Both the position numbers and the translations under genes were made by a program. From Gemmatimonadota bacterium (lineage in GTDB: Bacteria > Gemmatimonadota > Gemmatimonadetes > Gemmatimonadales > Gemmatimonadaceae): a stretch of DNA of 43,046 nt. Positions 1 to 43,046 of the stretch are shown here, one piece after another. Position 1 is the first letter of the stretch. Each line of letters begins with the position of its first letter. A model generated the notes under the pieces. The model was not told the DNA's origin. It made no database searches and saw only the letters and a program-made list of their open reading frames with translations. Location of the stretch: positions 1-43,046 of the forward strand of contig JACREJ010000039.1 in assembly GCA_016218305.1 (NCBI GenBank), written 5' to 3'.

Positions 1-53
1 GACTTGCCGCAGAACGAGCAGCGCAGGTGGCGATCGTGGGACATCGAGTTCAT
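1..53 (-). CDS. clpX: ClpX, ATP-dependent unfoldase of ClpXP (5' end only)
   Basis: Only the first 17 or so codons are in the window; the gene runs off the left edge. The reading begins MNSMSHDRHLRCSFCGKS, the start of the N-terminal zinc-binding domain of ClpX, whose first Cys-x2-Cys pair (CSFC) is visible. ClpX recognises and unfolds substrates and feeds them to ClpP. ATG at 53 has TGAGG four bases upstream; an ATG at 44 (MSHDR) is possible but has poorer spacing. It lies 162 bp downstream of clpP on the same strand, the common tig-clpP-clpX order, which supports the call despite the short length. Confidence 0.85.
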   Translation of the reverse strand, partial: MNSMSHDRHLRCSFCGK

Positions 54-167
54 CGGGCCTCAGCCGTTGAGGTACCGCAGGGGTGCCGCCCTAAGAACGC
101 ACCACCCCTCTTCTAGTAACACCGCGCGTGGACCGGGAGCAAGTAATTCGGTGAATGTCCGGGTGGG

Positions 168-215
168 ACCATCCCGTCCCCTCTCCCCTTTCCACACCCT
201 GCACCCTTCCCCTTC
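168..215. other. pyrimidine-rich tract between clpP and clpX
   Basis: The 162-bp gap between clpP and clpX carries a C/T-rich stretch right after the clpP stop. It includes CACCCTGCACCC, which resembles the CACCCCTGCACCC words of the hairpin arrays near 30118, 41067 and 42294. I see no second arm here, so it may be a decayed or half element. No clear promoter for clpX was found in the gap. Confidence 0.3.
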
Positions 216-845
216 CTACTTCGTAGCTGTCACCGCCGCCACGACTTCCGCATCCCGCTCGCGCGGCGTCACCACGTGGTCGATGATGCCGTACGCCTTG
301 GCCTCTTCCGCCGACATGTAGAAGTCGCGGTCGAAGTCGCGCTCGATCTGCTCCACCGGGCGCCCGGTGTGGTGCGACATCAGCTCGTTCATCTGCGCGC
401 GGAGGTACAGGATCTCCTTCGCCTGGATCTCGATGTCCGCCGCCGTGCCCGACGACCCGCCCGAGGGCTGGTGCATCATGATGCGCGCATGCGGCAGCGC
501 CGAGCGCTTGCCCTTGAAGCCGCCGGCCAGCAGGAAGCAGCCCATCGAGGCGGCCATGCCCATGCAGATCGTGTTCACCGGTGACTTGAGCCACTGCATC
601 GTGTCATACATCGCCAGCCCCGCCGACACGCTGCCGCCCGGGGAGTTGATGTACAGGTGAATGTCGCGTCCCGGGTTATCCGCCTCGAGAAAGAGCAGCT
701 GCGCAATCACCATGTTCGCCACGTCGTCATTGATCGGCGTGCCGAGGAAGATGATGCGGTCCATCAGCAGGCGCGAATAGACGTCGTAGCTGCGCTCGCC
801 GCGGCTCGACCGCTCGATGACGTACGGATTGGGAATGATCGGCAT
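216..845 (-). CDS. clpP: ClpP, ATP-dependent Clp protease proteolytic subunit
   Basis: This is a 209-residue serine protease that forms the barrel-shaped chamber of ClpXP/ClpAP and degrades proteins unfolded by ClpX. The catalytic triad is visible: Ser100 in GMAAS, His125 in MMHQP and Asp174 in the ERDFDRDF stretch. The substrate-binding INSPGGSV segment is near residues 67-74. The frame stays open far upstream, but homology begins at [11 protein letters not shown], and GAGGA lies about 9 bases before this ATG, so I start it at 845. The N-terminal residues before the fold are short, so little or no propeptide is expected. It is preceded by tig (86-bp gap) and followed by clpX, so cotranscription is likely. 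Confidence 0.97.
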
Positions 846-931
846 GCGTGGTTCGTCCTCTTCGTGGGAGTCTGGCTGCCCGGGTCCGATCGCGGATCCG
901 AAAAGCCCCCGGTTCCTCATCGTCCTGCGGC

Positions 932-2176
932 CTACGCCTGCTCGACCGTGTTGCGCGCGAGCAGCCACGCAAAGACGCGGTCTTCGGTGATGCCACGTTC
1001 GATCTCGCGGAGCCGCCCGGCCTTCTGCAGCTGGGCATACACCTGGCCCGGGTTGACGCCGCGCTTCTCGGCCATCTCCTGGATCTTGGCGTCCACGTCG
1101 GCTTCGCTCGCCGTCAGCGACTCGCGTTCCGCCAGCGTCTCGATCACCAGGTCGCGGCGCACCTGCCGCTCGGCCGTGGCGCGGAACTCGGTGAGGAAGC
1201 GCTCCATCTCCTCCTCGGGCACGCTGTACGCCTTGGCGTACGACTGCACGAGGTGCGTCACCCAGGACGGCGGCACGTCGAATGCGTTGGAGCCAATGAT
1301 CTCGTCGAGCAGCAACCCGCGGACAGCGGCATCCGCCTCGCGCACCGCGCTCGCCTCGAGGTCGGCGCGCACCACCGCCGCGAGCGCCTCGACCGAGTCG
1401 AAGTCGCCCATCTCGCGGGCCCACGCGTCGTCGAGCGCCGGCACCGACTTGCGCTTCACTTCCTTCAGCTCGGCACGCACCGTCTTCGACTTGCCGCGCT
1501 GCGCCTCATCGGGGAAATCGTCCGGCCAGCGGACGGGGCGCTCGACCGTGCCACCGGGCGTCAGCTCCATGAGCAGCTCCTCGATGGCTGGAATCGCCTG
1601 TCCGGCGCCGAGGACCACCCGGTATTCCTTCCCCTCCGGCAGCTCGCCGTTGTCGTCCGCCATCGCGAGCATCACGACCACCATGTCGCCTTCGGCCGGC
1701 TTCTCCTCCACCGGCGCCCAGGTGGCACGCTGGTCGCGCAGCTGCTCGATCTGCTCCTTCACCTGCTCGTCGGTGACCGTTGAAGCCGGGCGGCGGACCT
1801 TGAAGCCCTCCACGTGCGCGAGCGTCACGTCGGGCTGCACCTCGCAGTGCAGTTCGAACGACAGCGCGTCGTCGTCGGCGAACTTGACGTCATGCGCGTG
1901 CGGCTGCGTCACGAGCTTGAGCTTCTCCTGCTCGATGACCGCCTGGTACGCGTCGCGCATCACCGCCTCGAGCGCCTCCTGCTGGATGACGTCGGCGTAC
2001 TTCTTCTCGACCATCGCCGCGGGCGCCTTGCCGATGCGGAAGCCGGGCATGCGCACCTGCTGCGCCACACGGCGCGCCGCGCGCTTCTTGGCGTCCTTGA
2101 CGGTGGCTCCGGGCACGGCGACCTGAATGCGGCGCTCGGCGCCCTCTGACTTCGTGCTGGTGATCTGAATGTCCAT
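932..2176 (-). CDS. tig: trigger factor, ribosome-associated chaperone and prolyl isomerase
   Basis: A 414-residue protein, close to the usual size (about 430). The N-terminal ribosome-binding domain (about 1-120) has the signature GFRIGKAP near residues 45-52, the loop that docks on ribosomal protein L23. The FKBP-like isomerase domain follows (about 150-245; EGDMVVV and related strands), then the helical C-terminal chaperone arms ending [16 protein letters not shown]. It shields nascent chains as they leave the ribosome. No strong Shine-Dalgarno sequence is seen before ATG 2176. It probably leads the tig-clpP-clpX transcript, linking folding of new proteins with Clp degradation. Confidence 0.96.
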
Positions 2177-2220
2177 TTATCTGCGGCCGTATTCCGGCGA
2201 AAGTGCAAAAAGGGAATAAT

Positions 2221-2252
2221 CCCCCGCCATCCAGGCTTCTGAATGGCGGGGG
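2221..2252 (-). terminator. GC-rich hairpin between tRNA-Leu and tig
   Basis: CCCCCGCCAT at 2221-2230 pairs with ATGGCGGGGG at 2243-2252. The stem continues through one mismatch into CAG/CTG around a GCTT loop. Read on the minus strand it is followed by ATTATTCCCTTTTT, a loose T-run, so it can end transcripts coming from tRNA-Leu before tig. An alternative is a structure at the start of the tig leader, since a TATAGT hexamer lies just upstream at 2255-2260. Confidence 0.55.
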
Positions 2253-2290
2253 CAACTATAATGGCAAATTATGTCGGCGGGGGCCGAATT

Positions 2291-2440
2291 GGAATGTGCG
2301 AGAGTGCAACAGAGTGCGGCGGAGCGCGCCGGTGTACGGCCGTCTAAGCACTTGCAATCGCGGAGGTTGCAGATCCGGAAAGCACCCTCGCCTGCCGCCC
2401 GCTGCCACGCTCCGTCTTATTCCGTCGCACACTGCCGAAA
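2291..2440. repeat. inverted pair of degenerate decamer arrays
   Basis: Left arm 2291-2330 reads in exact 10-base steps, consensus RRAGTGCRRC. Right arm about 2401-2440 holds TCCGTC words, also at 10-base spacing, and its reverse complement (GCGACGGAAT, AAGACGGAGC) resembles the left arm. The arms flank a 70-base centre and end against the 3' end of tRNA-Leu. The same decamer type (GACGGAGTGC) recurs in the rhomboid leader at 6681-6720. Confidence 0.55.
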
Positions 2441-2522
2441 TGCGGAAGGCGGGATTCGAACCCGCAAGGGTTGCCCCACTGGATCCTAAGTCCAGCGCGT
2501 CTGCCAGTTTCGCCACTCCCGC
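2441..2522 (-). tRNA. tRNA-Leu (anticodon UAG)
   Basis: An 82-nt cloverleaf on the minus strand. The acceptor GCGGGAG pairs with CTTCCGC (one G-U) with discriminator A. The D arm contains AAACTGGCAGA. The anticodon stem CTGGA/TCCAG encloses loop CTTAGGA (anticodon TAG). A long variable arm TGGGGCAACCCTT is typical of class II leucine tRNAs. The T arm is GCGGG-TTCGAAT-CCCGC. The CCA tail is not encoded; TTT follows the discriminator. It sits between htrA and tig on the same strand, bounded by hairpins on both sides. Confidence 0.97.
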
Positions 2523-2563
2523 GTCCCCGCAAAGTAGAACACCCAGCCCTCGTCCGTCAAAGC

Positions 2564-2599
2564 CAGAGGGCGCGGCGCCTGTCGGCTCCGCGCCCTCTG
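2564..2599 (-). terminator. 12-bp perfect hairpin downstream of htrA
   Basis: CAGAGGGCGCGG at 2564-2575 and CCGCGCCCTCTG at 2588-2599 form a perfect 12-bp stem with a 12-base loop. It lies about 40 bases beyond the htrA stop and just upstream of tRNA-Leu, so it can separate the two transcripts. The T-run after it (minus strand) is weak. It is continuous with the 11-mer array at 2597-2640. Confidence 0.6.
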
Positions 2600-2640
2600 T
2601 TGTCTCTCTGTTGTCTTTCTGTTGTTTCTCTGTTGTCTCT
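2597..2640. repeat. four 11-bp words (CTGTTGTCTCT) abutting the htrA stop
   Basis: Units at 2597, 2608, 2619 and 2630 read CTGTTGTCTCT, CTGTTGTCTTT, CTGTTGTTTCT and CTGTTGTCTCT; on the minus strand AGAGACAACAG. The array begins directly at the htrA stop codon (2641-2643). The same 11-mer, with the same substitutions, forms the facing arms at 33178-33293, more than 30 kb away. Confidence 0.85.
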
Positions 2641-4182
<1,542 letters not shown>

Positions 4183-4188
4183 GAGCGT

Positions 4189-4194
4189 ACAATA
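4189..4194 (-). promoter_or_regulatory. putative leaderless -10 hexamer of htrA
   Basis: On the minus strand TATTGT is followed by six bases and then the htrA ATG. No Shine-Dalgarno sequence is present. TANNNT at this distance is the known signature of leaderless genes in Actinobacteria and Deinococcus-Thermus. No good -35 element is visible. Confidence 0.4.
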
Positions 4195-4251
4195 ACCCTT
4201 TAGAGTGACGACTGGTTAGACAACTGAGGCCGGGTCAGAGTTCCCTAACGG

Positions 4252-4389
4252 CAGATGGGAGATGGGAGATGGGAGATGGGAGATGGGAGATGGGAGATGG
4301 GAGCGGCTGGACTCGGCGGGCCGGAAAGACGCTCCACCGCGAATTCGGCATCCAGGTTCTCCCATCTCCCATCTCCCATCTCCCATCTG
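4252..4389. repeat. facing arrays of the heptamer GAGATGG between dnaK and htrA
   Basis: The left arm is CAGATGG followed by six perfect GAGATGG units (4252-4300). The right arm (4359-4389) holds four reverse-complement units ending CCATCTG. The right arm starts three bases beyond the dnaK stop. The arms can pair over at least 30 bp, with a 58-base centre, and in several registers because both are periodic. The same heptamer forms the element at 28424-28520. Confidence 0.9.
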
Positions 4390-4392
4390 CCC

Positions 4393-6330
4393 TTACTTCT
4401 TCTTCTCGTCCACGATCTCGTAATCCGCCTCGACCACGTCGTCGGCCTTCTTGTCCGCCGGCGGCGCGTCGGCGCCCGGGGGCGGCGCCTGGTCGCCGGC
4501 GCTCGAAGCCTGCTGCTGCTCGTAGAACGAACGCCCCGCCGCCTGGAAGGCGGCGTTGAGTTCCTCGAGCGCCGCCTTGACCTCGCCGAAGTCCTCGCCG
4601 CGGTGCGCCTTGCGGGCGCGCTCCACGGCCTGGTCGAGGCGCGTCTTCAGCTCAGCCGGCAGCTTGTCGCCCCACTCCTTGGCGTTCTTCTCCACCTCGT
4701 ACGACATCGAGTCGAGGCGGTTGCGCGTGTCGATCTCCTCGCGGCGCTTCTTGTCCTCGGCCGCGTTGAGCTCGGCGTCGCGGATCATCCGCTCCTTCTC
4801 GGCGTCCGTGAGGCCGCTCGACGCCTCGATGCGGATCTTCTGCTCCTTGGCGGTCGCCTTGTCGCGCGCCGTCACGTGCAGGATGCTGTTGGCGTCGATG
4901 TCGAACGTCACCTCGACCTGCGGGGTGCCGCGCGGTGCCGGCGGGATGCCCGTCAGCTGGAACTTGCCGATCGTCCGGTTGTGCAGCGCCAGCTCGCGCT
5001 CGCCCTGCAGCACGTGGATCTCCACCGTCGTCTGGTTGTCGTCGGCCGTGGAGAAGATCTCCGACTTCTTGGTCGGGATCGTCGTGTTGCGCGGGATGAG
5101 CACGGTCGTGACGCCACCCAGCGTCTCGATGCCCAGCGACAGCGGCGTCACGTCGAGCAGCAGCACGTCCTTCTGCTCGCCGGTGAGCACCGCGCCCTGG
5201 ATGGCCGCGCCCACGGCGACGACCTCGTCCGGGTTGACGCCCTTGTTGGGCTCCTTGCCGAAGAACTTCTTCACCATCTCCTGCACCTTCGGGATGCGCG
5301 TCGAGCCGCCGACGAGGAGCACCTCGTCGATCTCGCTCGGCTGCATGCCGGCGTCCTTCAGCGCCTTCTCCATGGGGCCGAGCGTGCGCGTGATGAGGTC
5401 ATCCACGAGCTGCTCGAACTTGGCGCGCGTCATCTGGTAGTTGAGGTGCTTCGGTCCCGACTGGTCGGCCGTGATGAATGGCAGGTTGATGTCGGTGCTC
5501 TGCGTGCCGGACAGCTCGATCTTGGCCTTCTCGGCGGCTTCCTTGAGGCGCTGGAGCGCCATCGGGTCCTTGGAGAGGTCGATCGCCTGGTCCTTCTTGA
5601 ACTCCGCCACCAGCCACTCGATGACGCGCTGGTCGAAGTCGTCGCCGCCGAGGTGCGTGTCGCCATTGGTGGACTTCACCTCGAACTGCTTGGAGCCGTC
5701 GACTTCGTACAGCTCGAGCACCGAGATGTCATACGTGCCGCCGCCGAGGTCGAAGACGGCGATCTTCTCGTCCTTCTTCCCCTTCTTGTCGAGGCCGTAC
5801 GCGAGCGCGGCGGCCGTGGGCTCGTTGATGATGCGCAGCACCTGCAGGCCGGCGATCTCGCCGGCGTCCTTGGTGGCCTGGCGCTGCGAGTCGTTGAAGT
5901 AGGCCGGCACGGTGATGACGGCCTTCGTCACGCCCTGGCCCAGGTAGTCCTCGGCGGTCTGCTTCATCTTCTGCAGGATCATCGCCGAGATCTCGGGGGG
6001 CGAATACGTCTTGCCCTGCACCTCGACCGTCACGACGTCATTGCCGCCGCGAATCACCTTGTACGGGACGCGCTTCTGCTCCTCGGTGGCCTCGGCCATC
6101 TTGCGGCCCATGAAGCGCTTGATCGAGAAGACGGTGTTGGCGGGGTTCGTGACGGCCTGCCGCTTGGCGATCTGGCCCACGAGGCGCTCGCCGTCCTTGG
6201 TGAATCCAACGACCGACGGCGTGGTGCGCCCGCCCTCGGCGTTCGGAATGACGACCGGATCGCCACCCTCCATCACGGCGACCACGGAGTTCGTGGTCCC
6301 CAGGTCGATTCCAATGACCTTGTCTGCCAT
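4393..6330 (-). CDS. dnaK: DnaK, Hsp70 chaperone
   Basis: A 645-residue Hsp70. The ATPase domain starts with [16 protein letters not shown] and contains the phosphate-loop signatures [12 protein letters not shown] and [12 protein letters not shown]. The interdomain linker follows in [13 protein letters not shown] (about 390-400). Then come the substrate-binding beta domain and helical lid, and the tail ends in the acidic [12 protein letters not shown], a degenerate form of the usual EEVD-like bacterial tail. ATG 6330 has GAGGA about four bases upstream. No grpE or dnaJ is adjacent. No CIRCE inverted repeat was found upstream; instead a 10-bp periodic GTCAAT repeat lies 133-158 bp before the start. 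Confidence 0.98.
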
Positions 6331-6462
6331 CTGGTCCTCGTTTCGTTAAGAAGGTCGCACGGCAACCGGGCCGCGAAGGTCCCCAACGACACGCCGGGGG
6401 CGCCGGTTTCGCCGGACTGCCCCAACTATCAGGCAAGGGTGGGGCCACGAAAGCCCTGCCGA

Positions 6463-6488
6463 ATTGACCGGAATTGACTCGCATTGAC
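6463..6488. promoter_or_regulatory. three ATTGAC direct repeats at exact 10-bp spacing
   Basis: ATTGAC occurs at 6463, 6473 and 6483 (GTCAAT on the dnaK strand). One helical turn between copies places all three on the same DNA face, as expected for cooperative binding of a regulator. It is the only ordered element seen upstream of dnaK. It could instead be a short member of the tandem-word arrays common in this window. Confidence 0.45.
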
Positions 6489-6680
6489 TGTTACTTATGG
6501 CAGGACAACGACTTGCGGGACGTCTACGTGCAGGATCGGCAGGGCTGGCGAAACCTTTTGAGGGGGGAGGCGCGTCTAACGGGATACCTGCGCCCCGGGT
6601 AGTTTCGGGGGCCGAACGGCGTGGCGGGAGCAAGCCAGGCGGAAGCCAGCGCCTGCGCGCCGTGCCGGCGGTGAACTGCC

Positions 6681-6720
6681 GTCCTCTGTCGCACTCCGTC
6701 CCACTCTGTCTGATTCAGTC
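6681..6720. repeat. four decamers (nnACTCYGTC) just before the rhomboid start
   Basis: The blocks 6681-6690, 6691-6700, 6701-6710 and 6711-6720 each end in GTC and share nCTCYGTC (the last is TGATTCAGTC). They stop five bases before the ATG, leaving no room for a Shine-Dalgarno sequence. The reverse complement (GACGGAGTGC) matches the decamers at 2291-2330. Confidence 0.65.
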
Positions 6721-6725
6721 CTGAG

Positions 6726-7505
6726 ATGATCCCGATCGGCGACGACAACCCGACGATTCGCGTTCCCGTCGTGACGATCTTCCTGATCGTCGCGATGTTC
6801 GCGGTCTGGGTGCTCGTGCAGGGGGCCGGCGGTGACGAGGGGTTGCTCGCGGCGAGTGTCTGCAACCTGGGAATGGTTCCAGGCGAGTTGAGCGGACTGG
6901 CGCCGCTTGGGTCGGGAGTTCCCATCGGACGCGACCTTGCGTGCGTCATCGACAATCAGGGCATCAACGCGCTGACACCCGTGATCTCGATGTTCCTGCA
7001 CGGCGGGTGGATGCACATCATCGGCAACGCGATGTTCCTGTGGGTGTTCGGGAACAACATTGAGGACGTCGTGGGACGGCGCCGGTTCCTCGCCTTCTAC
7101 CTCATCTGCGGATTGGCCGCGGCGGCGGCGCACATCGCGGTGGATCCCCGGTCGCCGGTTCCGACGGTGGGCGCGTCGGGCGCCGTTTCCGGCGTGATGG
7201 GCGCGTACCTGGTGCTCTTTCCCAGGGTGCGCGTGCGCATGCTCTTCATCTTCGTGATCATCCTGAAGGTGATTCCGCTCCCCGCGTGGCTCGTGCTGCT
7301 TTATTGGTTCACCCTCCAGTTGCTGAGCGGCCTTCCGGAGTTGCTTTCGCCGAATCCCGAAATGGCGGGGGGCGTCGCGTTCTGGGCGCACGTGGGCGGG
7401 TTTGTGGCCGGGGTGTCGCTCGCCAGGCTGTTCGTGAACCCCGCACTCCTGCAGCGGCGACACGATATCCTTTTGTCGCGCAAGGAGTTTGACGCGCTGG
7501 CGTGA
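6726..7505 (+). CDS. rhomboid-family intramembrane serine protease
   Basis: A 259-residue membrane protein with about six transmembrane segments. Rhomboid hallmarks are present: the WMHIIGNAMFLWVFG helix with its conserved His-Asn, the catalytic serine motif GASGAVSG (about residues 154-161), and the partner His in FWAHVGGFVAG near the end. It would cut transmembrane substrates within the inner membrane; the substrate is unknown. The N-terminus has MIPIGDDNPTIR ahead of the first helix, common in this subgroup. The leader is a decamer repeat with no ribosome site, so translation start usage is uncertain. The next gene is 206 bp away. Confidence 0.93.
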   Translation: MIPIGDDNPTIRVPVVTIFLIVAMFAVWVLVQGAGGDEGLLAASVCNLGMVPGELSGLAPLGSGVPIGRDLACVIDNQGINALTPVISMFLHGGWMHIIGNAMFLWVFGNNIEDVVGRRRFLAFYLICGLAAAAAHIAVDPRSPVPTVGASGAVSGVMGAYLVLFPRVRVRMLFIFVIILKVIPLPAWLVLLYWFTLQLLSGLPELLSPNPEMAGGVAFWAHVGGFVAGVSLARLFVNPALLQRRHDILLSRKEFDALA

Positions 7506-7577
7506 GGTGCTCGCGACCAGGGCCGCTGCCGCGCTGATCCCTTTGGCCTGATTGGCGCGCGTCGCGCCGGACGCCAT

Positions 7578-7607
7578 TTGGCGCATCCCGTTGTGCTGGC
7601 GTAGCTT
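7578..7607 (+). promoter_or_regulatory. possible sigma70-type promoter of the DUF47-pit-ppk operon
   Basis: TTGGCG (7578-7583), an 18-base spacer and TAGCTT (7602-7607) lie in the 206-bp gap after the rhomboid gene. The -10 hexamer resembles the TAGCTT/TATCTT boxes before rplS and rpsP. A small GTGCTG/CAGCAC hairpin overlaps it. No TGTMACGG Pho-type repeat was seen here. Confidence 0.3.
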
Positions 7608-7711
7608 TCAGCACGGGCCAGGCGCAAGGCAACGTGTCGCGCTCGGCCCCCTGACGCTCGGCGTCCGCCGAGTGCCCAAACACTGAACATCATTCCGTTG
7701 GAGCGGCGCCC

Positions 7712-8326
7712 GTGCGGCTGATCCCCAAGGACGAAGGCTTTTTCGAGTTGTTCGACCAGTTGTCGACGAAACTGACCAAGTCGGCGAGTGTGCTCGACCA
7801 GCTCTTCAATGAACCCACCCGCCTCGATTTCTTCTCGACGCAGATCAAGCTGGTCGAGCGGGAGGCCGACGACATCGTGCACGAGGTCATGAACCGGCTC
7901 GACCGTTCGTTTGTGACGCCGCTCGATCGCGAGGACATTCACCTGCTGGCGTCGTCGCTCGACACCGTGGTCGACCTGATGGACGGCACGGCGCGGCGCG
8001 CACTGATGTTCAACATCACCGACCGCCGGGATCCCGCGAAGGCGCTTTCCGCGCTGCTGGTGCGCGGCGCCGAAGTGATCGCCGAGAGCGTGAAGCACAT
8101 CAAGGACCCGACGAAGGTCATCGAGGCGGCCCGCGCGATGAAGCTGATCGAGGAAGAGGGCGACGGCATCTATTCGGATGCCGTCGGCGCGCTCTTCCGG
8201 CAGGTGGACGCCAACGCGCTGGATGTGCTCCGGTGGAAGGAGATCTACGACAACCTGGAGCACGCCCTCGACGAGTGTGAGGATGTCATGAACGTCCTCG
8301 AGAGCATCGCACTCAAGAATAGCTGA
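7712..8326 (+). CDS. DUF47 / PhoU-like Pit accessory protein
   Basis: A 204-residue all-alpha protein of the DUF47 family, related to PhoU, with no membrane segment. It opens MRLIPKDEGFFELFDQ. Repeated acidic helices (READDIVHEV, EEEGDGIYSDAV, LEHALDECEDVM) match the metal-binding E/DxxxD patterns of PhoU folds. Members sit next to Pit transporters and are thought to modulate them. Here the stop is two bases before the pit start, so the two are translationally linked. The start is GTG at 7712; the region upstream of it is not conserved. Confidence 0.9.
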   Translation: MRLIPKDEGFFELFDQLSTKLTKSASVLDQLFNEPTRLDFFSTQIKLVEREADDIVHEVMNRLDRSFVTPLDREDIHLLASSLDTVVDLMDGTARRALMFNITDRRDPAKALSALLVRGAEVIAESVKHIKDPTKVIEAARAMKLIEEEGDGIYSDAVGALFRQVDANALDVLRWKEIYDNLEHALDECEDVMNVLESIALKNS

Positions 8327-8328
8327 CC

Positions 8329-9360
8329 GTGCTCACCTACATCCTCGCGATCATCCTGGTCGCGTTCATATTTGATTTCATCAACGGCTTTCACGATGCC
8401 GCGAATTCGATCGCCACGGTCGTCGGCACGCGCGTCCTGAGCCCGATTGCCGCCGTGAGCATGGCGGCGTTCTTCAACTTCATCGCGTTGTTTGTCTTCG
8501 GCACGCACGTGGCCAAGACCATCGGCTCCGGGATGATCGACATCAGCATCGTGAATCCCGACGTGATTCTCGCGGGCCTGCTGGGCGCGATCACGTGGAA
8601 CCTGGTTACCTGGTGGTATGGCATCCCGTCGAGCTCCTCGCACGCATTGCTCGGCGGGTACGCCGGCGCCGCGATCGCGCGCGCCGGTTTCTCGGCGGTC
8701 ATTCCGGCGGGGTGGGTCAAGACCGTTGTCTTCATCGTGCTGTCGCCGATGATCGGCTTGCTCCTCGGGCTGGGCATGATGACGGCCACGTTCTGGATCT
8801 TCCGGAATGCGCGTCCGGCCCGGGTGGATCGGCTGTTCCGGGTGCTGCAGCTCGCGAGCTCGGCGCTGTTCTCGCTCTCGCACGGCGCCAATGACGCCCA
8901 GAAGACGATGGGCATCATCATGAGCCTGCTGCTCGCGAGTCAGGTGGCGGTGGGCCAGGTGGGCGGCGCCTTCTCGTTCCTGCGCGTCGACAATCCCAAC
9001 GACATCCCCATGTGGGTGAAGGCGGGCGCCCACATTGCGATCGGGCTTGGCACGCTCATGGGCGGGTGGCGCATCATCCACACGATGGGCTCGCGGGTCA
9101 CGCGACTCCGGCCGGTGGGTGGATTCTGTGCCGAGACGGGTGGCGCGATGTCGATCCTGCTGGCGACCGGGCTGGGAATTCCCGTCAGCACGACGCACAC
9201 GATCAGCGGCGCCATCGTCGGCGTTGGAACGACGACGAGACTTTCGGCGGTGCGCTGGGGCGTGGCGGGGCAGATGATCTGGGCGTGGATCCTCACCATT
9301 CCCGCCGCCGCGTTCGTCGCCGCGGCGAGTTATCTCGTCATCCACTTCGCTCGGGCCTGA
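8329..9360 (+). CDS. pit: Pit-type low-affinity inorganic phosphate transporter
   Basis: A 343-residue multi-spanning PiT protein that imports metal-phosphate driven by the proton gradient. The two inverted PiT signatures are clear: FINGFHDAANSIATVV near residues 13-28 and LSHGANDAQKTMGI near 183-196. The later GIPVSTTHTISGAIVG repeat mirrors the earlier SSSHALLGG. The GTG start at 8329 follows the DUF47 stop by two bases. It is followed 26 bp on by ppk, so imported phosphate and its storage as polyphosphate appear to be coexpressed, separately from the high-affinity Pst system encoded on the opposite strand. Confidence 0.96.
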   Translation: MLTYILAIILVAFIFDFINGFHDAANSIATVVGTRVLSPIAAVSMAAFFNFIALFVFGTHVAKTIGSGMIDISIVNPDVILAGLLGAITWNLVTWWYGIPSSSSHALLGGYAGAAIARAGFSAVIPAGWVKTVVFIVLSPMIGLLLGLGMMTATFWIFRNARPARVDRLFRVLQLASSALFSLSHGANDAQKTMGIIMSLLLASQVAVGQVGGAFSFLRVDNPNDIPMWVKAGAHIAIGLGTLMGGWRIIHTMGSRVTRLRPVGGFCAETGGAMSILLATGLGIPVSTTHTISGAIVGVGTTTRLSAVRWGVAGQMIWAWILTIPAAAFVAAASYLVIHFARA

Positions 9361-9386
9361 CGGGTCCATCCGCGGCTTCTCGCCCT

Positions 9387-11504
9387 GTGGCCTCACGTCA
9401 GCGCATTTCGATCTTCAACCGCGAGCTGTCCTGGCTCGCGTTCAACGCGCGCGTGCTGCACGAGGCCGCGGACACGCGCACGCCGCTGCTGGAGCGGCTG
9501 AAGTTCCTCTCCATCGTCAGCACGAACCTCGACGAGTTCTACATGGTGCGCGTCGCGGGCGTGCGCCGGCAGGTGGCCGCCGGGTTCGGCAAGGTGGGGC
9601 GCGACGGCGTGTCGCCGGCCGAGCTGCTCGACCGCATCGACGAGCGCGTGCGCGAGATGGTGGCCGAGCAGGCGCGGATCCTCGAGGAGGAGGTGCTGCC
9701 CGAACTGGCGCAGCATGGCGTGCGGCTGCTGAGCATGGCCGACCTCGACGCGAGCGAGCGGCTGGCGGTGGACGCCTTCTTCGACTCGCAGGTCTTCCCC
9801 GTGCTCACGCCGCTGGCGGTGGATCCGGGGCATCCGTTCCCGTACATCTCCAACCTCTCGCTGTCGCTGGCGGTGGAACTGCGCGAACCGGAGACGGGGA
9901 TCGAGCACTTCGCGCGCGTGAAGGTGCCCAAGTCGCTGCCGCGCTGGGTGCCGGTGCGGTCGCTGCAATACCTGCCGCTCGAGGATCTCATCGGCGCGCA
10001 CCTCGGGCTGCTCTTCCCGGGGATGGAGATCACGGGCTATCACGCCTTTCGGATCACGCGCTTCTCGGACCTCGAGATTGCGCCGACCGAGGAGCCCGAG
10101 GACCTGCTGGCGATGATCGAAGAGCAGGTCTTCCAGCGGCGGTTCGGGGAGGTGGTGCGGCTGGAGGTCCAGCGCGGCATGCCGGCCCAGCTGCGCGCGC
10201 TGCTGCTCAGCGAGCTGCGCGAGACCGAAGACCCGGAGATGGCGCCCCTCACGGAGCGCGAGGTGCACGAGCCCGGCCGGCTGCTCGACCTCGGCGACCT
10301 CATGGCGCTCTCGACGCTCGACCTGCCCGAACTGCGCGACCCGCCCTTCGTGCCGGTGACGCCGCCGGAGCTCCGTGACGGCCGCTCGGTCTTCGACGTG
10401 CTGCGCGAACGCGACGTCCTCGTGCACCATCCGTTCGACTCGTTCCCGGCCACCGTGGAGCGCTTCCTCGACGAGGCGGCCCGCGACGAGCACGTCCTCG
10501 CCATCAAGCTGACGCTCTACCGCACGTCCGGCGACACGGCGGTGGTGCGTGCGCTCACCGAGGCGGCGCAGGCGGGCAAGCAGGTGGCCGTGCTGGTGGA
10601 GCTGCAGGCGCGCTTCGACGAGTCGAACAACATCACGTGGGCGCGCACGCTCGAGTCGTTCGGCGTCCACGTGGCGTACGGCCTGCCCGGCATGAAGACG
10701 CATGCCAAGCTGGCGCTCGTCGTGCGGCGCGAACCCGACGGGATCCGCCGCTACGTGCACATCGGCACCGGCAACTACAACTCCAAGACGGCGCGCACCT
10801 ACACCGACTTCGGCCTGCTCAGCGCCAGCGAGGCGCTCGGCGCCGACGTGTCGGAGCTGTTCAACATGCTGACCGGCTTCTCGCGGCAGCGGGAATACCG
10901 CGCGCTGCTGGTCGCGCCGGTCTCCCTGCGCGAGCGCCTCATCGGCCTCATCGATCGCGAGGCTGCCAACGCGCGCGAGGGCAAGCCGGCCCGCATCGTC
11001 GCCAAGATGAACGCCCTCGTGGATGGGCAGGTCATCGACGCGCTCTGTGAGGCGTCCAGCGCCGGCGTGGAGATGGACCTCCTGGTGCGCGGCATCTGCT
11101 GCCTGCGCCCGGGCGTGCCCGGCGAGTCGGAGCGCATCCGCGCGGTGAGTGTCGTGGGACGGTTCCTCGAACATTCGCGCCTCTGGCGCTTCGAGAACGG
11201 CGGCGACCCGGAATACTACCTGGGCTCGGCCGACTGGATGCCGCGCAACCTCGACCGCCGCGTGGAGGCGATGGTGCCGATTCTCGATCGTGCGCTGCAT
11301 CCGCGGCTCGAGGCGGTGCTCAACGTTTTCCTGGCGGACAATCGTCAGGCGTGGGACCTGCACGCCGACGGCACATGGGTGCAGCGTCGCGCCGGTGACG
11401 ACGCCGAGCACGCCTCGCACCAGCGACTGTTGCGCGAGTCGTGGGGGATGACGCGCACGTCCGGGCCGGGGCGCGAGGTGCCGGTGGTCGTCACCGCCGA
11501 CTGA
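9387..11504 (+). CDS. ppk: polyphosphate kinase 1
   Basis: A 705-residue PPK1, which polymerises the ATP gamma-phosphate into polyphosphate. The N-terminal domain begins ISIFNRELSWLAFNARVLHEA. The head domain follows, then two HKD-type phospholipase-D-like domains. The autophosphorylated histidine is His439 (KTHAKLAL) and the second is His596 (HSRLWRFENGG), close to E. coli His435 and His592. The frame is open well upstream into pit; GTG 9387 is the start that gives the usual N-terminus and follows pit by 26 bp. The last codons lie in a 31-bp direct duplication. It ends 61 bp from the convergent exopolyphosphatase gene. Confidence 0.96.
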   Translation: MASRQRISIFNRELSWLAFNARVLHEAADTRTPLLERLKFLSIVSTNLDEFYMVRVAGVRRQVAAGFGKVGRDGVSPAELLDRIDERVREMVAEQARILEEEVLPELAQHGVRLLSMADLDASERLAVDAFFDSQVFPVLTPLAVDPGHPFPYISNLSLSLAVELREPETGIEHFARVKVPKSLPRWVPVRSLQYLPLEDLIGAHLGLLFPGMEITGYHAFRITRFSDLEIAPTEEPEDLLAMIEEQVFQRRFGEVVRLEVQRGMPAQLRALLLSELRETEDPEMAPLTEREVHEPGRLLDLGDLMALSTLDLPELRDPPFVPVTPPELRDGRSVFDVLRERDVLVHHPFDSFPATVERFLDEAARDEHVLAIKLTLYRTSGDTAVVRALTEAAQAGKQVAVLVELQARFDESNNITWARTLESFGVHVAYGLPGMKTHAKLALVVRREPDGIRRYVHIGTGNYNSKTARTYTDFGLLSASEALGADVSELFNMLTGFSRQREYRALLVAPVSLRERLIGLIDREAANAREGKPARIVAKMNALVDGQVIDALCEASSAGVEMDLLVRGICCLRPGVPGESERIRAVSVVGRFLEHSRLWRFENGGDPEYYLGSADWMPRNLDRRVEAMVPILDRALHPRLEAVLNVFLADNRQAWDLHADGTWVQRRAGDDAEHASHQRLLRESWGMTRTSGPGREVPVVVTAD

Positions 11505-11542
11505 TCAACCGCCGGTGGTCGTCACCGCCGGCGGATCAACCC
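11481..11542. repeat. 31-bp tandem duplication across the ppk stop codon
   Basis: CCGGTGGTCGTCACCGCCG followed by (A/G)C(T/G)GATCAACC occurs at 11481 and again at 11512. The first copy contains the last ppk codons and its TGA at 11502-11504; the second is intergenic, before the ppx stop. The second copy carries two substitutions, one of which changes TGA to GGA, so the duplication is not recent or has been selected. Confidence 0.85.
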
Positions 11543-11565
11543 CCAGACGACGTCCCCCCCGGCCG

Positions 11566-13188
11566 TCACTCGCTGTCGGCGCCTTCCACGACGGAACCGT
11601 CGGGCGCGACGATCTCGACCGGCGCGCCGGCCACCTCCTCCAGCAGCCCCTTCTTGCGGGCGGCGCCCCACAGTTCGAGCCGCATGGAGGGCGCCATGTC
11701 GCTCTGGTGCGCGGTGATGCGCAGCGCCCGGCGCAGCCAGCGCACGCGCACGCGCTCCACGGCGGCCGCATGCCCGCGGTCGAAGCCGTCCGCCACGCGC
11801 AGGATCGCGGCGAGCCGCTGGATGCGCATGCGCGTGGCGCGGTCGAGCGCGCCGTACTCCGCGTGCTTCACCCGGTCCGGCGCCGAACCGCGGTGGTAGC
11901 GCGCCACGTGCGCGACCACCGTCTGTTCGTCGGGCGTCATCCCGAGGAAGTCGGCGTGCTGGATGAGATGGAACGAGTGCTTGTGGTGCTTCTGGTAGTT
12001 GATGTGGTAGCCCACATCGTGCAGCAGCGCCGCATCGCTCAGGACCGGCCGGTCGGTCGGCACGCAGCCGAGGCGCGCGCCGAGCGAGTCGAAGAGCTGC
12101 AGCGCGAGGCGCTGCACCTGCCGGGCGTGCGGCTCCTCGTAGTGGCAGCGTTCGGCAAACTCCCGCACCGAGCGCTCGCGCGCCTCGCCCGGATCGCTCA
12201 CCACCGGCGCCACCCGTGCCGTCTCGAGCAGCAGGCCCTCGCGGATGCCGTACGCCGACGCCACAAAGCCGCGCGGCTCGAGGCGCGCGCCGACCTCGGC
12301 GGCGACGGCCAGCCCGGCGAGGATGATGTCCGCGCGCGCCACGTTGAGGCCGGGGACGGCGAGCCGCTCGGTTGGCGTGAGCTCCTGCAGCAGCTCGAGC
12401 AGGTGCTCGATCTCGTGCCACGGCATGCGTGTGCCGTGCACCGAGTGCGCCACGCGGATGCCCTGACGGGCGAGCACCATGCCCGCGAGGTTCGTGAAGG
12501 TGCCACCGGAGCCGATGAGCTCGGCGCCGCGCCAGTCGCGCACAGGGAGCACGCGCCGGATGTCGTCGCGGATCGCCTTGCGCAGCTTCCTGACGCCCTT
12601 CGGCGCCGGCCGGTCCAGGAGGTACTGCTCGGTGAGCCGCACAGCGCCGAACGGGAGCGATACATAGCGTTCGACGATGCCCTCGGCGGCGAGCGCGAAC
12701 TCCACGGATCCGCCGCCGATGTCCATGACGACGGCGCGGCCACGGCCGAGGTCGAAGTGGGCGAGCGCGCTGCGGAAGGCGAGGCGGGCCTCTTCCTCGC
12801 CGTCGAGGATGCGCACGCGGAGGCCCGCCACTTCCCGCACCTGGCGCAGGAATGCGGCACCGTTGGACGCGCCGCGCACCGCGGAGGTGGCCACCGCCTC
12901 GACGCGCTTGCATCCCAGCTGCCGGGCGAGCGTGGCCATGCGGGTGAGCGCCTCGAGCGCGAGCCGCATCGGCTCCTCGCCGAGCGCGCCCGTCTCGTGC
13001 AACCCCGCCTGCAGGCGCGGGGCGGCCTTCATCTCGTCGATGACGCGGATGGCGCCGTTGGACGAAACGTCGGCGACGATCTGCCGGATCGAATTCGAGC
13101 CGATGTCGATGGCCGCGTAGCGCTGCGTGCCGTCCTCGCGCGCAGCGCGCGAGGGCGGGGTGTGGAGACGCAGCGGGGTCGAGGTCAT
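11566..13188 (-). CDS. ppx: Ppx/GppA-family exopolyphosphatase with C-terminal HD domain
   Basis: A 540-residue member of the ASKHA fold. The N-terminal phosphate-binding loop is AAIDIGSNSIRQIVADV (about 24-40) and the second glycine-rich loop is VVMDIGGGSVEFAL (about 154-167). The C-terminal third has an HD-type domain, with LLHDVGYHINYQKHHKHS near 385-402 and LRVADGFDRGHA near 475. It would remove terminal phosphates from polyphosphate; members can also hydrolyse pppGpp, and I cannot tell these apart. It is the last gene of the pst-phoU operon (62 bp after phoU) and faces ppk, giving opposed synthesis and breakdown genes. Confidence 0.93.
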   Translation of the reverse strand: MTSTPLRLHTPPSRAAREDGTQRYAAIDIGSNSIRQIVADVSSNGAIRVIDEMKAAPRLQAGLHETGALGEEPMRLALEALTRMATLARQLGCKRVEAVATSAVRGASNGAAFLRQVREVAGLRVRILDGEEEARLAFRSALAHFDLGRGRAVVMDIGGGSVEFALAAEGIVERYVSLPFGAVRLTEQYLLDRPAPKGVRKLRKAIRDDIRRVLPVRDWRGAELIGSGGTFTNLAGMVLARQGIRVAHSVHGTRMPWHEIEHLLELLQELTPTERLAVPGLNVARADIILAGLAVAAEVGARLEPRGFVASAYGIREGLLLETARVAPVVSDPGEARERSVREFAERCHYEEPHARQVQRLALQLFDSLGARLGCVPTDRPVLSDAALLHDVGYHINYQKHHKHSFHLIQHADFLGMTPDEQTVVAHVARYHRGSAPDRVKHAEYGALDRATRMRIQRLAAILRVADGFDRGHAAAVERVRVRWLRRALRITAHQSDMAPSMRLELWGAARKKGLLEEVAGAPVEIVAPDGSVVEGADSE

Positions 13189-13250
13189 GCGGGCGGCTCC
13201 CGGCTCGGGGATATCCCCAACGCTAATGCCCGCCGCTCCGCGGGGAAACC

Positions 13251-13943
13251 TCAGGACGCGTGATCTTCGGCGTGGTGCTTGATCTGCTTGCCTTCGGCGA
13301 GGAAGACGGCGTCCTCGCTGATGTTCGTGGCGAGGTCGGCGACGCGCTCGAGGTTGCGGCTGACCAGCAGCAGCTCGAGGCCGGGATTGATCGTGCGCGG
13401 ATCGGACATCATGTGCGTGAGCTGCACGCGGAACAGCGCTCCGTGCATCGCGTCCACGTCGTCATCGCGACGGCAGACGTCGCGGCCCAGCGTGCCGTCG
13501 GCGCGCACGAAGGCGTCGATCGCGTCGGCGAGCATGCCCCGCACGCGCTCCGCCATCTCGGCCATGGAACGCTCGGGCGTCACGCGCGTCGGGAGCTCGT
13601 GCAGCCGCAGGGCGCATTGCGCGATGTTCACCGCGTGGTCGCCGACGCGCTCGAGGTCGCTCGTCACCTTGATGGCGCTGACGAGGAACCGGAGATCGCG
13701 CGCCATCGGCTGCTGCAGGGCGAGCAATTCCACGGCGAGCTGCTCGACGTCGAGCTCCATCTGGTCGATCTCGCGGTCGGCCTCGATGACAGCCTGCGCC
13801 TTCCCCGTGTCGCGCGTGAGGAGCGCATCCACGGCGAGCGCCACCAGTTCTTCGGCGCGCGCGGACATGGCGAGGAGGCGCTGCTTGAGCTCGCCCAGCT
13901 GGTCGTGAAAATGCCGGAATCCGGCGGTGGGCTCGGCGGTCAT
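13251..13943 (-). CDS. phoU: PhoU, phosphate signalling regulator
   Basis: A 230-residue helical protein made of two PhoU repeats. It opens with [26 protein letters not shown]-type helices, and the metal-binding D/ExxxD motifs include [12 protein letters not shown] and, in the second half, DDDVDAMHG. PhoU couples Pst transporter state to PhoR and restrains the Pho response when phosphate is ample. The ATG at 13943 overlaps the stop of the upstream pstB in ATGA, which fixes the start even though the frame is open further upstream. It is followed by ppx, so the operon joins uptake, signalling and polyphosphate turnover. Confidence 0.95.
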
Positions 13944-14746
13944 CCAAATCTCCCGGTGATGTACGCTTCGGTGCGCTCTTCGCGGGGGGCCGTGAAGAGC
14001 TGGTCGGTGGGGCCGTATTCGATGAGCTGGCCCAGGTAGAAGAACGCCGTCCGGTCGGACACGCGCCCCGCCTGCTGCAGGTTGTGCGTCACGATGACGA
14101 TGGTGAGCTCCTTCTTCAGTTCCCACAAGAGCTCCTCGATCCGCTGCGTCGCAATGGGATCGAGCGCCGAGGCAGGCTCGTCGAGGAGCAACACTTCAGG
14201 TTCGTTGGCCAGCGCCCGCGCGATGCACAGCCGCTGCTGCTGGCCGCCCGAGAGGCCGAGGGCGCTGGTGCGGAGGCGGTCCTTGACCTCGTCCCAGAGC
14301 GCGGCGCGGCGGAGCGCCTGCTCCACGATCTCGTCGAGCTCGCTGCGCGACGGCCGGCGGTTGAGGCGCGGCCCCCACGCGACGTTGTCGTAGATGGACT
14401 TCGGGAACGGATTCGAGCGCTGGAAGACCATGCCGATGCGCTGGCGCAGCTGCACGACGTCGAGTCGCCGGTCCAGCACGTCCTCACCATCGAGCAGGAT
14501 GCGGCCGGTGCTCCGCGTCCCCGGCAGGAGGTCGTGCATCCGGTTGATGCTGCGCAGAAACGTGCTCTTGCCGCATCCCGACGGGCCGATGAGCGCCGTC
14601 ACCTCGCGCGGCACGAGGTTGAGCGAGATGTCGAAGAGTGCCTGCTTGGCGCCGTACCAGAACGAGAAGTTCTCGACGGCCACCGCGCCGACCTGGGGCA
14701 CGCCGGTGGCGTTGCCGGCGCGCGTGACAGGGCTCTGGTCGGTCAT
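13940..14746 (-). CDS. pstB: PstB, phosphate ABC transporter ATPase (second copy)
   Basis: A 268-residue ABC ATPase. Walker [10 protein letters not shown] is near 53-61, the signature [15 protein letters not shown] near 165 and Walker [14 protein letters not shown] near 185. PstB-specific [18 protein letters not shown] follows the Q-loop, and the protein ends with EAYITGRFG. It energises PstCA import of phosphate. The start at 14746 overlaps the preceding pstB stop by ATGA. It is closer than its neighbour to typical PstB in the Q-loop region. Two pstB genes in tandem are uncommon and may give alternative or mixed ATPase dimers. Confidence 0.95.
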
Positions 14747-15573
14747 CCGAACCGCCCGGTGATATAGGCCTCGGTCCGCTCGTCCGCGGGCGAGGTGAAC
14801 ATGCGCGAGGTCGGCGCCACTTCCACCAGGTCGCCCATCAGCATGAACGCCGTGCGGTCGGAGACGCGCGCCGCCTGCTGCATGTTGTGCGTCACGATGA
14901 CGACGGTGACGTCGCCGCGCAGCTCGTAGACGAGTTCCTCGATCTTCTGCGTGCTGAGCGGGTCGAGCGAGGCCGTGGGCTCGTCGAGGAGCAGCACGCG
15001 TGGCCTGGTCGCGAGGGCGCGCGCGATGCACAGCCGCTGCTGCTGGCCGCCCGAGAGCGCCATGGCGCTGTCGTTCAGCCGGTCCTTCACTTCGTCCCAG
15101 AGCGCCGCGCGGCGCAGCGCCCACTCGGCGATTTCGTGCTGTTCGGTCCGCGAGGGCGCGCCGCTGCCTGCGGCACGGAAGCCGGCGGTGACGTTGTCGC
15201 GGATGGACATGGTGGGGACCGGCGTCGGGCGCTGGAAGACCATGCCGATGCGGCGGCGCACCTCGATGGGGTTCACGCCTCGATCGTAGATGTCCTTGCC
15301 GTCGAGCCGCACCTCGCCCTCGACCCGGGCCGTCACGACGGTCTCGTGCATGCGGTTCAGGCAGCGCAGGAGCGTGCTCTTGCCGCACCCGGAGGGGCCG
15401 ATGATCGCCGTCACCTGGCCCTCGAGGAAGTCCAGACTCACGTCGCGGACGGCGCGCGTCGGGCCAAAGAAGGCGTCCAGCGCGCGCACGGAGACGAGCG
15501 CGGTGGGCGCGGGGGCCGCCACCGCGGTCGCCGCGGCGTCCGTGGCGCGCACCTGCGGCTCAGTCGTGGCCAT
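14743..15573 (-). CDS. pstB: PstB paralogue, phosphate ABC transporter ATPase (first copy)
   Basis: A 276-residue ABC ATPase with all motifs intact: Walker [10 protein letters not shown] (about 62-70), signature [15 protein letters not shown], Walker [14 protein letters not shown], and the same EAYITGRFG ending as the next gene. An Ala-rich N-terminal extension of about 30 residues precedes the fold. The Q-loop region reads [16 protein letters not shown], diverged from the FQ(K/R)xxPFPxSIY of most PstB proteins. ATG 15573 overlaps the pstA end by 14 bases. The frame remains open upstream, but that part lies within pstA and is not conserved. It arose by duplication with its downstream neighbour. 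Confidence 0.93.
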
Positions 15574-16426
15574 GGCCGAACCGGGAGCGGGTGACAAAGC
15601 GGGCAATGAGGCTGATGACAAGGACGAGGGCGAGGAGGACGAGCGCGCCGGCCCAGGCCAGCGAGTGCCACTCCTCGTACGGACTGATGGCATACGAGAA
15701 GATCTGCAGGGGGAGCGCGCTGATCGGCTGCGTGAGCGACGTGGACCAGAACTGGTTGCCGAACGCCGTGAAGAGCAGGGGGGCCGTCTCGCCGGCGATG
15801 CGCGCCACGGCGACGAGCGCGCCGGTGACGATGCCGGGGAGCGCCGTGCGCAGCACCACCGTGAGCGACGTGCGCCAGCGCGGGTACCCCAGCGCGAGGG
15901 CCGCCTCGCGCAGCGAGTTGGGGACCAGGCGGATCATCTCCTCGGTGGCGCGCGCAACGAGCGGGATCATCATCACGGCCAGGGCAATGCCGCCGGCAAG
16001 CGCCGAGAAGTGCTTGACCGGGCGGACCAGGAACTGCCAGGCGAAGATGCCGACGACGATGGAGGGGAGGCCGTTCAGCACATCGGAGAGGAAGCGGACA
16101 ACCGAGGCGAGGCGCCCCCCGCGGTGCTCCGCGAGGTACATGCCGGCGCCGATTCCCACGGGCAGGCCGATGGCCGACGCGATGGCGATGAGCATCATCG
16201 TGCCGGCGAGCGCATTCGCCATGCCGCCGCCCGACTCGCCGACGGGCTTGGGCATCGCCGTGAAGAACGCCCAGTTGAGCGAGCTCGCCCCCTGCTTGAG
16301 CAGCAGGCCGAGGATGAGGACTAGCGGCAGCGTCGCCAGGAGCGCCGCCAGCACCGTGAGGGCGATCATCGCGGCGCTGCGTGCGCGCCTTGCGCGAATG
16401 GACCGCCGGGGTGCGCGGCTGGTCAT
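15560..16426 (-). CDS. pstA: PstA, phosphate ABC transporter permease
   Basis: A 288-residue inner-membrane permease with six predicted membrane spans. The EAA loop lies near [20 protein letters not shown], and the N-terminal half has the [15 protein letters not shown] stretch typical of PstA. With PstC it forms the transmembrane channel for high-affinity phosphate uptake. ATG 16426 overlaps the pstC stop (ATGA). An earlier in-frame ATG inside pstC is less likely. It is followed by two pstB genes. Confidence 0.95.
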
Positions 16427-17361
16427 GCCTGCCCCCGCCGTTCGACGCGCCACACCAGCCAGCGCGCGATGATGTTCACCACGAGCGTGATGGCGAGGAG
16501 CACCGCACCGACCGCCATCAGCGCCGACAGGTGCATGTCATTGGTGGCCTCGGAGAACTCGTTGGCGATCACCGACGCCATCGTGTAGCCGGGGGCGAAG
16601 AGCGAGGACGAGATCTCGTGGCGGTTGCCGATGACCATCGTCACCGCCATCGTCTCGCCCAGCGCACGCCCGAGGCCGAGGATGACGCCGCCCATCACGC
16701 CCGAGCTCGCGTAGGGGAGGACGGCGCCCCAGATCATCTCCCAGCGCGTGGCCCCCAGCGCCAGCGCCGCCTCGCGCTGCGAGCGGGGGACGGCCATGAG
16801 CACTTCGCGCGTCACCGAGCTGATGTACGGCAGCACCATGATCGCGAGGATGAGCCCGGCGGCGAGCATCGAGGGGCCGTAGGCCGGTCCCGAGAAGAGC
16901 GGGGTGTCGCCGAGGTGCAGCCGGTCGGCGAGGAAGGGCATCACGTGCTCGCGCAGGAACGGCACGAGTACGAAGATGCCCCACAGGCCGTAGACCACGC
17001 TGGGAATCGCGGCCAGCAGGTCGACGAGGAAGGCGACGGGCTGGCGCAGCCAGGGCGGGGCGAACTCGGAGAGGAAGATCGCGACGCCAATGGCCAGCGG
17101 TGTGGCGATGAGCAGCGCGAGCAGCGACGACACGAGGGTGCCGTAGATCGCCGGCGCCGCGCCGAATACGCCGTTCACCGCGTCCCATTCGCTCGAGGTG
17201 AGAAAGCCGAGGTGGAACGCCTTCAACGCCGGCCATGCCGCCACCACCACTTCGATGGCCAGCAGGACAAGCAGGAGCGGAATGCTCAGCGCGAACGCGG
17301 TCGTCGTGAACCGGTAGATGCGGTCGCCGACCGAGGCGCCATGGAGCTGCGTGGATGCCAA
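16423..17361 (-). CDS. pstC: PstC, phosphate ABC transporter permease
   Basis: A 312-residue permease. A first membrane span (about 22-43) is followed by the periplasmic SSEWDAVNGVFGAAPAIYGTLVSS segment characteristic of PstC, then five further spans. The coupling EAA loop is [23 protein letters not shown]. It pairs with PstA. It is the first gene of pstC-pstA-pstB-pstB-phoU-ppx. The region upstream carries a TGTMACGG direct repeat at 17450, likely the PhoB site for the operon. Unusually, pstS is not next to it: a porin gene lies between. Confidence 0.95.
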   Translation of the reverse strand: MASTQLHGASVGDRIYRFTTTAFALSIPLLLVLLAIEVVVAAWPALKAFHLGFLTSSEWDAVNGVFGAAPAIYGTLVSSLLALLIATPLAIGVAIFLSEFAPPWLRQPVAFLVDLLAAIPSVVYGLWGIFVLVPFLREHVMPFLADRLHLGDTPLFSGPAYGPSMLAAGLILAIMVLPYISSVTREVLMAVPRSQREAALALGATRWEMIWGAVLPYASSGVMGGVILGLGRALGETMAVTMVIGNRHEISSSLFAPGYTMASVIANEFSEATNDMHLSALMAVGAVLLAITLVVNIIARWLVWRVERRGQA

Positions 17362-17449
17362 GGGATTCCGAAAAGAAGGAGAGGGCAGCGGATGCCTCCG
17401 CCGCCCTCCCTAATCTTGGTCGTTTCGAGTCACCGTGTCGTGCCGGCCG

Positions 17450-17471
17450 TGTAACGGAATTGTCACGGTCG
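17450..17471. promoter_or_regulatory. candidate Pho box upstream of pstC
   Basis: TGTAACGGAAT (17450-17460) is followed immediately by TGTCACGGTCG (17461-17471), an 11-bp direct repeat with seven of the first eight bases equal. An 11-bp repeat with a TGTCA-type half-site is the architecture of PhoB/PhoP operators. It lies about 90 bp upstream of pstC. Matching repeats occur at 19846 and 22990. The half-sites read forward on the plus strand, opposite to pstC transcription. Confidence 0.6.
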
Positions 17472-17504
17472 ACGGACGGCCCGGAGCGAGGTGCCCGGAG
17501 CTTG

Positions 17505-18623
17505 CTAGTAGTTCGCTACGAACCGGAGCTGGAACATCTTGGACGGGGCGATCGTGGCGGCGGGAACGGTGCCCAGCGTCTCCTGATAGTCGAGCGCCAC
17601 CTGCGCGCGCTTGTTCGGGACCAGGTCGAGGATGAGCGAACCCTCGAACAGGTGGTTCGACTGCGACAGGTCGGTGTTGGGGGTGACTGCGTCGTAACGC
17701 AGGAGGACGCTGAGCGGCGACTTCGACTTGCTGTCGAGCAACTGCATGGGCCGGAAGACGGCGAGGCCGGAAATCAGGCGGCCCGTGACGTCGGCAACCG
17801 ACCGCGGCGAGGCCGTGGTGTTGGCGCCGCTCTCCACGCCATCAAGGCGCTGCGAGTACCCCGCGGCCAGCACGAGGCGCGGGTCCTTGATGCCGGCCCA
17901 GACGCCGAAGCGGTTCTTCGTCAGGCCCTCGCCCACGGCGCCCACCTGACCGGCGCCGCCCTGCACGAACTTGCTGGCTCCCTGGTTCACGTCGATCCAG
18001 GGCGAGACGGTCAGTGTCGTGAGCAGGCCGTGCGTGCCGGCCGCGAGGGGGGTCAGCGTCAGGCGCGCCGCGTAGCTCTTGAAGCGATCGCTCTCCGGAT
18101 TGGCGTAGCCGTTGCCGTTGGTCACCACGGCATACAGTTCGCCCTTCTTCTTCGGGAAGTTCAGCTGTGTTGCGAGTCCCACGTCGGCGGACGAGAAGTA
18201 GCCGAACCGCTCCGTCGACGCCGTGCCCATCCAGCGCGGCCAGAACGTCTCGTGATGCTCGATGGTCACCGTTTGCAGCGCGCCCGCGCGCACGAGGCTG
18301 CTCCAGCCGGTCTTGCTGGCTGGCCGGTCGTACTGCAGATAGGCGTACTTGATGCGAAAGACGTAGCCGACGCCGCTCTGCTGCGGCGAGATGTCGGGCG
18401 TCACCCGAATGGAAAGGCGGTCGGCCACCGGCATCCGGAAGTTCAGGTAGGCGCGCTCGAGGTCGAATCGGTTGGCGCCCTTGGCCTCTGGATTGGTACG
18501 GACGCTGAAGGCGCCGAACATGATGCCGGAGAAGTCGAGTTTGGAGGCCGGGGCGGACTGTGCCGCCAGTGCCGACGGCAGGGCAATGGCGGCGAGCAGG
18601 ACGGCACGATGCAAGATGGACAT
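17505..18623 (-). CDS. outer-membrane porin, phosphate-selective (OprP/OprO-like) type
   Basis: A 372-residue protein with a cleavable signal peptide (MSILHRAVLLAAIALPSALAAQ). It then has alternating amphipathic strands such as FDLERAYLNFRMPVADRLSIRVTPD, the pattern of 16-strand phosphate-selective porins, and ends in an aromatic-terminal strand (MFQLRFVANY). The C-terminal Y is usual for BAM-assembled barrels. It sits between pstS and pstC on the same strand, so it probably passes phosphate across the outer membrane to PstS. The assignment to phosphate rests on context and fold pattern, not on identified anion-binding residues. The start at 18623 is chosen for its signal peptide. Confidence 0.8.
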   Translation of the reverse strand: MSILHRAVLLAAIALPSALAAQSAPASKLDFSGIMFGAFSVRTNPEAKGANRFDLERAYLNFRMPVADRLSIRVTPDISPQQSGVGYVFRIKYAYLQYDRPASKTGWSSLVRAGALQTVTIEHHETFWPRWMGTASTERFGYFSSADVGLATQLNFPKKKGELYAVVTNGNGYANPESDRFKSYAARLTLTPLAAGTHGLLTTLTVSPWIDVNQGASKFVQGGAGQVGAVGEGLTKNRFGVWAGIKDPRLVLAAGYSQRLDGVESGANTTASPRSVADVTGRLISGLAVFRPMQLLDSKSKSPLSVLLRYDAVTPNTDLSQSNHLFEGSLILDLVPNKRAQVALDYQETLGTVPAATIAPSKMFQLRFVANY

Positions 18624-18669
18624 GGAGGGTGTTGGGGTATGGTCGGTGGGATGGCTGGGGGCCACGACC

Positions 18670-18710
18670 GCAGCGAGTCGGCGGACGGGGCGCCCAACCC
18701 GGCTCGCTGC
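18670..18710 (-). terminator. hairpin between pstS and the porin gene
   Basis: GCAGCGAG (18670-18677) and CTCGCTGC (18703-18710) form an 8-bp perfect stem just after the pstS stop, with further GC pairing inside. No T-run follows, so it is more likely an attenuator or mRNA 3' stabiliser that raises PstS level over the porin than a full terminator. Confidence 0.45.
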
Positions 18711-18712
18711 GT

Positions 18713-19744
18713 CTATCGGGTGCCCGCCAAGGCGGCGGCGCGCTGCTCAAGCTGCTTCACGACACTGCCCGGAAGCGGCGCATAGTCCAGCGTCGCCGCC
18801 GCCTTCTGCCCGTCGGTCCAGGCGTACTTCAGGAAATCGGCGAGCTTCTTGGCCTTCGTGGCATTCGGCATCTTCTCGTAGACGAGCACCCAGGTGAACG
18901 AGGCGACGGGATAGGCCTTCTTCCCGGGCGCATTCACGATGGACACACGGTAGTCGGTGTTCTTGCCGAGCTTCTTGGCGGCGGACGCCGCCGCCTCGGT
19001 GATCGCATCGATCGTGGGGGCGACGTACGCACCGGATGCGTTCTGCAGCTCCGCGTAGGAGAGCTTGTTCTGCCGGGCGTAGGCGAGCTCGACGTACCCG
19101 ATCGAGCCGGCAATCTGGCGCACCTGACCGGCCACGCCCTCGTTCCCCTTGCCGCCGAGGCCCACCGGCCAGCGGACTTCCTTCCCCTTGCCGGGGCCGG
19201 CCGCCCACGACGGGCTGACTGCGGCCAGGTAGTCCGTGAAGATGTAGGTCGTGCCGCTGCCATCGGAGCGGTGGACGACCAGGATGTCCTTGGCCGGCAA
19301 CGGCACGCCGGCGTTCAGCGCGGCGATGCGGGGGTCATTCCACTTGGTGATCTTGCCGAGGAAAATGTCGCCCAGCACGATGCCCGAGAGCTTCAGTGAC
19401 TTCGGCACGCCGGGGAGGTTGTACGTCACGACCACGGCGCCGAGGACCATCGGGAAGTGCAGAATCTTCCCGCCCTTCGCCTTGCCCAGCTCGTCATCGC
19501 TCATCGGCGCGTCCGACGCGCCGAAGTCCACGGTTTGCTCGGACAGCTGGCGGATGCCGCCGCCCGACCCGATGGACTGGTAGTTGATGCGCACGCCGGT
19601 CTTGGTGGCGTAGTCGGAGAACCACTTGGAGTAGATGGGATACGGGAAGGTGGCGCCAGCGCCGGTCAGGTCCACCGACTGGGCGCTCGCCATCGCGGCG
19701 AGAGCGGGAATGGCGATGAGCGCGGCAAGGGTGCGAATGCGCAC
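18713..19744 (-). CDS. pstS: PstS, periplasmic phosphate-binding protein
   Basis: A 343-residue type II solute-binding protein with an N-terminal signal peptide ending AAMASAQS. The mature start DLTGAGATFPYPIYSKWF is the classic PstS N-terminus. Phosphate ligands are expected in GAGATFP, in the SIGSGGGIRQL and DFGASDAPM segments, and in HRSDGSGTTYIF. The frame allows a TTG start at 19750, but GGAG sits six bases before GTG 19744, so I use the GTG. It delivers phosphate to PstCA encoded beyond the porin. A TGTAACGG repeat lies about 100 bp upstream at 19846, suggesting its own PhoB-controlled promoter. Confidence 0.96.
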   Translation of the reverse strand: MRIRTLAALIAIPALAAMASAQSVDLTGAGATFPYPIYSKWFSDYATKTGVRINYQSIGSGGGIRQLSEQTVDFGASDAPMSDDELGKAKGGKILHFPMVLGAVVVTYNLPGVPKSLKLSGIVLGDIFLGKITKWNDPRIAALNAGVPLPAKDILVVHRSDGSGTTYIFTDYLAAVSPSWAAGPGKGKEVRWPVGLGGKGNEGVAGQVRQIAGSIGYVELAYARQNKLSYAELQNASGAYVAPTIDAITEAAASAAKKLGKNTDYRVSIVNAPGKKAYPVASFTWVLVYEKMPNATKAKKLADFLKYAWTDGQKAAATLDYAPLPGSVVKQLEQRAAALAGTR

Positions 19745-19845
19745 GGGCAACTCCGGAGATAGGTCGTCAGGTGATCAGGGCCGCTCGGTGCGGCCATCCG
19801 ACGAAGGAACGATGCCAGTGCTTGGTGACGCCGCCATCTCGGGCG

Positions 19846-19867
19846 TGTAACGGTCGTGCCACGAATC
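19846..19867. promoter_or_regulatory. candidate Pho box upstream of pstS
   Basis: TGTAACGGTCG (19846-19856) is followed directly by TGCCACGAATC (19857-19867): the same 11-bp direct-repeat layout as at 17450 and 22990, with one weaker half-site. It lies in the 146-bp gap between phoR and pstS, about 100 bp from the pstS GTG. Confidence 0.5.
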
Positions 19868-19890
19868 CGGGCCGTCCACCCGGCATCCCA

Positions 19891-21606
19891 TCAGCTGATC
19901 GAGGCCAGCCGGTCCGGAAACCAGGCACGGACCGTCGTGCCCGCCCCCAGCGCGCTCTCGGCGTGCAGGCGCCCGCCGTGCGCGTCCACCAGGTGCTTCA
20001 CGATGGACAGGCCGAGCCCGGTGCCGCCCTCCTCGCGCGACCGCGCCGGGTCCACGCGATAGAAGCGCTCGAAGATCCGCGGCAGGTGCTCGGACGCGAT
20101 GCCGCAGCCGGTGTCGCTGACGCTCACCGCGACGCCGTCGCCTTCGCGCACCGTGCGGAGCGTGACCGATCCCGTCGTCGTGTGGCGCAGGGCGTTCTCC
20201 ACCAAATTGCCGATCACCTGCCGCAGCGCAGTTGGGTCGACGAAGACGGCCTGCGCATCGCTTGCCATCTCCACATCGAGGCGGATCCCCTTCCGGTCGG
20301 CCGTCGCGCGCGCCGCACTGACGTCGTCGCCGACCACGGCGGCAATCTCCACCGTCTGCGGCTCCGGCACCCATCCGCCGGACTCGATGCGCGAGAGGTC
20401 GAGCAGGTCGTCCACCAGCCGCTGCATGCGCCGCGTATGCGTGGCGATGCTCTGCGCAAACTGGCGGCGCGTCTCCACGGGGGGATCATCGTCGGCCAGC
20501 GTCTCGGCGAATCCCCGCACCACGGTGAGCGGCGTCTTGAGTTCGTGCGATACGTTGGCCACGAAATCACGGCGCACGGTTTCGAGGCGGCGCAGCCGGG
20601 TCAAGTCGAGCAGGGCGAGCACGGCGCCGCCGTGATCGAGCGGGCGCGCCGTCACGTTCACGATGCGACCGTGCAGCGTCACTTCAATGTCGAGCACGGT
20701 CTCGCCGACCATCGCTGCGGCGATGGCGTCGCGAAACGCGCGATCGCGCGGCAGCTGCTCGGCGCCAAACGGGAGCGGGGCACGGATCCCGAGCAGGGAT
20801 CGCGCCGTTTCATTGACGCGCACGACCTGCTGGCGCGTGTCGAGCGCAAGGACACCCTCGTTCAGGGACTCGGCGAGTTCGCGGACCAGCGTTTCCTCGG
20901 CGCGCAGCGCGTCCACGCGCGCGCTCAGCTGCTCGGCCAGTCGGCTGACCGCGATCGCGAGGTCGCCGACCTCGCCAGGGGCGGCGCGCGCCGGGCGCTG
21001 GCTGAAGTCGCCAGCGGCGAGCGCGCGGGCCACGGCGCTCAGTTCGACCACCGGCTGCGACACGCTGCGGGCGAACCACCACGACAGTACCACCGCGACA
21101 AGCAGGGCAAGCAGGCCCGCGTACGCCACATCACGCCGCGCATCGCTCACGATCGCGTCGAGCGAGGTCGTCGCCAGCGCCACGCGCGCCACGCCGAGCG
21201 GGGCGCGCACGGCGACGTAAAGCTCCTCGTTGCCCGCGGAGGCGCTGCGGCGGCGTGACGAGCCAACGCCCGTCTCGCGCGCCGCGGCAACTTCTGGGCG
21301 CGTGGCGTGATTCTCGAGCTGGCTCAGCTCCGGCTCGTCGAACTCGGAGTCGCCGACAACCCGTCCCGTCGCATCCACGAGCGTGACCCGGTGGTCCGAC
21401 TCGCGGCCCAGGCGGTCCGCCAGCGCGTCGGCGTCGACGCCGGAGGACCACTGGCCAGCCACGAGGCGGGCCTCGGTCGTCAGCCGCGACGTCGTCTCGG
21501 CCGTCAGGCGGGTGGCGAGCTGCCGGTTGACGGCGACCGTCATGAGGAGCACGAGCGCGCCGACCACGCCGAGCGCGCCGAGCAGGAGCCGGTGGGCGAG
21601 CCTCAT
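19891..21606 (-). CDS. phoR: PhoR-type sensor histidine kinase
   Basis: A 571-residue inner-membrane kinase. The first transmembrane helix (about 9-26) and second (about 162-178) enclose a periplasmic segment of about 135 residues, much larger than in E. coli PhoR. A HAMP segment (about 180-235), a PAS-like domain (about 240-340), the HisKA box with His354 in NVSHELKTPL and the ATPase domain (NLVENALRHT, DTGCGI, GGTGLGLSIVK) follow. It would phosphorylate PhoB when phosphate is scarce, under PhoU/Pst control. ATG 21606 overlaps the phoB stop as ATGA, fixing the start. An earlier in-frame region belongs to the phoB locus. Confidence 0.93.
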   Translation of the reverse strand: MRLAHRLLLGALGVVGALVLLMTVAVNRQLATRLTAETTSRLTTEARLVAGQWSSGVDADALADRLGRESDHRVTLVDATGRVVGDSEFDEPELSQLENHATRPEVAAARETGVGSSRRRSASAGNEELYVAVRAPLGVARVALATTSLDAIVSDARRDVAYAGLLALLVAVVLSWWFARSVSQPVVELSAVARALAAGDFSQRPARAAPGEVGDLAIAVSRLAEQLSARVDALRAEETLVRELAESLNEGVLALDTRQQVVRVNETARSLLGIRAPLPFGAEQLPRDRAFRDAIAAAMVGETVLDIEVTLHGRIVNVTARPLDHGGAVLALLDLTRLRRLETVRRDFVANVSHELKTPLTVVRGFAETLADDDPPVETRRQFAQSIATHTRRMQRLVDDLLDLSRIESGGWVPEPQTVEIAAVVGDDVSAARATADRKGIRLDVEMASDAQAVFVDPTALRQVIGNLVENALRHTTTGSVTLRTVREGDGVAVSVSDTGCGIASEHLPRIFERFYRVDPARSREEGGTGLGLSIVKHLVDAHGGRLHAESALGAGTTVRAWFPDRLASIS

Positions 21607-22310
21607 GTGTCGCGGGGGGGGTGGAGGCGGTAGCCGAAGCCGCGCACCGTCTCGATGAGGTCGCCCGCCGATTCCAGCTTGGCGCGCAGACGCTGCACGT
21701 GCATGTCCACCGTGCGCGTCTGGATGTCGGGGGCGGCTTCCCACACGTGCTCGAGCAGTTGTGCGCGCCCCTGCACACGGCCTCGCCGTTCCGCGAGCAG
21801 GAGCAGCAGCTTGAACTCCGTGGGCGTGAGCTCGACCTCGCGGCCGCGCACGGTCACCGTGTGCGCGGCGCGGTCGATGGCCAGCGCCCCGATGGTCAGC
21901 AGGTCGCCGGCAGCCGAGGCCGCCGCGCTCCGCCGCAGGATCGCGCGCACGCGGAGCACGAGCTCCTGCGGGCTGAACGGCTTGGTCAGGTAGTCGTCCG
22001 CGCCCAGCGAGAGGCCCTTGATGCGGTCCGGCTCCTCCTTGCGCGCCGTGAGCATCAGCACGGCGATGCCCGCCGTGGCGGCGTCGGCGCGCAGCTGCTC
22101 GAGCACGTCGAATCCGGAGAGGCCGGGGAGCATCAGGTCGAGCACGATCAATGCCGGCCGCTCGCGGCGCGCCGTCTCCAGCGCGTCGGTGCCGCTCGAC
22201 GCCGACGAGACGCGGTAGCCTTCCTTGGCCAGGTGGTACACGACCAGCGCAACGATGTCGGCTTCGTCGTCCACCACGAGGATGCGCTCGCGCGGCGTGG
22301 CCTCGCTCAC
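21603..22310 (-). CDS. phoB: PhoB-type response regulator
   Basis: A 235-residue OmpR/PhoB-family regulator. The receiver domain has the acidic pocket Asp14-Asp15, phospho-acceptor Asp58 (VLDLMLPG), Thr88 and Lys110 (YLTKPF). The winged-helix DNA-binding domain (about 135-230) contains ELTPTEFKLLLLL, the transactivation-loop region and VDMHVQRLRAKLE, the recognition helix. It should bind the TGTMACGG repeats identified here. GTG 22310 overlaps the udk stop (GTGA). The order udk-phoB-phoR is unusual, placing a uridine kinase at the head of the signalling operon. Confidence 0.94.
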   Translation of the reverse strand: MSEATPRERILVVDDEADIVALVVYHLAKEGYRVSSASSGTDALETARRERPALIVLDLMLPGLSGFDVLEQLRADAATAGIAVLMLTARKEEPDRIKGLSLGADDYLTKPFSPQELVLRVRAILRRSAAASAAGDLLTIGALAIDRAAHTVTVRGREVELTPTEFKLLLLLAERRGRVQGRAQLLEHVWEAAPDIQTRTVDMHVQRLRAKLESAGDLIETVRGFGYRLHPPRDT

Positions 22311-22930
22311 GTCTGCTGTCCCTGCAGCCGCCGGAGGATGGTGGCGATGATCAGGTCGATCGCCACGAGATTGTGGCCGCCGCGCGGAATGACGAGGTCG
22401 GCGTAGCGCTTGCTCGGCTCGACGTACTGCAGGTGCATCGGCTGCACGGTGGTGAGGTACTGGTTGAGGATCTCGTCGAGCGGGCGCCCGCGCACTTTCG
22501 TGTCGCGCCGGATGCGGCGGATCAACCGCTCATCCGCGTCGGTGTCCACGAAGACCTTCACGTCGCAGCGCGCGCGCACCCGCTCATCCACGAAGAGCAG
22601 GATGCCGTCGATGACGATGACGTCGGCCGGTGCGATCGGCTTGCTCTCCTCCGCGCGGAGGTGGCGTACGAAGTCATAGATGGGCTTCTCGATCGGCACG
22701 CGCGCCCCGAGCTGGTCGAGGTGCGTCACGAGCAGGTCGAGGTCGAACGCGTCGGGGTGGTCCCAGTTGACCTTGCGCCGCTCATCGAGCGTCAAGTGCT
22801 CGAAGTTGCGGTAGTAGGCGTCCATGTCGAGGAACGCCACGGACGCCGGCATGGCCTCCGCGATCCGTCTCGCCACGGTGGACTTGCCCGAACCGGTGCC
22901 GCCTGCGATGCCGATGATGAGAGGCTTCAT
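22307..22930 (-). CDS. udk: uridine kinase
   Basis: A 207-residue P-loop kinase that phosphorylates uridine and cytidine to UMP and CMP with ATP or GTP. Walker A is GIAGGTGSGKST (about 7-18). The substrate lid motif DMDAYYRN follows at about 35-42, then NWDHPDAFD (about 59-67) and the RRIRRDTKVRGR arginine-rich lid (about 144-155), all standard Udk features. The frame is open a further 3 kb antisense to the neighbouring nucleotidase gene; ATG 22930 gives the family N-terminus. It heads the phoBR operon and diverges from the nucleotidase operon, so nucleosides released outside may be recaptured. Confidence 0.95.
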   Translation of the reverse strand: MKPLIIGIAGGTGSGKSTVARRIAEAMPASVAFLDMDAYYRNFEHLTLDERRKVNWDHPDAFDLDLLVTHLDQLGARVPIEKPIYDFVRHLRAEESKPIAPADVIVIDGILLFVDERVRARCDVKVFVDTDADERLIRRIRRDTKVRGRPLDEILNQYLTTVQPMHLQYVEPSKRYADLVIPRGGHNLVAIDLIIATILRRLQGQQT

Positions 22931-22989
22931 GAAGAGAAGAGTCCGAATACAGGATGTCCGGGCGGACGCGCCACTGACAGGGGAGCCGG

Positions 22990-23011
22990 TGTCACGGAAT
23001 TGTATCGGTGC
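22990..23011. promoter_or_regulatory. candidate Pho box in the udk-phoBR / nucleotidase divergent promoter
   Basis: TGTCACGGAAT (22990-23000) is followed by TGTATCGGTGC (23001-23011). It shares ACGGAATTGT with the pstC site. It lies 60 bp from the udk start, with a TGTATT -10-like hexamer between them on the minus strand, and 94 bp from the nucleotidase start, so it could serve both directions, including autoregulation of phoBR. Confidence 0.6.
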
Positions 23012-23092
23012 GGCGCGCGATGGGCCAACGCGGATCGCCTCCCCCCACGGCTTCGTCCCCGTCGATGGCTCCCCCCTGGGCACCCGACCCTT

Positions 23093-23098
23093 TAGTTT
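23093..23098 (+). promoter_or_regulatory. putative leaderless -10 hexamer of the nucleotidase operon
   Basis: TAGTTT is followed by six bases (TGGTCC) and the ATG at 23105. There is no ribosome-binding site. The arrangement matches those at htrA, ffh, lon and the M48 gene. No -35 is recognisable, as expected if an activator such as PhoB is needed. Confidence 0.35.
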
Positions 23099-23104
23099 TG
23101 GTCC

Positions 23105-26100
23105 ATGTTGCCATTGAGCCGCGCGGCGCTCCTCGCGAGCGCCGTCATCGTCTTCGCCCCGCCGGCCGCCTGCGCCCAGGGAATCCCCGTGGACCTCGTC
23201 GTTGCGGCGACGACCGACGTGCACGGGCGCCTGCGCGCCTGGGACTACTTTGCCGACACCGCCGAATCGACCCGTGGACTCTCCCGGCTGGCCACGGCGG
23301 TGGACTCGCTGCGCCGGGTGCATCCCGGGCGCGTGATCCTGCTCGACGGCGGCGACCTGCTGCAGGGCAACCCGATGACCTACGTGGCATCGCGCATGCC
23401 GTCTATGCCGCATCCCGTGATGGCGGCGATGAACGCGATGCGATACGACGCGGCCGCCGTCGGCAACCACGAGTTCAACTACGGCGTGCCGTTCCTGGAG
23501 CAGGCCGTGGCGCAGGCGCGCTTCCCGTTCCTCGCGGCCAACGCGCGCCGGATCGACGGTTCCCGCGCCTTCCCCGCGTTCGTGATGATCGAACGCGCCG
23601 GCGTGAAGGTCGGGATCGTCGGCGCGACGAATCCCGGCGCCAACATCTGGGACCGGGGCCACCTGCGGGGCCGGATGACGGTGACCGACATCGCGCCGGC
23701 CGTGCGCATCGCGGTGGACTCCGTGCGCGCAGCCGGCGCCGAGCTGGTCGTGGCGGTCCTGCACTCCGGCATCGGCGGCCCGCCGAGTTTCGACACGACG
23801 GGTGTGGGGAATGAGAACGTCGCCGGCGATGTGGCGCGCCAGGTGCCCGGCATCGACCTCATCGTGGTTGGGCACTCGCATCGCGAGGTGGCCGACACGA
23901 CGATCAATGGCGTGCTGATCATGCAGCCGCGACAGTGGGCGGGCAGTCTCGCCGTCGCGACCGTCCGCCTGCAGAACCGCGGCGCGTCGTGGAACGTCAT
24001 CGAGAAGCGCGGCCAGCTCGTGCGCGCCCGCGGCTTCGACGAGTCGCCCGCCGTGGTGCAGGCGGTCGCGGCGCAGCACGATGCGGCGCGGGCGGCCACC
24101 AACCGCGCCATCGGCTCCACGGGCGCGGCCTGGCGCGCCGATTCGGCGCGCACGCACGACACACCGCTCGTGGACTTCGTGCTCGACGTCGAGCGGCGGG
24201 TCTTCGGCGCCGACCTGTCGTCCACCGCGGCCTTCGACCTCGGGGCCTCGCTCGGCCCGCAGAAGATCACGGTGGCGCAGCTGGCGCGGCTCTATCCCTA
24301 CGAGAACACGCTGCAGCTGGTGAAGATCAGCGGGGCGACGCTGCGCGCCTACCTCGAGCAGAGCGCGCGCTACTTCGTGGTGCACGCCGGCGCCGAGCCG
24401 ACGGTCACCACCGATCCCGACATTCCCGGCTACAACTTCGACATCGTCGGCGGTGCGGAGTATGTGATCGACCTGTCGCGTCCGATGGGCGAGCGCATCA
24501 CCAGCCTGCACGTGCGCGGCCGCGCCGTCGCGCCGACGGATTCGTTCACGCTGGCCGTGAACAACTACCGGGCGGGCGGGGGCGGCGGCTACGGCATGCT
24601 GCGCGGCGCGCCGGTGCTGCGCGACACGCAGGTGGAGATTCGCGACCTCCTCATCGCCGAGATCGAACGGCGCGGCGCGCTCAAGGCGGCCGAGTTCACG
24701 GACCGCCACTGGCGCATCGAGCCGGCGGCGTATGCGGCGGCGGCGTATCGCGCGCTGCATCAGCCGCGTGTCGCGGTGGCGCGGCCGGCTCCGGCCGCGA
24801 CGCCGCCATCGCCCGCACGAGGTCCGGGGGCGACGCGCCCGACCACGCTGCGCGTGATCAGCATCAATGACTTCCACGGCGCGCTCGAGCCGCGTCCCGA
24901 GGGCACCCTCGGGAACCGCGGCGGCGCCGCTCACGTGGCGCAGGCCATCCGCAGCGCGCAGAAGGAATGCGGCGACCGCTGCGTCACCGTGCTCGTTGAC
25001 GGCGGCGACATGTTCCAGGGCACGGCGGCCTCCAACCTCGCCTTCGGCCGGCCGGTGGCGCAGTTCCACAACGCGCTGGGCTTCGCCGCCGGCGCGCTCG
25101 GCAATCACGAGTTCGACTGGGGACAGGATTCGCTGCGCGCGCGCCTGAAGGAGCTGCGCCATGCCGTGCTCGGCGCCAACGTCACGTATGCCGATGGGCG
25201 TCCGGTGCCGTGGATCCGCGCCGATACCATCGTCGTGCGAGGCGGCGTCCGCATCGGCATCGTTGGCGTTGCGTCGGTGCTCACGCCCCGCACGACCAAG
25301 GCGTCCAACGTGGCCGACCTGCGCTTCGCTCCAGCCGCGCCGGTCATCGACGAGCGGGTCCGTTCGCTCCGCACGCGCGGTGCGACGGTCGTGATCGTGG
25401 CCGCGCACGACGGCGCGTTCTGCAGCGGGCGCGGCGACGCGCAGACCTGCAGCGGCGAGGTGCTCGAGATCGCGCAGGGCATCACCGAAAAGGTGGACGC
25501 GATCGTCAGCGGGCACACGCACTCGATGCTGAACACCGAAGTCCGCGGCGTGCCGGTGGTGCAGGCGCGCTCCAGCGGCCGCGCCATCGCCATCGTGGAC
25601 CTCCCGCTCGGCCCCGACGGCGCCGTGGCCGGGCGCGCCACGGCGTGGGTGCGCGACGTGAAGAGCGACAGCATTCCCGCCGACGCCGAGATTGCCGCGC
25701 TCGTGCGCGATGCCACCTCGGGCATTGCCGGCCGCGTGAACCAGCGGGTGGGCGAGCTGCGCGCGCCGCTGCTGCGCCGGGGCGAGGAGTATGCGCTTGG
25801 CCACCTCATCGCCGACGCACAGCGGGCGGCCGGTCAGGCGGACTTTGCCGTGATGAACAACGGCGGCATTCGCGCCGATGTGCAGCCCGGCGTCGTGACG
25901 TACGGCGCCTTGTTTGAGGTCCAGCCGTTCGGCAACGTGCTCTATCGCGTGACCGTGCGCGGCGACGCCCTTCGCGCCTACTTTGAACGAATGTACGACG
26001 GCCGTCGTGCGCCGCGTGTGCACGTGAGCGGCATCACCCTCACGTGGGACAACGCCAAGCCCGCGGGCCAGCGCCTGGTGGGCGCGCGCCTGCCGAATGG

Positions 26101-26311
26101 CGACGCCCTCGACGACGCGCGCGAGTACCGCATGGTGCTCAGCGACTTCATGCTGACGGGCGGCGACGGGCTCGGCCTCGGCGACGCGGCGCGCGTCGTG
26201 GAGCCGCTCAACATCCAGGATCTCGACGCCCTCATCGCCCATGTGCGCGGCCTGCCCGGCGGGGTGATCACCGCCGACGAGACGCCGCGCCTCATCTATC
26301 CCCGCCCATGA
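23105..26311 (+). CDS. two-unit secreted nucleotidase (CpdB-like plus UshA-like)
   Basis: A 1068-residue protein with a signal peptide (cleavage near ACA-QG). Unit 1 (about 28-545) has a metallophosphatase domain with TTDVHGRLRAWDY and GNHEFNYG, and a C-terminal nucleotidase domain containing PYENTLQLVKI and NNYRAGGGGGYGML, the pattern of CpdB 2',3'-cyclic phosphodiesterase/3'-nucleotidase. A Pro/Ala-rich linker (about 550-582) joins unit 2 (about 583-1068): SINDFHGALEPR, GNHEFDWG, GHTHSM, NNGGIRADV and GDGLG, the pattern of UshA-type 5'-nucleotidase. It should release phosphate from extracellular nucleotides. B. subtilis YfkN is a known precedent for such a fusion. It heads an operon with purine salvage genes and shares a Pho-type promoter region with phoBR. 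Confidence 0.9.
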   Translation: MLPLSRAALLASAVIVFAPPAACAQGIPVDLVVAATTDVHGRLRAWDYFADTAESTRGLSRLATAVDSLRRVHPGRVILLDGGDLLQGNPMTYVASRMPSMPHPVMAAMNAMRYDAAAVGNHEFNYGVPFLEQAVAQARFPFLAANARRIDGSRAFPAFVMIERAGVKVGIVGATNPGANIWDRGHLRGRMTVTDIAPAVRIAVDSVRAAGAELVVAVLHSGIGGPPSFDTTGVGNENVAGDVARQVPGIDLIVVGHSHREVADTTINGVLIMQPRQWAGSLAVATVRLQNRGASWNVIEKRGQLVRARGFDESPAVVQAVAAQHDAARAATNRAIGSTGAAWRADSARTHDTPLVDFVLDVERRVFGADLSSTAAFDLGASLGPQKITVAQLARLYPYENTLQLVKISGATLRAYLEQSARYFVVHAGAEPTVTTDPDIPGYNFDIVGGAEYVIDLSRPMGERITSLHVRGRAVAPTDSFTLAVNNYRAGGGGGYGMLRGAPVLRDTQVEIRDLLIAEIERRGALKAAEFTDRHWRIEPAAYAAAAYRALHQPRVAVARPAPAATPPSPARGPGATRPTTLRVISINDFHGALEPRPEGTLGNRGGAAHVAQAIRSAQKECGDRCVTVLVDGGDMFQGTAASNLAFGRPVAQFHNALGFAAGALGNHEFDWGQDSLRARLKELRHAVLGANVTYADGRPVPWIRADTIVVRGGVRIGIVGVASVLTPRTTKASNVADLRFAPAAPVIDERVRSLRTRGATVVIVAAHDGAFCSGRGDAQTCSGEVLEIAQGITEKVDAIVSGHTHSMLNTEVRGVPVVQARSSGRAIAIVDLPLGPDGAVAGRATAWVRDVKSDSIPADAEIAALVRDATSGIAGRVNQRVGELRAPLLRRGEEYALGHLIADAQRAAGQADFAVMNNGGIRADVQPGVVTYGALFEVQPFGNVLYRVTVRGDALRAYFERMYDGRRAPRVHVSGITLTWDNAKPAGQRLVGARLPNGDALDDAREYRMVLSDFMLTGGDGLGLGDAARVVEPLNIQDLDALIAHVRGLPGGVITADETPRLIYPRP

Positions 26312-26544
26312 CCGAGCTTGTCACCGTCTTCGTGAACGCACGCGCCGTGAGGGTGGCGCCGGACGCCACCGTGCTCGACGCGGTGCGCGCCTTCGATGCC
26401 GGCGAGGGCGACGCGTTCGCCGCCGGTACGCGCGGTGTGACCGACAGTCGCGGCCTTCCGGTGGTGCCGATGGCTCCCGTGCATGGAGGCGCGATCTTCC
26501 GCCTCGTGTCGGCGCGCGCCGTCCGCGTAGCGGGCGCCGAGTGA
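26308..26544 (+). CDS. 78-residue protein of unknown function, beta-grasp-like start
   Basis: A small cytosolic protein with no signal or membrane segment. ATG 26308 overlaps the nucleotidase stop (ATGA), and its own stop overlaps the add start (GTGA), so it is a genuine member of the operon. The opening TVFVNARAVRVAPDATVLDAVRAFD resembles the first two strands and helix of ThiS/MoaD or 2Fe-2S beta-grasp proteins. However, it has neither a C-terminal Gly-Gly (it ends VRVAGAE) nor the cysteines of a ferredoxin. Function unknown; the resemblance is weak pattern evidence only. The middle (GEGDAFAAGTRGVTDSRG) is likely a loop. Confidence 0.75.
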   Translation: MTELVTVFVNARAVRVAPDATVLDAVRAFDAGEGDAFAAGTRGVTDSRGLPVVPMAPVHGGAIFRLVSARAVRVAGAE

Positions 26545-27587
26545 CGGTCGCCACGTCTGACCTGCTGCGCCGTCTCCCGAAGACGGAGCTGCACTGCCAT
26601 CTCGACGGATGCGTGCGCCCGGCGACGCTGCTCGAGCTGGCCGCCGAGTACGACAAGCCGATGCCGGCCGACGACGCGGAGGCGCTGGCCGGCTACATGC
26701 TGGTGGATGACGCGGAGAGCCTCGAGGACTACCTCGAGCGCTTCTCCGTGACGCTGTCCGTCATGCAGACCAGCGAGGCGCTGGAGCGCATCACGTACGA
26801 ACTGGCGGAGGATGCGGCGCGCGAAGGAGTGCGCTACCTCGAGACGCGCTATGCGCCGGTGCTCAACGTGCGCGGCGGGCTTTCGCTCGAGGAGGCCGTC
26901 GAGGCGCCGCTGCGCGGGCTCGCGCGGGCCCATCAGGAGTACGGCATCGTCGGCCGCGTCATCGTCTGCGCCATCCGCAACATGGCCCCCGAGGTGTCGC
27001 TCGAGCTGGCCAAGCTGGCGGTGGCGTTCCGGAGCCGCGGTGTCGTGGGCTTCGACCTTGCGGGCGGCGAAGCGGGCAACCCGGCGAGCCGCCACAAGGA
27101 CGCCTTCGACTACGCCCGTGAACACGACTTGCCGTGCACCTGCCACGCCGGCGAGGGCGACGGGCCCGAATCGGTGCGCGACGCCGTGCACCGCTGCTGC
27201 GCGTGCCGCATCGGCCACGGCACGCGCCTCATCGAGGACGAGTCGCTTACGCAGTACGTGGCCGACCGGCAGATCACCATCGAATGCTGCCTGACGAGCA
27301 ACGTACAGACGCGGGCGACGTCGTCGCTGGACGCGCATCCGCTGCGCGCCTACTACGACCGCGGCCTCAACGTCGTGCTCAGCACCGACAACCGGCTGAT
27401 GAGCGGCGTCACGCTCGTTGACGAGTACCAGAAGGCGGCGCAGCACCTCGGCTTCAGCTTCGAGGAGCTGGCCAGGGTGGCGCGCAACGGCTTCACCAGC
27501 GCCTTCCTGCACGAGCACGAGCGCCGCGCCCTGCTGGCGTCGGTGGACCAGGACATGGCGACGCTGATGGCGGAGGTGCGCAAGTGA
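26541..27587 (+). CDS. add: adenosine deaminase
   Basis: A 348-residue zinc amidohydrolase converting adenosine and deoxyadenosine to inosine and deoxyinosine. Zinc ligands are seen in the N-terminal KTELHCHLDG (about 13-22) and HAGEG (about 201-205). Catalytic Glu is in HAGEG, and GHGTRL supplies the next His. The TSN and LSTDN segments complete the site; the usual TDD reads TDN, a form I recall from actinobacterial enzymes. The start is GTG 26541. It acts directly after the nucleotidase: AMP to adenosine outside, adenosine to inosine inside, then PNP. A 6-aminodeoxyfutalosine or N6-modified adenosine substrate cannot be fully excluded. Confidence 0.93.
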   Translation: MTVATSDLLRRLPKTELHCHLDGCVRPATLLELAAEYDKPMPADDAEALAGYMLVDDAESLEDYLERFSVTLSVMQTSEALERITYELAEDAAREGVRYLETRYAPVLNVRGGLSLEEAVEAPLRGLARAHQEYGIVGRVIVCAIRNMAPEVSLELAKLAVAFRSRGVVGFDLAGGEAGNPASRHKDAFDYAREHDLPCTCHAGEGDGPESVRDAVHRCCACRIGHGTRLIEDESLTQYVADRQITIECCLTSNVQTRATSSLDAHPLRAYYDRGLNVVLSTDNRLMSGVTLVDEYQKAAQHLGFSFEELARVARNGFTSAFLHEHERRALLASVDQDMATLMAEVRK

Positions 27588-28423
27588 CCGGCGAGCCCAC
27601 GCGGACGCACGGGGCTGCCGACGCCCGCGCCGCCGCTGACGTCGTACGCGCGCGGCTCGGCATCGAATCGCCGGCCTGCGCCATCATCCTCGGCTCCGGT
27701 CTCGGCGAGCTTGCCGATCGCATTGAGAACGCGCGCCACCTCTCGTACGCCGAGATCCCCGGCTTTCACGCGACGCACGTCGTGGGGCACAAGGGGCAGC
27801 TGATCGCCGGCACGCTGGGCGGCCGCGAGGTCATCGCGCTCGCCGGGCGCTTTCACATGTATGAAGGACACGCGCCGTGGGTGAGCGCTTTTCCGGTGCG
27901 CGTCGTGCACGCGCTCGGCGCGCGCACGCTCTTCGTGTCCAACGCTGCGGGGGGCATTCGCCGCACGTTCAGCGCCGGCGACCTGATGGTGATTGAAGAC
28001 CACATCAACCTGCAGTTCGTGAACCCGCTGTCCGGGCCGGTGGAACCCACGGACGAGCGGTTCCCGGACATGAGCGCGCCGTATTCGGCGCGGCTCAAGG
28101 TGCTCCTGCGCGACGCGGCGCAGCGGCTGGGCATCGCGTTGCAGTCCGGTGTCTACGTCGGCCTGCTCGGGCCGACGTACGAGACGCTCGCCGAGGTGCG
28201 GATGCTCGAGAAGATCGGCGCCGACGCCACCGGCATGAGCACCGTCGGCGAGGTGATCCTCGCCAACGCACTGGGCCTTGAAGTGGTGGGCGTGTCGCTC
28301 ATCTCGAACCCGGCCGCGGGGCTCACCTCCGAGAAACTGAGCCACGCCGACGTGATGCGCGCGGCGGAAGCGGCGGGCGAAAAGTTCTGTGACCTGGTGG
28401 CGGAGTTTGTGCGGGCGTTGTAG
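27584..28423 (+). CDS. purine nucleoside phosphorylase (trimeric type)
   Basis: A 279-residue enzyme splitting inosine/guanosine with phosphate into the base and ribose-1-phosphate. The phosphate-binding GSGLGELAD (about 38-46), RFHMYEGH (about 89-96) and SNAAGGI (about 120-126) are present, as are GPTYET and the base-binding Asn in SLISNPAAG. The usual MSTVPE reads MSTVGE here, a Pro-to-Gly change near the purine site. GTG 27584 overlaps the add stop (GTGA). As last gene of the nucleotidase operon it consumes phosphate in the cell while the operon's first enzyme releases it outside. The stop abuts a heptamer hairpin array. Confidence 0.94.
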   Translation: MTGEPTRTHGAADARAAADVVRARLGIESPACAIILGSGLGELADRIENARHLSYAEIPGFHATHVVGHKGQLIAGTLGGREVIALAGRFHMYEGHAPWVSAFPVRVVHALGARTLFVSNAAGGIRRTFSAGDLMVIEDHINLQFVNPLSGPVEPTDERFPDMSAPYSARLKVLLRDAAQRLGIALQSGVYVGLLGPTYETLAEVRMLEKIGADATGMSTVGEVILANALGLEVVGVSLISNPAAGLTSEKLSHADVMRAAEAAGEKFCDLVAEFVRAL

Positions 28424-28520
28424 CAGATGGGAGATGGGAGATGGGAGATGAGCGATGGGAGATGGGCGATGGGAGATGGAGAGGGCGTTGCTTTCATCTG
28501 CCATCGCCCATCTCGCATCC
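28424..28520. repeat. heptamer (GAGATGG) hairpin array between convergent pnp and M48 genes
   Basis: Eight contiguous heptamers from 28424 to 28479 (CAGATGG, GAGATGG x2, GAGATGA, GCGATGG, GAGATGG, GCGATGG, GAGATGG) face a shorter right arm at 28495-28520 (CATCTGCCATCGCCCATCTC). It starts on the base after the pnp stop and ends one base before the M48 stop, filling the gap. The word is the one at 4252-4389. It can act as a bidirectional terminator. Confidence 0.9.
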
Positions 28521-28521
28521 G

Positions 28522-29337
28522 TCACTTCGCCGCCGGAGGCGCCGGCAGCGCCAGCAGTCGCTCCTTGAACGCCTGGAATTCCGGCGTGTCGCGCTTGAGT
28601 CCCTTCAGCTGCGCAGGCGGATACGCCGCGATCTGCCGCTTGGTCTCGGTGACGCGCGACTCCTCCATCGGGTGCGACGCGAAGAAGCGGTCCACGTCGG
28701 TGGGCGTCGTCTTCCGCTCCTTCTGCAGGATCTCGAACATCTCGGGGATGCCGTTGGGGTCTATCCCCGCCTTCACCACGTACTGGACGCCCACTTCGTC
28801 CGCCTCGGCTTCGTCGGTGCGGCTGAACTTGGCGAACGCCGCGCTGGCCCCGATTTGCAGGGCGGCCTGCGACAGGCCCGAGTTGCACGCGGCGGTCAGC
28901 GTGCACAGCAGGGTGGCGCCAATGTTGGTGCCCTGCGCCTTCTGCATCTGCTTCACGCTGTGCCGGCGCGTTACGTGGCCGATCTCGTGGCCGAGGACGC
29001 CGGCCACCTGTGCCATGGTGGTGGAGCGCTCGATGAGCCCCCGATTGACGTAGATGTAGCCGCCCGGCACCGCGAAAGCGTTTACCTCGCGGCTATCGAC
29101 AACGTGGAAGTGCCAGTCGAGATTTCGGTCATCGGCCACGCGGGCCAGGGAGTCCCCGAGCGCCGTGATGTAACGGCTGATCTCGGCGTCCTTGATCAGC
29201 GGGAGTTCCTTGGCGATCTGGGAGGCGTAGTTGGTCCCGATCTCGACTTCCTGCTGCGTTGACACGGCGCAGGCGGAGCCGAGCAGGACCGGGGTGATGA
29301 GGGCGGCGCGGGCCGCGCGGGCGAGACGAGTGTGCAT
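28522..29337 (-). CDS. M48-family zinc metallopeptidase lipoprotein
   Basis: A 271-residue protein with a lipobox LLGSAC (Cys23), so it is exported and lipid-anchored. The zinc site HEIGHVTRRH (His117, Glu118, His121) is followed by the third ligand region in DEAEADEVGVQYV. FAVPGGYIYVNRGLIE precedes the zinc helix, typical of the Oma1/BepA/LoiP group that degrades misassembled outer-membrane proteins. It lacks the TPR tail of BepA, so LoiP-like is closer. ATG 29337 is preceded by TATTTT six bases upstream and has no ribosome site. It diverges from the RNA methylase gene with only 15 bp between starts. Confidence 0.92.
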   Translation of the reverse strand: MHTRLARAARAALITPVLLGSACAVSTQQEVEIGTNYASQIAKELPLIKDAEISRYITALGDSLARVADDRNLDWHFHVVDSREVNAFAVPGGYIYVNRGLIERSTTMAQVAGVLGHEIGHVTRRHSVKQMQKAQGTNIGATLLCTLTAACNSGLSQAALQIGASAAFAKFSRTDEAEADEVGVQYVVKAGIDPNGIPEMFEILQKERKTTPTDVDRFFASHPMEESRVTETKRQIAAYPPAQLKGLKRDTPEFQAFKERLLALPAPPAAK

Positions 29338-29343
29338 GGAGAC

Positions 29344-29349
29344 AAAATA
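29344..29349 (-). promoter_or_regulatory. putative leaderless -10 hexamer of the M48 peptidase gene
   Basis: TATTTT (minus strand), six bases (GTCTCC), then ATG. The start codon would be the first or second transcribed base. Any -35 must lie inside the divergent methylase gene. Confidence 0.4.
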
Positions 29350-29352
29350 GCG

Positions 29353-30111
29353 GTGAAATGGCTCACGACAGCAAGGGACTTGAAGCGCCGCAAGGCGCGC
29401 GAGCGGAACGGCCTCTTCGTCGCCGAAGGCGTGCGGACGGTCGAGGAACTGGCGCGCTCGCCGCTCGTCGTCGAGGCGGTGCTCCTCGCTGAACGCGCCG
29501 CCCCTGATGAACGCGCGGGTGCCGCGGCGCGTGCCCTTGCTGCGCGCGGCGTCCCAGTCCTCGAGGTCACGGATGCGGAGTTCGATTCGGCGGCCGACAC
29601 GGAGCACCCGCAGGGGTTGCTCGCCATTGCCCGCCAGCCGAAGCAGGCGCTGGGCGCGCTGTCGCTGGGCGTCCAGGCGCGCCTGCTGGTGCTCGACGCC
29701 ATCCAGGACCCGGGCAACGTTGGCGTGCTGATCCGGACGGCGGCGGCGCTGGGCGCCAGCGCGGTGGTCGCGCTCCCCGGCACCGTGGACGTCTGGAACG
29801 CCAAGGTCGTGCGCAGCGCGGCTGGCACGCACTTCCGGTTCCCGGCCGTCGAGGCGACACTCCCCGCGCTACAGGAGTACCTCGCGCACCACGGCGTGGC
29901 GCTTTGGGGGACGGATGCCGCGGGGACCCCAGTCGACGCCGTACAGGCCCCCGATCGACTGGCCATTGCCGTCGGGAACGAAGGGGCCGGGATGTCGGAC
30001 GCGTTGCGCGCGCGGTGCTCGACCGTCGTCTCGTTGCCGATGTCGCCGGACGTGGAGTCGTTCAACGTCGCGGTGGCCGCCGGCATCACCCTCTTCGCAC
30101 TTCGCCCGTGA
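29353..30111 (+). CDS. SpoU/TrmH-family RNA 2'-O-methyltransferase
   Basis: A 252-residue SPOUT methylase. An N-terminal substrate-binding domain (ARERNGLFVAEGVRTVEE) is like that of RlmB/TsnR enzymes. The knotted catalytic domain follows, with motif 1 in AIQDPGNVGVLIRTAAALGA, motif 2 in AVGNEGAGMS and motif 3 in LPMSPDVESFNVAVAAGI, where S-adenosylmethionine binds. The target (rRNA or tRNA ribose) cannot be set from sequence. Start choice is uncertain: GTG 29353 gives the family N-terminus, while GTG 29332 would overlap the divergent M48 start. The stop is followed by a C-rich heptamer array. Confidence 0.9.
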   Translation: MKWLTTARDLKRRKARERNGLFVAEGVRTVEELARSPLVVEAVLLAERAAPDERAGAAARALAARGVPVLEVTDAEFDSAADTEHPQGLLAIARQPKQALGALSLGVQARLLVLDAIQDPGNVGVLIRTAAALGASAVVALPGTVDVWNAKVVRSAAGTHFRFPAVEATLPALQEYLAHHGVALWGTDAAGTPVDAVQAPDRLAIAVGNEGAGMSDALRARCSTVVSLPMSPDVESFNVAVAAGITLFALRP

Positions 30112-30117
30112 GCCATA

Positions 30118-30146
30118 GCACCCCTGCACCCCGCACCCCGCACCGC
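30118..30146. repeat. C-rich words (GCACCCC) between methylase and prepilin peptidase genes
   Basis: GCACCCCT, GCACCCC, GCACCCC, GCACCGC fill the gap and run to within two bases of the next GTG start, leaving no ribosome site. The word matches the terminal arm GTGCAGGGG of the elements after trmD and rnhB, seen from the other strand, but no partner arm is present. Confidence 0.6.
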
Positions 30147-30148
30147 CC

Positions 30149-30985
30149 GTGAGCATCCCCGCGGACTTCGTGCCGTATGCACCGGTCTTCGGCGCCTTTG
30201 GCGCCGTGATTGGCTCGTTCCTCAACGTCTGCATCGCGCGGTGGCCCAAGGACGAGTCGGTGGTGCGCCCGCGCTCGCGCTGCCCCGGGTGCGGCGGCGC
30301 CATCGCCTGGTATGACAACATTCCGGTGATCAGCTGGCTGCTGCTGCGGGCAAAGTGCCGCACCTGTGGCGAGCCGATCAGCGCTCAGTACCCGCTCGTC
30401 GAGGCGGCGACCGCCGTGCTGTGGCTCGGCGCGCTGTGGCTGCTCGGCCCTTCGGTCGTGGCGGTGCGGCTGGCGCTCGTGGCCACGCTTTTGCTGGGCG
30501 TGGCAGTCACCGACGCGCAGAGCTACCTGATCCCCGATGGCTTCACGGTGACGGGCCTCGCCCTCGCGGCCGCCGGCACGGTCCTCGGCGCGTTCCTTGG
30601 CGAGCAGCTTCCGTTCGCGGGCCCGTGGGACGCGGTGCTGGGCGCGTGTGTCGGCGCCGGCGCCATCACCATCGTCGGCTGGCTTGGCGAGGTGGCACTC
30701 AAGAAAGAGGCGATGGGTTATGGCGACGCCACGCTGATGGCCTTCGTTGGCGCCACCCTCGGCCCCGTGCGCGCCCTGCTCTGCATCTTCGTCGGTGCGG
30801 CGCTGGCCGCGGCGACCTTCCTGCTCGTCGTCTATCCCGTGGGCTGGTGGCGGGCGCGACGTGCGGGCGTGGAATTCGAGGCGCCGCTCGTGCCATTCGG
30901 CGTCTTCCTTGCGCCTGCGGCGCTCCTCACGTTGCTTTTCGGAAATGCCCTGCTCAACTGGTATGTGGGGCGGATGTTCGGCTGA
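30149..30985 (+). CDS. pilD: prepilin peptidase (PilD/GspO, leader peptidase and N-methylase)
   Basis: A 278-residue inner-membrane aspartic protease that cleaves type IV prepilin-like leaders and methylates the new N-terminus. The N-terminal GAVIGSFLNVCIARWP motif precedes two Cys pairs (CPGC and CRTC, about residues 49-73), the cytoplasmic zinc-type domain of full-length PilD. The catalytic aspartates are in TDAQSYLIPD and MGYGDATLM (GxGD). About seven to eight membrane helices are predicted. No pilin or secretion genes are adjacent. The start GTG has no ribosome site. Confidence 0.94.
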   Translation: MSIPADFVPYAPVFGAFGAVIGSFLNVCIARWPKDESVVRPRSRCPGCGGAIAWYDNIPVISWLLLRAKCRTCGEPISAQYPLVEAATAVLWLGALWLLGPSVVAVRLALVATLLLGVAVTDAQSYLIPDGFTVTGLALAAAGTVLGAFLGEQLPFAGPWDAVLGACVGAGAITIVGWLGEVALKKEAMGYGDATLMAFVGATLGPVRALLCIFVGAALAAATFLLVVYPVGWWRARRAGVEFEAPLVPFGVFLAPAALLTLLFGNALLNWYVGRMFG

Positions 30986-31022
30986 GCCGCAGCCTGCGGC
31001 GGCGCCAACTTTGCGAGGTTTC

Positions 31023-32294
31023 ATGCATTCCCTATCCCGCCGCGCGTCCCTGCTGTGCACTGCGGCGCTTGCCGTCCTGCCGGCCTGCGGCGACAGCCAG
31101 GCCAACAAGTACCCGGGCCCCTATGGCGACCTCGTCGGCAAGTACGTGCCGCAAGTCGAGAAGGCCACCGGGCTCACGTTCAAGACGCCGCCCAAGGTGG
31201 AACAGCGTTCCACCGAGGAGGTGCGCGCCTTCCTCGAAAAGGAATTCAATGAGAAGCTGCCGGCCCTCGAGCTCGAGGGGGCGTCGCGGGCGTACAAGCT
31301 GCTCGGCTTCCTCCCCGATACCATGGACCTCCGCCGATTCATGCTCCGCCTGCTCGGCGAACAGGTCATTGGTTACTACGATCCGGCCACGAAAGTCCTG
31401 TATGTGGTGAGCGACACCTCCGCCGGCCGCTCGTCACTGGTGGAGGTGACCATCGCGCACGAGCTGGTGCACGCCCTGCAGGACCAGTATGTCCCGCTGG
31501 ACTCGATCCAGAAGCAGCGTGACGACAACGACCGGCTGACGGCGGCACAGGCGGTCATGGAGGGCCAGGCCACCTACGAGCAGATGTCCTCGATGCTCGG
31601 CGGCGACCTGGGTGCACGCATGCCCGGCGGATGGGACCGGGTGCGCGCGATGATTCGGGAGAACCAGACGGCGATGCCGGTCTTTGCCAGCGCGCCGATG
31701 CTGTTGCAGGAGTCGCTCCTCTTTCCGTACCTGAGCGGGGCGGAGTTCATGCACCGGTTCAAGGATGCCAAGACGGGACGGCCGCCCTGGCAGCCGCTGC
31801 CGGCGAGCACCGAGCAGGTGATGCACTTCGACAAGTACCTGGCCGGCGAGCAGCCGGTACGGGTTGAGCTGCCGCCGCTGCTCGCGGGCAGCAAGGTGTA
31901 CGAGAACGACCTTGGTGAGTTCGAGACGCGCCTGTTCCTGTTTCAGGCGCTGCAGGACCTGGGCACGTCGGCACGATCGGCCGAGGGGTGGGGCGGGGAT
32001 CGATATGTCGTCGTTGACCTCCCCGGCGGGGCGGGCATTGTGTGGGTGACGGTCTGGGACACGCCCATTGACGCCGGCGAGTTCCGGGAAGCGGCGCAGC
32101 GGGCCGCGCAGCGCCGGTTGGGTTCGGCCGGAAGCGGGGTGGCGGATCGGAAGCGGTTCGAAGGGAAGGGACGCGTGGTGGAGATCGTTGCCGCCACGCT
32201 GCAGGGCAAGGCAGCGATCATCTGGACGGATGTGCCGGCCGGCAGCGGCACCCGTCTCATCGACGCCGCGAAGGTGCGGCTGACGGAGCGGTAG
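31023..32294 (+). CDS. lipoprotein with HExxH zinc-peptidase motif, function unknown
   Basis: A 423-residue exported lipoprotein: signal MHSLSRRASLLCTAALAVLPAC, with lipobox LPAC (Cys22). Residues 146-150 read HELVH in VTIAHELVHALQDQY, a strong HExxH zinc-peptidase signature. AVMEGQATYEQM about 35 residues later could supply the glutamate third ligand of a gluzincin. The rest (repeated hydrophobic/aromatic segments, VIGYYDPATKVLYVV before the motif) is not recognised. GAGG four bases upstream supports the ATG. It lies 37 bp after pilD and 14 bp before another lipoprotein gene, so the two lipoproteins are likely cotranscribed. Confidence 0.85.
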   Translation: MHSLSRRASLLCTAALAVLPACGDSQANKYPGPYGDLVGKYVPQVEKATGLTFKTPPKVEQRSTEEVRAFLEKEFNEKLPALELEGASRAYKLLGFLPDTMDLRRFMLRLLGEQVIGYYDPATKVLYVVSDTSAGRSSLVEVTIAHELVHALQDQYVPLDSIQKQRDDNDRLTAAQAVMEGQATYEQMSSMLGGDLGARMPGGWDRVRAMIRENQTAMPVFASAPMLLQESLLFPYLSGAEFMHRFKDAKTGRPPWQPLPASTEQVMHFDKYLAGEQPVRVELPPLLAGSKVYENDLGEFETRLFLFQALQDLGTSARSAEGWGGDRYVVVDLPGGAGIVWVTVWDTPIDAGEFREAAQRAAQRRLGSAGSGVADRKRFEGKGRVVEIVAATLQGKAAIIWTDVPAGSGTRLIDAAKVRLTER

Positions 32295-32308
32295 GGGAGG
32301 AACGCCTG

Positions 32309-33175
32309 ATGCGACGAGAGTCCCTGAGCGATGGAGCGCGCTGCGCGCTGGTGGCGCTGCTGACACTGGCGAGCGCCGGCTGCATCGAATGGAAGCAGAC
32401 GACCGCGGCGCCGGAGGAGTCGGTGCGGCGCTTCATCTCGCTGGTGCAGACGCTCGACGGGTCGCGCACCGCCAACCTCGTCGCGCGCGCCGCGCCGACG
32501 CCTGGAAGCGGCGCCGTGGTCACGGCAGTCCTGCCCAACCAGGTGCTGCGTGGCGGCACGGTGCAGACGACGCTGACGTCCACTTCCCCGTTCAGCCGCG
32601 CCGTCTTCAGCGTTCCCGGCAACACCGACCACTGGGAGCTGCAGCTCGCCTCGCCAATCACGAGCGTCACCGTGCTCATGGTGATCGCCGTCGAGATGCC
32701 CAAGACGCTCTTCACGCTGCAGATCGCCGGCGGTGGCGCCAGCAACACGGGACCGTACCAGTCGTCCGACCTCGGCGTGATCTTCGTCGGCACGGGGGAG
32801 ATTCAGACGAACGTCATGTGGGACACGCCGGCGGACGTGGATCTGCACCTGATCGATCCGTCCGGGAAGGAGATCTACTACGCGTCGCGCAATTCGCCGA
32901 CGGGCGGCCAGCTCGACCTCGACTCCAACGCCGGCTGCGGCACCGATGGACCGCGCGCCGAGAACATCTTCTGGGGCGACGGAATCGTGGTGCCGCGCGG
33001 CGAGTACATCCTGCGGGTGGATTACTGGTCGAGCTGCGGCGCGTCGAGCACCAATTACACGGTGACGATCAACCTGCGCGGGCTGCCGCCGAAGATCTTC
33101 ACGGGCACGCTGACGGGGACCGGATCGGGAGCGGGAGCCGGAGCGGGCAAAACCATAGCAGTATTTACATACTGA
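32309..33175 (+). CDS. lipoprotein with DUF2135/YfaP-like beta domain
   Basis: A 288-residue lipoprotein (lipobox SAGC, Cys25). The C-terminal part around residues 171-255 reads MWDTPADVDLHLIDPSGKEIYY, then GGQLDLDSNAGCGTDGPRAENI and GEYILRVDYWSSC. This matches the DUF2135 pattern (W-D-x-D-V-D-L-H-V-x-D-P-x-G, then G-x-L-D-x-D, then P-E-N-I), a secreted beta-sandwich of unknown role. The N-terminal half has no recognised domain. The Gly-rich tail GTGSGAGAGAGK precedes the end. It is probably in an operon with the HExxH lipoprotein. The stop lies two bases before an 11-mer hairpin array. Confidence 0.8.
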   Translation: MRRESLSDGARCALVALLTLASAGCIEWKQTTAAPEESVRRFISLVQTLDGSRTANLVARAAPTPGSGAVVTAVLPNQVLRGGTVQTTLTSTSPFSRAVFSVPGNTDHWELQLASPITSVTVLMVIAVEMPKTLFTLQIAGGGASNTGPYQSSDLGVIFVGTGEIQTNVMWDTPADVDLHLIDPSGKEIYYASRNSPTGGQLDLDSNAGCGTDGPRAENIFWGDGIVVPRGEYILRVDYWSSCGASSTNYTVTINLRGLPPKIFTGTLTGTGSGAGAGAGKTIAVFTY

Positions 33176-33177
33176 AG

Positions 33178-33293
33178 AGAAACAACAGAGAGACAACAGA
33201 AAAACAACAGAAAGACAACAGAGGTGACCGCGTTTGACCGTGGCCACCTCTGTTGTCTCTCTGTTGTCTCTCTGTTGTTTGTCTGTTGTCTCT
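33178..33293. repeat. facing 11-mer arrays (AGAGACAACAG) between convergent genes
   Basis: The left arm has four units: AGAAACAACAG, AGAGACAACAG, AAAAACAACAG, AAAGACAACAG (33178-33221). The right arm has four reverse units CTGTTGTCTCT (33250-33293), the third CTGTTGTTTGT. The centre GGTGACCGCG ... GGCCACC pairs partly. It spans from two bases after the lipoprotein stop to three bases before the DUF445 stop. The same 11-mer occurs at 2597-2640. Confidence 0.92.
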
Positions 33294-33296
33294 CTG

Positions 33297-34556
33297 CTAA
33301 GGCAACGCCTTAGCGAGCGCATGCAACCCCAGCCCTGCCAACGCGCCCACCAGCGTCCCGTTGATCCTGATGTATTGCAGGTCCGGCCCCACGGCGAGTT
33401 CAAGACGCGCCGCCGCCACTGATGGGTCCCACGCCTGCACGGTGCGCGCGATCAGGGCGCCCACGTGGTCGCGATTCCGCTCGGCGGCGTCGGCCACTGC
33501 GTCAATCAGCGTCTCGTCGAGCTCGGCCAGCACCGCCTCATTGGCGAGCAGCGCCGTGCCGGCGGCGGACAGCCCGCGCACGAGCCCGGCGGACGGCGCC
33601 TCGCCCTCGGCGCCGTAGCGCAGCGCCGACGCGCGCACCGAATCCCACACGCCATCCACGATCCCCTCCACCACGTCGGCGTTCAGCAGCTGGCTCTTGA
33701 GCTGCTCGGCCTTCGCGCTCATGTCCGGCGAGTGCCGCAGCTTCTCCACCAGCGCCCGCAGTTCGTTGTCCACCGTCACCCGCAGCGGGTGCGCCGCGTC
33801 GGCCCGGACGTCGGCCAGTGTCTTCTCGGTGGCGCGCAGCAGCTGCTTGTAGATGGCGTTGTCCACCACGCCCGGCACGTACCACGGGCTCTCCTTGTGG
33901 ATCTGCGCACGGATCGTCTCGCGGTTCTCGGCGAGCGCCGTGAGCACCAGCTGCAGCGCCTGGTCGAGGAACTCGTGATGCCGATCGTCGCTCGTCACCA
34001 TCTCCAGCACGTCGCCGAGGATCGGGGCAACGAGCGTCTTCTCGACGCGCTCCACGGCAGCCCGCCGGATGAGCGCGCGGAACTCTTCATCGGGGACCGC
34101 CTGCACCGTGCGCGCAAACCCGCTCTGCAGCAGCGCCGCGACACGCGCGCTGTTGTCGGGTGTGGAGAGCCACCGGGCCAGGCGCTCTGACGGATGGAGC
34201 CGCCGCAGCTCGGCCTCCACGACGTCGCGCGTAAGGAAATGTCGCTGCACGAAATTGCCGAGCACGCGGCCGATGCGGTCGCGCTGCGTCATGATGATCG
34301 CGGTGTGCGGAATCGGCAGGCCCAGGGGGCGCCGGAACAGCGCCGTCACCGCAAACCAGTCGGCGAGTCCGCCCACCATCGCCGCCTCGGTGGCCGCGCG
34401 CACCCAGTCGAGCCACGGATACACCGGCGTGTAATGACGCGACACCAGGAAGACCACGGCGGCGGCCACCAGCAGGCCCGTGGCCCGCGCCCGCATCTTG
34501 TCGAGGCGGGCCTGCCGTGCGGCGTCGTCGGGAGCGGGGAGGAGTTCGGGAGTCAT
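33297..34556 (-). CDS. DUF445 family membrane-associated protein
   Basis: A 419-residue protein matching DUF445. An N-terminal transmembrane helix (about 25-45, GLLVAAAVVFLVSRHY) is followed by the family motif MVGGLADWFAVTALFRRPLGLPIPHTAII (about 62-90), long helical stretches, and a C-terminal hydrophobic end (GTLVGALAGLGLHALAKAL), giving a hairpin-like topology. Function unknown. It follows the SET gene by 13 bp and is the last gene of the lon-SET-DUF445 operon. An earlier in-frame start would overlap the SET gene; ATG 34556 is preferred. Confidence 0.88.
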   Translation of the reverse strand: MTPELLPAPDDAARQARLDKMRARATGLLVAAAVVFLVSRHYTPVYPWLDWVRAATEAAMVGGLADWFAVTALFRRPLGLPIPHTAIIMTQRDRIGRVLGNFVQRHFLTRDVVEAELRRLHPSERLARWLSTPDNSARVAALLQSGFARTVQAVPDEEFRALIRRAAVERVEKTLVAPILGDVLEMVTSDDRHHEFLDQALQLVLTALAENRETIRAQIHKESPWYVPGVVDNAIYKQLLRATEKTLADVRADAAHPLRVTVDNELRALVEKLRHSPDMSAKAEQLKSQLLNADVVEGIVDGVWDSVRASALRYGAEGEAPSAGLVRGLSAAGTALLANEAVLAELDETLIDAVADAAERNRDHVGALIARTVQAWDPSVAAARLELAVGPDLQYIRINGTLVGALAGLGLHALAKALP

Positions 34557-34569
34557 CGGTCGGCGTGCC

Positions 34570-35124
34570 TCACGACAGGGCCCAGCGCCGCCGCGCCGCA
34601 CGCACCAGCGGATGGTGCGGCTGGTGCTTCGGCTTGAGCAGCGAGCCGCGGCACGCGCGCGCGCCGCACTCGCACGGAAAGCGCTGCTTGCGCGCCGGCG
34701 TGTGCGGTTCGTCGAGCTCGATGGCGTAGTCGTAGCCCAGTTCTTCGCCCGCGCGAATGCGCCGTACGCTCACGATCCACATGTGGTCGCCGGCCGGCAT
34801 CGGCTCGCAGTTCGGCGCGCACGAGTGGTTGATGAAGCGCGCGTCGTTGCCGCCCACGTTGGCGTCGATCACGCGGTCGTCGTCGAGCTGCAGCAGGTAG
34901 GTGTGCTCCGCGTCCTCGTGGCCGTCGGGCGCGGTTGGGTATCGACGCTCGCCCTCGGCGTGCGAGATCAGCTCGCCGGTGTACTCGATGATGCGCGTAC
35001 CGGCCGCAATGGGCCGTACGGCAAAGACGCCGAGCCCGTGGCGCGCCGACCGGCGCCGGCGATACTGGGAAGGGGACGCGAGCGGCAGCGCAGAGACGCG
35101 CGTGCGGGGCGTGCGGCGCGGCAT
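34570..35124 (-). CDS. SET-domain protein lysine methyltransferase
   Basis: A 184-residue SET protein. Residues 30-50 (GLGVFAVRPIAAGTRIIEYTGE) form the first SET motif, RFINHSCAPNC (97-106 region) the second, and ELGYDY (128-133) the third with its catalytic Tyr. A post-SET cysteine cluster CECGARACRG (151-160) can coordinate zinc with the NHSC cysteine. It would methylate lysine on a protein with S-adenosylmethionine; the target is unknown. SET proteins are mainly eukaryotic but occur in bacteria (e.g. Chlamydia, Legionella effectors). No secretion signal is seen. ATG 35124 lies seven bases after the lon stop, so it is probably cotranscribed with lon. Confidence 0.9.
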   Translation of the reverse strand: MPRRTPRTRVSALPLASPSQYRRRRSARHGLGVFAVRPIAAGTRIIEYTGELISHAEGERRYPTAPDGHEDAEHTYLLQLDDDRVIDANVGGNDARFINHSCAPNCEPMPAGDHMWIVSVRRIRAGEELGYDYAIELDEPHTPARKQRFPCECGARACRGSLLKPKHQPHHPLVRAARRRWALS

Positions 35125-35131
35125 CGGCGGC

Positions 35132-37699
35132 TCAGCGCGGCTGGTCGGTCGCCGGCCGCTCGGCTGCTGGCCGGACTGGCTGCTGCGGAGCGACGGCGGC
35201 CTGTCCGTCGGTGAGCGGCAGGTCATCGGCAGCCGGTGCGTCCGTCGGCAGGGCGCCAGGGGGCAGGACCGCGTTCTGCCGTCCGCCGCCTGCCGTCTGC
35301 CGTCCGTCCTCGAACAGCGGCAGGTCGTCGGCAAAGCCGAGCGGCGGGGCGGGGAGCAGCATCCGCTCGATCGCCTCGTCCATGCTCTGCACGAACGTGA
35401 ACCGCACCTGCGCCCGCACCTCGTCAGGGAGCTCGCGCAGGTCCTTCTCGTTCGCCGCGGGGAGCATCACCTCGCGCAATCCACTGCGGTACGCGGCCAG
35501 CACCTTTTCCTTCACGCCTCCGATCTCGAGCACCTTGCCGCGCAGCGTCACCTCGCCGGTGACGCCAATGTCGCGGCGCACCGCGCGGCGGCTCATCACG
35601 CTGGCGATCGCCAGCGTCACCGCCACGCCCGCGCTCGGGCCGTCCTTCGGCACCGACCCCGCCGGAAAGTGGATGTGCAGGTCGGTATGCCGCAGTTCGG
35701 GATCGCCCAGCCGGAGCGTCCGTGCGCGTGAGCGTACGTACGAACAGGCCGCGTCCACGGATTCACGCATCACGTCGCCGAGTTGCCCGGTGACGAGCAG
35801 CCGCCCGCTCCCCGACATCAGCAGCGCCTCGATGGACATCAGCTCGCCGCCCGACGCGGTCCACGCGAGTCCGGTCACCGCCCCCACTTCGGCCGCCTGC
35901 TCCGCCTCCTCGGCCGCGTAACGCGGCGGGCCGAGCACCTCTTCGATGCGCGCCTGGTCCACCACCCACGCGCCCAGCTCGCCGTCGGCCTTGCGCCGCG
36001 CGCGCTTGCGCATGAGGGCGGAGAGGTTGCGCTCGAAGTTGCGCAGCCCCGCCTCGCGCGAGTAGCGGCTGGCGAGGAAGCCGAGCGCTTCGTCGGTGAA
36101 CTGCAGGTCCACGTCGGCGATGCCGTTCTCGTCGAGCAGGCGCGGCAGCAGGTAGCGCCAGGCGATCTCGACCTTCTCCTCGATCGTGTAGCCCGCGATG
36201 CGGATCACCTCGAGGCGGTCGCGCAGCGCCGGCGGGATGTCGAACAGGTTGTTGGCCGTCGCAATGAAGAGCACCGACGACAGGTCCACGGGCAGGTTCA
36301 GGAAGTGGTCGACGAACGACGCGTTCTGCGTCGGGTCGAGCACCTCGAGCATCGCGGCCGACGGATCGCCCACCGGCCCGCCCGAGGTCATCTTGTCGAT
36401 CTCGTCGATGAGAAAGACCGGGTCGCTCACGCCGACGCGGCGCAGCGCCTGCACGACGAGTCCGGGGAGCGAGCCCACGTACGTGCGGCGATGTCCGCGG
36501 ATCTCGGCTTCATCGCGCACGCCGCCCACCGAGATGCGGTAGAACTTGCGCCCGATCGCGGCGGCGATGGCCTCGCCGAGCGAGGTCTTGCCCGTGCCCG
36601 GCGGCCCCACGAAGCAGAGGATCGGACCCGGCGCATTCCCGCCGCGCAGCTTGTGCACCGCGAGATGCTCGAGGATGCGGTCCTTCGCCTCGCGCAGTCC
36701 CCAGTGGCGATGGTCGAGCGCTTCCTCCACGCGACCCAGCGCGATGTCCGATGTGCCGCCGGTGCGTCCCCACGGCAGGGCGAGCACCCACTCCAGGTAG
36801 TTGCGCAGCACCTGGTACTCGCTCGATGCGCTTGACAGTCCGCGCAGGCGGGTCACCTCGCGGCGCGCCTCGGTGGCCACGGTGGGCGGCAGCGGCGCCT
36901 CCTCGATCTGGCGCAGCAGTTCGGCCGTTTCGTTGTCCTGCGGATCGCCCTCGCCCAGTTCCGCCTGGATCGCGCGCAGCTGCTGGCGCAGGTAGAACTC
37001 CCGATGGTGGCGCTCGATGTTGGCGTCGGTCTGCACGCGCACGTCCTCGAGCACCGCCGAGCGCGCGAGTTCCTTCTCCACGCGCGCGAGGACGAAGGCC
37101 ACGCGGTCGGCGACGTCGAGTCGCTGCAGCACCTCGTCCTTGTCGGCGGCGCGGAACGGCCCGCGCGCGGCGACGAGGTCGGCGGCATAGCCCGGCGCGC
37201 CGGCATTGAGCCGGACGAGCGCCGACAACTCGGGCGGCGTCGTCTCGATCATCTCGACCAGGCGGTCGGTGGCATCGGCGAGCTGCACGAGGAGGGCGCG
37301 CAGCGACGGCACGTCGGCCGCCGTTTCCGTCACCGGGTCGACGGTGGCGTAGGTGACGGCGTCGCGCCGCGTCACGGCGGCGATGCGCACCCGCGCCGTT
37401 CCTTCGAGCGTCACCTGCAGCGTGTCGCCGGCCACCGCCGCGCGCGAGACGACGCGGGCCAGCACGCCGATGCGTCCCACCTGCGCCGCCGCGTCGCCCG
37501 CGTGGTCGCGCACCGGCGCGACGGCGACGATGACCTCGAGGTCGCGCTCCGGATGCGCCTTGAGCAGCGCCACGTTTTCCGGCGCCCCCATCTGCACGGC
37601 CACGGTGCCGCGGGGGAAGACCGCCGTGGACCGCAGCACGAGCAGCGGCCGGTCAGTGCGGGCGGAATCGGCGGGGAAGGACGGCCCGGGTGCGGTCAC
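35132..37699 (-). CDS. lon: Lon, ATP-dependent protease
   Basis: An 855-residue Lon. The N-terminal LON domain (RPLLVLRSTAVFPRGTVAVQ on) is followed by a coiled segment, the AAA+ domain with Walker A GPPGTGKTS and Walker B FLIDEIDKM, and the protease domain with Ser689 in DGPSAGVA and the paired Lys later in KEKVLAAYRSG. GTG 37699 is the start: TACCTT lies seven bases upstream, and the frame upstream is not conserved. The C-terminal tail of about 65 residues after MLLPAPP is Pro/Ala/Gln-rich and absent in most Lons; part of it is encoded by a heptamer array. It degrades misfolded and regulatory proteins in the cytosol. Confidence 0.95.
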   Translation of the reverse strand: MTAPGPSFPADSARTDRPLLVLRSTAVFPRGTVAVQMGAPENVALLKAHPERDLEVIVAVAPVRDHAGDAAAQVGRIGVLARVVSRAAVAGDTLQVTLEGTARVRIAAVTRRDAVTYATVDPVTETAADVPSLRALLVQLADATDRLVEMIETTPPELSALVRLNAGAPGYAADLVAARGPFRAADKDEVLQRLDVADRVAFVLARVEKELARSAVLEDVRVQTDANIERHHREFYLRQQLRAIQAELGEGDPQDNETAELLRQIEEAPLPPTVATEARREVTRLRGLSSASSEYQVLRNYLEWVLALPWGRTGGTSDIALGRVEEALDHRHWGLREAKDRILEHLAVHKLRGGNAPGPILCFVGPPGTGKTSLGEAIAAAIGRKFYRISVGGVRDEAEIRGHRRTYVGSLPGLVVQALRRVGVSDPVFLIDEIDKMTSGGPVGDPSAAMLEVLDPTQNASFVDHFLNLPVDLSSVLFIATANNLFDIPPALRDRLEVIRIAGYTIEEKVEIAWRYLLPRLLDENGIADVDLQFTDEALGFLASRYSREAGLRNFERNLSALMRKRARRKADGELGAWVVDQARIEEVLGPPRYAAEEAEQAAEVGAVTGLAWTASGGELMSIEALLMSGSGRLLVTGQLGDVMRESVDAACSYVRSRARTLRLGDPELRHTDLHIHFPAGSVPKDGPSAGVAVTLAIASVMSRRAVRRDIGVTGEVTLRGKVLEIGGVKEKVLAAYRSGLREVMLPAANEKDLRELPDEVRAQVRFTFVQSMDEAIERMLLPAPPLGFADDLPLFEDGRQTAGGGRQNAVLPPGALPTDAPAADDLPLTDGQAAVAPQQPVRPAAERPATDQPR
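35278..35305. repeat. heptamer array GCCGTCC inside the 3' end of lon
   Basis: Four in-phase heptamers: GCCGTCC, GCCGCCT, GCCGTCT, GCCGTCC (GGACGGC on the lon strand). They encode the GRQTAGGGRQ part of the Lon tail. The array is inside an open frame and shifts frame every unit, so its phase must keep the ORF intact. It resembles the intergenic word arrays in period and degeneracy. Confidence 0.75.
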
Positions 37700-37706
37700 G
37701 CGTACT

Positions 37707-37726
37707 AAGGTAGCAATTGCGCAATT
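37707..37726 (-). promoter_or_regulatory. lon promoter: TACCTT hexamer and 12-bp palindrome
   Basis: On the minus strand TACCTT (37712-37707) is seven bases before GTG 37699. Just upstream is the perfect palindrome AATTGCGCAATT (37715-37726), placed where a repressor would block the -10/-35 spacer. It may be a heat-stress operator; the binder is unknown. Confidence 0.4.
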
Positions 37727-37736
37727 CCGCGAAAGC

Positions 37737-37771
37737 CCATCTACCATCCACCGTCCACCATCTACCATCAC
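37737..37771. repeat. five heptamers (CCATCTA) in the lon/ffh divergent region
   Basis: Units CCATCTA, CCATCCA, CCGTCCA, CCATCTA, CCATCAC run from 37737 to 37771. Reverse complement TAGATGG/TGGATGG is a variant of the GAGATGG word at 4252 and 28424. Only one arm is present. Unlike most arrays it sits between two 5' ends rather than after stop codons. Confidence 0.75.
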
Positions 37772-37789
37772 TCGCGCGCCCCTCCAGAC

Positions 37790-37795
37790 TATCTT
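37790..37795 (+). promoter_or_regulatory. putative leaderless -10 hexamer of ffh
   Basis: TATCTT is followed by seven bases and ATG 37803. No ribosome site exists. The same TATCTT box is the -10 of rpsP downstream, where a proper -35 at 17-bp spacing is also present. Confidence 0.45.
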
Positions 37796-37802
37796 TAGCT
37801 CC

Positions 37803-39122
37803 ATGTTCCAGGAACTCTCCGACAAGCTCGAAGCCACCTTCGCCAAGCTCCGCGGCCGCGGCACGCTCAGCGAGGCCGACATCAAGGACGGCCTGCGCGA
37901 GGTGCGCCGCGTCCTGCTCGAGGCCGATGTCAACTTCCAGCTGACGCGCGAGTTCCTCGAGCGCGTCGAGAAGGCGGCGGTCGGCGTCTCGCAGATCCGC
38001 ACCGTCTCGCCGGCGCAGCAGCTCGTGAAGATCGTCTACGACGAACTCACGGCCATGCTGGGCGAGCGCAAGGAAGGGCTCAAGCTCTCGACCGTGCCGC
38101 CCACCGTGGTGCTGATGGTCGGCCTGCAGGGCTCGGGCAAGACGACGACGGCCGCCAAGCTGGCGCGCCGGCTCAAGGCCGAGGGGCGGCCGGTGCGCCT
38201 CGTCGCGGCCGACGTCTATCGTCCCGCCGCCATCGACCAGCTCGAGTCGCTCGGCAAAGACCTCGACATCCCCGTCTACGCTGATCGGTCGACGACCGAC
38301 GTCGTGAAGATCGCGCGCGCCGGGCTCGACGCGTCGCGCCGCGAGCGCGACCGCGTGCTGATCATCGACACCGCCGGCCGCCTGCAGATCGACGACGAGA
38401 TGATGAACGAGCTGCGCCGCCTCAAGGAGGCGGTGCGCCCCGACGAGATCCTCCTCGTCGCCGACGGCATGACGGGCCAGGACGCCGTGAAGATCGCGCA
38501 GGGCTTCGACAGCGCCCTTGGCCTCACCGGCGTGATCCTCACCAAGATGGACGGCGACGCGCGCGGCGGTGCGGCGCTCTCCATCTACGGCATCACCAAG
38601 AAGCCCATCAAGTACATCGGCGTCGGCGAGAAGAGCGATGCCCTCGAGGAGTTCCATCCCGACCGCATGGCCGGGCGCATCCTCCAGCAGGGCGACGTGC
38701 TCACGCTGGTGGAGAAGGCGCAGGGGGCCATCGACGCCGACGAGGCCAAGCGCCTCGACAAGAAGGTGCGGAAGGAGGGGATGGACCTCTCCGACTTCCT
38801 CGCCGCGATGAAGCAGATCCAGCGGCTCGGGCCGATGGAGGGGATCCTGAAGCTCCTCCCCGGCGTGAACGCCAAGATGCTCAAGCAGGCGAACACCGAC
38901 CCCAAGCGCCTCAAGCACCTCGAGGCCATCGTCCTCTCGATGACGGCCGAGGAGCGCAAGAAGCCGGACATCCTGAACGGCTCGCGCCGCGCGCGCATCG
39001 CCAAGGGGAGCGGCCGCCCGATCAGCGAGGTCAACAAGCTGCTCGAGCAGTTCCGCGGGATGCAGAAGATGATGAAGTCGATGAAGGGCGGGGGACGGAT
39101 GCAGTTTCCGGGGATGAGATAG
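37803..39122 (+). CDS. ffh: Ffh, signal recognition particle GTPase
   Basis: A 439-residue SRP54 homologue that binds signal sequences and 4.5S RNA and delivers ribosomes to FtsY. An N-domain (1-90) precedes the G-domain, with P-loop GLQGSGKTTTAAKLA (107-121), DTAGRL (G3), TKMDGDARGGAALS (G4 and insertion), and the Met-rich M-domain ending in RGMQKMMKSMKGGGRMQFPGMR. Homology begins at MFQELSDKLEATFAKLRG, so ATG 37803 is used although the frame is open upstream. It is the first gene of the plus-strand block ffh-rpsP-rimM-trmD-rplS-rnhB. An inverted repeat lies after its stop, and rpsP has its own promoter. Confidence 0.97.
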   Translation: MFQELSDKLEATFAKLRGRGTLSEADIKDGLREVRRVLLEADVNFQLTREFLERVEKAAVGVSQIRTVSPAQQLVKIVYDELTAMLGERKEGLKLSTVPPTVVLMVGLQGSGKTTTAAKLARRLKAEGRPVRLVAADVYRPAAIDQLESLGKDLDIPVYADRSTTDVVKIARAGLDASRRERDRVLIIDTAGRLQIDDEMMNELRRLKEAVRPDEILLVADGMTGQDAVKIAQGFDSALGLTGVILTKMDGDARGGAALSIYGITKKPIKYIGVGEKSDALEEFHPDRMAGRILQQGDVLTLVEKAQGAIDADEAKRLDKKVRKEGMDLSDFLAAMKQIQRLGPMEGILKLLPGVNAKMLKQANTDPKRLKHLEAIVLSMTAEERKKPDILNGSRRARIAKGSGRPISEVNKLLEQFRGMQKMMKSMKGGGRMQFPGMR

Positions 39123-39140
39123 GATCTGATTTCGGATAGG

Positions 39141-39262
39141 GAGCTCGGATGGGGATTTGCGATTTGGATTGGCGATCGGGATTCGTGATCGGGATTCGTG
39201 ATCGGGATCCCAATCACCAATCCAGATCGCCAATCCAAATCCCCTAATCCCAATCCGAGCTC
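39141..39262. repeat. 122-bp inverted repeat of GGGATTCGTGATC words after ffh
   Basis: Outer arms GAGCTCGGAT (39141-39150) and ATCCGAGCTC (39253-39262) are perfect. Inner arms GATTTGGATTGGCGATC (39161-39177) and GATCGCCAATCCAAATC (39225-39241) are a perfect 17 bp. Two tandem GGGATTCGTGATC units (13 bp) lie in the middle. The long hairpin begins 18 bases after the ffh stop and ends 25 bases before the rpsP -35, so it probably terminates ffh mRNA. Confidence 0.92.
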
Positions 39263-39287
39263 ATACTCCCCAATCGTCGTTTGGGAC

Positions 39288-39316
39288 TTGAGCCCCCGCC
39301 CTGAGCCAGCTATCTT
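39288..39316 (+). promoter_or_regulatory. sigma70-type promoter of the rpsP operon
   Basis: TTGAGC (39288-39293), a 17-base spacer and TATCTT (39311-39316). It lies 115 bp before the rpsP ATG, leaving a leader of about 110 bases in which no known riboswitch was recognised. Confidence 0.6.
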
Positions 39317-39431
39317 ATTAGGCTCGCTGCTCCAGCCGATCCAACCGGATTGGCCCCGGGTGCGGACCGGACATTCCGGCCCCGCGATGAGCCCGCCGGC
39401 AGCTCCTTACCGCTTCTCCCGAGTGCATCCG

Positions 39432-39746
39432 ATGGCCGTTTCGATTCGTCTCCGCCGCGCGGGCCGCAAGAAGGCCCCCATGTACCGCATCGTCGTCGCC
39501 GACTCGCGCATGCCGCGCGACGGCAAGTTCATCGAAGTCATCGGCCAGTATCAGCCCCGCACGGGCGAGAAGGCGGTGGCGCTGAACACCGAGCGGGCCA
39601 ACTACTGGCTCGACAACGGCGCCCAGCCGTCCGACACGGTCCGGTCGCTCCTCCGCAAGGCGGGCGTCCTCAAGGCGCGCCACGAAACGCGCCTCGCGGC
39701 CAAGCTGAGCGCCGCCGCGGTCCCCGTGACGGAGACCCGCGAGTAA
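39432..39746 (+). CDS. rpsP: 30S ribosomal protein S16
   Basis: A 104-residue S16, opening with [25 protein letters not shown]-type sequence and [12 protein letters not shown], the invariant S16 core. The C-terminal extension after [10 protein letters not shown] is short and Ala-rich. S16 binds 16S rRNA early in small-subunit assembly. The start at 39432 is the ATG immediately before AVSIRL; the longer open frame upstream is leader. It is followed by rimM after four bases. Confidence 0.97.
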
Positions 39747-39750
39747 CACC

Positions 39751-40296
39751 GTGACCATCGGCCCCACCGCGGTCGTTGGGCGCGTCCGTCGCGCCCACGG
39801 CATCAAGGGCGAACTGGTGGTGGCTCTCGAGACCGACGCGCCGGACGCGATCTTCGCGCCCGGCGCGCGTGTCATCGTGGGGACCCCGGACGGCGACCTC
39901 GCCCCTGACGCCAGGACCGGCCGGCTCGTCGAGCTGGTCGTGCACGCCGCGCGCCCGTTCCAGGATGGCCTGCTCGTCTTCTTCACCGGCATCGCCGATC
40001 GCACCGAGGCGGAGAAATGGCGCGGCCGCTCACTGCTCGTCCCCGTGAGCGAGCTCGAGCCGCCGGCCGAGGGCGAGTTGTGGGCGCACGAGCTCCCCGG
40101 GATGCGCGTCGTGGACCCGCGGGGTGACCTCATCGGCGACGTGCACGGCTACTACGAGCTGCCGCAGGGGCTCGTGCTCGAGATCGAGACGCCGCGCGGC
40201 CTGCGTGACGTGCCGTTCAACGACGCCTTCGTGCAGGCCTTCGACCGTGACGCGCGGGTGATCACGCTCGACGCGCCGGGAGGCCTGCTCGAGTGA
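39751..40296 (+). CDS. rimM: RimM, 16S rRNA processing / 30S maturation factor
   Basis: A 181-residue RimM. The N-terminal beta-barrel has VVGRVRRAHGIKGELVV (family GRIxKxHGIKGE), then a PRC-barrel domain (about 95-175) with ELPGMRVVDPRGDLIGDV and a C-terminal DVPFNDAFV. It binds S19/S13 region and aids assembly of the 30S head. GTG 39751 starts four bases after rpsP. Its stop overlaps the trmD start (GTGA). Confidence 0.95.
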   Translation: MTIGPTAVVGRVRRAHGIKGELVVALETDAPDAIFAPGARVIVGTPDGDLAPDARTGRLVELVVHAARPFQDGLLVFFTGIADRTEAEKWRGRSLLVPVSELEPPAEGELWAHELPGMRVVDPRGDLIGDVHGYYELPQGLVLEIETPRGLRDVPFNDAFVQAFDRDARVITLDAPGGLLE

Positions 40297-40952
40297 AGAT
40301 CAACATCGTCACCATCTTCCCCGAGTTCTTCGCCGGCCCGCTGTCGCTGAGCATTCCCGACAAGGCGCGCGAGGCGGGGAGCGTCGCGTACCATGTCGTG
40401 GACCTCCGCGACTACACGCACGACAGGCACCGCACGGTGGACGACTACCCGTACGGCGGCGGCGCCGGCATGGTCATGAAGCCCGGGCCCTTCTTCGAGT
40501 GCGTCGAGGCGCTCGGCGCCAAGGCCCCCATCGTGCTGCTGTCGCCGCGCGGCAAGGTCTTCTCGCACGCCGACGCCGAGCGGTTCGCCGCGGGCGAAGA
40601 GCTCACGCTGCTCTGCGGCCATTACAAGGACGTGGACCAGCGTGTGGCCGACCATCTCGCCACCGAGGAGATGTCGGTCGGCGACTTCGTGCTCTCGGGC
40701 GGCGAGCCGGCCGCACTCTGCATCGTGGATGCCGTGGTGCGCCTGCTCCCCGGCGCGATGAGCGACCACGACAGCGCGCGCGGCGACTCGTTCTACGGGC
40801 GGGGCCTGTCGGCGCCGAGCTACACGCGGCCGCCGGAGTTCCGCGGGCACGTGGTGCCGGACGTGCTGCTGTCGGGGCACCATGCGGAGATTGAGAAGTG
40901 GAGAAAGGCTGAAGGGGAGCGGTTGACCAGGCTGCGTGAGGAGGGGGATTAG
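40293..40952 (+). CDS. trmD: TrmD, tRNA (guanine-37 N1)-methyltransferase
   Basis: A 219-residue SPOUT methylase that makes m1G37 in tRNAs and so prevents frameshifting. It opens KINIVTIFPEFFAGPLSLSI, has DDYPYGGGAGMVMKPGP (cofactor and catalytic Asp region), LLCGHYKDVDQRV and the trefoil-knot loop SVGDFVLSGGEPAA. The length is slightly short for the family (about 240). GTG 40293 overlaps the rimM stop. Its TAG is the first base of a long inverted purine element. Confidence 0.96.
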   Translation: MKINIVTIFPEFFAGPLSLSIPDKAREAGSVAYHVVDLRDYTHDRHRTVDDYPYGGGAGMVMKPGPFFECVEALGAKAPIVLLSPRGKVFSHADAERFAAGEELTLLCGHYKDVDQRVADHLATEEMSVGDFVLSGGEPAALCIVDAVVRLLPGAMSDHDSARGDSFYGRGLSAPSYTRPPEFRGHVVPDVLLSGHHAEIEKWRKAEGERLTRLREEGD

Positions 40953-41080
40953 TGCAGGGGTTTGGAAGGAGAGAGGAGTGGAGAGAGGGGGGAGGGGAGA
41001 GGTGGCCCTCTCGGCTGGGAGAGGTCGCCTCCCCACCCCTCCCTCATCCCTCCACTCCTCCCCCTACCAAACCCCTGCAC
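40952..41080. repeat. 129-bp purine/pyrimidine hairpin element after trmD
   Basis: Terminal arms GTGCAGGGGTTTGG (40952-40965) and CCAAACCCCTGCAC (41067-41080) are perfect. Between them a purine-rich arm (AGGAGAGAGGAGTGGAG) faces a pyrimidine-rich arm (CTCCACTCCTCC). The first base is the last base of the trmD stop. The same layout and words occur after rnhB at 42174-42310. Confidence 0.92.
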
Positions 41081-41110
41081 CCATCCTCTAACCCCAAGCA
41101 ATTCCAGCGC

Positions 41111-41139
41111 TTGACGATAGCCGGGAACTCGGCTAGCTT
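41111..41139 (+). promoter_or_regulatory. sigma70-type promoter of rplS-rnhB
   Basis: TTGACG (41111-41116), 17-base spacer, TAGCTT (41134-41139), 41 bp before the rplS ATG. The spacer contains an imperfect AGCCGGGAACTCGGCT dyad. With the hairpin at 40952-41080 it separates rplS-rnhB from trmD. Confidence 0.6.
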
Positions 41140-41180
41140 TCAAGGCTCGACTATCGCACTTACCTCCGCTGGATAGCGCT

Positions 41181-41561
41181 ATGCATCCCTTCATCGAAAC
41201 GCAGAAAGAGTGGCTCAAGGACGTCCCCCCGTTCCGCGCGGGTGACACGGTGCGCGTGAACGTGCGCGTGAAGGAAGGAGACAAGGAGCGCCTCCAGGCC
41301 TTTGAGGGCGTCGTGATCGCGCGCAAGGGTGAGGGCGTCAGCAAGACGTTCACCGTGCGCAAGATCAGCAACGGCGTCGGCGTCGAGCGCATCTTCCCGC
41401 TGCACTCGCCCATGCTCGAGAGCGTGAGCGTCGTGCGCCGCGGCCGCGTGCGCCGGGCCAAGCTGTTCTATCTCCGCGAGCTCACGGGCAAGGCGACGCG
41501 CATCAAGGAGAAGAAGATCCGCGTGGCGGTGCCGGTTACGGGCTCGGCCGAAGAGGCGTAA
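41181..41561 (+). CDS. rplS: 50S ribosomal protein L19
   Basis: A 126-residue L19, opening [18 protein letters not shown], then [29 protein letters not shown] and [18 protein letters not shown], the conserved L19 core. It sits at the 30S-50S interface. No ribosome-binding site is evident before the ATG. It is followed five bases on by rnhB. Confidence 0.97.
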
Positions 41562-41566
41562 CGCGG

Positions 41567-42175
41567 GTGGGGCGCTGGAGCGCGGTCGAGCGCTCGCTGC
41601 GCGCCGAAGGCGCCCGGCTCATCGCCGGAGTGGATGAGGTCGGACGGGGCCCGCTCGCGGGTCCCGTTTTTGCTTGCGCGGTGATCATGCCGCCGGCAGC
41701 GCGGGCCATCGCCGGGGTCGAGGACTCCAAGAAGCTGAGCGCCACGGAACGCGAGCGGCTGGCCGCGAAGATCCGGGAGAAGGCGCTCTGCGTGGCGCTC
41801 GGCGCGGCGAGCGTGCACGAGATTGCCGAGTTGAACATCTACCAGGCGACGGCGCTCGCGATGCGGCGGGCGCTGCGCCGGCTCAGCGAGCGTCCGGACG
41901 CGGTGCTGGTGGACGGCAAGCCGATCAAGACGCTGGGCGTGGCGCACCGGGCGTTCGTGGGTGGGGACTCGCGCATCTATTCAATTGCCTGCGCCAGCAT
42001 CGTCGCGAAGGTCGCGCGGGACCGGTTGATGCACTCGCTCGCCCGGCGGCACCCGGCGTACGGCTGGGAGGCGAATGCGGGATACGGCACGCCCAGGCAT
42101 ATCGCGGCGCTGCGGGAGGCGGGACTCACCCCCCACCATCGGGTGATGTTCTGCCGGGGACTTCTCCAGGGTTGA
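41567..42175 (+). CDS. rnhB: ribonuclease HII
   Basis: A 202-residue RNase HII that removes misincorporated ribonucleotides and RNA in RNA-DNA hybrids. Catalytic acidic residues are in AGVDEVGRGPLAGPV (the DEDD start), VLVDGKPIK and SIACASIVAKVARDRLM. The usual GYGTPRHIAALREAGLTPHHR end is present. GTG 41567 is five bases after rplS. The product ends directly at a second purine hairpin element. Confidence 0.97.
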   Translation: MGRWSAVERSLRAEGARLIAGVDEVGRGPLAGPVFACAVIMPPAARAIAGVEDSKKLSATERERLAAKIREKALCVALGAASVHEIAELNIYQATALAMRRALRRLSERPDAVLVDGKPIKTLGVAHRAFVGGDSRIYSIACASIVAKVARDRLMHSLARRHPAYGWEANAGYGTPRHIAALREAGLTPHHRVMFCRGLLQG

Positions 42176-42310
42176 GGAGGGGTGCAGGGGTTCAGGAGGA
42201 GAGAGGAGTGGAGCGCGGGGAGAGGGGGGAGGTGGCCTGCTGGGCATGCCTCCTCCCTCAAACCTCATCGCTCCACTCCTCCCTCCTCCCAAGCCCCTGC
42301 ACCCCTCCTC
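42174..42310. repeat. 137-bp purine/pyrimidine hairpin element after rnhB
   Basis: Terminal arms GAGGAGGGGTGCAGGGG (42174-42190) and CCCCTGCACCCCTCCTC (42294-42310) are perfect over 17 bp, and the inner AGGAGTGGAGCG (42204-42215) pairs with CGCTCCACTCCT (42269-42280). It starts inside the rnhB stop codon. Words are shared with the element after trmD. Confidence 0.93.
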
Positions 42311-42648
42311 GTTACCCGAGTTCTGTCCGCTCGTCCTCAGGTGGCACCAGTCCCCCCCGCCCTTCTTGACGGGGGGAAACGGGGGTCGTACCTTTTGGCT
42401 CCCGGTCCGTTCACCACTATATGAGTGGCTGGCCGGTCTGGGCATGGGAATTGTGACGGGCAAGGCAGGCAAACTGTGACCCCAATTGGGGTTGCCTGTT
42501 GCCGGCACTGTCGTCATATTCCACGAGATTGGCCAGCAGTGTGTTTTGCCTTGCCAGCACGACTTACCGTGGATGGAGTCGTGGCATGCGAGCAAGGGCG
42601 AGTGATTTCGAAGCTGTTTCTTGTAGGGCTACTTCCACTGGGGGATTC
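42311..42648. other. 338-bp leader region with perfect palindrome
   Basis: Between the rnhB element and the next gene there is no coding region I can support. It holds the 14-bp perfect palindrome ACCCCAATTGGGGT at 42479-42492, enclosed by AGGCA ... TGCCT, a plausible operator for the lipoprotein gene. C-rich and G-rich runs near 42350-42385 face each other. No confident promoter is seen. Confidence 0.45.
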
Positions 42649-43046
42649 ATGAACTTCTCTCGTAAGACGATTCTCGTCGTTGGCGCTGCGTTGCTCGCAG
42701 CGTGCGGCGACAAGGTGACGGTGTCGGAGTACACGCCGCCTCCCGTTACCCCGAAGGTGAATTTTGTTGAGGTCACGCCGGCGACGGCGACCGTCAGCAC
42801 GGGCGCTTCGATCACGTTCACGGCTGCCGTGAATGCTGACGCTGGCCTCGCGACGACGGTGACCTGGTCGGCCTCGGCCGGCACGGTGACCTCGGCGGGC
42901 GTGTTTACCGCCCCGTCGACTGGCAACCCCGGCATCTCCGTCTGCGCGACGTCGACGGTTGACACCGGCAAGAAGGGCTGCGCCACGGTCGTTGTGACCG
43001 CTGCGCCGGCCACGATCCCCGCGACGGTCTCGATCAACTCGATCAC
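42649..43046 (+). CDS. lipoprotein with Ig-like (Big-type) domain, 3' end missing
   Basis: The frame runs open from ATG 42649 off the right edge (132 residues seen). GGGGG lies just upstream as ribosome site. The signal MNFSRKTILVVGAALLAAC has lipobox LAAC (Cys19), followed by GDKVTVSEYTPPPVTPKV. Then comes a beta-sandwich-like repeat: VTPATATVSTGASITFTAAVNADAG, VTWSASAGTVTSAGVFTAP, resembling bacterial Ig-like surface domains. It probably encodes a surface-anchored protein with several such repeats; total size and role cannot be judged here. Confidence 0.85.
   Translation, partial: MNFSRKTILVVGAALLAACGDKVTVSEYTPPPVTPKVNFVEVTPATATVSTGASITFTAAVNADAGLATTVTWSASAGTVTSAGVFTAPSTGNPGISVCATSTVDTGKKGCATVVVTAAPATIPATVSINSI

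Follow-up and report, generated by a model that had tools for sequence, protein, structure and literature searches.

The stretch of Gemmatimonadota DNA analysed here (43,046 nt, referred to as the window) raises the question of what the short words are that stand in tandem at the ends of its genes, often as two facing arms able to pair with each other, and of what keeps those arms complementary. A preliminary description of the window had read them as very long hairpins that end transcription or protect mRNA 3' ends, with arms copied or slipped together by a replicating or converting process. Our analysis points, with a probability of about one half, to presumptive transcript-boundary elements whose arms would be kept complementary by slippage together with DNA template switching. 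The placement of the elements, their polarity and complementarity, the memory of word class by locus, the turnover of the words and the sharing of arms and not loops between loci were established by computation.

Facing-arm arrays in the window were located by script, and a scan for long hairpins was run against three shuffles. Six intergenic facing-arm arrays and three one-armed arrays make up nine clear sites (Table 1), and the figure of at least ten given in the preliminary description is reached only if degenerate sites are counted. Eight of the nine adjoin a gene 3' end, the exception being the class A-like array that lies between two gene starts. Long hairpins numbered nine in the window (six intergenic and three within genes), compared with 1, 0 and 0 in the shuffles, which bears out the excess of arm complementarity previously claimed. 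RNA folds of the six facing-arm sites ranged from -49 to -124 kcal/mol, and for the seven folded sites, i.e., these six and the htrA site, z lay between -5.3 and -12.3, with none of 200 shuffles equally stable. The product of the htrA-like protease gene has trypsin-like and PDZ domains. Two gene names needed correction: "pnp" is a PNP_UDP_1 phosphorylase gene, and no Pfam family matched the supposed DUF2135 lipoprotein gene (32351-33175) at E 1e-6; the convergent neighbour of this gene is DUF445.

Table 1. Tandem-word arrays and an associated hairpin in the window
Position	Strand	Feature	Context and fold
2564..2599	-	Short GC-rich hairpin, after the one-armed htrA array	Score 26 vs maximum 18 in 50 shuffles; folded
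2595..2643	-	One-armed class B array, ~4.4 units of 11 nt, facing arm missing	Directly after stop of htrA-like protease gene
4246..4395	-	Class A (AGATGGG) facing arrays, 4.4 + 7.3 units	From dnaK stop codon; -97.7 kcal/mol, z -11.0
28425..28519	.	Class A facing arrays, convergent gap	Phosphorylase stop 28423, M48 peptidase stop 28522; -48.7 kcal/mol, z -5.3
30118..30144	+	One-armed pyrimidine-rich array (GCACCCC, 3.7 units), without facing arm	7 nt past stop of SpoU methylase gene
33176..33295	.	Class B (11-nt unit) facing arrays, filling convergent gap	Stop 33175, DUF445 gene stop 33297; -79.9 kcal/mol, z -12.3
37737..37769	-	One-armed class A-like array, without facing arm	Between lon and ffh gene starts
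39141..39262	+	Class D (GATT words, period 13) facing arrays	After ffh stop; -87.7 kcal/mol, z -9.6
40952..41080	+	Class C facing arms	At trmD stop; -104.2 kcal/mol, z -8.1
42174..42310	+	Class C facing arms	At RNase HII stop; -124.2 kcal/mol, z -12.3

The words are GATGG-NN, ACAACAGAG-type, GGAACGAGG-type and GATT-type, repeated in the window with periods of 7, 11 and 13, and a period of 10 was seen in relatives. The recurrence of one word at loci far apart, noted early on, holds for AGATGGG across the window's genome. As had been recognised from the start, the units run head-to-tail without spacers, and CRISPR was rejected on that ground; a known RNA family was likewise rejected, since Rfam, searched over the whole window at gathering score, gave tRNA-Leu as its sole match. 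Degenerate sites were observed at ~6684-6719 and as traces after the tRNA-Leu gene. At four one-armed or degenerate window sites a facing arm was sought, and none found there beat shuffles.

The placement of the arrays was followed in a sample of 2.18 Mb from ten species of the genus, a group of uncultured bacteria, with genes called by a purpose-written GC-frame script. Strong stems were present in 43 of the 139 convergent gaps, in 73 of the 629 tandem gaps and in 20 of the 208 divergent gaps, and shuffled gaps had none; these rates are biased upward because the stretches of the window's genome were chosen for AGATGGG and a few stretches of relatives for class A or B words. Stems in tandem gaps began at a median of 7 nt after the stop codon, and 56 of the 73 began between -12 and +20 of it (mean 24.3 and maximum 39 in 2000 random placements), so that gene-end placement was upheld against both random placements and shuffled gaps. 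The purine-rich arm came first in 72/73 tandem, 40/43 convergent and 19/20 divergent stems, and in all 68 word-paired loci. Word loci were intergenic in 220 of 242 cases; 68 of the 242 had a facing array by exact word pattern, and 174 had none by this pattern, which degenerate arms would escape. So common a one-armed state weighs against the boundary reading. The stems of the 20 divergent gaps lie away from any called stop, an observation that counts against it too.

Long hairpins at gene ends could be plain RNA structures that terminate transcripts or protect their 3' ends, with ordinary compensatory selection on the RNA preserving the pairing. Such an account is favoured by the enrichment at convergent gene ends and by the great stability of the folds, and the tandem gaps without G000 had a mild excess of G.U over A.C mismatches (64 vs 42), which leaves room for RNA-level selection. 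Watson-Crick pairs made up 88-89% of paired stem columns. Counts of G.U and A.C mismatches were 90 and 72 for tandem gaps, 42 and 55 for convergent ones, and 14 and 23 for divergent ones; a small control on tRNAs, for which 18 of the 41 predicted could be used, gave 9 and 2. As G.U barely exceeded A.C, RNA-level selection alone is insufficient to explain the pairing, and a pure RNA-wobble account was rejected on this weak bias relative to tRNA. Transversion mismatches were at least as common as transitions in classed tandem stems (159 vs 142), which also weighs against compensatory selection on the transcript; in convergent stems without a class, A.C exceeded G.U by 21 to 5, a result that weakens our reading. 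A U-tract, taken as five or more T among the 8 nt that follow, was present after the outer stem in only 4/73 tandem and 1/39 convergent cases. Within the loops, a terminator-like inner hairpin was found in 21/58, compared with 4/58 control pieces (mononucleotide shuffles were used in the folding), and the inner hairpins of some loops may qualify as intrinsic terminators. With so few U-tracts, a small G.U excess at most, and separate terminator-like hairpins in the loops, the proposal that the full stem terminates or protects RNA was not borne out, and we consider the plain RNA account rather doubtful, if still a serious contender.

What the stems retain, and what they change, was more informative when species were compared. 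Both members had a stem in 53 of 418 orthologous pairs (26 expected), and the word class was identical in 45 of 45 classed pairs by signatures that were written after the data were seen; clusters made without classes agreed in 8/9 (permuted mean 3.1, maximum 8). Within a class, loci of one genome were more alike than orthologues in 64/73 comparisons. In a less guided test the best match within the own genome exceeded the orthologue in 57/74 and every other-species match in 49/74, and the orthologue exceeded the best non-orthologue in only 24/74. Class B favoured its own genome in only 8/13 comparisons, which, like the less guided test, weakens our reading; its orthologues resembled one another less (0.54) than did unrelated loci in other species (0.70), and class A words are mixed in two genomes, G005 and G006, where homogenisation is incomplete. 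An arm was better matched by its own partner in 322/420 comparisons, a result that leans that way by preselection of stems for self-complementarity. The earlier statement that arms vary jointly with complementarity kept was supported, with words that differ between species, and the frequent retention of one kind of hairpin at a given gene in related species, though in another spelling, suggests that both arms were rewritten together in DNA.

Memory of class by locus, together with alike words within several genomes, would also be explained if every class had a dedicated protein that binds it as DNA or RNA, and a genome's words tracked changes in that protein; the coexistence of several words of one class in G005 and G006 speaks against this, and we hold it to be improbable. 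G-rich repeats that fold into quadruplexes, the proposal made for Xanthomonas and Nostoc, would suit the AGATGGG arrays of the window's genome, in which GGG recurs every 7 nt, and place and polarity match the repeats described in the available text of PMC4692102; yet GGG is absent from class B words and from the words GATGGCG, GACGGTG and GATGGTA that relatives use in class A, all of which have the same place and polarity. Quadruplexes as a general rule were therefore rejected, and as an explanation of the arrays they are very unlikely. Just as unlikely is a mobile REP- or MITE-like repeat spreading as a unit, even though the same words occur at many loci and long class C arms are common to at least six loci of the window's genome. 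Arms were alike in 88/92 locus pairs and loops in 5/92 (~2 by chance), on which whole-element mobility was rejected; no recent whole-element copies with their loop at new sites were seen in the compared stretches; and a search for Y1_Tnp transposase (PF01797) gave 0 in the window's genome and a presence in 2/10 genus relatives, leaving eight without it. Of the replicating or converting process first envisaged, the mobile element is unsupported because loops are not shared and the window's genome has no Y1_Tnp, and a converting process is the best inference for the arms.

Under the transcript-boundary reading, an element would consist of a purine-rich tandem array near the stop codon, a locus-specific loop, which in some cases would itself be a terminator-like hairpin, and a facing pyrimidine-rich array. 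The arms would grow through replication slippage, and their complementarity would be maintained by DNA template switching, one arm being copied off the other; within a class, short-tract conversion, of which no event was observed, would partly homogenise the words between loci of a genome. The element would probably serve as a transcript boundary working from either side, in that the purine-rich nascent RNA of the first arm, with the hairpin or an inner terminator, could favour pausing and termination or shield mRNA 3' ends. More tentatively, gene ends may be undergoing a genome-wide rewriting, in which a locus keeps its class while, within each of several genomes, the words of a class are pushed towards one dialect, in both arms at once and with the loops unmoved. 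Such rewriting would amount to concerted evolution of short, dispersed DNA words, with purines leading on either strand; it is not accounted for by any transposase found here, and transcription-coupled copying between gene ends (through R-loops or RNA templates) is a candidate mechanism for it. Several classes, some of them quadruplex-incapable, agree in place and polarity, so that experiments could distinguish between readings based on quadruplexes, on hairpins and on a purine-first order. Orthologous gene ends that differ in their words provide a natural test of how bacteria homogenise dispersed short repeats and of whether template switching maintains long stems.

The exact class B pattern was found in 8/10 same-genus genomes, the window's included, and in 0/385 others drawn from the phylum, although the reversed-pattern controls of the word scans were imperfect, given the likeness of the words to their reversed forms. 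Among named genomes, the 80 stretches listed of 97 came from MAGs titled Gemmatimonas, Gemmatimonadetes or Gemmatimonadota, together with one MAG titled "bacterium" that matches, by position, the genus member G002, one Saprospiraceae contig with two units, and one Phycisphaerae contig that shares its sampling cast with one of the Gemmatimonadetes MAGs listed and for which our guess is misbinning. For the dnaK end, 30 of 42 matching genomes were taken as loci, 26 of them new; among these 26 family members from other genera a stem scored at least 30 in three, one of which was built of tandem words and lay 147 nt from the stop. The class F pattern, scanned in two odd genomes, gave no match.

Among known systems, intrinsic terminators are gene-end hairpins in which a GC-rich stem is followed by a U-tract. 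The elements share with them the gene-end position, commonest in convergent gaps, and some loops resemble a terminator, but the outer stems span ~20-80 bp from the stop codon onwards, and a U-tract seldom follows them. REP and BIME elements, which are tied to a RAYT transposase, are likewise short palindromic extragenic repeats at gene ends, and a GTAG or CGTC tag marks the REP palindrome; REP elements are 20-40 bp long (PMC3733652), whereas the stems here are longer and built of tandem words, and a REP/RAYT identity was rejected, as the window's genome has no Y1_Tnp. Template switching, according to the available text of PMC8794818, both makes and repairs complementary arms in one step and was demonstrated there for RNA genes, unlike the dispersed tandem-word arrays for which it is proposed here. 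The TAACTGA direct repeats of Beggiatoaceae resemble ours in being many intergenic tandem heptamers genome-wide, but in the portion of PMC4679880 available they are one word, lie mostly towards start codons and are proposed to be regulatory, whereas our arrays are at gene ends and have facing arms.

For Gemmatimonadota, a literature search in which subscription journals were thinly covered found no description of such arrays. The preliminary description knew of no named family, which holds only in part: stop-codon heptamer arrays, often in facing pairs, already appear in the available text of Rehm et al. 2015 (PMC4692102). These are tandem GGGNATC heptamers of Xanthomonas and Nostoc, ~90% intergenic in Xanthomonas, found near stop codons on the sense strand, with 70 and 75 cases of facing arrays, and rare between divergent genes; their gene context is the same in 83% between two species while length and sequence vary, and that text leaves their role open, proposing quadruplexes. 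Ours are similarly intergenic tandem arrays near the stop, with a purine-rich sense strand and facing inverted pairs. They differ in that the unit of Rehm et al. (GGGNATC / GGGGAYT) is quadruplex-capable while class B words and most of the class A words of relatives are without GGG, in that several word classes with periods of 7, 10-11, 13 and longer coexist in one genome, and in that the class is constant for a locus although species differ in their words, all in another phylum. As far as the available text of that paper allows the comparison, the GGGNATC repeats are the closest known kind, and what is new here is the use of several words, some of them quadruplex-incapable, and of dialects.

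Six intergenic sites in the window have two facing short-word arms and three further sites have one arm, and six of the nine long hairpins found in the window by a hairpin scan (against 1, 0 and 0 in three shuffles) are these facing-arm sites. The six paired sites folded at free energies between -48.7 and -124.2 kcal/mol (z between -5.3 and -12.3); the fold of the one-armed htrA end (-38.9, z -7.6) is due to an inner hairpin only. The window's genome (G000) is known from 2.0 Mb in 116 contigs, 92% complete. A survey of ten species of the genus drew on 2.18 Mb and covered 976 gaps between 40 and 600 bp long, with genes called by our own script and stems counted at a score of at least 30. Stems were present in 43/139 convergent, 73/629 tandem and 20/208 divergent gaps versus none in shuffled gaps, so that the arm complementarity noted in the preliminary description exceeds chance. 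With G000 excluded, the counts were 31/107, 56/502 and 14/158, and the tandem-gap rate differed by species (1/58 in G008, 16/102 in G001, 15/85 in G010).

That the arrays begin close to stop codons, also claimed previously, was upheld: 56 of the 73 tandem-gap stems start -12 to +20 nt from the stop, versus a mean of 24.3 and a maximum of 39 in 2000 random placements. The median start is 7 nt past the stop, and the median end 104 nt ahead of the next gene. Convergent gaps are filled by the element, whose edges lie a median of 9 nt from one stop and 7 nt from the other. Stems of divergent gaps lie about 60 nt from either gene start. Read 5' to 3', the purine-rich arm comes first in 72/73 tandem, 40/43 convergent and 19/20 divergent stems. 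An independent scan for word patterns matched at 242 loci (220 intergenic). By exact pattern, 68 of these loci carried facing arrays, each with the purine array first and the pyrimidine array second, and none reversed.

Stems were assigned to classes by six word signatures.

Word classes, with mean similarity within a genome / between orthologues / between unrelated loci of different species, and comparisons in which own-genome loci exceed orthologues
Class	Signature	Similarity	Own genome above
A	GATGG-NN, 7 nt	0.77 / 0.36 / 0.24	33/36
B	ACAACAGAG-type, 10-11 nt	0.80 / 0.54 / 0.70	8/13
C	GGAACGAGG- or GAGTGGAG-type	0.83 / 0.63 / 0.66	16/16
D	GATT words	0.77 / 0.72 / 0.65	7/8
E	CGAAG, G000 only		
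F	ACGGAG, G006 only; CACGGAGG type, period ~8-9		

The class is remembered by locus. Of 418 pairs of orthologous ends, 53 had a stem in both members, versus 26 expected. In 70 orthologous gap pairs both gaps held stems; the 45 with a class for both members agreed in every case (mean 15.8, maximum 28 in 5000 permutations), as did 24/24 without G000. Clustering without classes gave agreement in 8 of the 9 informative cases (3.1 on average and 8 at most under permutation). By eye, the dnaK end has a tandem-word array, of differing words, in 9 of the genus's 11 species (weak in G004, none in G009), and the ffh and trmD ends have one in most, with clear absence at ffh in G005 and G008 and at trmD in G004, G007 and G008.

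Within a class, the words mostly follow the genome: in 64 of 73 comparisons, loci of one genome resembled each other more, on average, than orthologues did (mean 0.77 versus 0.50), and in 28/35 without G000. The major class A unit is GATGGGA in 22/31 loci of G000, whose stretches are biased, GACGGTG in 20/26 of G010, GATGGCG or GATGGCA in 12/18 of G001, GATGGCG in 5/7 of G008 and GACGGTA in 4/5 of G003, and is mixed in G006 and G009. The strict pattern GGGAGATGGGAGATGGGAG matched 76 times in G000, once in G006, its sister in a tree with 5 of 10 inner branches poorly supported, and 0-7 times in the other nine whole genomes. From its similarities, class B has a word common across the genus.

Per element, 88-89% of paired columns are Watson-Crick, though words vary between species. 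Selection on an RNA stem should raise G.U far above A.C mismatches; the counts were 90 to 72 for tandem gaps (64 to 42 without G000), 42 to 55 for convergent gaps (31 to 43 without G000) and 14 to 23 for divergent gaps (9 to 20 without G000), and 9 to 2 in a small tRNA control (18 of 41 predicted tRNAs usable). The RNA-level effect is therefore at most mild, and confined to tandem gaps. A small set of classless convergent stems had A.C over G.U by 21 to 5, where strand symmetry predicts equality. Copying of whole elements would spread arms and loops together, and is counted against by locus pairs of the same genome and class, in which arms were alike in 88/92 and loops in 5/92 (about 2 by chance). 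Slippage, as in the unequal dnaK arms of the window (4.4 and 7.3 units), would let arrays grow, and template switching between facing arms, consistent with PMC8794818, would keep them complementary; together the two fit the pairing, and short-tract conversion may explain the likeness of words across loci.

Classed elements gave 58 loops that were 24 nt or longer, and 21 of these fold unusually well (z below -2), versus 4/58 control intergenic pieces; several of the 21 are, by eye, GC stems resembling intrinsic terminators. Transcription through such elements may stop short of the second arm, so that an mRNA arriving from either side would carry a purine-rich tail, an arrangement that would fit the polarity and the missing wobble bias.

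Side features and class F loci (L, numbered stretches of DNA)
Stretch	Position	Feature
L122	6466 onward	class F, long facing arms
L143	12726 onward	class F, long facing arms
L145	11458 onward	class F, long facing arms
L151	15511 onward	class F, long facing arms
L198	1146-1165	class B word, genus-specific, on contig labelled Phycisphaerae
L031	10260-10380	perfect 28-bp inverted repeat, 65-nt spacer, divergent gap, without tandem words; outside classes A-F
window	2290-2441	degenerate class B-like words on both sides of space 3' of tRNA-Leu gene; pairing no better than shuffles
window	6684-6719	short pyrimidine-rich array, ~10-nt units, just ahead of gene at 6726; no facing arm found

The four class F loci belong to relatives, and three of them lie in divergent gaps, away from called gene ends. 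The L198 contig, from the same sampling cast as one Gemmatimonadetes MAG among the matches listed, is probably misbinned.

The dnaK ends of 26 family members from other genera mostly show a plain, short hairpin or none above shuffles, with a score of at least 30 in 3/26, and we infer that the arms look like a sleeve that this genus has added to its gene ends. Near dnaK or ffh ends, two further genera of the family use their own tandem words (GGGAAAC and GAACTGC for G012, in L060 and L082; GGCATCA for G149, in L337); the kind of element therefore extends beyond this genus.

The elements behaved neither as REP/RAYT, CRISPR or plain intrinsic terminators nor as units that move whole in the tests made here, and a literature search found, among the papers it covered, no description of such elements in the phylum Gemmatimonadota. 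The earlier statement that no named family matches them stands for the word and for quadruplex features, and gives way in other respects: judged against the account of Rehm et al. 2015 (PMC4692102), their word and quadruplex features differ from those of the heptamers of Xanthomonas and Nostoc, but in place, polarity and facing pairs they are of the same kind.
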